Assembly: GCA_028288625.1 (NCBI GenBank)
Contig: JAQBNI010000068.1
Span: 1 to 42,868, forward strand
DNA from: Bacteroidota bacterium
Lineage (GTDB): Bacteria; Bacteroidota; Bacteroidia; Chitinophagales; JADIYW01
Length of the DNA: 42,868 nucleotides
Direction: 5' to 3'
Positions 1-42,868 of the stretch are shown one piece after another. The notes below the pieces were generated by a model. That model saw only the letters and a list, made by a program, of their open reading frames with translations, ran no database searches and was not told the origin of the DNA. A program made the position numbers and the translations under genes. How positions within the stretch are numbered: position 1 is the stretch's first letter; every line of letters begins with the position of its first letter.

Positions 1-11
1 AATGTCAGAAG

Positions 12-365
12 CTATTCTTCGACAATAAATTTCTCTACAGCCGAACTGATAAATGAAAATCCCAGGCTAAAGATCAAAGCATTTAACCAACCGTTTATTG
101 CAAAACCATCAAGTAGCTTATCCGTCAGTATTACCATTGCAGCGCTGATCACCAGGGAAAATAATCCTAATGTAAGACACGTGATAGGAAATGCAAAAAA
201 CTCCAGCACAGGTCGGATAAATGCATTCAACACAGTTAATACCAATGCAACTTTAACAGCATCAAGCGGAGATGCTACCATTACATTTAAACCAATTGCA
301 GGCAAGAGGTAGGACAAGCCAATGACTGTTGCAACTTTAATTAAAAATCGAATAAGGAATCTCAT
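12..365 (-). CDS. Small holin-like (YvlD/phage_holin_4_2-type) membrane protein
   Basis: A 117-residue, very hydrophobic protein with about four membrane segments and almost no soluble part. The pattern of an N-terminal hairpin, an N-A-F-I-R-P motif near residue 47, the P-I-T-x-L-T-L-G-L-F segment that follows, and a final helix matches the small YvlD-like family often labelled phage holin family protein. These are widespread chromosomal inner-membrane proteins of unknown role and do not imply a phage. I chose the ATG at 365; an upstream in-frame ATG at 446 would add 27 residues and run into the terminator hairpin of the neighbouring gene. It lies downstream of a strong terminator, so it is probably transcribed on its own. 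Function is unknown. Confidence 0.8.
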   Translation of the reverse strand: MRFLIRFLIKVATVIGLSYLLPAIGLNVMVASPLDAVKVALVLTVLNAFIRPVLEFFAFPITCLTLGLFSLVISAAMVILTDKLLDGFAINGWLNALIFSLGFSFISSAVEKFIVEE

Positions 366-430
366 AAAAACGGCATTTACATATAAAAATAATACATTTA
401 AACAACAAAGTGTAATCTCCATTTCAGTAA

Positions 431-455
431 ATAAAAAAGCCTGCAAGTGCAGGCT
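431..455 (-). terminator. Rho-independent terminator of the 6504-474 unit
   Basis: Read on the minus strand, a perfect 8-bp stem AGCCTGCA/TGCAGGCT (438-445 and 448-455) with a two-base loop is followed by TTTTTTATTT. It sits about 20 nt after the stop codon of the large secreted protein. Confidence 0.85.
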
Positions 456-473
456 ATAAATTTTATGTATTTA

Positions 474-6000
<5,527 letters not shown>

Positions 6001-6008
<8 letters not shown>

Positions 6009-6504
6009 TACCGAATAATTTATAATTTAAAAAGTTTCTGAGGATCTTATATTGTCCATTCATCGTTTTAACCAACAAGAAGGGAATTTCTACAACTTTA
6101 TTGCCGGAATAGACCACGGTGCAAACCACTCTCGGAATTTCTAACAAATTACCACATGAAAAGTTGTAGTCTATTTGCTTCACCGAAATCTGCTTAATTA
6201 CAATCTTTGAAGTGAGAAGATCGGAATATACTCTGTTATTTGTTTCTGTAGTAAATGAAGCTTCATCATTGCCGATACAGTTTGGCTGTTTTTGTTTTAC
6301 GAATTCCAGGAGCTGAGCATATTCTTCAGAAGAAATAAACCACTTTTTAAGGAACTCCATATCATGTGCTGTAAGTGCCTGACCGTACTCTGAAAAGATC
6401 TGTTTTATTACGGAATCTGCGCCTTTAGAAACAGGCACTTCCCTCTCACCGGAGTAAGAAAAGAAACACGAAAGAGAAAAACAAAACAGTAAAATTATTT
6501 TCAT
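6001..6504 (-). CDS. Small exported protein of unknown function
   Basis: A 167-residue protein with an N-terminal signal peptide (M-K-I-I-L-L-F-C-F-S-L, cleavage near residue 19-20). The remainder is one small mixed alpha/beta domain with two Cys (about residues 76 and 117) that could pair in the periplasm. It begins with a helix and ends with strands (V-V-C-T-V-V-Y, G-Q-Y-K-I-L), a layout compatible with an NTF2-like or DUF4878-like fold, but I do not recognise a specific family. It is the first gene of a two-gene unit and its last 8 nt overlap the start of the giant T9SS protein, so a role in exporting, anchoring or protecting that protein is possible but only inferred. A well-placed promoter lies just upstream. 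Confidence 0.75.
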
Positions 6505-6794
6505 ATAACTATCTGTAGTCTAAATTAGCATTTTTTCCACAGATGTGCAAGACACAGAAGATCATTTTTATCCACTCTAACTAACACATTTTTAGAACAA
6601 TAGCTACACTTTTATCTCAAAAAATATAATCATGTTTTTTAAGATGACAGACTGTACTTCTTTTTGCATAAAATTATCTCTTTATTTTATTCATCTAAAA
6701 TCATCAAACAGTATCACGTGATTCTATCAAAAAGCAGCGAATAAGTACATAATGGATTATTTTTTAATTTTTTGTATTTTACCCGATCAATAGC
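6505..6794. other. 290-bp AT-rich divergent intergenic region with palindrome
   Basis: This separates the minus-strand secreted-protein unit from the plus-strand membrane operon. It holds the minus promoter near its left end and a perfect 10-bp palindrome ATCACGTGAT at 6713-6722, which could be an operator. For the plus operon a TATTTTAC at 6775-6782 is a possible -7 element 12 nt before the ATG, but no convincing -33 partner is present. Confidence 0.45.
6520..6550 (-). promoter_or_regulatory. Bacteroidota-type promoter for the 6504-474 unit
   Basis: On the minus strand TTG (6548-6550), a 20-nt spacer and TAATTTAG (6520-6527), one mismatch from TAnnTTTG. The last base of the -7 element is 15 nt from the ATG at 6504. 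Confidence 0.55.
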
Positions 6795-8306
6795 ATGAAG
6801 ATCGATCAAGGGGGTACATCTGCGGCAACTGTCTTATTCCGAAACTACTGGAAACTTTCCGTTATGGAAGGCGTGTGCCTTTTATTGACGTCATACCTGC
6901 TGACAGTAAGGATAATGTATATATTTTCGTACAACACAGACATGGAAGGAGTTGAATTTGCGTCCATTCATTTTTTACAGCTTCTGAAACTTAAACATCA
7001 CATTTATTCTGATCCCGGAAAATTTCCATACTTGCTGGTGGTTTATGCGCCTTTGTACTATTATGTGATGCTTGGAGTAATTAATTTATTTTCGGTGGAT
7101 GTTTTAAATAACATACACTCCGTATATATTATTGGAAGAGTGATATCCTTCTTACTGTTGTTTCTCAACTTCTTTATTGTAAAAAAAATTGTTGAACAAT
7201 TCATTCCTGATTTCAGAAGCAAGATCTATCTCTTCTTATTTCTGCTTCTTCTTATTCCGCTGCATTTTTATACATTCCGTCCTGACAGCTTCAAAGTAAC
7301 TTCATTTGTCATATTCATTTATTATTTTTTAAAATTTGTACATACGAATGCTTTCAAATATTACCTGCTGTCATTTATTTTTCTCTACACAGGAATATTA
7401 TTTAAACAGGATGTTTTGATTTACGGGTTGATCACCTATCTCTTCTTTTATTTTGTTTATCGTAAAAAGATATATCTTTTTACAATTCCGGTATTGTTTA
7501 TTACACTTTTTATCACGGGTTTTTTATTATACAGTTCCGCAGGAATAGATCTTTACAAAGAACTGTTTGTTTATAATATCCAATATGACAGGGACCCTGC
7601 AATAAATATTAACACCATTATTATTTACTTAATGAGGGTAGCGCCCTTACTTTATCTCGCAGTTAAAAATTTATATTCCGAAAATAAACTTGTGCAAACG
7701 CTTGCGGGTATGTCTTTAGTGTATACTGCAGGCACTTTGGCGACCCTGATGAGAATGGGGGCAAACTTCAATTATACGTATGAAGCTTCGATATTATTAC
7801 TCATCAATGGCTTTATTTATTTTAAAGGAAAAATAACAAGAAAAAACGAATACCCTGTTCATGTTTATATTGTTTACGTGCTCATTTCCATTGCTCATTT
7901 CTACCCTTTAACTGTAAGTGCTGAACAGGAAAAAGTGTACAAGATCAGCTATTTTGACAACCTGCATTTATCAAATAAAATAAAGCCTATCTTAAAGAAT
8001 GACGTTGTATTTCTACCGCAAATGAAAAATTTTATTTTTTATCCTGAACAAAAACTGATCTATGGATATGACTGGCACTATGACAGGTATTGCGAGTTAA
8101 ATCTCAATATGCGGCTTCACCCGAAATTTGCCAGCAATGATGTTGTCGATCAATATGACGAAAACTTCAGGAATGGAAAGGTAAAATATATTTTGATTGA
8201 AGATAATGTGAAAGCAAAACCGCATATTGAAAAATATTATCCCGGCTTTGTGCTCGACCGACAAATTGAAAACTTTTTGTTGTACGTGTTTAAACCAACA
8301 AAATAA
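6795..8306 (+). CDS. GT-C-like polytopic membrane protein, paralogue 1
   Basis: A 503-residue membrane protein with roughly ten hydrophobic segments and a soluble C-terminal domain from about residue 375. It belongs to a family of four in this window. Shared motifs here: Y-N-T-D49-M-E-G-V-E54 in the first extracytoplasmic loop, H-x-Y-x-x-R162-P-D164-S, K204-Q-D206, N326-Y-T-Y-E330, G424-Y-D-W-H428-Y-D430-R431, and N-G-K-V-K-Y. An acidic residue in the first outer loop after TM1 is the hallmark of GT-C glycosyltransferases that use polyprenyl-phosphate sugars, so transfer of a sugar on the periplasmic side is the most likely activity; the substrate is unknown. It is the first gene of a four-gene operon, 3 nt before the next. 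Its N-terminus is a few residues longer than in the paralogues; an internal Met at residue 24 would remove part of TM1, so the ATG at 6795 is preferred. Confidence 0.82.
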   Translation: MKIDQGGTSAATVLFRNYWKLSVMEGVCLLLTSYLLTVRIMYIFSYNTDMEGVEFASIHFLQLLKLKHHIYSDPGKFPYLLVVYAPLYYYVMLGVINLFSVDVLNNIHSVYIIGRVISFLLLFLNFFIVKKIVEQFIPDFRSKIYLFLFLLLLIPLHFYTFRPDSFKVTSFVIFIYYFLKFVHTNAFKYYLLSFIFLYTGILFKQDVLIYGLITYLFFYFVYRKKIYLFTIPVLFITLFITGFLLYSSAGIDLYKELFVYNIQYDRDPAININTIIIYLMRVAPLLYLAVKNLYSENKLVQTLAGMSLVYTAGTLATLMRMGANFNYTYEASILLLINGFIYFKGKITRKNEYPVHVYIVYVLISIAHFYPLTVSAEQEKVYKISYFDNLHLSNKIKPILKNDVVFLPQMKNFIFYPEQKLIYGYDWHYDRYCELNLNMRLHPKFASNDVVDQYDENFRNGKVKYILIEDNVKAKPHIEKYYPGFVLDRQIENFLLYVFKPTK

Positions 8307-8309
8307 CCG

Positions 8310-9836
8310 ATGCTTTCTTTTATAACAAAATACAAAATTCATCTTCTTCCGATCTTATTATTTATTTCGATTTTACTGTATATCCGGTTTTTACTGGTGT
8401 TCAGTTATTCTGTTGACCTTGCAGGACTTGAATATTATTTTATAAATATTGTTCAGCGGATGAATACGCATCAGCCGCTATATCCCGATCTTCAGGCGTA
8501 TCCTTTTTACAATTGTTTATATACGCCGATTTATTTCTACCTGTTGAGTGCAATCGCATATGTAACCAGGCTGGATGTTTACAATGACATTCATAAGATA
8601 CTGGTGGTGGGCAGAATTTTTTCGCTCCTGATCGTATTCATTCAATTTATTTATTTAGCGAAACTGACGCGGAAGTTAACGGCTTCTTACACTGCACTGG
8701 TGATTGTTTTTGCAGTATTTATTAGTCTCTTAACGGGTCACGTTTACGCGGTACGACCGGATTCGTTAAAGCTGTTGTTATTTACCATGTTCATCTATTA
8801 CCTGCTCGAATATTTGTTTTATAATCCGAAACGGCTTAATGGAATACTTTGCATTTTCTGTGCTGTGTGCGCAGTTTATTCAAAACAGGATATATTTATT
8901 TATATCGTTTTGTGCCTGGCAATAGTTTTTCTTTTCTTACGAAACCGTAAGTCGCTACTGCTATTTTGCAGCTTTATTGCAGCTTGCATGGTTTGTTATG
9001 CTGTTATGCTGTTGGTATACGGGAAATATATTTTTCCGAACCTTTTCCTCCTCAATGTTCAGAAAATAACCAATGTCCTGAAATCTTATAATATCTCTTT
9101 TGTTTCATTCAGCATCGTCAGGACAGGACCGTTGCTCCTTCTAGCCTTTTTTAATTTAAAGAGACTGTGGCATACAGATAACAACTTCAGTCCATCCAAA
9201 TTTATCGCAGTCACATCCATTTTTTTTTACCCGTTAGCACACAGCTCGCTGATGAGAGCGGGTGCAAACCTCAATTATACTTATGAATTATCTTTTATCC
9301 TTGTACTGAATATCCCCATCTTTTTTTCTGTGTATGCTGCAAATATCGAACGTCATAAAATATTATCTGCCAGTATAGTTCCCATATACCTTATATTGCT
9401 GCTTATTGGAAACGTGTTTATCAAAAATTATTATTTCGATAAGGAAGAAGAAAAATTATATGCTGCAGAATATGCCTATTGCCTGAAAGAAAAAAATGAT
9501 ATCATGAAAATCACAGGACATGATCCGATCTTCTTTCCCAATAGTAAATATTCTATTTTCTACGGGCATGAAAATATTGTTAACGGACATGATATGCACC
9601 TCGACAGGTTTATTAATTTATATACACCGGTGTATATACAATCCCGGCTTCTATTTTTAAGTACGGATATTTATGATGCGGCTTTTACGAACGGAATGAT
9701 AAAATATATAGTAGTGCAGGATAACGAGAAATTTAAACTGCACGTACAACAATATTACCCGTATTATGCAATTTACAAAGGCGTAGGTCACTCTTTAATT
9801 TACAAGTTCAATAACAACAAACCAGTTAACCAGTAA
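8310..9836 (+). CDS. GT-C-like polytopic membrane protein, paralogue 2
   Basis: A 508-residue multi-pass protein of the same family as its upstream neighbour. TM1 is at about 10-32 and is followed directly by F-S-Y-S-V-D36-L-A-G-L-E41. The remaining family motifs are T-G-H-V-Y-A-V-R149-P-D151-S-L-K, S-K192-Q-D194, N322-Y-T-Y-E326 and G426-H-D428-M-H430-L-D432-R433, then N-G-M-I-K-Y near the C-terminus. Overall identity to the neighbours is clearly low, while these motifs are kept, so the copies look old and functionally distinct rather than a recent duplication. GT-C-type glycosyltransferase activity is inferred from topology and the acidic first loop. It is tightly packed between paralogues 1 and 3 (gaps of 3 and 8 nt), so the operon probably makes a set of related enzymes. 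Confidence 0.82.
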   Translation: MLSFITKYKIHLLPILLFISILLYIRFLLVFSYSVDLAGLEYYFINIVQRMNTHQPLYPDLQAYPFYNCLYTPIYFYLLSAIAYVTRLDVYNDIHKILVVGRIFSLLIVFIQFIYLAKLTRKLTASYTALVIVFAVFISLLTGHVYAVRPDSLKLLLFTMFIYYLLEYLFYNPKRLNGILCIFCAVCAVYSKQDIFIYIVLCLAIVFLFLRNRKSLLLFCSFIAACMVCYAVMLLVYGKYIFPNLFLLNVQKITNVLKSYNISFVSFSIVRTGPLLLLAFFNLKRLWHTDNNFSPSKFIAVTSIFFYPLAHSSLMRAGANLNYTYELSFILVLNIPIFFSVYAANIERHKILSASIVPIYLILLLIGNVFIKNYYFDKEEEKLYAAEYAYCLKEKNDIMKITGHDPIFFPNSKYSIFYGHENIVNGHDMHLDRFINLYTPVYIQSRLLFLSTDIYDAAFTNGMIKYIVVQDNEKFKLHVQQYYPYYAIYKGVGHSLIYKFNNNKPVNQ

Positions 9837-9844
9837 AAACTCTC

Positions 9845-11359
9845 ATGTTTCAATTTATCCGCAAATACCGATTGCACTTTATTTTCTTACTCTGCCTGAT
9901 TTCTTTTATGTTATATGAAAGATCAATACTGATCTTTTCATATTCAACGGATCTTGACGGCCTTGAATATATGTTTATCCATTACACACAAAATATCTTA
10001 TACCATAAAAAATTATACTGCAGCTCGAATGTTTATCCGTTCGACATTTGCGTGCACATGCCTTTGTACCCGTATACCATGTCTACCATATTCAGGTTCC
10101 TGCATTATATGGATCCGAATATCATGCTGAGAAAAGTGGAATGCATTTATAAGCACCTGATCATTTGCAGAATGCTGTCATTCGTATTTCTTTGGGTGTG
10201 CCTTTATTTCATAGTAAGAACGCTATGGCTTTTTAACAGGAACAAATTCATAACGTTTTTTACAGTGTGCTTCGCAATGCTTTTTTTGACCGGGCATTTT
10301 TATGCTGCCCGGCAGGATGCTATTAAAATGGCATTCTTTTTAATACTGGTATACAATTCAATCCGGTACCTGTCAGGAGGGAAAATAAAATTTCTTTTCC
10401 TGTCATTTATTTTTATAACGCTTTCCATTTCATGTAAACAAGACAGCGTTCTTTTTATCGGGCAATTCCTTCTTATTGCTTTGTTTGTTTTCAGATCAAA
10501 AAGAGGTTTGTTGTTAATGAGCGTTTACATTTTTTCCATATTACTTGTTTGTTTCATTTTCTGGAATACTTTCGGCAATGAATTTATTGACAATACGATA
10601 CTGATCAATTTCCAGATCAATAAATCGAACCTGGATAGTTATAATTTGCTCGCATGCATTTTCAGCGTCGGAAGGTCAATGCCTTTTTTAATTTTTTTAA
10701 CCTACTTATATATCCGGAACAAACAGATCGTAAAGCAAGATCCATCTTTATTTTTATTGATTATTTTTTGCTATACCAGTTACGTTACTGCTCACGTACT
10801 CATTTTCCGGGCGAGCTCTTATATTAATTACACACATGAAACAATGGCGTATATAGTGATCACGCTGGCTGCACTAACAAAATATGAAAAGAGAGATCAG
10901 TTGATCATCAGTTTTGCTTTTATTATGGGCATCCTTTTGTTGTATTCTGATAATATGATCCATGCCTACCCATTTTCAAATGCTAAAGAACAAGGCTATA
11001 AGAAAAATTATCTGGCGAACCTCCAACTTAAAAAAACACTCAACCCGATCATTGCAAATAACAAGACGTATTTTTTATCTTCTGAGCATACACTTTTCTA
11101 CCCTGATGAAGATCTTATTTATGGTTACGATCTGCACATTGACAGGTTTATGCATACCTACCTTGGCTTCACCACACAAGCCAGGATGTTATTTTTAAAC
11201 AGCCGGAAATACGACAGTTATTTTAAAAATGGAAGTATACAATATGTGATCATTGACGACAATAATCGTTCGGCTGAAATCATGAAAGAAAATTATCCGG
11301 AATACACGGTATATAAAAAGGTGGGAAACCTCGTGCTTTACCGTTATGGAAATATATAA
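9845..11359 (+). CDS. GT-C-like polytopic membrane protein, paralogue 3
   Basis: A 504-residue multi-pass protein, third member of the tandem family. Motifs: F-S-Y-S-T-D36-L-D-G-L-E41, L-T-G-H-F-Y-A-A-R156-Q-D158-A-I-K, C-K198-Q-D200, I-N328-Y-T-H-E332 and G427-Y-D429-L-H431-I-D433-R434. The second motif has Gln where the other copies have Pro, and the fourth has His where the others have Tyr, so these positions tolerate change, while R, D, K and E do not vary. It also carries about ten extra residues after the second membrane segment. The D36/E41 numbering is identical to paralogue 2, which supports both chosen starts. Its TAA stop shares one base with the ATG of the following gene, indicating translational coupling. 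Confidence 0.82.
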   Translation: MFQFIRKYRLHFIFLLCLISFMLYERSILIFSYSTDLDGLEYMFIHYTQNILYHKKLYCSSNVYPFDICVHMPLYPYTMSTIFRFLHYMDPNIMLRKVECIYKHLIICRMLSFVFLWVCLYFIVRTLWLFNRNKFITFFTVCFAMLFLTGHFYAARQDAIKMAFFLILVYNSIRYLSGGKIKFLFLSFIFITLSISCKQDSVLFIGQFLLIALFVFRSKRGLLLMSVYIFSILLVCFIFWNTFGNEFIDNTILINFQINKSNLDSYNLLACIFSVGRSMPFLIFLTYLYIRNKQIVKQDPSLFLLIIFCYTSYVTAHVLIFRASSYINYTHETMAYIVITLAALTKYEKRDQLIISFAFIMGILLLYSDNMIHAYPFSNAKEQGYKKNYLANLQLKKTLNPIIANNKTYFLSSEHTLFYPDEDLIYGYDLHIDRFMHTYLGFTTQARMLFLNSRKYDSYFKNGSIQYVIIDDNNRSAEIMKENYPEYTVYKKVGNLVLYRYGNI

Positions 11360-12966
11360 TGAATGAAATGAAGTACAGAAACTATATTCTGATCATTTGG
11401 CTACTTGCTTCAACAGTTGCCTGTTATTTTACATACACACGGTTTTACAACATTCACCGCGGTTGTGATATTACTTCGATGAACGACGAATGGGAACACC
11501 AGTCAATGGCGGTGAATTATGCAAAAGGATATGGTGTTTTTAAGCTCGGCGCATATACATCAATCCGGGAATACCATTTGGATACGTATGATTTTACGCT
11601 GCCTATTTTAAGAAAACTGATGATGAATCCGGTCGAATATTATCATCGCACCTGCGGATTTTCTGTCATTACAGGCACCTTGTACAGGTTAACAGGTACA
11701 TCACCGTTTAATCTCAGGGTCTTCAATTTTTTCCTGATCATATTGAGCTGGCTCATCATTTGTCTGGGCTTTTATGGCATTAAAAAAGAAATCTCTTTTT
11801 TCAGAATTCTCCTTGCTTTACTCCCTGTGTTTATATTGATAAACTTTAACTACATCGATTTAATCGGTGATGATACACTTGTCATCTTTTCGCTGTCGCT
11901 GGTATTTCTAAGTTTAGTCTTGTGGTTAAAAAAAGTTACACCGTTAACGACTTTTATCGTCCTGATCGCTTTACTTTTTTCGATCTTTATAAAATCCACA
12001 CTTTTATTTATTCCTGTATTTTTGTTGATCTTTTCAATCATCACCCGCAAGAAAAAATTTATCATTAGCGGATTCCTGATTAACCTCGTGTTTTTTCTGT
12101 TACTTATTATTTGTTCTGATAAAGTGAACGAAATGCACCTTGCCTATAAATACCCGCCAAGGAAACAACTCCACGACAACCTCATGAATTCGAAATGGAC
12201 GGCAGCCGATACCATGTTCGTTACAGAAAACCACATGCATTATAAAAATCCGATAAAATTTGACTTTGAAATTTACAAGACAGTGACATCCTTTTTATTT
12301 GAAAGACAATTTTATACAAAACGAAAATTTTTATTGTCGGGGCAAAGCTTGTATTTAATTATTGACGGCAACAATGAAGCATGTATGTCAAACGTTGAAA
12401 AACATATAGGCAGCTGGAAGCCTTTCTGGAAAATTAACACTGCGTCATACTATTATCATTATAACGGTGAAGGCTCAGCATATAAGGAAGTGATAAAATT
12501 CTACCTGCATAAGCCGTGGATATTCCCTTTTATTATGTTTAGAAAATTGTTTGCTTCTTACAACTGGAATTACTTGTTCCTGTTGCTGTCTGCGGTACAA
12601 TTTTATTTATGTTTATTATTTTACCGGCGTCCTGCCGGCGTAAAAAGCTTTATTTCATTGGGTGCAGCCAGCATTTTATTGCATGTAATATTGCACCTTG
12701 CATATTTAACTCCGCTAATCACCGTATTATTTTGTTATACTTTTTATTACATCAGGAAACAAATAATACTAAAGGACAAAGAAAGCCATATCTTCTTTTA
12801 CTTGCCCTATTTCTTTATATTTTATTTCATGTTTTTAACGCTTCTGGTCTTTGGATTGAACCGCTATACCTGCATTGCCAACGGAATGATGCTCGCATCC
12901 ATTTGCTTTAATATCATTCTAATTAAAAAAGAAATGAAAACTTATTTAATCGAAACGAGTTCGTAG
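11359..12966 (+). CDS. GT-C-like membrane glycosyltransferase candidate
   Basis: A 535-residue polytopic protein, last gene of the four-gene operon. After TM1 (about 8-28) the outer loop carries M-N-D43-E44-W-E46-H, an acidic pair typical of GT-C/ArnT-PMT-like enzymes (GT39/GT83 type), followed by Y-A-K-G-Y-G-V and, further on, Y-H-R-T-C-G-F-S-V-I-T-G. This is the loop layout of the PMT_2-like superfamily. A large soluble loop at about 255-380 contains several Trp and Tyr. It does not share the R-[PQ]-D-[SA] or G-x-[DE]-x-H-x-D-R motifs of the three preceding genes and is a separate family. Its 3' end overlaps the convergent gene by 25 nt. A likely role is transfer of a lipid-linked sugar in the periplasm; acceptor and donor cannot be told. 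Confidence 0.78.
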   Translation: MNEMKYRNYILIIWLLASTVACYFTYTRFYNIHRGCDITSMNDEWEHQSMAVNYAKGYGVFKLGAYTSIREYHLDTYDFTLPILRKLMMNPVEYYHRTCGFSVITGTLYRLTGTSPFNLRVFNFFLIILSWLIICLGFYGIKKEISFFRILLALLPVFILINFNYIDLIGDDTLVIFSLSLVFLSLVLWLKKVTPLTTFIVLIALLFSIFIKSTLLFIPVFLLIFSIITRKKKFIISGFLINLVFFLLLIICSDKVNEMHLAYKYPPRKQLHDNLMNSKWTAADTMFVTENHMHYKNPIKFDFEIYKTVTSFLFERQFYTKRKFLLSGQSLYLIIDGNNEACMSNVEKHIGSWKPFWKINTASYYYHYNGEGSAYKEVIKFYLHKPWIFPFIMFRKLFASYNWNYLFLLLSAVQFYLCLLFYRRPAGVKSFISLGAASILLHVILHLAYLTPLITVLFCYTFYYIRKQIILKDKESHIFFYLPYFFIFYFMFLTLLVFGLNRYTCIANGMMLASICFNIILIKKEMKTYLIETSS

Positions 12967-14651
12967 ATGTACAGATTGCCATCTGACTTGAGAAACTTAA
13001 AAACATTTGCAGAAGGGTCTTTCATGTTAAACAATAATCTTCCTTTTTTTAAATTACAGTCTGTTGCAATGCTATTTATAAATCCAGTGTCGACAGGTGA
13101 AGATATCAACAGCAGTCCGGGCTGCTGAACTTTTTTATTTTCTTTTAATAATTTTATTTCAGTTGAGAAAATGTCCGGCGCCTGTTCGTCCACATAACAG
13201 GAAAGCAAATACGGCTTTTGTTTACTGTCATATAACACATTGGAGTAGTCCATATTTATTACACTTGTGCTTTCCATACTATCCAATAAATGATTTACAC
13301 CGGAGAAATAATTATAAGAGGCTTTATCGACACAAATATTTTCTCCTGTATTTTTAAAATGATATAATTGATTTTGTGCGAATAGTGTTTTATTACTAAA
13401 CAGAAATGGATTGAGTAAATTAAAAAAGCAAAAATATATTGCTATCGCACAGCACAGGAAATAAATATACCTTTCCCGCTGAACATATAAGATCAATAAC
13501 AGCAATAGCAGGAATAAAAATGAGGGGTGCAAAATTACATTTATGAGTTGGAGGCTCATCGAGCCGAATAATATCAAAAAGAAAAAAATACTTGCCAATA
13601 AAATAACCAGCAATGAATTATCCCCGAAAAACATTTTGGCATATTTATCCTCTTTAAGAATTAATGAATACATAAACATCGCAAAACAGATGAACATCAC
13701 TGACGGTACCAAATAAAAGAACGCATAAGATAACTTATTTGCGGTTAGAGAGATCAGTAAAAGGAATTGAATAAAGCCAATGATGACGATAAATTTCCTC
13801 CATGTTATTCCGCTAATTGTGTTCCTTATAAACAATAGCCTGCCCTTATTATAAAAATATAACACTACGCTTATCGCCAGGAATGCAACTACATCAATGG
13901 CGTAAACCGGGAAATCTCCCACAAAAAAAATCTTACGCAAAATGATAATACCATGTTTCCAATTTGAAAAGTTGATATAAAAATATTTTATGTAATAAAT
14001 CACTGCGAGATACAATAAAAGAAAGAATATAAATGTGAGCATTAATTTATAAAGAATGCGAAGGCGGGAAAACCTGAATAGCACAATGACAAATATTGCA
14101 ACAGCAAAAATTCCAAATGAAAGTTTTATTCCGGATAAAAAAAATGTTGCGACAACATATAAAAGTGTGATCAGCAGCATCGGGAAAAAACTAATTTCTT
14201 TTTCAATCACCAGCAGCAATAAAAGCAAACACCATATGGAGAAACAATCCATCAAATCGTTATAGTGCAAGGAACGGTAAAAAACATTCATCAGGAACCC
14301 GGAAAACAAGCAATACACAATCAATAATACCGTGAAAGAAGATAAAGTATATTTTTTCTTCAATATCGGTATCAATATGATTACAGTAAGCAAAAAAGTA
14401 AAGAGTGTGAGGATCAATTTTGAATACCGGAATGAAAGAATGGAAAATTTATGGAAGAAGAAAAAGACAATGATCTTCAGCATATTCAGAAAATCGAATG
14501 TAATCAATTCAGGCTGGTATCGAATCTGGGTAAGGATGGTAAATTCATCTGTATTTGCAGCACCTTTATCTACTGAAAAAAAAGTGATCCCCAGCTGAAA
14601 AAGCATCAGTAAACATATTCCAGCGCCGATGTATCTTTCTTTATTCTTCAT
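12942..14651 (-). CDS. Polytopic membrane protein with GT-C-like acidic first loop
   Basis: A 569-residue protein with about eleven or twelve hydrophobic segments and a C-terminal soluble part (about 430-569). Just after TM1 (about 7-26) lies A-A-N-T-D35-E36-F, an acidic pair where GT-C enzymes keep their catalytic acid, and S-L-H-Y-N-D-L-M-D occurs near residue 126. This makes a GT-C-type glycosyltransferase the best guess, though overall it is not like the operon on the other strand and I recognise no family. Its last 25 nt are antisense to the end of that operon. It has its own well-formed promoter only 13 nt before the start codon. The window around its stop shows no terminator. Confidence 0.72.
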   Translation of the reverse strand: MKNKERYIGAGICLLMLFQLGITFFSVDKGAANTDEFTILTQIRYQPELITFDFLNMLKIIVFFFFHKFSILSFRYSKLILTLFTFLLTVIILIPILKKKYTLSSFTVLLIVYCLFSGFLMNVFYRSLHYNDLMDCFSIWCLLLLLLVIEKEISFFPMLLITLLYVVATFFLSGIKLSFGIFAVAIFVIVLFRFSRLRILYKLMLTFIFFLLLYLAVIYYIKYFYINFSNWKHGIIILRKIFFVGDFPVYAIDVVAFLAISVVLYFYNKGRLLFIRNTISGITWRKFIVIIGFIQFLLLISLTANKLSYAFFYLVPSVMFICFAMFMYSLILKEDKYAKMFFGDNSLLVILLASIFFFLILFGSMSLQLINVILHPSFLFLLLLLLILYVQRERYIYFLCCAIAIYFCFFNLLNPFLFSNKTLFAQNQLYHFKNTGENICVDKASYNYFSGVNHLLDSMESTSVINMDYSNVLYDSKQKPYLLSCYVDEQAPDIFSTEIKLLKENKKVQQPGLLLISSPVDTGFINSIATDCNLKKGRLLFNMKDPSANVFKFLKSDGNLYIYELVSIK

Positions 14652-14664
14652 CCGGAATCTTATG

Positions 14665-14693
14665 CAAAACTATTTTTGGCAGAAACCAACAAA
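14665..14693 (-). promoter_or_regulatory. Bacteroidota-type promoter, short leader
   Basis: On the minus strand TTTG (14690-14693), a 17-nt spacer and a full TAGTTTTG (14665-14672). The ATG of the membrane protein at 14651 follows after 13 nt, which leaves room for only a very short untranslated leader. Confidence 0.65.
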
Positions 14694-14754
14694 CCTAATG
14701 AAATGAAACGGACTATCCAATTATCTGAAGATGTGATGAGGTAAATAACCATCA

Positions 14755-15969
14755 TTATTCAGGGCGTGTTTTCCACCACCAGGATGGTGGTTTCCTCGTT
14801 CCAAATCCTAATGCATCGTCGAGATATAAAGCAATTTTCTTTGCAGGCGAAAATGCCAGCCATTTGAAAAACCTGAAATACAAACGATCGGAAACCGTTT
14901 TATTACTTTTATTATACGGACAAACACGCATACATATTCCGCATTCAGTGCCCTGGTTCGCCCAGATATTAAAGCATTTTTCGCCATCCACCGTCCATTT
15001 TTTTATGCCTTTAGCATTGGATTTGTTTAATACCGTATCACTGGGTTCTTCAAAAGAAATTGCTTTTGCCGGACATGCATCTGCACACTTCCTGCAAATA
15101 TCACAAAACTCTTTTACACCAAAATTAACCGGTTGATCATGTGTCAGCGGCAGGTTTGTAAATATTTTACCGAAGCGAACCCGGGGACCAAATTCTTTTG
15201 TAATTGCCAAGCCGTTCCTTCCGTATTCCGCTAATCCCGATTGTATAGCATATGGAATAGCCTGTGCAGAATCATTTAATGATGCTACAGCTTCATACCC
15301 CATATTCCTGATAAATTGTGCCAGCGTCTGTAGAATAAATACATCTTTAGAATATCCGAAACCCGGCGCAACTCCTGCTAACGCTGAAGGATAAGTTCTT
15401 ATTACTTCATAAGGCATTGCAGTGCCGAGTACAATGCAATGAGTTAAATCATCAGGAAGTTCATTTGGCTTATCTGTTTTTGTATCCGCATCATAGCGAT
15501 GAGCATAATGCCATCTCCTATCTACATGCGTAATTCCGACGAGGTCAGCACCAAACATTTTAGCCGCCTGTTTAATTTCCGCTGACATTTCTGCAGCAGA
15601 TTCAATATTCACCTTTGTACGTGAAGGTTCAAGGTATGCTGTGATATCATCCAGGAAACCATCCCTTCTTTGCAAATGCTGAGTGCGTTCCATTGCTAAA
15701 TTCGCGAAGGTCCATCCTGCATTGCGCAACGCAAAATCTTTTTGTGTATATCCGTCCGTACTTTTGAAAGCAAGATTATTTGTGATCATAGATTTAAACC
15801 AATCTATTGCCTTCTTTGACTTCACCGTATTGTCCCATTGTGAACGGCAAAACATTTCATCGCGCTGGTTGAATCGTTCAAATTCCTTTGTTATTTCAAA
15901 GTGATTGACAGCAGGAGTTGCCTCTTTCTTTTTAAGGATAATATTTTCGTTGACGGGCGGAAAGTCCAT
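14755..15969 (-). CDS. Reductive-dehalogenase-like (RdhA-family) Fe-S protein
   Basis: A 404-residue cytoplasmic protein. The core at about 225-300 (G-Y-E-A-V-A-S-L-N-D, Y-A-I-Q-S-G-L-A-E-Y-G-R-N-G-L, G-P-R-V-R-F-G-K-I-F-T-N-L-P-L) is the cobalamin-binding segment of RdhA and epoxyqueuosine-reductase relatives. It is followed by two 4Fe-4S ligand sets: C289-x2-C292-x2-C295-x3-C299-P and C343-x2-C346-x3-C350-P. Family knowledge predicts a corrinoid enzyme carrying out reductive chemistry on an organic substrate, classically removal of halogen. There is no twin-arginine signal at the N-terminus and no small RdhB-like membrane anchor next to it, so it is not a standard respiratory RdhA. It also lacks the C-terminal ferredoxin-reductase domain of the catabolic NpRdhA type. 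QueG is less likely because its C-terminal HEAT-like region is missing. It may share a transcript with the acyl-CoA ligase upstream (60-nt gap with a weak hairpin). Confidence 0.82.
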   Translation of the reverse strand: MDFPPVNENIILKKKEATPAVNHFEITKEFERFNQRDEMFCRSQWDNTVKSKKAIDWFKSMITNNLAFKSTDGYTQKDFALRNAGWTFANLAMERTQHLQRRDGFLDDITAYLEPSRTKVNIESAAEMSAEIKQAAKMFGADLVGITHVDRRWHYAHRYDADTKTDKPNELPDDLTHCIVLGTAMPYEVIRTYPSALAGVAPGFGYSKDVFILQTLAQFIRNMGYEAVASLNDSAQAIPYAIQSGLAEYGRNGLAITKEFGPRVRFGKIFTNLPLTHDQPVNFGVKEFCDICRKCADACPAKAISFEEPSDTVLNKSNAKGIKKWTVDGEKCFNIWANQGTECGICMRVCPYNKSNKTVSDRLYFRFFKWLAFSPAKKIALYLDDALGFGTRKPPSWWWKTRPE

Positions 15970-15980
15970 AATTAAATTTA

Positions 15981-16006
15981 CAAATAAAAGAGCAATTAAC
16001 GGCTCC
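15981..16006 (-). terminator. Possible weak terminator or attenuator between ligase and RdhA-like gene
   Basis: Read on the minus strand, GGAGC and GCTCT form a five-pair stem (one G-T) around an eight-base loop and are followed by TTTTATTT. The stem is short, so partial read-through is likely. Confidence 0.35.
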
Positions 16007-16029
16007 TCACTAATTTTATAAAATTATTT

Positions 16030-17568
16030 TTAACCTACCAATTGCTTACGAAGCTGGCTTCTCATAGATTTTCCAATGGCAGACTTAGGAATGAAATCTG
16101 TTTTAATTATTTTCCTGGGAATTTTAAACGCGGTAAGATGTTTCCTGCAATACATTGTAAAATCATCTATATCCAATGGAGTATCCGATACATAAAACAG
16201 CACTACGCTTTCGCCTGTCTGTTCATCTTTTTCTCCTACAACCGCACAATCCGCGATGCCTGAATAATTATTGACCACCGCTTCTATCTCGTTTGGAAAC
16301 ACCTTAAACCCTGATACACTGATCATGTCTTTCTTGCGGTCGATAATTTTATAGTATTGCTCATTTACACGAACCGCAATATCTCCCGATCGCAAATAAC
16401 CTTTATAAAAAGTTGCTGCATTTTCGAGCGGTTTGTTCCAGTAACTTTTTATGACCTGCGGTCCTTTAATCAGTATCTCTCCCGCGATATTATCTTCGCG
16501 GATAATTTCATCATTTTCATTCAACAGTATAATTTCAGTACGCGGCAACGGCATACCAATAGTTTCTAAATTATTCCTGTCGTTTACAGGATTAACAATT
16601 GCCATAGCGCTGGTTTCTGTCATGCCATAGGCTTCATATACCGGAACGCCTGTCAATTTCTGCCAATCTATTTTAGTTTTAAATTGTATGTGCTCTCCGC
16701 CGCCAATGGCTACTTTCAAATTTGCAAAATCTGACCTTTCCAGTTTCCCGGATTGCATCAACAATTTATACAATGTATTTACACACACCAGGAAGGTGAT
16801 GTTTTCTTTTTTTATAAAATTGATGAGCTGCGAAATATCCTTTGGTATCGGGTAAAACAATGAAGTACCTCCTACATTCAAGAATGTAAAAATATTAAAG
16901 GTTAAAGAAAATACATGATAAAGCGGAAAAGTTAAAGGGATGACCTCTGACCTATCCGTTAATTTTTCCTTTAAATGTTCATTGATCTGTGCAATATTTG
17001 CGATCACATTCTGATGTGTTATTTCCGCCGCTTTAATTCCTCCGGTTGTACCGCCGGTATATTGAAGGAAGGCAAGTTTATTTTCAGGATACTGTATTGA
17101 AGCCGTTTGGTTACCTATGACCACGGATTCCAAAAGATCGAAATTATATACGCCTTTTTCATTGCCTGATTTTACGAGTACAACCCTGGAAATTCCAAGA
17201 TCACCGATTACATCTTTTATCTTTTCATATACATCAGGATATGTGATCACCATGCTGACATTTGCATCCGAAAATCGCGCGCGTATCTCATCGGCAGTTA
17301 AATTAATGTTCAGATTTACAGCTACTCCGCCCCGTGCGAGTACTGCGATCAGCAGTGGAATAAATTCAGGGATATTCGGCAACAAAACAGATACTTTGTC
17401 GTCATAATCAAGATTAAAATTTTCGAGATACTGTTCAGTTTTTTTCGTCAGGTCTTTCAATTGATTATAAGAATATTCTTTTCCATCATAATTTCTGATG
17501 AACACTTTTTCGCCATAAATATCACACTTGTCATAAAAAAAACCGGCGATATTATTGTAAAAATCCAT
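16030..17568 (-). CDS. Acyl-CoA synthetase / AMP-dependent ligase (FadD-like)
   Basis: A 512-residue enzyme of the ANL superfamily that would activate a carboxylic acid with ATP to an acyl-adenylate and then a CoA thioester. All core motifs are present: P-loop Y-T-G-G-T-T-G-G-I-K at 170-179, Y-E-A-Y-G-M-T-E-T-S at 311-320, S-G-D at 394-396, the hinge D-R-K-K-D-M-I at 410-416 and the C-terminal catalytic K500 in S-A-I-G-K. The P-loop has Ile where many members have Pro, and Ala for the following Gly, as tolerated in FadD-type enzymes. I chose the ATG at 17568; upstream in-frame codons would run through the divergent glycosyltransferase gene, which starts only a few bases away. A fatty acid substrate is likely but not proven; the next gene on the same strand is the RdhA-like protein. 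Confidence 0.88.
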   Translation of the reverse strand: MDFYNNIAGFFYDKCDIYGEKVFIRNYDGKEYSYNQLKDLTKKTEQYLENFNLDYDDKVSVLLPNIPEFIPLLIAVLARGGVAVNLNINLTADEIRARFSDANVSMVITYPDVYEKIKDVIGDLGISRVVLVKSGNEKGVYNFDLLESVVIGNQTASIQYPENKLAFLQYTGGTTGGIKAAEITHQNVIANIAQINEHLKEKLTDRSEVIPLTFPLYHVFSLTFNIFTFLNVGGTSLFYPIPKDISQLINFIKKENITFLVCVNTLYKLLMQSGKLERSDFANLKVAIGGGEHIQFKTKIDWQKLTGVPVYEAYGMTETSAMAIVNPVNDRNNLETIGMPLPRTEIILLNENDEIIREDNIAGEILIKGPQVIKSYWNKPLENAATFYKGYLRSGDIAVRVNEQYYKIIDRKKDMISVSGFKVFPNEIEAVVNNYSGIADCAVVGEKDEQTGESVVLFYVSDTPLDIDDFTMYCRKHLTAFKIPRKIIKTDFIPKSAIGKSMRSQLRKQLVG

Positions 17569-17572
17569 ACTT

Positions 17573-18463
17573 TTGTTTGTGCCCGTAAATATAGCAAATA
17601 ATCCCTTCATTTCCGTGGTAGTTCCTACGTTCAACAGCGAAACTTTCATACAACATACGATCAGGGAATTATATAAAGAAATGAGTTCCTATGAATATCC
17701 TTTCGAAATTATTCTTGTAAATGATTACAGTACGGATAATACAACACCAACCATTCAATCTTATTGTTCCGAAAATTCTATTTCGAATATAAGAATACTT
17801 GAACATGATAAAAATTACGGACAGTCAGTCGCGACACTTAACGGCATGCGCGCTGCCAACGGCAAGTATGTGATCATCCTGGATGATGATTTGCAATATC
17901 AACCCTATCAAATAAAATTACTCATCGATAAGATCATTTCTTCCAATGGAATTAATATGGTGTGCGGTTATAAAGTCAACGAAAAAAAAACAAAGAGCCC
18001 GGTCTCCATATTGTTCATTCAATTGTCGATGATTTTGCTGAGGTTATATTTCCGGAAGTTTTACAGATCAAATTACTTTACCCCGTTTAAGATATTTAAG
18101 AAAACACTTTTTTTAGAAAACGATCACCTGAATATTTATTATTTCTGGAATTTTAATATGAATAAGATTATATCCGTTCCTGTGACACATTCAAAATCAA
18201 TCCGTCAAAAATCCAATTACAGCCTGTTCAAATTATTCAGTGAATATTATTTCCTGATCATTAAAATATTCCAGCGTACTATTATACTATTTATGACCTT
18301 CTTTTTTATTCTTTCATTATATGATTTCTTTGTATTAAAAACCCTCAATTTCATCTCTTTTTACCTGTTGGAAATTTCCGTAATAGCTTACCTGGCATCC
18401 TATATCATTCTTTATTTGAAAAATAAATTCATGATCAATAGAAAATATAGAGAAATTTTATAA
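17573..18463 (+). CDS. GT2 family glycosyltransferase, polyprenyl-phosphate sugar synthase-like
   Basis: A GT2 enzyme with an N-terminal GT-A domain (about 12-210) and two C-terminal membrane segments (about 233-255 and 262-283). The nucleotide-sugar fold is visible: I-S-V-V-V-P-T-F-N near 13-21, V-N-D-Y-S-T-D near 49-55, G-Q-S-V-A-T-L-N-G-M, and the metal site L-D-D-D-L-Q-Y. This layout resembles GtrB/DPM1-like enzymes that move a sugar from UDP or GDP to polyprenyl phosphate, so it could feed the GT-C proteins nearby. No ATG is available for the N-terminal strand: the only in-frame starts ahead of it are TTG at 17573 and GTG at 17579. A full TACTTTTG element at 17568-17575 lies on top of the TTG, so the GTG is attractive as a nearly leaderless start. 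The divergent ligase ATG is at 17568, leaving no real intergenic space. Confidence 0.85.
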   Translation: MFVPVNIANNPFISVVVPTFNSETFIQHTIRELYKEMSSYEYPFEIILVNDYSTDNTTPTIQSYCSENSISNIRILEHDKNYGQSVATLNGMRAANGKYVIILDDDLQYQPYQIKLLIDKIISSNGINMVCGYKVNEKKTKSPVSILFIQLSMILLRLYFRKFYRSNYFTPFKIFKKTLFLENDHLNIYYFWNFNMNKIISVPVTHSKSIRQKSNYSLFKLFSEYYFLIIKIFQRTIILFMTFFFILSLYDFFVLKTLNFISFYLLEISVIAYLASYIILYLKNKFMINRKYREIL

Positions 18464-18507
18464 TCTTACAGCTAATTAATGCTACCCGTTTATTTTTATT
18501 TCGAGCC

Positions 18508-19506
18508 ATGAAAATATTGAGTGAATCAAAAGAAGAATCCAGTGTATTCGGATTAAAGATCGCAAGGGCAAATAATATACAAACATTTAATTTTAAAGAG
18601 ATCGCTGAAGATGTACATAGCGGTCAACTTGATTTATTCAGGGTAAAGATCTCCATGACTGATCCTGCAGTATTTGACAACATCAACAAACTTGGCATTC
18701 CTTATAATTTTTTTAGCTTCTTGATCCGCAAATCAGTTACTTCCATAGGAGTTGTGGAGTACAAGGTACCGGAGTTGAAACTCGTACCTTATGACAGCTC
18801 CATGAAACAGGATCTGATTAATGTGCTGGATAATGTTTTGCGAAATTCATCAGGTACAAATTTTTCAAACAGGCTGTATAATTTTTTTATTGATAAAGAC
18901 AAGATGACGAATGCCAGCATTGAGTATTATGTTACGCTTGCTGAGACAGATCCAAATTCAAGATTTTTTTTAGGCTATATCAATGATAAATGTGCAGGCT
19001 TCTGCAGCTTCCGGTTAGAGAATAATATTTCTGAAGGTATTTATTTTGGAATTTCTACCGAGTTCAGAAATTTAAAATTAGCACATGAATTTTTAACGCA
19101 TGGCAAAGAGCAGAGCTTTAAAGCCGGAGTTAAAGAATTCTGGACAGACACGATCATTCAAAATCCAAATAGCTTGTATCCTCAAATGAATATCGGACTG
19201 ATCCCGAAACAAACTTTTGTGAATGCAGTATTCTTTCCTTTCCTTTCTCTCCCTCCTTTTGCGCAGGGTGAATTTCATGCGGAAGATTATTTAGATATTT
19301 TACAAAAAATAAAACAATGGCTTTCAACTTTAAAACTGCCTGCTTTTTTTATTGATGATATCAAAACCATCCATCTTTACAATGAATTGAAATTTCCTGC
19401 ATTGCTTAGCATAAAACTGTTTGTGATAGATGGAAATTTAGCTGTTGTTTCTGTGAGCAGTAAACAATATCCCTTTTGGACTTACATGACGGGAACTTTA
19501 AAATAA
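18508..19506 (+). CDS. WecD-like GNAT N-acetyltransferase
   Basis: A 332-residue protein with the two-domain layout of WecD/RffC: a small N-terminal domain (about 1-85) with the early segment S-S-V-F-G-L-K-I-A-R-A and G-Q-L-D-L-F-R-V-K, then a GNAT core (about 95-225) with N-R-L-Y-N-F-F, the strand F-F-L-G-Y-I-N-D-K-C-A-G-F-C-S-F-R, and a helix A-H-E-F-L-T-H-G. WecD acetylates dTDP-4-amino-4,6-dideoxygalactose. A WecE-like aminotransferase that could make that sugar is 5 kb away on the other strand, so the pair may build a dTDP-Fuc4NAc-type sugar. The final 80 residues are extra relative to E. coli WecD and of unknown role. It is the middle gene of a probable three-gene unit (44 nt after the GT2, 12 nt before the receptor). 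Confidence 0.72.
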   Translation: MKILSESKEESSVFGLKIARANNIQTFNFKEIAEDVHSGQLDLFRVKISMTDPAVFDNINKLGIPYNFFSFLIRKSVTSIGVVEYKVPELKLVPYDSSMKQDLINVLDNVLRNSSGTNFSNRLYNFFIDKDKMTNASIEYYVTLAETDPNSRFFLGYINDKCAGFCSFRLENNISEGIYFGISTEFRNLKLAHEFLTHGKEQSFKAGVKEFWTDTIIQNPNSLYPQMNIGLIPKQTFVNAVFFPFLSLPPFAQGEFHAEDYLDILQKIKQWLSTLKLPAFFIDDIKTIHLYNELKFPALLSIKLFVIDGNLAVVSVSSKQYPFWTYMTGTLK

Positions 19507-19518
19507 ACCATAAAATAA

Positions 19519-22200
19519 ATGATGAAGAAAATTTTTACACTGCTGCTGATAGGTATGATTACGATCGGTTACGCAAACAGTTTACAACAAACAGAAGCAG
19601 ACACTACGGATAATGCTACAGATACCGTAGCAATTAAAACAGATGCTCTCAATGAAGTAGTTGTACTCGCATCAAGGGTGGAAGAAAAAATTATCGAGTC
19701 GCCCATCACTATAGAGAAACTAACACTGAAAGATATCCGCAATACTTCATCGGTTGATTTTTTTAATGAAGTAGCTAAACTAAAAGGCGTGCATATCAAT
19801 TCGGGAAGCTTATCATTTCCTTCAGTGAATACCCGCGGATTTGCAACCATTGCAAATACGCGTTTTATCACCTTACTGGATGGTATAGATCTTTCCGCGC
19901 CTTTATTAAATTTTCCTACCGGAAATATTATGGGTTTGTCTGAACTCGATACAAGAAGTATAGAAATTGTTCCGGGTGCGTCATCTGCATTATACGGACC
20001 AAATGCATTTAACGGGACAATGCTGATGAGTTCAAAAAGTCCTTACCAGTTCCCGGGATTTTCCGCACTTGCAAAAGGTGGATTCACGAATTCAAAAGAA
20101 AACGGTACACATCCGATGGGCGTATTTGCAATGCGAATCGCGCAAGTGTTCAACAAACAATGGGCGATTAAAATAAATTTCTCTGTGCTGGATGGAACAG
20201 ACTGGGCTGCGAATGATTATACCACCGATAAAATTACCCAGCAAAATGGTGTTGGAAATCCTGATTTTGACGGTTTAAATTTATATGGCGATGAAAGAGG
20301 TATCCCATTATCTTTTGGTCGCTTCAAAACAGGTTTATTAAATGCATTATCTCCACAATTTGCCGGATATTTTGGAGGAAATGTTGCCGCTGCCAGGGCA
20401 GCATTATCACAAAATATAGATTCACTAAAACCATTTACCATAAAAAGAAGCGGTATTCCCGAAGAGCTGATGCTCGACAATAAAAAAGCAACAAGTATTA
20501 AAGGTGGCGCCACAGTATACAAGCGATGGAAAAAAGGTGTCGAAGTATCTTATGATTATCGAATTGGGTATGGAAATACAGTTTACTTTGGAAGCGAGCG
20601 GTTTGCGTTTCGTGGATTTACACAACAGTTTCATAAGTTGGAAATAAAAAATGATTTCATACGGATCATGGGTTATGCCTCGCCATCCCAGTTTGGCAGC
20701 TCGTATAATCTTGCAGCAGTAGGCGGACTCGCCAACGAAGCTTTTAAGCCTTCAACCACATGGGCGCAGCAATATTTACTGGCTTACACGAAAGAGGTTT
20801 TACAAACCGCGTATGCTAACTATGGCGGAGATGTTACTGCTTTAAATTCAAATGATTTTATGGGATCTCATGATACTGCAAGAGCTTTTGCAAATATGGG
20901 AATTCCATTACCGGGAACAGATTCATTTCAAACAGTAATTGACAAAATCCGTTATGGCTATTTTCAAAAAGGCGGAGCGCAGTTTATAGATAAGTCCTGG
21001 AAATATCATGCAGAAATAAATTTAGATCTCAGCAAGTGGACCTCTAAATGGATAGATATCCAGGTTGGCGGAAATTACAACCGTTTGAATTTATTTACGC
21101 AAGGTACTATATACAATGAGGATCCTGACAACACAGGACATCCACGACACATTAAGGTCTATGAGTTTGGTGCGTATGTACAATTAAGCAGAAAATTATG
21201 GAACGACAGGATCCGCCTGAACGGATCAGTGAGAGTAGATAAAAATCAAAACTTTAAAGTGCAAACTTCTCCGCGCGTTTCTATTGTCATCGTTGGCGGA
21301 AAAGATAAAAATCATTTTATACGCGCGTCATATCAAACCGGCTTTAGAATTCCTGAGACCCAGGCTCAATACATTTATTTTCCCGCTTCTTCCGGAATAC
21401 TTCTGGGCGGTATCCCTGAAAATGCTGCACGTTACGGCATTTTTGAAGGCGGTGCAATACGGAAGGACGACTGGGATAAATTTAAAGCTACAGGCGATAC
21501 TTCTTTCCTCAAACCAACTTATTTAAATTATGTGAAGCCGGAACAGGTCACTGCATTTGAACTTGGTTACAGAACAAACGTTACCAAAAAAATTTACATA
21601 GATGTCAGTACGCATTTCAACATTTATAAAAATTTTGAGACACAGATCCTCGTATATAATATAGATTCCACTTATCAGAAAGGAGTCTTGTTGCCCGGAA
21701 CTAAACAAAGCCTGAGAAATCCTGCTGTTAACCCTACGCTTTGGAATCCTTATACCAATATAAGTCAAAAGATTACTTCATGGGGATTTGATATTGGAGC
21801 GAGTTATAACTTCTGGAAGTCACTTACGCTCAGCGGAAATTATACATACATGGATTTTCACGCACCTTCAGATGTATCCTACAAGGATATTGCTTTTAAC
21901 ACGCCGAAACATACGTTTAATGTAAGAATAGGTGCTAATGAACTAAAGCATTTTGGATTTGATATCAACTACAGGTGGCAGAATAAATTTTTATGGAGCA
22001 GCCCGTTTGGCACAGGCAATATTGCTGCACAAGGCTCACTGGATGCACAAATAAATTATTCCATACCGAAGATTCAATCTGTCATAAAATTAAGCGGCAC
22101 GAATATTCTTGCAAAATCATACAGAACGAATTATGGTTCTCCTTATATCGGTACTACCTTTTTCGTTACATGGGTTTTTGATACAGGGATACTACGTTAA
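19519..22200 (+). CDS. TonB-dependent outer-membrane receptor
   Basis: An 893-residue receptor with a signal peptide (residues 1-19), a TonB-box-like L-N-E-V-V-V-L-A-S-R near 45-54, a plug domain (about 55-175) with the typical N-T-R-G-F, L-L-D-G-I-D and E-I-V-P-G-A-S-S-A-L-Y-G-P-N-A-F-N-G segments, and a beta-barrel to the C-terminus, which ends in an outer-membrane-type strand (F-F-V-T-W-V-F-D-T-G-I). It lacks the N-terminal carboxypeptidase-regulatory-like domain of SusC proteins, and there is no SusD partner beside it, so glycan import through a Sus system is unlikely. The substrate is unknown; siderophore, cobalamin or a lipid-linked compound are all possible. The cobalamin-type enzymes nearby (14755 and 23037) make B12 uptake worth considering, but that is inference. 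It ends 1 nt from the convergent hydroxylase gene. Confidence 0.88.
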   Translation: MMKKIFTLLLIGMITIGYANSLQQTEADTTDNATDTVAIKTDALNEVVVLASRVEEKIIESPITIEKLTLKDIRNTSSVDFFNEVAKLKGVHINSGSLSFPSVNTRGFATIANTRFITLLDGIDLSAPLLNFPTGNIMGLSELDTRSIEIVPGASSALYGPNAFNGTMLMSSKSPYQFPGFSALAKGGFTNSKENGTHPMGVFAMRIAQVFNKQWAIKINFSVLDGTDWAANDYTTDKITQQNGVGNPDFDGLNLYGDERGIPLSFGRFKTGLLNALSPQFAGYFGGNVAAARAALSQNIDSLKPFTIKRSGIPEELMLDNKKATSIKGGATVYKRWKKGVEVSYDYRIGYGNTVYFGSERFAFRGFTQQFHKLEIKNDFIRIMGYASPSQFGSSYNLAAVGGLANEAFKPSTTWAQQYLLAYTKEVLQTAYANYGGDVTALNSNDFMGSHDTARAFANMGIPLPGTDSFQTVIDKIRYGYFQKGGAQFIDKSWKYHAEINLDLSKWTSKWIDIQVGGNYNRLNLFTQGTIYNEDPDNTGHPRHIKVYEFGAYVQLSRKLWNDRIRLNGSVRVDKNQNFKVQTSPRVSIVIVGGKDKNHFIRASYQTGFRIPETQAQYIYFPASSGILLGGIPENAARYGIFEGGAIRKDDWDKFKATGDTSFLKPTYLNYVKPEQVTAFELGYRTNVTKKIYIDVSTHFNIYKNFETQILVYNIDSTYQKGVLLPGTKQSLRNPAVNPTLWNPYTNISQKITSWGFDIGASYNFWKSLTLSGNYTYMDFHAPSDVSYKDIAFNTPKHTFNVRIGANELKHFGFDINYRWQNKFLWSSPFGTGNIAAQGSLDAQINYSIPKIQSVIKLSGTNILAKSYRTNYGSPYIGTTFFVTWVFDTGILR

Positions 22201-22201
22201 G

Positions 22202-22876
22202 TTAATGTCTTAATATTTCCTGCGCGAACGGCGATCTGCTGATGAGAAATATGATAAAACGATTTACAAAATTAAAAGGAAATTTCAATTTTCGTTCCAC
22301 ATCTATAAACAGAATTACTCTTTCTTCATCTGTGTAATTCCATGCTTCATGCAAAAAAGTATCATCAAATAATAATGCTTTACCTTCTTCCCATTGGTAT
22401 ATTTCACCATTAATTTTAATCGCACATTTATCTCTTTCTTTTGGTATGATCAAACCAAGATGATATCGCAACACGCCTTTATACGGACCGCGATGAGGTT
22501 TTATATAAGTGTCAGGAGAAAAGATCGAAAAAAAAGCTGTCTTTACAATTGGAATATTATTCAGCATAGCATTCGTGCGCTGAAACTTTTGCTCATTGGA
22601 TTTTATTTTTTTCCCATATAAAAGCAGAAATAAAGATTTCCATTTTTTTGGCTTGACGATCTTCTTTTGTATTGGAGAGATTTCATCTATGTAAACAACT
22701 GATGCATCGTTATGATAGAGGATATATTCATCCAATATCGTTTGATAATTTTTTTCCAATTCCAGTAATTCCGGGTAACGGGATAAAGGAAGAACTGCAG
22801 TATGATCACTCCATGGCGCCAGCATTTTTTCAACTAGCTCAATAATATTTCTTCCAATTGTATTTATAACACTCAT
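22202..22876 (-). CDS. Aspartyl/asparaginyl beta-hydroxylase-like 2OG-Fe(II) oxygenase
   Basis: A 224-residue enzyme of the AspH/LpxO family. The motif I-K-P-H128-R-G-P-Y-K-G-V-L-R-Y-H-L-G-L contains the first iron-binding His followed by Gly rather than an acid, and F-D-D-T-F-L-H176-E-A-W-N contains the second His; R186 in D-E-E-R-V-I-L-F should bind 2-oxoglutarate. That two-His site without Asp is known for this family, so the site is intact. Relatives hydroxylate Asp/Asn side chains or, in LpxO, the 2-position of a lipid A acyl chain. The short N-terminal hydrophobic stretch suggests possible membrane association. Given the lipid and glycan genes around it, a lipid-A or sphingolipid hydroxylase is plausible but unproven. 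It has a good promoter 9 nt upstream of its ATG. Confidence 0.85.
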   Translation of the reverse strand: MSVINTIGRNIIELVEKMLAPWSDHTAVLPLSRYPELLELEKNYQTILDEYILYHNDASVVYIDEISPIQKKIVKPKKWKSLFLLLYGKKIKSNEQKFQRTNAMLNNIPIVKTAFFSIFSPDTYIKPHRGPYKGVLRYHLGLIIPKERDKCAIKINGEIYQWEEGKALLFDDTFLHEAWNYTDEERVILFIDVERKLKFPFNFVNRFIIFLISRSPFAQEILRH

Positions 22877-22885
22877 CTCTTTATT

Positions 22886-22914
22886 AAAAACTAACCTGAC
22901 TGAAGATCATTCAA
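22886..22914 (-). promoter_or_regulatory. Bacteroidota-type promoter for the AspH-like gene
   Basis: On the minus strand TTG (22912-22914), an 18-nt spacer and TAGTTTTT (22886-22893), one base from the TAnnTTTG consensus. The ATG at 22876 follows after 9 nt. Confidence 0.55.
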
Positions 22915-23036
22915 TGAAATGAAAAAATTAAATTCATGAATCAAATTACACCGTAAAAACCCGGGCAAAAAATTAGGGAAATTTTAGGAGAAATTTGTTA
23001 AATACTTATATCTTTATAAAACATCCCCAAAGCTTT

Positions 23037-24548
23037 ATGGCTAAACTACTTTTTATACAGGATATTGCCTATGAATACATGGGGGTGATGCATATCAGCT
23101 CGTACTTAAAAAAACATAACCACGATTGCGAGGTTTTCATTGAATCATTAGAAAAAGACCTGTTTTCCAAGATCGCAAGTTACGAACCTGACTTGATTGG
23201 TTTTTCCACTTTATCGGGAAGCTTTAAATGGGCGCTGAATTTATCCATTAAGATAAAGGAACGATTTAAAGATATTCCTATTGCTTTTGGCGGCGTACAT
23301 GTTTACTCTAATCCTTCTGCCGTCATCAAGTGTGATTCGATTGATATTATTTGCACGGGTGAAGGAGAAATTGCTCTGAAAGAATTATGCGATTCGCTGG
23401 ATCTGGGTTATATCAACAAACAAATTGAAGGATTATGGTTTAAAAATGATACGGAGATCGTAAAAAATCCAATGTCAAAATTAATCGACGATCTTGACAG
23501 CTTACCTTTTCCTGACCGCCAGATCTACTGGAAATATTCAAGTATAGAATCCAGGAATACACTACCAATTTTGGGCAGCAGGGGTTGTCCATACACTTGT
23601 GCTTATTGCTTTATTCCAAAAGCAAAAGAAATTTTTGACGGACTCGGCAAATTCGTACGTCAACGCAGCCCGGAAAATATCATGGAAGAGCTTGAGCATT
23701 GTGTAAGCATGTCTCCGAAAAAAACAGTGGTGCATTTTGTAGAAGATCATTTCGGAAATAACAGGACACGCACCTTGCAGGTACTTAAAAAATTATCTTC
23801 TATTGAGCCTAGAATGAACTGGTCAGGCGCAATCCGAATTGAAAGATTTATAGAAGAAAAATATGTGGCTGAGTTAAGTAAAACAAATCACTCAACACTA
23901 GGGTTAGCCGTTGAGTGCGGGAATGAAGAATACAGGAATACTGTTTTACACAGGGAAGTAAAAAACGAAGAGATCATTAAAGCCGCTGACCTGGCGACAA
24001 AATATGGCATAAGGTACATTACCATGAATATGATTGGTCTTCCCGGAGAAACATTTGACATGGCGATGGAAACACTTGAAATGAATATCAGGCTGAAACC
24101 TGAATATGCAAACTGTTATGTTTACCAGCCATACGCCGAAACTAAATTGAAAGATTACGGCGTTGAACATAAATATTATACGGAAAGCGTGGCTGATGAA
24201 CTTGGATTTTCTTTTTATGACCGGTATAATAATGATGATGTTGAACTGCAAAAAGTAATTAATTTACAACGCGTTTTTGGACTTGTCGTTGCTTTCCCCC
24301 GCCTTAAAAAACCAATGGTTTGGCTTACTAAGAGAAGATGGACCAATAAACTACTGGACGGTGTGTTCGGGATCTATTACCTGTATTATTTGATCAAATT
24401 CTATAATATTACCACGAAGCAATTGGTACAGTATATGCAGCTTTGGATACAAAGCCAGTATATAAAAAAGAAGAACCCGGTTTCTGAAACAATTGCACAG
24501 GGGAAGGCGCAGTTTTACACGCATAAGACAGCCAGTAAAGCCAGTTAA
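23037..24548 (+). CDS. Radical SAM protein with N-terminal B12-binding-like domain
   Basis: A 503-residue class B-type radical SAM protein. The N-terminal Rossmann-like domain (about 1-125) has the cobalamin-binding-domain layout (Y-M-G-V-M-H-I-S-S-Y-L-K, P-D-L-I-G-F-S-T, I-P-I-A-F-G-G-V-H, I-C-T-G-E-G-E) but no D-x-H-x-x-G, as in the BchE/HpnP/P-methylase-like subgroup. The SAM-cleaving cluster site is G-C184-P-Y-T-C188-A-Y-C191. The radical SAM barrel follows (V-E-C-G-N-E near 297-302, M-I-G-L-P-G-E-T-F), and the last 90 residues are hydrophobic and Trp/Tyr-rich. Such enzymes typically methylate or rearrange unreactive carbons in lipids, antibiotics or pigments; the substrate is unknown. 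I prefer the ATG at 23037 over an upstream TTG at 22995 because it starts right before the first strand. Its stop overlaps that of the WecE-like gene by 4 nt. Confidence 0.88.
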   Translation: MAKLLFIQDIAYEYMGVMHISSYLKKHNHDCEVFIESLEKDLFSKIASYEPDLIGFSTLSGSFKWALNLSIKIKERFKDIPIAFGGVHVYSNPSAVIKCDSIDIICTGEGEIALKELCDSLDLGYINKQIEGLWFKNDTEIVKNPMSKLIDDLDSLPFPDRQIYWKYSSIESRNTLPILGSRGCPYTCAYCFIPKAKEIFDGLGKFVRQRSPENIMEELEHCVSMSPKKTVVHFVEDHFGNNRTRTLQVLKKLSSIEPRMNWSGAIRIERFIEEKYVAELSKTNHSTLGLAVECGNEEYRNTVLHREVKNEEIIKAADLATKYGIRYITMNMIGLPGETFDMAMETLEMNIRLKPEYANCYVYQPYAETKLKDYGVEHKYYTESVADELGFSFYDRYNNDDVELQKVINLQRVFGLVVAFPRLKKPMVWLTKRRWTNKLLDGVFGIYYLYYLIKFYNITTKQLVQYMQLWIQSQYIKKKNPVSETIAQGKAQFYTHKTASKAS

Positions 24549-25636
24549 TTTTTCCCGAAGAATTCGAACAAGGCATTAATAACTTTGTCCTGCACATCCT
24601 TCGTTAAATTCTGGGAAAGGGGCAACCGCAGCAACTTATCGCTTTCGGAAGTTGTATAATCATTATCTGAATAATATTGATATTGGCTTCCCAACTTTGA
24701 GCTGTGCAGCGGCGTAAAATGCGGAGTAGCTTCCAAGCCGAGCGATTTAAAATAAGCAATCAGTTGATTTCTTTTTTCCGTCTTGATGTAAAAGATATGC
24801 GCGTTACCTTCCGTGATGAATGGCAATTCAATCAGCATTTTTTCTTCAAGAGATTTAAGCTGTTTATAATAGAAAGACCATTCCGCTTTTCTCTTTTTTT
24901 GCATCGAATCTGATTCGATCAATTGATTATACAATAAACCAAAATTAACCGACGGCATAGTGAAATTTGATCCAAGACTGCACCATTCATAATAAGGTGC
25001 AATGCCCTGCTGAAAAGCCGTACGATTTGTTCCATTGTGATACGCCATATCTGCTTTATCCAGCAGATCCGGGTTATTCACGATGAGTACTCCGCCCTGT
25101 TCACACTGAATATTTTTCTGGTAATCAAAACTGATGCAGCCAATATCTCCTATTGTCCCCAAATGATTTCCTTCGTGATAAGAAAAAATACATTGCGCTG
25201 CGTCTTCAATAATATATATGCCATGCTTCCGTGCAATTTTAATTATTGCAGTCATGTTACACGCATTACCCGCATAATGTACCGGGACAATTGCTTTTGT
25301 TTTATCAGAAATACATCTTTCCAGCAATGCGCTATCCATACACATCGTTAACGGATCAATATCTACAAACACAATCTTCGCGCCCAATTTTGCAAATGCA
25401 TTAGCGGTTCCCACAAAAGTAAAGCTGGGAATAATTACTTCATCACCTTCTTTTATACCTATGGTCAATGCCGCTAATTCCAATGCTGTTGTGCATGATG
25501 TAGTGAAATAAATATCCCGGTTTAACAGTTCCCTGAAATATGCTACCGTACGGTTTTTTATTTCCGGCAGCGTATTCTCATTTTTATTATGGAAACCTTC
25601 AACATTTAAAACAGGCAACGCTTGCAGTATCGACAT
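24545..25636 (-). CDS. wecE: WecE-like sugar aminotransferase (DegT/DnrJ/EryC1/StrS family)
   Basis: A 363-residue PLP enzyme. Much of it resembles WecE (RffA), which makes dTDP-4-amino-4,6-dideoxygalactose from the 4-keto sugar and glutamate: T-S-C-T-T-A-L-E near 46-53, G-D-E-V-I-I-P-S-F-T-F-V near 64-75, V-P-V-H-Y-A-G-N-A-C, E-D-A-A-Q at 144-148, G-T-N-R near 218, and L-L-R-L-P-L near the end. The PLP lysine is K174 in S-F-D-Y-Q-K-N. Two things are odd: the usual glycine-rich S-G-x-x-x-G-G-G-x-F-T segment at the N-terminus is missing, and the segment after the lysine reads C-E-Q-G-G instead of G-E-G-G. The sugar used may therefore differ from that of WecE. A WecD-like acetyltransferase at 18508 is a natural partner. 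It is encoded alone on this strand. Confidence 0.82.
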   Translation of the reverse strand: MSILQALPVLNVEGFHNKNENTLPEIKNRTVAYFRELLNRDIYFTTSCTTALELAALTIGIKEGDEVIIPSFTFVGTANAFAKLGAKIVFVDIDPLTMCMDSALLERCISDKTKAIVPVHYAGNACNMTAIIKIARKHGIYIIEDAAQCIFSYHEGNHLGTIGDIGCISFDYQKNIQCEQGGVLIVNNPDLLDKADMAYHNGTNRTAFQQGIAPYYEWCSLGSNFTMPSVNFGLLYNQLIESDSMQKKRKAEWSFYYKQLKSLEEKMLIELPFITEGNAHIFYIKTEKRNQLIAYFKSLGLEATPHFTPLHSSKLGSQYQYYSDNDYTTSESDKLLRLPLSQNLTKDVQDKVINALFEFFGKN

Positions 25637-25653
25637 TCAATTAATTTTTTTTT

Positions 25654-25680
25654 GGAAAGTAAGCAATTTCTATATAGCAA
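25654..25680 (-). promoter_or_regulatory. Candidate promoter for the WecE-like gene
   Basis: On the minus strand TTG (25678-25680), a 16-nt spacer and TACTTTCC (25654-25661), two bases from consensus at the end. The ATG at 25636 is 17 nt downstream. Confidence 0.4.
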
Positions 25681-25771
25681 TTTATACAGAATTACCTATA
25701 AAATTATAAAAAAAAACCGACAGTACAATGGCGATTTCTTTGAAATATAAGAGCATATGAAAGATAAATTA

Positions 25772-25802
25772 TTTTTTATGTTTCAGATTTTCCTTACTTT
25801 TG
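25772..25802 (+). promoter_or_regulatory. Bacteroidota-type promoter for the PhyH-GT2 unit
   Basis: TTTT (25772-25775), a 19-nt spacer and a full TACTTTTG (25795-25802), followed after 21 nt by the ATG at 25824. The -33 element is imperfect (TTTT for TTTG). Confidence 0.55.
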
Positions 25803-25823
25803 ATTGCAAACCATTTCATAAAT

Positions 25824-26627
25824 ATGTCATCAGTTTTTTCACCGGATAAAATTTCGGAATCCTTAGATTTTTATAACAGGAATGGTTATGTTGCCATCAA
25901 AAGTTCTTTTTCGGATGAATACCTTTCCCACATCCGTGAAATCATGATCGATTTGATCGAAGTGGAAAAAAAAGAGATCAACGATGAAAATTACAGGGAC
26001 TATGGTTTTTTATTGTGCGCGCCGCATTATGCGGATAAGCATCCTGAAATTTTAGATGTTTTTAATAACAAGGAGTTGCTTGATTTTGTGCATGACGTCC
26101 TCGACAAATGGTTCATCGTTTATTTATATTCCAATAATTGCATCCCACCGCACGGCGGAAATACAAAGGCATATAAGCCGCATGTAGATACTCCGCGTTA
26201 TATTCCGAATTACCATCAATCTATTGTAGTGATGATCACGCTGGATGAATACACGGAAGAAAATGGTGCCACCTGGGTGCTGCCGGCTTCGCAAAGTATT
26301 GTAGAAAAACCTACGGATGAGCATTTTTACAACAGTGCGCAACGGCTTGTTGTTCCCAAGGGAACGTTGTGTTTTTTTGATCCGAAAGTATGGCATGCGG
26401 CAGGCACAAATTTTTCAAAGGACTGGCGTGCATGTTTGCTCATCGTATTTTGCAGACCATGGATGAAACAAAGAGTGGATATTCCTCGATTTATGTCGCA
26501 CATTGAAAAGGATACGCTTCCGAAACATATACAACAACTCCTGGGTTTCAATTCCGCTCCTCCTGCAAACTTCAACGAATTTTACGGAGACGAACACGAA
26601 CGGACATTTACGCAACCTTTTGTTTAA
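25824..26627 (+). CDS. Phytanoyl-CoA dioxygenase (PhyH) family protein
   Basis: A 267-residue non-haem iron, 2-oxoglutarate-dependent oxygenase. The facial triad is seen as H120-V-D122 in K-P-H-V-D-T-P-R and H191 in D-P-K-V-W-H-A-A-G, with R202 placed to bind 2-oxoglutarate. F-Y-N-R-N-G-Y-V near 16-23 is the typical PhyH opening helix and strand. Members hydroxylate fatty acyl chains, natural products or sugars. I chose the ATG at 25824; an earlier TTG at 25800 lies inside the -7 promoter element. It is followed after 24 nt by a GT2 gene, so the two are likely cotranscribed, and a role in decorating the lipid or sugar handled by that enzyme is plausible. It should be cytoplasmic since no signal peptide is visible. 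Confidence 0.86.
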   Translation: MSSVFSPDKISESLDFYNRNGYVAIKSSFSDEYLSHIREIMIDLIEVEKKEINDENYRDYGFLLCAPHYADKHPEILDVFNNKELLDFVHDVLDKWFIVYLYSNNCIPPHGGNTKAYKPHVDTPRYIPNYHQSIVVMITLDEYTEENGATWVLPASQSIVEKPTDEHFYNSAQRLVVPKGTLCFFDPKVWHAAGTNFSKDWRACLLIVFCRPWMKQRVDIPRFMSHIEKDTLPKHIQQLLGFNSAPPANFNEFYGDEHERTFTQPFV

Positions 26628-26651
26628 ATTGCATTATTCAAAAAACTGGTC

Positions 26652-27530
26652 ATGGAATTGTCAGTTGTAATACCTATTTATCATACCGCTACAAATGCTG
26701 TTCGCAGCATACCTGAAGTGATCCCTGCTTTGCAAAGCAAATTCAATGATTTTGAAATTATTTTCGTGATAGATAACGATGGTGTTCCTGATGAAGTAAA
26801 AGCTCTTTTCACTCTCCAGGATATTTACAAGCAAGTAAAGATATATCGCCTGAATAAAAACCATGGTCAGCATTTCGCTACTTTAACCGGATATTATTTT
26901 GCCAAAGGCGACCATATATTAAGTATTGATGAGGACATGACGCAATATGTTACAAAGATCTGCAGAAATAATGACTATATGCAGCACGATATCTATTACT
27001 GGCATTACAACAAAAACAACATGTATAATTCTGTTATACGGAAAATACTCAGCATACTTTTTAAAGCAGCTATCCACAAGCTCATCAACTTTAAAAAGAA
27101 TTCAACATTCCGTGTAATGACAAAAGAGCTTCGGGATAAAATGATGCTGGATAAACATATTTTCTGGAACATCGATGTGATGATCTTCAATAACACGGCT
27201 CATGTTGGCGGCTGTGTTTTAGAACTTTCCGATATTAACGATCACGATTCCGGGTATAACTATAAAACGCTTGCAAACGTTGCATTCGAGATCGCTTATG
27301 AGCACAATCTCATTTTCATGAATTTATTATTCGCGGTATTTCCAGCGCTTGCAGTACATCTTGTATTTCAAAACATGACGGTAACTGCTATCACCTATTT
27401 CGTGATAGTTATATTGATCACATTATTTTTTACGGGAGTTAAAAAGCTTACGCCATCAACCGGAAACAAAATCCTTGCGGCTATTTATGTGGAAAAGGAC
27501 AGGAAATCATTTAAACCTGTATCTGAATAA
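26652..27530 (+). CDS. GT2 family glycosyltransferase with shortened catalytic loop
   Basis: A 292-residue GT-A enzyme with two C-terminal membrane segments (about 222-263). L-S-V-V-I-P-I-Y at 3-10, I-I-F-V-I-D-N-D near 36-43, N-H-G-Q-H-F-A-T-L-T-G near 70-80 and the metal site I-D93-E-D95-M are in place. Compared with the GT2 at 17573, the stretch after the metal site is short: the helix that normally follows (P-x-x-I-x-x-L-x-x-x-I) is replaced by Y-V-T-K-I-C-R-N-N-D. This may mean a changed sugar specificity or a partly degraded enzyme. The reading frame is intact. It resembles polyprenyl-phosphate sugar synthases and would supply a lipid-linked sugar. The last 24 nt are antisense to the end of the convergent GT2 gene. 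Confidence 0.8.
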   Translation: MELSVVIPIYHTATNAVRSIPEVIPALQSKFNDFEIIFVIDNDGVPDEVKALFTLQDIYKQVKIYRLNKNHGQHFATLTGYYFAKGDHILSIDEDMTQYVTKICRNNDYMQHDIYYWHYNKNNMYNSVIRKILSILFKAAIHKLINFKKNSTFRVMTKELRDKMMLDKHIFWNIDVMIFNNTAHVGGCVLELSDINDHDSGYNYKTLANVAFEIAYEHNLIFMNLLFAVFPALAVHLVFQNMTVTAITYFVIVILITLFFTGVKKLTPSTGNKILAAIYVEKDRKSFKPVSE

Positions 27531-28232
27531 ATTATAGATAAATTCCCACACGGTTTTTAAATCTACAAAACTGGTCTTTCTTTCATTCTTATAAAACACC
27601 GTGGAGATCTCACATATTCGCAGCTTATGTTGAAGCGCCTGTATCATGATCTCGGCATCTGTAAACCAATCATTAGAACGCAGCTGCATGCGGCGGTATG
27701 CTTCGCTGGTAAATATTTTAGGTTTTGAATTCACGTCGCGGATCGGGAAATCCGGGAAATAAAGGAAGCGAAATAATATATTGTAAACTGAAGACAAACA
27801 ACTCCTGATAAAACCATCATAGCGTTTCGCGCGGTAAGTTTTTACAAGATCATGCTTACCCAGCCTGATCACTTTATAAACGATCGGGATATCGCTTGCC
27901 GGCATTTGCGCATCACCATCGATCACAGCAATATATTTTCCTCTTGCAACCGATAAGCCGGAGCGCATATCCCACCCCATACCGCCTTCTTTTTCATTTG
28001 CCATCACCTTGATATTGCTGTGCTTTTCCGCCAGCGCATGAGCCAGTTCAGGCGTTTTCTCACTTGAATTCTTATCGTAATTTGCAACGAGGATCAATTC
28101 GGAAACCACGTTAAGGTCTCTCACTTCATTGAGCAATTGCTCCACGAAATTTTCAATAATATTAGCTGAATTATAGCATAATACTACGACAGAAAGTTCT
28201 ATATCATTATTTGTGTTGATGTCCTCTTGCAA
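27507..28232 (-). CDS. GT2 family glycosyltransferase, DPM1-like, TTG start
   Basis: A 241-residue soluble GT-A enzyme resembling dolichol-phosphate mannosyltransferase: L-S-V-V-V-L-C-Y-N near 13-21, E-L-I-L-V-A-N near 45-51, G-G-M-G-W-D-M-R-S-G-L near 83-93, the metal site V-I-D105-G-D107-A-Q-M, and the later D-V-N-S-K-P-K-I-F segment seen in polyprenol-phosphate sugar synthases. It has no C-terminal membrane helices, unlike the other two GT2 enzymes here. The first in-frame initiator is TTG at 28232 and no ATG occurs before the catalytic fold. A consensus promoter ends just 5 nt upstream, so translation probably starts at or within a few bases of the 5' end of the mRNA. A role in loading sugar onto polyprenyl phosphate for the neighbouring GT-C proteins is inferred. 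Confidence 0.83.
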   Translation of the reverse strand: MQEDINTNNDIELSVVVLCYNSANIIENFVEQLLNEVRDLNVVSELILVANYDKNSSEKTPELAHALAEKHSNIKVMANEKEGGMGWDMRSGLSVARGKYIAVIDGDAQMPASDIPIVYKVIRLGKHDLVKTYRAKRYDGFIRSCLSSVYNILFRFLYFPDFPIRDVNSKPKIFTSEAYRRMQLRSNDWFTDAEIMIQALQHKLRICEISTVFYKNERKTSFVDLKTVWEFIYNLFRYRFK

Positions 28233-28237
28233 TTGAT

Positions 28238-28268
28238 CAAAAATACGTTTAAATCGTAAATCCTCAAA
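28238..28268 (-). promoter_or_regulatory. Consensus Bacteroidota promoter almost abutting a TTG start
   Basis: On the minus strand TTTG (28265-28268), a 19-nt spacer and TATTTTTG (28238-28245): a full match to TTTG-N19-TAnnTTTG. The TTG start codon of the GT2 gene begins 5 nt past the -7 element. Confidence 0.75.
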
Positions 28269-28272
28269 AATA

Positions 28273-28303
28273 TTTAAGGGAATTGAAAAAAGTAGTATTT
28301 TAG
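28273..28303 (+). promoter_or_regulatory. Divergent promoter for GT-C-like paralogue 4
   Basis: TTTA (28273-28276), a 19-nt spacer and TATTTTAG (28296-28303). It is interleaved with the opposing promoter region at 28238-28268. An open frame in phase with paralogue 4 begins directly after it at 28304. Confidence 0.5.
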
Positions 28304-28393
28304 GAAATCATTCTCCGCAAAACGCAAACCGCTATAAATACTTCGTTTAAATACCGCGCATTATTTTTTACATTTTCTGTCCTGGTCGCATAT

Positions 28394-29821
28394 ATGTTGT
28401 TTGTGAGGTTCTGCCTTATTTTTTCTTATAATATTGACCTTGATGGCGCGGAATTTACCTTCGTGCATTATATACAGCAAATGCTCAGCGGGAAGCCATT
28501 GTATCTCAATCCGGAGAGCTATCCATTTTCCGCTGTCATCTATACACCGCTTTATTTGCACCTGGTTTACTGGACCTGCAAATTCTGTGACATCGACTAT
28601 ATATATAATATCCGTGGAATATACTTCCTGGGAAGGTGTATCAGTTTTTTCTTTGTTTTTATCGGGATATTTTTTCTCGATAAATTCGTCCAAAAGAAAT
28701 CGCGCGATCCGCTGGCGCGCCTTGCGGTTGCGTGCCTGTTCATGATCATGCTGACCGGTCATGCTTATGTACTGCGACCGGACAGCGCGAAGATTGCATT
28801 TTTTATCGCTTTTCTTTTTTACCACATAGAATATTTTTATTACACCAACAACAAAAAACACCTGGCTTTCTCCCTGTTATTCGCTGTGCTGTCGATCAGT
28901 GCAAAACAAGATGCAATCATTTATATTTTACTTGTACAGGCAGTAAATATTTTCGTTATTAAAAACACCACAGCTCTAAAAGTGCTGTTGTTGTTTATCA
29001 CGACCTTCACCTTATTGTTTTTATCCTTTCAACTGGTTTTTGGAAATTATTGCCTGGTCAATTTATTTCCATTTAACCTGCAGATCAATACAGATTTCAA
29101 AGACTCTTACAACCTGGTGGTATTGATTGTAAACGGAGTGAGAATAATGCCGTTTTACCTGTTCATTATCTTTAATCTTGTAAAATACAGGAATGAAAAC
29201 TCCTCACCTGCTAAAATGCTGATGATAACTGCGATCATTGCAGGCTTAACGTCTACATTCTTTTTATTACGTCCCGGAAGTTATCTGAATTATACTTATG
29301 AGTTTGTAGTGCTCTTATTATTTTGTATGGTGATGATATTATCTGAACGGAAGTTTTCCAAAACCACTTTCAGGTTGGGATTTTTATACATCCTGTTTTT
29401 CTTCTTTAGTAACATCAGCATAAAAAATTATTTCTTATATCCTCCAAAAGAAAAAATTTATACGAAGGATTATAAGCATTATTATTTACTAAGAGATGAG
29501 TTGTTGCCGCTGTTAAATAATAATGAGAAAATATACTGTCCACACCTGGATTTAACCTTATTTGTTCCGGATAAGAATGTGATTTACGGGCAGGAATACC
29601 ATCTTGACCGATTAATATATACGCATCTCGGGCTGAAGAGCAAATCCAGGCTCGCATTAAATTCCAGCGCTCACTATGATGAGTATTTTGTAAACGGGGA
29701 AGTGAAATACATCATAGGCTTTGATAACGAAGAAGTGAAAAACCTGGTTTCCAAAACATACCCGCATTATAAACTCAACAGGAAAATCGACCGCTTTTTG
29801 CTGTATGAATATACGCGGTAA
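28394..29821 (+). CDS. GT-C-like polytopic membrane protein, paralogue 4 (true start probably upstream)
   Basis: From the first ATG the protein has 475 residues and carries all family motifs: F-S-Y-N-I-D15-L-D-G-A-E20, L-T-G-H-A-Y-V-L-R127-P-D129-S-A-K, A-K170-Q-D172, N-Y-T-Y-E, G-Q-E-Y-H-L-D-R and N-G-E-V-K-Y. Starting there removes most of TM1. The frame stays open upstream to 28304 and encodes F-K-Y-R-A-L-F-F-T-F-S-V-L-V-A-Y, which lines up with K-Y-K/K-Y-R plus TM1 in paralogues 2 and 3. No ATG, GTG or TTG occurs in that 90-nt extension; the candidates are ATC 28307, ATT 28310 or ATA 28334. Either a rare start codon is used or the 5' end has been lost and a shortened protein is made. Function is inferred as for the other copies. 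It stands 17 kb from the tandem trio and ends 2 nt from the convergent TMTC-like gene. Confidence 0.8.
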   Translation: MLFVRFCLIFSYNIDLDGAEFTFVHYIQQMLSGKPLYLNPESYPFSAVIYTPLYLHLVYWTCKFCDIDYIYNIRGIYFLGRCISFFFVFIGIFFLDKFVQKKSRDPLARLAVACLFMIMLTGHAYVLRPDSAKIAFFIAFLFYHIEYFYYTNNKKHLAFSLLFAVLSISAKQDAIIYILLVQAVNIFVIKNTTALKVLLLFITTFTLLFLSFQLVFGNYCLVNLFPFNLQINTDFKDSYNLVVLIVNGVRIMPFYLFIIFNLVKYRNENSSPAKMLMITAIIAGLTSTFFLLRPGSYLNYTYEFVVLLLFCMVMILSERKFSKTTFRLGFLYILFFFFSNISIKNYFLYPPKEKIYTKDYKHYYLLRDELLPLLNNNEKIYCPHLDLTLFVPDKNVIYGQEYHLDRLIYTHLGLKSKSRLALNSSAHYDEYFVNGEVKYIIGFDNEEVKNLVSKTYPHYKLNRKIDRFLLYEYTR

Positions 29822-29823
29822 TA

Positions 29824-31749
29824 TTAATGAGGCTTCATCAGGCTTCGGTAATGATCAGCTTTCTGCTTGTCATTTTTTTGATCAAAATAAATTGCCATTT
29901 GATTTAAGAGCTGCGGGCTATTGGCGCCGTGATCAATTGCTTTTTCAAAATAAATCACCGCAGTATCATCCTTTCTCATTTTTGAATAATATTTTCCCAG
30001 GTTCATATAAGCGTATTGCATCTTCGGGTATAATTTCATGAACTCCATGTTGATCCTGTAACTGCCGTTCATATCGCCAACTGCATCTGCCATCTGGGAA
30101 TAGTAAAAAAATGTAAGAGAATCTTTTGGATTTATTGCATGAGTTTTTGCAAAATATTCATAACCTTTTTTATAATCTCCTTTGTCGAGATAAAGCTTTG
30201 CCAATTCAAAACTGGCTGTAAAATATAGCGAATCCAACAAAAGCGCATGTTTTAAATTCTGTTCCGCCTTATCAAAATCATTTAAGTTATAACGATAAGT
30301 AGAAGCTAAACGGTAATAGGTTTCTGGATAAGTGGAATAAATGCTGTTGGTGTGATTATAATACATCACTGCCTTATTAGCGAGCTGTATAGCATAAGCA
30401 GTGTCTTCAGATTTACTGCTCTGATAACGCAGATTATTTGCATACATGTAATTGGCGAGCACTGATTTCTTCAGATATTTTATATCGTGTTCCATCAGCA
30501 CCAGGTTGTTCTTCCACAAAAAATTTCTGCGGATAGTTGCCATGGAATAAAATGCGAATATGATCAGTAAAAAAAATGTAATTCCATATTTAAATCTTGC
30601 TGCTTGTATATCGATCTTAAATTTTTGGAAAAGTCTCCACGGAATAATCACGATGGCGGCAATGAACCAAAGGCTGCTCAGGAATAATGTTCTTTCGGCA
30701 AACATTCCCGTATAAGGAATAGGAAAATTCGAGTATAAAAAAATGGATGCAAAATAAGAGAGAATAATAAATCCCAAAATATCTCTTTTAAAAAACCTGA
30801 CCACACCATAAACCAAAGCAACAGTGTGAATGATCAATGAAACAATGGCTAAAGGATCGGAAAGCTTATTCAAAGGAAACATATTGTACCCATAATAGAA
30901 AAGAAGCGGAGAAGGAATGACCAGCATTTTGAGATGATAGAATAATATTTTAAGGGATGTTGCCAGGTTGACGAGCATATCCTTATTACCCTGCATTGGA
31001 TTTTCAAATGGTATCGTTACTCTTTTTACATCCGCCAATACCATGATAATATATTTAACCATGACGAGCAAACAAAGAACAACAAACGCATAATTCCATT
31101 TGCTGCTTTTATAAAAGCGGAAATAAACAAACATCATCAGAAATATGCCTACATAAACAATGCCCGTGATCTTTGATAACAGGCAAGAGATCAGGAAGAC
31201 AATACTTAGCACTCCATTTATTTTCTTCCATTCTCCCGTGAAAAATGAATAGGTGCACAGCAGGAATAAAAGACCGAAAAGCATCATCATTAACTCATCG
31301 CGATTCTTTAAAGAATTCACGACCTCCGTATGTATGGGATGAATTGCAAAAAGTACGGTAATCAAAAATGGCAGCAACTCATGCACTTGGTTTAATTGAA
31401 ATATTTTAGTCAGCACCCGGTAAACCCCAATTAGACAGCACGCGTAGAATAAAATATTAATGAAGTGACTGACATGAGGATTATTCGTGAAAAACTGTTG
31501 TTCAATAGCAAAAGTTATTAAAACATACGGGCGAAAATCAAGCGTAGAGTTCCCGATTTTTGCATATGGATTTGCCGTAATATCGTGCAACCCTGCAAAT
31601 CCTTTCTGCACGTATGGATTTGCCGTCACCACAAAATTATCATCCAGGCAATAATCATTATTAATGCTGTTGCCATATAAAATGAACGACAATACGATCA
31701 ACAAAAAATAAACCCACTTTTGCGGGATAGACGCAGTTATTTGTTGCAT
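29824..31749 (-). CDS. TMTC-like GT-C membrane protein with C-terminal TPR repeats
   Basis: A 641-residue protein. The N-terminal half has about ten membrane segments. After TM1 comes N-D-Y-C-L-D36-D37-N-F-V, the acidic pair of GT-C enzymes, then F-R73-P, and H137-P-I-H-T-E142 with N-R-D-E at 149-152, a signature shared with eukaryotic TMTC O-mannosyltransferases and their bacterial relatives. From about residue 440 there are five or six TPR units (for example A-E-Q-N-L-K-H-A-L-L-L-D, Y-A-Y-M-N-L-G-K-Y-Y, A-V-I-Y-F-E-K-A-I). By analogy it would transfer a sugar from a polyprenyl phosphate to a protein or glycan, with the TPRs binding the acceptor on the periplasmic side. I use the ATG at 31749; the TTG at 31770 lies inside a TATATTTG promoter element (31768-31775). 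Confidence 0.84.
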   Translation of the reverse strand: MQQITASIPQKWVYFLLIVLSFILYGNSINNDYCLDDNFVVTANPYVQKGFAGLHDITANPYAKIGNSTLDFRPYVLITFAIEQQFFTNNPHVSHFINILFYACCLIGVYRVLTKIFQLNQVHELLPFLITVLFAIHPIHTEVVNSLKNRDELMMMLFGLLFLLCTYSFFTGEWKKINGVLSIVFLISCLLSKITGIVYVGIFLMMFVYFRFYKSSKWNYAFVVLCLLVMVKYIIMVLADVKRVTIPFENPMQGNKDMLVNLATSLKILFYHLKMLVIPSPLLFYYGYNMFPLNKLSDPLAIVSLIIHTVALVYGVVRFFKRDILGFIILSYFASIFLYSNFPIPYTGMFAERTLFLSSLWFIAAIVIIPWRLFQKFKIDIQAARFKYGITFFLLIIFAFYSMATIRRNFLWKNNLVLMEHDIKYLKKSVLANYMYANNLRYQSSKSEDTAYAIQLANKAVMYYNHTNSIYSTYPETYYRLASTYRYNLNDFDKAEQNLKHALLLDSLYFTASFELAKLYLDKGDYKKGYEYFAKTHAINPKDSLTFFYYSQMADAVGDMNGSYRINMEFMKLYPKMQYAYMNLGKYYSKMRKDDTAVIYFEKAIDHGANSPQLLNQMAIYFDQKNDKQKADHYRSLMKPH

Positions 31750-31767
31750 GAGAAAGTATTTGAAGAA

Positions 31768-31775
31768 CAAATATA
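31768..31775 (-). promoter_or_regulatory. -7 element of the TMTC-like gene
   Basis: TATATTTG on the minus strand, a full TAnnTTTG match, 18 nt before the ATG at 31749. No good -33 element stands at the expected distance. Confidence 0.45.
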
Positions 31776-31884
31776 CACTTCTCCCATCATTATAATTTTG
31801 TGAAAATCCCTCCCGAATATTTCTTTTCTAAAGATCATATTTTTATCTGCGTGATTTTTTTATCTTGCGAAACAAACACAAGTC

Positions 31885-32370
31885 ATGATTAATAAAGCTG
31901 AAGAATATAGAAAGCAGGTGCTTTCGCCTTTTTTTAAAGTGGGTTTGATGAAATTTCTGCCGATGGGAGTAATTGCGGGATTAAAGATCACCGAACTTGA
32001 CGAGCGGCAATGTAAGGTAACGGTTCCATATAAGTACATCAATAAAAATCCGTTCAATACTACCTACTGGGCGGTGTTGGGGATGGCAGCAGAAATGGCG
32101 AGCGGCGCCCTGGTGCAAATGTACACGCACAAATCCGAGCCGTCCGTTTCGATGTTTGTTACAGGGTGTGATGCAAAATTCATCAAGCGCGCAGTGGCGG
32201 TCACCACATTTATCTGTAATGACGGTTTATTAATATCTGAGGCAATTCAAAGATCCATAGATACAAATCACCCGCAAACCATTGAATGTAATTCGAAGGG
32301 CTACGACAAAGATCAGAACCTGCTGGTTGATTTTAATTTTGAGTGGAGTATTAAGGCGAGAGCAAAATAA
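31885..32370 (+). CDS. DUF4442 hotdog-fold protein
   Basis: A 161-residue cytoplasmic protein with the DUF4442 pattern: an opening helix, F-L-P-M-G-V-I-A-G-L near 27-36, K-V-T-V-P-Y near 47-52, and the central helix Y-W-A-V-L-G-M-A-A-E-M-A-S-G that packs in the hotdog fold used by acyl-CoA thioesterases. The family is usually annotated as a possible thioesterase without proven substrate. With the acyl-CoA ligase and 3-hydroxyacyl-CoA dehydrogenase in the same window, a link to acyl-CoA metabolism is reasonable but not shown. It is followed directly by the terminator of the tRNA on the opposite strand, which overlaps its stop codon. Confidence 0.85.
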   Translation: MINKAEEYRKQVLSPFFKVGLMKFLPMGVIAGLKITELDERQCKVTVPYKYINKNPFNTTYWAVLGMAAEMASGALVQMYTHKSEPSVSMFVTGCDAKFIKRAVAVTTFICNDGLLISEAIQRSIDTNHPQTIECNSKGYDKDQNLLVDFNFEWSIKARAK

Positions 32371-32394
32371 AAAAAGTTCACATTGCTGTGAACT
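32364..32394 (-). terminator. Rho-independent terminator of tRNA-Arg
   Basis: A perfect 7-bp stem AGTTCAC/GTGAACT (32375-32381 and 32388-32394) with a six-base loop, followed on the minus strand by TTTTTTATTTT. It lies 4 nt after the mature 3' end of the tRNA and overlaps the stop of the DUF4442 gene. Confidence 0.8.
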
Positions 32395-32398
32395 CTAG

Positions 32399-32471
32399 TG
32401 ACCGCGGCACGAATCGAACGTGCGACCGACTACTTAGAAGGTAGTTGCTCTATCCCCTGAGCTACGCGGCC
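32399..32471 (-). tRNA. tRNA-Arg (anticodon TCT)
   Basis: A 73-nt cloverleaf without encoded CCA. The acceptor stem GGCCGCG pairs with CGCGGTC (one G-T), the D arm is GCTC/GAGC, the anticodon arm is ACTAC-CTTCTAA-GTAGT with anticodon TCT, and the T arm is GCACG-TTCGATT-CGTGC. The discriminator base is A. It reads AGA codons. Confidence 0.96.
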
Positions 32472-32476
32472 ATATT

Positions 32477-32511
32477 AGTCGAAAGTCGTAAGTTATAAGT
32501 CGTAAGTAAGT
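32477..32511. repeat. Heptanucleotide tandem repeat upstream of tRNA-Arg
   Basis: Five adjacent 7-mers in plus-strand order: AGTCGAA, AGTCGTA, AGTTATA, AGTCGTA, AGTAAGT. The AGT start recurs exactly every 7 bp. It lies 6 bp before the 5' end of the tRNA gene, in its probable promoter region. Confidence 0.7.
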
Positions 32512-32591
32512 ATCGGATAACAAACTATTTTTCAACAGGGTGCAAAGATATTCCTAAATTGACTAATTTCCCAAAATTTTACTTTAAAAAT

Positions 32592-33272
32592 ATGGCGGAA
32601 GCGAATATACAAATAGAAAACAGCTGGAAAAACGCCTTAGCAGCAGAATTTGAAAAACCATATTTTAAAGAATTACGGAATTTTATACAAGCGGAAAAAA
32701 ATGCAGGTAAAACTATATATCCGCCAGGTTCCGTCATATTTAATGCATTCAACTCCACACCATTCGATAAAGTACGCGTGGTTATACTCGGGCAGGATCC
32801 ATATCATGGCGCAGGGCAAGCGCACGGGCTGTGTTTTTCCGTTCAGCATGGCGTAAAACCTCCGCCAAGTCTTGTGAATATTTTTAAGGAATTAAAATCT
32901 GATGTCGGCTTTGAGATACCCGCACATGGATGTTTGCAAAAATGGACGGCACAAGGCGTATTCCTGTTAAATGCCATATTAACTGTTGAAGCCAATAAAC
33001 CCGCATCACACCAAAAGCATGGTTGGGAAGAATTTACAAATGCAGCTATCCAAAAATTATCCGATGAAAGAACCGGTTTGATCTTTTTGCTTTGGGGCGC
33101 ATTCGCACAGCAAAAAACTGCGATAATTGATGAAAGAAAACACTTTATTTTAAAAGCCGCACATCCTTCCCCATTTTCCGCTTACAATGGTTTTTTCGGC
33201 TGCAGTCATTTTTCAAAGGTTAATAAAATTTTAACTGATGCCGGGCAGCCTCCTGTTGACTGGCAGATTTAA
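32592..33272 (+). CDS. ung: Uracil-DNA glycosylase (family 1)
   Basis: A 226-residue enzyme that removes uracil from DNA at the start of base-excision repair. The water-activating loop is G-Q-D69-P-Y-H72 at 67-72, the uracil pocket Phe is in C-F-S-V, and the minor-groove intercalation loop is H191-P-S-P-F-S-A-Y with Phe where most members have Leu. Length is normal for the family. The ATG at 32592 is used because the upstream TTG (32559) would add an unconserved tail. The short distance to the tRNA repeat suggests its promoter lies within 32480-32590, although I see no consensus element there. Confidence 0.96.
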   Translation: MAEANIQIENSWKNALAAEFEKPYFKELRNFIQAEKNAGKTIYPPGSVIFNAFNSTPFDKVRVVILGQDPYHGAGQAHGLCFSVQHGVKPPPSLVNIFKELKSDVGFEIPAHGCLQKWTAQGVFLLNAILTVEANKPASHQKHGWEEFTNAAIQKLSDERTGLIFLLWGAFAQQKTAIIDERKHFILKAAHPSPFSAYNGFFGCSHFSKVNKILTDAGQPPVDWQI

Positions 33273-33273
33273 A

Positions 33274-33341
33274 TTATAGGTTCGACTCCCTTCAGGTTCA
33301 CATCTTTTAAGAAACCTTATAGGTTTCATAACGGTGAACTT
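33274..33341 (+). repeat. Nested inverted and direct repeats downstream of ung
   Basis: A 7-bp stem GAAACCT/AGGTTTC with a three-base loop (33311-33327) sits inside an outer inverted repeat GTTCAC (33296-33301) / GTGAAC (33334-33339). TTATAGGTT occurs twice, at 33274-33282 and 33317-33325. There is no T tract, so this is not a standard terminator. The segment 33279-33301 looks like the T arm and acceptor strand of a tRNA 3' end, but it does not fold properly. Confidence 0.45.
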
Positions 33342-33373
33342 CTACCTAATTACTAACTTTAGGCAAATTTTAT

Positions 33374-33763
33374 ATGCAAAAAACATTTGGAATTATTGCT
33401 TCATTATATGGCATGCTCGCCGTTATACTTGGGGCTTTTGGCGCACATGCATTGAAAGACAAACTCGATGCATACCAGCATACTATTTATGAAAAAGCGG
33501 TAAGCTACCAGTTTTATCACGTTGCAGCGTTGCTTGGAGTTGCATTTTTATCTTCCAAAATACAAACGCGCACATTGCTTTATTCGGGCTGGTTTTTTAC
33601 TGCGGGCATTTTACTTTTTTCAGGTTCACTTTATTTATTATCGACGAGAAGTTTAACAGGAATGAATGCTATTACACCTATTCTCGGTCCTGTTACACCG
33701 CTCGGCGGCTTATGCCTGATCATTGGGTGGATATTATTGCTGATCTCTTTCACTAAATTATAA
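33374..33763 (+). CDS. DUF423 family small membrane protein
   Basis: A 129-residue inner-membrane protein with four hydrophobic segments. The DUF423 (YgdD-like) signature is clear: G-A-F-G-A-H-A-L near 22-29, then Y-E-K-A-V-S-Y-Q-F-Y-H near 40-50, and a C-terminal P-L-G-G-L-C-L-I-I-G-W. The family is widespread and has no established function. It is separated from ung by about 100 nt and from the TonB receptor by 21 nt, so it may be cotranscribed with the receptor. Confidence 0.92.
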   Translation: MQKTFGIIASLYGMLAVILGAFGAHALKDKLDAYQHTIYEKAVSYQFYHVAALLGVAFLSSKIQTRTLLYSGWFFTAGILLFSGSLYLLSTRSLTGMNAITPILGPVTPLGGLCLIIGWILLLISFTKL

Positions 33764-33784
33764 TTGAAAACATTTACGCTCTCC

Positions 33785-36277
33785 ATGAAAAATATTCTTT
33801 TACTATTTACGCTAACTATTTCTCTTTTTTCTTTTTCGCAACCTCCCCAAGGCAGCGGTGAACGACCTGCAATTGGTAAACTTTCGGGGACAGTTATAGA
33901 TGCAGCCAATAATCAGCCACTGGAATATTCATCCGTTATATTAAGAGGATTAAGAGATACTACAAAAATATTTGGTTCTCTCGTGGATGAAAAAGGAAAG
34001 TTTGAGATCACACAAATTCCAATTGGAGGATATAAGATGACGATATCATTTGTGGGTTATAAAGATTATGTCATCCAAAAAATATTGCTGATCCCTCCGG
34101 ATAAAACCGAACAAAACCTCGGTACTATAAAAGTAGAACAGGATCAAACCTTGCTGCAGGAAGTGCAGGTAACTGCAGAAAAAAGTATTATGCAATTAAA
34201 CGCTGATAAAAAAGTTTTTAATGTAGATAAAAGTGCACTTAGCAGCGGCGGTTCGGCAACAGATGTTTTAAAGCAGGTTCCAACGGTAGATGTTGATGTA
34301 GACGGAAATATTTCCATGCGTGGTTCCGGAAATATTACTGTGTTCGTTAACGGCAAACCTTCAGGAATCACAGGCGCTAACAAACAAGCTGTGCTCGACG
34401 CCATTCCTGCAAACACCATAGAAAGTGTAGAGATCATTAATAACCCGGGAGCAAAATTTGATGCTGAAGGTGAAGGTGGAATTATCAATCTCGTATTGAA
34501 AAAAAATGTAGCAAAAGGATTTAACGGTAATGCAAGCATCGGGTACACCACTAAATACAAGGCGAATGCCGGATTCCTTTTAAATTTCAGGAAGAACAAG
34601 ATCAACTTCTCTACCAATTATGGTTTTCGCTTTAATGAAAATAATTCTACAACCGATAACGACCGTTTAAATTTTAATGATTCGACACGATATAACCTGA
34701 ATACCCATGAAGACAGCAAGCGCCATAGCTTTTCCCATACGCTTGCAGGAAATTTAGATTATAACATTAACGATAAAAATACTTTATCCTTCAACACTTT
34801 ATTCGGATATAATAAGAATATTGTGAATGAAGTAAATTATTTTGATTTCATAGATTCGTCATCTTCGTTGTATCATGCATCCGACAGGTATAATGATGAA
34901 AATCGAATCAATTATAATGTAGATGCAGGTACAAATTTCAGAACAGTATTTAAATCTCCCGCTAACGATCTGAATATTTCGGCAAATTACTCCTACCTGA
35001 ATTCTACAAAGCTGCAGACTTATTCAGAATATTTATTAAATGTTTACGATCATTCCAATCTTAATGCTCCTGCGATCTCACATAACAATGTAACTACGAT
35101 CAATCATATTGCAACCTTCCAGGCTGATTTTGTACAGCCATTTGATAAGGCGAAAGGAAAATTTGAAACAGGAATTAAAATTTCCTACAGGGATTTGCTA
35201 AATAATTTTAATGCAGATTCACTGAACAGGTTAACGGGCGAATTGCTTCCCGATTATGGACTGATCAACAAATTTAATTATACTGAAATTGTAAATGCAG
35301 TATACTCCATCTACGGCGGAACCCACAAGAAATTCAGCTACAAAGGCGGATTACGTATAGAGCAAACAAATATCAAGGGCATTCAAGGCGTCGGCAATAC
35401 AGTAAATACACAACATTATATTGATTTCTTTCCTTCTGTATTTTTTTCACAGAAGCTTCCTAAAAATCACGAGCTGCAACTCGCGTACAGGAGAAGTATA
35501 AATCGACCGGATAACCAGATGCTTAATCCATTTGGCGACTATTCCGATCCTCATAATATTCGTGTGGGAAATCCGCAATTAAAACCCGCTTATACAGAAG
35601 CGGTCGAAATGACGTACCTGAAATCTTTTGAAAAAGGATTTTATATCAGCGCAACGGGATATTTCCGTTACACGAAAAATTTCTTTACACGCTTTGTTTC
35701 GGTTAACGGTGATACCTCTGTTGTCACTTTTGGTAATTTAGGAAAAGCACAAAATGTCGGTCTTGAATTGATCACGCGCGCAACATTTACAAAATGGTGG
35801 AATGTCATGTACAATGTCAATTTGTTTAGCAATAAAATTGCCGGTAATATTCCCAATGGTGAAACCGATGCGAACTCCACATCTTTCCAATGGAATATGC
35901 GCTTGATGAGCAATATGACCGTTTGGAAAACCGGCAGCATTCAAGTGATGTTGAATTACCGCAGCAAGATCCGTTTCCTGCAAGGTTATATCACCCCGGG
36001 ATTTTCTGCAAGTATTGGATTTAAAAAAGATTTCTTGAAAAACAACAAGGCGAGTATTTCTGTGAATGTTCAGGATGTTTTTCACACTCAGCGATTTGAA
36101 GTATATACCGAAGGAGCAAATTTTAATGCTCATGTGATTCGCAAATCACAATCCACTACAGCGAATATTACTTTTACTTACAAGTTTGGAAGGAATTCTG
36201 AAAAGGTAAATGCGCCGAAGAAAAAACCTGTCAATTCTAATGAAGATAACGGCGGTGGAATGGACAACGGCTTTTAA
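33785..36277 (+). CDS. TonB-dependent receptor, outer-membrane beta-barrel family
   Basis: An 830-residue outer-membrane protein of the type common in Bacteroidota (carboxypeptidase-regulatory-like domain, plug, OMP_b-brl_3 barrel). A signal peptide ends near F-S-F-S-Q (residue 19). The regulatory-like domain (about 30-115) starts G-T-V-I-D-A-A-N-N-Q-P-L-E-Y-S-S. Plug motifs follow: L-K-Q-V-P-T-V-D-V-D-V-D-G-N-I-S-M-R-G-S-G-N near 170-190 and E-I-I-N-N-P-G-A-K-F-D-A-E-G-E-G-G-I. The barrel ends about 25 residues before the C-terminus, leaving a Lys-, Asn- and Gly-rich tail. I use the ATG at 33785; the earlier TTG at 33764 abuts the stop of the DUF423 gene. The substrate is unknown, and no SusD partner is present. 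Confidence 0.9.
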   Translation: MKNILLLFTLTISLFSFSQPPQGSGERPAIGKLSGTVIDAANNQPLEYSSVILRGLRDTTKIFGSLVDEKGKFEITQIPIGGYKMTISFVGYKDYVIQKILLIPPDKTEQNLGTIKVEQDQTLLQEVQVTAEKSIMQLNADKKVFNVDKSALSSGGSATDVLKQVPTVDVDVDGNISMRGSGNITVFVNGKPSGITGANKQAVLDAIPANTIESVEIINNPGAKFDAEGEGGIINLVLKKNVAKGFNGNASIGYTTKYKANAGFLLNFRKNKINFSTNYGFRFNENNSTTDNDRLNFNDSTRYNLNTHEDSKRHSFSHTLAGNLDYNINDKNTLSFNTLFGYNKNIVNEVNYFDFIDSSSSLYHASDRYNDENRINYNVDAGTNFRTVFKSPANDLNISANYSYLNSTKLQTYSEYLLNVYDHSNLNAPAISHNNVTTINHIATFQADFVQPFDKAKGKFETGIKISYRDLLNNFNADSLNRLTGELLPDYGLINKFNYTEIVNAVYSIYGGTHKKFSYKGGLRIEQTNIKGIQGVGNTVNTQHYIDFFPSVFFSQKLPKNHELQLAYRRSINRPDNQMLNPFGDYSDPHNIRVGNPQLKPAYTEAVEMTYLKSFEKGFYISATGYFRYTKNFFTRFVSVNGDTSVVTFGNLGKAQNVGLELITRATFTKWWNVMYNVNLFSNKIAGNIPNGETDANSTSFQWNMRLMSNMTVWKTGSIQVMLNYRSKIRFLQGYITPGFSASIGFKKDFLKNNKASISVNVQDVFHTQRFEVYTEGANFNAHVIRKSQSTTANITFTYKFGRNSEKVNAPKKKPVNSNEDNGGGMDNGF

Positions 36278-37434
36278 AACTTGCCGAATTTTAATTCCTT
36301 GATCGCATCATTAAATACTTTATCCTTGGCGTATTTGGCAAAGTACTTATCCTTGGCGATATCAGCAAAATATTTAGTATTAACAAAGAGCCCGACTTTT
36401 TTCGCTTCTCTCAATGCATAGATCGCATCATTTTTATTGTCCTCTGCAGCAAAAGAGCGCGCTGTATGATATTCCGCGATCCCTGTATTGTTTGACAACC
36501 CCATTGATTTATAAAAATCAGCCCTTGCACTTTTATAGTCGCCCATTTCCAGCTTACACAATCCCCTGTCAAGAAACATTTCCGGCTTATAATTCACCAT
36601 CTTGATCGCGTTGTCATAGAACTGCATAGCGATATTATAAGACTTTTGCTTAAAAAATAATTTCGCTAAATAATAATGCGCTTTCTCATCCGTGGGTTCA
36701 AGTTGAATGGCATACAACAGATCTTTGTAAGAAGTTGTTAAGCTATCCATATAATATCTTACAATTCCCCGGTTTCGGTAAGCGAGTTCAAAATCAGGTT
36801 TGAGCTGCAGCGACTTATTAAAATCTTTTTCTGCTAAGCGCAGATCCTGGATACTTGCAGTAGCAATATCCTGGTTGTTATATTCTGCAGAACCCCTGTT
36901 GTTGTACGCTAAGTAATTGCCGGGGTCAAGTTTTATTACTTCTTTAAAATCTTTTATTGCCAATTCAAATTTTTCAAGATAATAGAAACACATCCCCCGG
37001 CTGTTCAGCAAATTCACATCAGAATCTTTTAATGCAAGCGCACCGTTATAATAAGTCAACGCTGAAGAATATTTCTCCTTTTTCATAAACATGTTTGCCA
37101 GCTCTTCGTAAGCAGGAAGATATTTTCCATTCAACTTAATTGCGGCAAGAAAATTTTCTTCTGCGGCAAGAGGATTATCAATACGTGCAAAAGCATATCC
37201 TTTCCAATATAATGCTTCCGCGCTTTTCGGATGAGTTTCAATATAACTGTTCAGCGTGGATATTGCCGGTGTATAAAATTTTTGTGTGATCTGCTGCTTG
37301 GCAAAATCGAGGACAGGATCAGATTTAGCGAAAGTAAATTGTGAGGAAAGAACAAAGCAAAAAAGCATCAAATAACAATACCTGTACAAATTACCTGTAC
37401 GAACTTTCTTTACAACTAAACATTGAGTATTCAC
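36274..37434 (-). CDS. Exported TPR protein
   Basis: A 386-residue protein with a signal sequence (hydrophobic core at about 20-35, T-F-A-K cleavage zone) and then about nine tetratricopeptide repeats covering nearly all of the rest, for example A-L-Y-W-K-G-Y-A-F-A-R-I, A-I-K-D-F-K-E-V-I-K-L-D-P-G-N-Y-L-A-Y-N-N-R-G and A-E-K-D-F-N-K-S-L-Q-L-K-P-D-F. It would form a periplasmic protein-binding superhelix; partners are unknown. There is an alternative Met at residue 23 (37368) that would give a more normal signal peptide length. It is 6 nt downstream of the GH36 gene on the same strand, so the two are probably one unit. Its stop overlaps the TonB receptor stop by 4 nt in a shared TTAA. Confidence 0.87.
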   Translation of the reverse strand: MNTQCLVVKKVRTGNLYRYCYLMLFCFVLSSQFTFAKSDPVLDFAKQQITQKFYTPAISTLNSYIETHPKSAEALYWKGYAFARIDNPLAAEENFLAAIKLNGKYLPAYEELANMFMKKEKYSSALTYYNGALALKDSDVNLLNSRGMCFYYLEKFELAIKDFKEVIKLDPGNYLAYNNRGSAEYNNQDIATASIQDLRLAEKDFNKSLQLKPDFELAYRNRGIVRYYMDSLTTSYKDLLYAIQLEPTDEKAHYYLAKLFFKQKSYNIAMQFYDNAIKMVNYKPEMFLDRGLCKLEMGDYKSARADFYKSMGLSNNTGIAEYHTARSFAAEDNKNDAIYALREAKKVGLFVNTKYFADIAKDKYFAKYAKDKVFNDAIKELKFGKF

Positions 37435-37440
37435 TTTCTT

Positions 37441-39456
37441 CTATAGTTTACGCTTTTCAACCTCAATAATAGAGAAATCCTTTTTCTCCGTTCTTATAAA
37501 ATTTCCACTTTTGTTTATACTTTCAACATCATATTCTACAGGCACCTTAATGTATACTTTTACATCATTCAGGATGCCCGGAGTCCATTCCAGCTCGATC
37601 TTATTCCCGCTTAAATAAATACTTTCAATTTCCGTGCCAGCGAAGAAATGCCCCTTGCTTCCGGCAATAGCAAACGGCATATATCCCACAGCCAGGTAGC
37701 ACTTAGATGCATGACCGGGGATCTCGATCATTTTTCCTCCTTTAATAAAATCTTCCTTTACATTGTCAAAAAATAAATTGTCGGGCAATTTGTACATCCT
37801 TGAAGTATCTGAAGTATTTATTAAGGCGAGGAAGTTTCGCTCATTGATCCTGAACCTGATAGTGTAAAAATCATTCTTGTAAGAAACGTCCACATCGCTG
37901 GCTTGCATTAACGGAAAAATGGACTTATACAGCAACAATGTCTCTGCATCATATTCCCCAATATTGTCAGACGTAAACAATAAATGACCAAACAATAAAT
38001 TGGCGAGCAGCAGGGAGTATTTTTCTTCAAAAGAAAGGCTGTTTTTATTTTTTCTCAGTACGAAAACATCGGGATCGTTAAGGAACCAGTTCCCCGAAAG
38101 CTGCCTCCTGGAAATTGTATTGTGAATGGCGTTTTGTGTAGACGGGCGTTCGCGCGCACGGATCCATTTCAGCAGTTTAAAATCCCAGTCCATATGAACA
38201 TCGGGACCGATCCTGCAATAATCCGTGGTACCATTTGCAGCAATCAGCGGAACGCCGCAGCCCAGGATCATCTTCTCCTCTACGCATTCACGAAGGAATT
38301 CCATGCTGTCGTGCATGATCTGTCCACGGGATTTTCCATTTCTTGCGATCAATGCGACGCCATATAAAAAATCCAGTTTTACGAGATCGAAATTCCAATC
38401 TTTTAAAACCGTATCAAAAATTTTTTTGAGATAAGCGCGGACTTCAGGATGATAAACATCCAGCGCATAAAACCAATAACTCCATAAGGGATTAAAGCCA
38501 ATCTTCAAAAATTTTCCTGTATCATTTTTCAATATCCAATCGGGATGATCTTTTACAATAAAAGAATTATGCTCACATGTTAAGGGAGCAAGCCACAAGC
38601 CTGCCTTAATGTTATGGCGATGAATTTTTTCAACAATATTTTTTAACCCGTTCGGAAATCTTTCATTGAAATTTAGCCAATCTCCAACTGCTTTTTGGTA
38701 TCCGTCATCGATCTGAAAGATCTCAATCGGGATATTATTTTTTGCAAATGATTCCAGGTTTTCTTCAATTATTTTTTCTGAGATCTTTGTGTAATAATAA
38801 TACCAGCTTGTCCACCCGATCGCAGGTTTAACTTTAACGGGTGTTAATTGCTGAGCTTCAAAATAATTATCAAAACAAATTTTCTCATGAGAAAGAGAAG
38901 AAAATATATTCAGTAACTCAACATTTTCACTTGTAATAAAACCTTTACAATCTTTTTTAATCAACATTTTATTTTCCTTCGCATGATGCTCGAAAACAGT
39001 ATACCCGGTTTTATCACTCAGTGAACCGAAAAACTGAACCCGCCGTTTCGGTTGTTTGATATAGGTATAAGTCCAGCTATGTACAACGCCGGTTTTATTT
39101 TTATAATCATAGAACAAGCCGTCGCCGTATGCTTCAGCAATTTTCTTAATAAATTTTCTTTGACCAGGGATCTTATCGGTTTTATCAAATATTTTTGTTT
39201 CTGTCCACGATTGAAAGCCGTTGCAAAAAACTCCTCTTGATTCTGAATAATCAAAGAAAGTTTCAATATAAAAATCGATGAACTCAATTTCTGTTTTCGG
39301 AGTGATGTGCACCTTATATATTTTATCGCCGGATAGATCCTCCAATAAAAACTCTATACGCAAGTGATCATTCTCAAATACAGAAAAATTTTGTGAGACA
39401 ATTTCTTCACTTTGCTCGTGAGCAACGTATTTAAGATAAAAGCTTTTGAATTGCAT
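37441..39456 (-). CDS. GH36-family alpha-galactosidase-like glycoside hydrolase
   Basis: A 671-residue enzyme of clan GH-D. A beta-sandwich N-terminal region (about 1-210) leads into the TIM barrel: G-W-T-S-W near 222, E-I-F-Q-I-D-D-G-Y near 253-261, A-G-L-W-L-A-P near 292-298, the nucleophile D362 in V-K-L-D-F-L-Y-G, and the acid/base D419 in R-I-G-P-D-V. Both spacing and motifs fit retaining alpha-galactosidases. No signal peptide is seen, so it should act in the cytoplasm. I chose the ATG at 39456 because the longer alternative would overlap the divergent dehydrogenase gene. It is followed by a TPR protein in the same unit. Substrate could be an alpha-galactoside or a related oligosaccharide. 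Confidence 0.9.
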   Translation of the reverse strand: MQFKSFYLKYVAHEQSEEIVSQNFSVFENDHLRIEFLLEDLSGDKIYKVHITPKTEIEFIDFYIETFFDYSESRGVFCNGFQSWTETKIFDKTDKIPGQRKFIKKIAEAYGDGLFYDYKNKTGVVHSWTYTYIKQPKRRVQFFGSLSDKTGYTVFEHHAKENKMLIKKDCKGFITSENVELLNIFSSLSHEKICFDNYFEAQQLTPVKVKPAIGWTSWYYYYTKISEKIIEENLESFAKNNIPIEIFQIDDGYQKAVGDWLNFNERFPNGLKNIVEKIHRHNIKAGLWLAPLTCEHNSFIVKDHPDWILKNDTGKFLKIGFNPLWSYWFYALDVYHPEVRAYLKKIFDTVLKDWNFDLVKLDFLYGVALIARNGKSRGQIMHDSMEFLRECVEEKMILGCGVPLIAANGTTDYCRIGPDVHMDWDFKLLKWIRARERPSTQNAIHNTISRRQLSGNWFLNDPDVFVLRKNKNSLSFEEKYSLLLANLLFGHLLFTSDNIGEYDAETLLLYKSIFPLMQASDVDVSYKNDFYTIRFRINERNFLALINTSDTSRMYKLPDNLFFDNVKEDFIKGGKMIEIPGHASKCYLAVGYMPFAIAGSKGHFFAGTEIESIYLSGNKIELEWTPGILNDVKVYIKVPVEYDVESINKSGNFIRTEKKDFSIIEVEKRKL

Positions 39457-39484
39457 GAAGATCTCTTTAGCGGAGCATAGAAAA

Positions 39485-39519
39485 TTTGCAGATGGATATT
39501 TTAAAAATTGATAACTTAC
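39485..39519 (+). promoter_or_regulatory. Candidate promoter for the hydroxyacyl-CoA dehydrogenase gene
   Basis: TTTG (39485-39488), a 23-nt spacer and TAACTTAC (39512-39519), 17 nt before the ATG at 39537. The -7 element matches only partly. Confidence 0.3.
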
Positions 39520-39536
39520 AGACAAATTTATCAAAA

Positions 39537-40430
39537 ATGTCCGTTAAAAAAATTACTGTTATCGGTTCGGGAACCATGGGAAATGGAATTGCGCATGTTT
39601 GCGCCCAGTTTGGCTATGAAGTTTCATTGGCAGACATTTCCCAGCCTGCCCTGGATAAAGCGATTCAGACCATCACCAAGAACCTCGACAGGCAGGTACA
39701 AAAAAATGCAATAACGGAAGAGGTAAAATCACAAACACTACAAAATATAAAAACTTTTACCGACATCAACGACTGCGCACCTTCGAGCGATCTTGTTATC
39801 GAGGCAGCTTCGGAAGATTTTAATATCAAGCAAAAAATATTTAAGCAACTGGATGAGATCTGTGCACCGCATTGCATTTTAGCGAGCAACACTTCATCCA
39901 TCTCCATTACAAAAATTGCTGCAATAACAAAGCGTGCGGATAAAGTGATCGGCATGCACTTTATGAATCCTGTACCTGTAATGAAATTAATAGAAGTGAT
40001 CCGCGGATATGCTACGAGCCGCGAAACCACAGATCTTATTTTTGAAGTCTCAAAAACATTGCAAAAAATTCCTGTTGAAGTAAACGATTATCCGGGTTTT
40101 GTTGCGAACAGAATTTTAATGCCGATGATCAATGAAGCGATCTATACTTTATTTGAAAGTGTTTCGGGAGTACGTGAAATTGATACAGTCATGAAATTAG
40201 GCATGGCACACCCGATGGGTCCATTGCAGCTGGCAGATTTTATTGGACTGGATGTTTGTCTTGCCATTTTAAAAGTTTTGCATGATGGTTTTGGAAACCC
40301 GAAATACGCGCCTTGCCCATTGCTGGTAAATATGGTGACTGCAGGTTATCTCGGTGTGAAAAGCGGAGAAGGATTTTACAGGTATGAAGCCGGCAGCAAG
40401 GAGTTGGTTGTGAGTGGAATGTTTAAGTAA
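39537..40430 (+). CDS. 3-hydroxybutyryl-CoA / 3-hydroxyacyl-CoA dehydrogenase
   Basis: A 297-residue NAD-dependent enzyme converting (S)-3-hydroxyacyl-CoA to 3-ketoacyl-CoA, as in beta-oxidation or butyrate-type metabolism. The Rossmann motif is G10-S-G12-T-M-G15, the acidic residue for the NAD ribose is in L-A-D33, and the catalytic pair is H141 in G-M-H-F-M-N-P and E153, spaced 12 residues as in the family. N118-T-S-S is the substrate-binding turn. The C-terminal helical domain (about 190-297) includes G-F-V-A-N-R and H-P-M-G-P-L-Q-L-A-D. I use the ATG at 39537 since it lies directly before the first strand; the in-frame upstream codons are not conserved in type. Confidence 0.93.
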   Translation: MSVKKITVIGSGTMGNGIAHVCAQFGYEVSLADISQPALDKAIQTITKNLDRQVQKNAITEEVKSQTLQNIKTFTDINDCAPSSDLVIEAASEDFNIKQKIFKQLDEICAPHCILASNTSSISITKIAAITKRADKVIGMHFMNPVPVMKLIEVIRGYATSRETTDLIFEVSKTLQKIPVEVNDYPGFVANRILMPMINEAIYTLFESVSGVREIDTVMKLGMAHPMGPLQLADFIGLDVCLAILKVLHDGFGNPKYAPCPLLVNMVTAGYLGVKSGEGFYRYEAGSKELVVSGMFK

Positions 40431-40509
40431 CCGCACGAGCGGAATCTCATATATTGAATTAATTCGCTTTTACACAAACATCTGTTATGCTTTGATATTC
40501 AGGGCGTTA

Positions 40510-40541
40510 TTTTATATATAATAGTTATACTTCTACTTTAG
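40510..40541 (+). promoter_or_regulatory. Candidate promoter for the partial exported protein
   Basis: TTTT (40510-40513), a 20-nt spacer and TACTTTAG (40534-40541), the same TAnnTTAG variant seen at 6520 and 28296. The ATG at 40602 follows after 60 nt, a longer leader than for other genes here. Confidence 0.35.
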
Positions 40542-40601
40542 CCTTCATTTGTATTTTTAATTGCAGATTCAAACGCGCAACTTTGTTTAAACGCCAATTA
40601 T

Positions 40602-42868
40602 ATGAAAAAGCTATTTACTGTTTTTTTGTCTTTTACTTCGCTAGTATGTTTTTCGCAAAGGCTCGTTGACGAAATTTGTCTTGGTACGCCACTTCACGAA
40701 GAGATTCTTATGTTTCACGAGAACAATGATTCAACGACAACGATAATCACTCAAAACGCCATCAATGATTCTAGTGGCTATTATTCTATCTACAAACTTA
40801 TCAAGCTCGATAAAAACAAACGCATCTTATTCATAAAAGAATTAGATTCTCTTAACCAGCATAATTCCGTAGCCTTGTCTGACAATATACTGTTCGATCC
40901 GGACGGAGCAATGTTTGTAATCGGGATAACGAATGTTCTTGGTTACAAGTATGACAAGGACGGGAACGTTCTCTGGAAAGCAGATAGCCTTCACCTAGCA
41001 AATACCTACGGAGCTGTCAGGGCAACGCAAAAACCTGACGGCGGTTACATTCTTTACTCTCCTTTTATGACGGACAGAGAAATAGTATCTGTTACGAAGG
41101 ATGGTCATTTTCTCTGGAGTACGTATATGTCGCTCGCCAACATTATTCCTCCAAACGGTTATAATCAATATTTACTGACAGTTGAAGGTCTTTTCAATAA
41201 AAACACATTGCTTACAGCAAAAGTATCGAGGCCCAGCTTTACCCACATTGGCGACGATACTTCCAGAACCATGCTCTATCTTCTCGATTCATCGGGTGTG
41301 CTGATTGTGGAAGACAGCAGCCAAAATATATCGACTTCGTATTATCAGTCTATCACCGATTATTCTTCTCACCATTATATTGTGAGATATAATTCATCCC
41401 CAGTGAATTCATCACGCCCTGTTATATTGCTTGACCCGACCAATTTATCTATTGTGCGATACGACAGCATGATCTCTTTAAACCGGGATTTAATGACAAC
41501 CTATAATAACAGGTTTGACGATACCTCCCGTATTTATATGTATCCGTATGTTTCTATGGACAGTATGATCTACTGTATAAATATTTATTCGAACAGGTTG
41601 TGGTCTTACAAAATGCATCACTTCAATCCCCACGCATCACTTGAAACGATACCATTGCTGCTTGATAACAACCGTGTATTCGCAGACCGCTCGCTGATTG
41701 ACAACGGCGTGAAGATTTGGGAAAGCAATGTCGAAGTTAGAAATACCATTTTTTACCGTGGCAAGACGTGGTATATTTCTAGCTACAACAATGCGACTAT
41801 AGATTACAATGGAAAAGATATCTCTTATATTATCAGTTATGATGGTGACATTTCCGGCATTTTTTTCAATGTAGAAACTATAAAACTTGTTCAAATCATC
41901 GATATCCAAACAGGCTTGGTGAAAGAAAAAATGATCATTGATCCAAAGCCTGATAACGCATATATATTTCATTATGGAGCGAAACAAATATTTATTGCAA
42001 CGACGAGTGAATTGCCTTGTAACTATGGTGGCAGCGATATTTACTTTGCTTATTATTCGGGTATCTACAATTCAGTAACGGGAGTTGCCTTTATCGATTA
42101 TAATAACAACAACGTAAAGAATGCGGCCGAGCCTACCTATCCATGGGGATATGCGTACACCCGCAGCGCAAGAGATTCACAAATGATGCATCTTTACAGC
42201 ACCGGACAATTTTTATTTTACACGGACACCGGAAATTATAAGACACATATCGCATTATACAATGATTATTTTACGATCAGTCCTGCACAATTTAATTCTT
42301 CGCATACTACTTACGGATATGCGGATACCGCTTATTTTGCATTGCATCCGATACCCGGAAAAAATGACCTTGAAATAAAACTGCTTAACAATTGGTGGAC
42401 GAGTTTGGGAAGGGTGAACAAATATACTGTCTCACTAACGAACAAAGGCGCGTTCCCTGCCAGCGGGAAAGTTAAACTCGTCTTAGATCAACGGCTCTTA
42501 TCGCTTACGGTAACTCCGCCACCCACATCGGTGAACGGCGATACTATGATCTGGGCAATTACGAATCTTCCTCCAGCGCAAACATTGTCTGCTACTCTTC
42601 ATTTTACGGGGGCTACGCCGCCAATATTGAACGCAGGTGATACTTTATTTTCGCAAGCATGGATCATCAATGATTCTGTTGATATAGTTCCTGCAGATAA
42701 TTACACAACGCTGAAGGAAGCGGTATTATCTTCCTATGATCCGAATGAAAAAACAATTTTATCCGGAAACCACCTGACGCCGGCACAAATTGCAAACGGC
42801 GATTATATTTCCTACATCATCCATTTTCAGAATAAAGGAAATGACACTGCGTTTAGGATAATTGTTGT
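40602..42868 (+). CDS. Large exported protein with DUF7619-like module, cut at the window end
   Basis: An open frame of 755 codons that continues past the last base, so the 3' end is missing. A signal peptide (M-K-K-L-F-T-V-F-L-S-F, ending C-F-S-Q at residue 19) is followed by a beta-rich domain with propeller-like strands (about 25-490: for example G-Y-K-Y-D-K-D-G-N-V-L-W, Q-K-P-D-G-G-Y-I-L-Y-S). Then comes a SdrD-B-like start (T-G-V-A-F-I-D-Y-N-N-N-N-V-K-N) near 492-505 and an all-beta module near 590-700. It ends at S-Y-D-P-N-E-K and I-H-F-Q-N-K-G-N-D-T-A-F, the conserved DUF7619 signature that normally precedes a T9SS sorting domain. The missing part should therefore contain a sorting domain of about 75-90 residues. 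Function is unknown; a surface or secreted protein is likely. Confidence 0.88.
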   Translation, partial: MKKLFTVFLSFTSLVCFSQRLVDEICLGTPLHEEILMFHENNDSTTTIITQNAINDSSGYYSIYKLIKLDKNKRILFIKELDSLNQHNSVALSDNILFDPDGAMFVIGITNVLGYKYDKDGNVLWKADSLHLANTYGAVRATQKPDGGYILYSPFMTDREIVSVTKDGHFLWSTYMSLANIIPPNGYNQYLLTVEGLFNKNTLLTAKVSRPSFTHIGDDTSRTMLYLLDSSGVLIVEDSSQNISTSYYQSITDYSSHHYIVRYNSSPVNSSRPVILLDPTNLSIVRYDSMISLNRDLMTTYNNRFDDTSRIYMYPYVSMDSMIYCINIYSNRLWSYKMHHFNPHASLETIPLLLDNNRVFADRSLIDNGVKIWESNVEVRNTIFYRGKTWYISSYNNATIDYNGKDISYIISYDGDISGIFFNVETIKLVQIIDIQTGLVKEKMIIDPKPDNAYIFHYGAKQIFIATTSELPCNYGGSDIYFAYYSGIYNSVTGVAFIDYNNNNVKNAAEPTYPWGYAYTRSARDSQMMHLYSTGQFLFYTDTGNYKTHIALYNDYFTISPAQFNSSHTTYGYADTAYFALHPIPGKNDLEIKLLNNWWTSLGRVNKYTVSLTNKGAFPASGKVKLVLDQRLLSLTVTPPPTSVNGDTMIWAITNLPPAQTLSATLHFTGATPPILNAGDTLFSQAWIINDSVDIVPADNYTTLKEAVLSSYDPNEKTILSGNHLTPAQIANGDYISYIIHFQNKGNDTAFRIIV

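Follow-up and report, generated by a model that had tools for sequence, protein, structure and literature searches.

Genes at the locus

The window analysed in the present study is the whole stretch of 42,868 nucleotides, in which four open reading frames were confirmed on the forward strand at 6795-8306 (503 aa), 8310-9836 (508 aa), 9845-11359 (504 aa) and 28394-29821 (475 aa), each encoding a putative GT-C-like enzyme. The first-pass annotation had described these genes as a family of four, three in tandem and one distant, with six shared motifs, and the reading frames, motif positions and homology were all confirmed. Each of the four proteins contained all six motifs, in matching positions (6924-6956, 7263-7295, 7404-7412, 7770-7784, 8064-8087 and 8172-8189 in the first gene; 8400-8432, 8739-8771, 8883-8891, 9273-9287, 9585-9608 and 9690-9707 in the second; 9935-9967, 10295-10327, 10436-10444, 10826-10840, 11123-11146 and 11228-11245 in the third; 28421-28453, 28760-28792, 28904-28912, 29288-29302, 29588-29611 and 29693-29710 in the fourth). 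When all six frames of the window were translated, the KQD pattern occurred nine times, and each of the other five patterns occurred exactly four times, always inside the four genes. Pairwise BLASTP comparisons of the four proteins revealed 92-99% coverage, 26-32% identity and E values of 3e-38 to 6e-65 (effective search space 1e8), demonstrating homology rather than chance similarity; the paralogs differ at 68-74% of positions. No further copy beyond these four was detected when the rest of the genome was searched.

The three tandem genes are separated by 3 and 8 bases and are followed, with a 1-base overlap, by the gene at 11359-12966 (forward strand). This gene encodes a 535-aa membrane protein with NDE in the first loop and is conserved in two other genomes; its product is possibly a further GT-C enzyme, but comparing its profile with those of ArnT-like proteins gave no significant match, and a model built from three sequences was poor (pLDDT 43). 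The gene at 12942-14651 on the reverse strand encodes a 569-aa membrane protein without a Pfam match, 28% identical to the product of a gene at the same place in one relative (L040); with its acidic TDE in the first loop it is perhaps another GT-C, although its profile comparison with ArnT-like proteins was weak. Elsewhere in the window, the reverse strand encodes a 404-aa protein (14755-15969) matching the reductive dehalogenase model TIGR02486 with 195.8 bits against an NCBIfam cut-off of 160.35 bits, encoded in a stretch that the same locus lacks in relatives, and an 1844-aa protein (474-6008) carrying a C-terminal sorting domain for type IX secretion. The start of the 28394 gene is uncertain, because homology begins approximately 15-19 codons upstream of the first ATG (homologous frame from about 28310-28349), in an open frame that extends back to a TAG at 28301 and contains no ATG, GTG or TTG; a rare start codon and a shortened first helix are the alternatives offered for the frame at 28301-28394.

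Predicted fold and membrane topology

The 8310 protein was modelled with AlphaFold2 from 20 sequences (pLDDT 88.2, pTM 0.90), and the best PDB matches of the model were OST subunits, ArnT (5EZM/5F15), PMT, AftA, ALG and PglB. The alignment with ArnT 5EZM comprised 432 residues spanning residues 9-503, with an rmsd of 6.0 and a Z of 23.2, which exceeds the range stated by the tool for chance matches between helical proteins. The predicted structure comprises a multi-TM domain with juxtamembrane helices in the first external loop (EL1), like the solved GT-CA enzymes, and no Wzy/WaaL-type (GT-CB) entry was observed among the structure matches listed. In addition, K+R made up 22-68% in five of the six inner loops, compared with 3-14% in the outer loops, KQD itself excepted, which agrees with a predicted topology having the N-terminus inside. 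Within the membrane part, 16 polar residues are highly conserved, and every one of them is located on the outer half as assigned from the helices of the model (p 9e-4). The model comparison proposed in the first-pass annotation returned a GT-C fold with these conserved polar residues on the outward side.

The appearance of OST and PglB near ArnT in the fold comparison, together with a sub-cut-off EpsG match of the 28394 protein (E 0.044), might suggest that some or all copies are non-catalytic or transfer whole oligosaccharides as a polymerase or ligase of the Wzy/EpsG or PglB type. We consider this very unlikely: the alignment with ArnT takes in almost the whole protein and also its C-terminal domain, no copy in the window has lost the motif acids or the lysine, and the adjacent GT2 belongs to the monosaccharide-phosphate type.

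Motif residues and relation to named families

Profile searches of the PDB sequences using either the four-protein or the broad alignment gave no match up to E 10, and ArnT-like proteins from the same order were therefore used as an intermediate step towards ArnT. In profile-profile comparisons with these proteins (hhalign), the broader family scored a probability of 97.3% (E 2.1e-11) and the genus family alone 89.4% (E 2e-6), and the ArnT-like profile in turn matched ArnT 5EZM with an E value of 1.1e-38 (HMMER). D151 of the RPD motif was placed on the Asp of VRTD and K192 of the KQD motif on K189 of the ArnT-like protein, and HMMER aligned these two residues of the ArnT-like protein with D158 and K203 of ArnT (PDB numbers taken as the sequence position minus 3). 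D151 and K192, the equivalents of Asp158 and Lys203, are invariant. However, the phosphate-binding Lys of ArnT, K85, aligns with Tyr71 of the family, and in a second, differing alignment of the loop the residue is also non-basic.

The motifs of GT-C and PMT enzymes have been described as acids (DD) in EL1, RxD in EL2, K plus an acid in EL3, a motif in EL4 and R..Y in EL5, of which DD, RxD, K and R/Y have been assigned to donor, acceptor and phosphate contacts (PMC7801869). The first four motifs of the first-pass annotation are located at these published places. RPD, KQD and NYxxE not only occupy GT-C motif positions, but are also kept wholly or partly by wider relatives, and are therefore largely features of the superfamily; the EL5 correspondence is based on loop position and residue type, because the hhalign match stops short of EL5. 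E41 was observed in 20 of 20 genus members, with D or E in all broad relatives having a residue there, and in the 8310 model it forms the tip of JM1, at the start of a helix. Some members of the wider family lack D36, which hhalign offsets by two residues from the invariant Asp of ArnT-like proteins, and whether D36 or E41 would be the exact EL1 base is uncertain from these alignments. In the C-terminal motif, the first acid, D428, is general and HxDR is specific to the genus; as judged from the alignments, HxDR, N249/Q251 and the invariant D194 mark the subfamily.

No family member exceeded a curated Pfam or NCBIfam cut-off. The matches below the cut-offs were mainly to PMT_2 (PF13231), which ranked first in Pfam for the family as well as for most of the broad relatives, with single matches to EpsG, SecE and Agl23; the proteins of the window reached at most 20.4 bits against the PMT_2 gathering cut-off of 26.1 bits, and one relative (L055) passed it with 30.9 bits. 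Non-glycosyltransferase families, against which a profile check had been proposed, likewise gave no match above these cut-offs, and literature searches yielded no paper naming the family. The earlier statement that this is no named family thus holds at the Pfam and NCBIfam cut-offs, but the motifs are mostly not private, as they occupy GT-C/PMT positions and occur in a wider bacterial family. In other words, the enzyme class is well known, and the subfamily is new and unnamed. The proposed GT-C class with an acid in the first outer loop is supported by the fold of the 8310 model, the conservation of E41 and the profile link to ArnT. Taken together, the four proteins are most likely lipid-linked-sugar glycosyltransferases of the GT-C (GT-CA) class acting at the outer side of the inner membrane, as predicted from sequence and model.

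Distribution and ortholog groups

Profile searches detected the family in one uncultured genus of the Chitinophagales, where six of eight genomes carry it, mostly in 3-5 copies; another 92 genomes from the family and order gave no match of comparable strength. Matching public contigs are titled as uncultured Chitinophagales, Sphingobacteriales and Bacteroidetes MAGs, and a cultured representative was not found. When 295 genomes sampled from the class were searched with the broader profile, 14 further genomes gave a match, and these wider relatives are scattered. In a tree of 33 proteins, the genus family was separated from the wider relatives with a support of 100/100 and fell into four ortholog groups: A, with the 28394 protein, found in all six genomes that have the family; B, with the 8310 protein; C, with the 6795 protein; and D, missing from the genome studied here. 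The 9845 protein formed a long unplaced branch and has no clear ortholog in the sampled genomes. The recurrence of ortholog groups across genomes indicates that the duplications are older than most of the sampled species. The group B copy of one genome (G003, L037:442-1965) is split into two open reading frames, reflecting a frameshift or an assembly error.

A conserved locus and a genome without its GT-C genes

In five relatives, the locus consists of GT-C copies, PhyH, GNAT, two GT2 genes, the group A GT-C, a TMTC-like gene, a 31885-type gene and a uracil-DNA glycosylase, some of the views being limited by contig breaks and small differences. In the genome studied here, approximately 13 kb between 12942 and 25700 are occupied by other genes, followed by a PhyH-type dioxygenase (25800-26627, forward), a GT2 (26652-27530, forward), a second GT2 (27507-28232, reverse), the group A gene and a TMTC-like TPR membrane protein (29824-31770, reverse). 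The 27507 GT2 resembles dolichol-phosphate mannose synthase and is the candidate maker of a polyprenyl-phosphate-sugar donor: it matched 5MLZ over residues 10-238 (E 1.3e-7), with the whole catalytic domain covered and its DGDxQ motif (DGDAQ) placed on DADLQ.

Within the genus, the 27507-type GT2 was observed in exactly the six of eight genomes that carry the family, a co-occurrence resting on eight genomes. Genome G005 (L117, C8:86000-105500) has kept both flanks, GNAT, the 26652-type GT2 and the TMTC-like gene, and lacks every GT-C copy, the 27507-type GT2 and PhyH. This joint absence suggests that the GT-C genes, the 27507 GT2 and PhyH constitute one functional module, lost in G005 or gained elsewhere. 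Outside the genus, the distant relative L043, from another family of the order, directly adjoins a 53%-identical GT2, and a GT2 was found within two genes in seven of 13 broad relatives. Known three-component systems also have a donor synthase next to a GT-C enzyme (PMC11127046). The 27507-type GT2 can also serve other enzymes, since G012 and G023 carry it with no family member nearby. We propose that the four paralogs probably share the one donor-making enzyme encoded beside them.

Two other explanations bear on this locus. First, the paralogs might use different lipid-linked donors, each made by one GT2 of the window, and extend one glycan by a series of different sugars. There are three GT2 genes in the window (17573, 26652 and 27507), the first two of which could make other donors, the 26652 type is likewise conserved in relatives, and the paralogs are strongly diverged. 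However, the 27507-type GT2 was the only one found to match the presence pattern of the GT-C genes; the 26652 type persists in G005 without them, the 17573 gene was not found at the locus in relatives, and the donor-side motifs are the most constant part of the proteins. This explanation is therefore possible, but rather doubtful. Second, the TMTC-like protein might start a protein-linked O-glycan that the four GT-Cs extend in the periplasm. Group A adjoins the TMTC-like gene wherever both are on a contig, and in Bacteroidota O-glycosylation the OTase and core-glycan machinery are unidentified and the process resembles O-mannosylation (PMC12871550). Nevertheless, G005 has retained the TMTC-like protein although it lacks both the GT-Cs and the donor GT2, and proteins of this kind are frequent among relatives that do not have the family. 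Moreover, the family is confined to one genus and therefore cannot be phylum-wide core O-glycosylation machinery. We thus regard an O-glycan role as unlikely. A direct profile comparison of the 29824 protein with the family was not significant. The genome studied here (G000) contains seven TMTC-like matches to this protein, on contigs C46, C48, C107, C124, C128 and C155.

Proposed pathway and known systems

Herein, we propose that the four genes encode paralogous GT-CA transferases that draw on one polyprenyl-phosphate-sugar donor from the 27507 GT2 and serve different acceptors, and we hold this model with considerable confidence. First, the soluble GT2 at 27507-28232 would attach a sugar to polyprenyl phosphate at the cytoplasmic face. 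Second, a flippase, of which none was recognised in the locus, would turn the lipid-linked sugar across the membrane. Third, on the periplasmic side, each GT-C copy would move the sugar either to an acceptor of its own or to another position of one glycan, presumably by inversion as in other GT-C enzymes. In the 8310 protein, the general base might be provided by the first outer loop (D36 and E41), the sugar and phosphate might be bound by RPD in loop 2 and KQD in loop 3, and the donor phosphate by R316/NYxxE in loop 5. For the C-terminal periplasmic domain with HxDR, acceptor binding appears more likely. Different acceptors or successive sugars for each paralog would be consistent with constant ortholog groups sharing one donor-synthase-like gene. 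A more far-reaching reading, namely an unclassified genus-specific GT-C family in which one donor feeds four transferases building a periplasmic glycan stepwise, as in ALG3/9/12 or the mycobacterial arabinosyltransferases, and HxDR forms a new acceptor or metal site, seems improbable to us.

Among known systems, the ArnT-like GT-C enzymes (GT83; 5EZM/5F15) share with the family the fold over nearly the full length, a small C-terminal periplasmic domain and, at aligned positions, the acids of EL1, the Asp of EL2 and the Lys of EL3. Despite these similarities, identity is approximately 10%, no basic residue is located at the K85 position, the named ArnT model is not matched, and the family has its own C-terminal HxDR. 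The TMTC/PMT O-mannosyltransferases share the layout of M1 (EL1 acids), M3 (RxD), M4 (K plus acid) and M7 (R..Y) (PMC7801869), but the family has no TPR or MIR domain and no HK motif in EL1. Three-component periplasmic glycosylation (GtrA/GtrB/Gtr; C. youngae O1, PMC11127046) likewise places a donor-synthase-like gene beside a GT-C gene; here, in contrast, there are 3-5 GT-C paralogs per donor-synthase-like gene, PhyH belongs to the module and no flippase gene was seen.

The results obtained herein divide the motifs of the first-pass annotation into general GT-C features and markers of the subfamily (HxDR, N249/Q251 and the invariant D194). Moreover, the locus, together with a congeneric genome lacking the whole module, offers a compact natural case for how GT-C paralogs, perhaps sharing one donor, divide acceptors among themselves.
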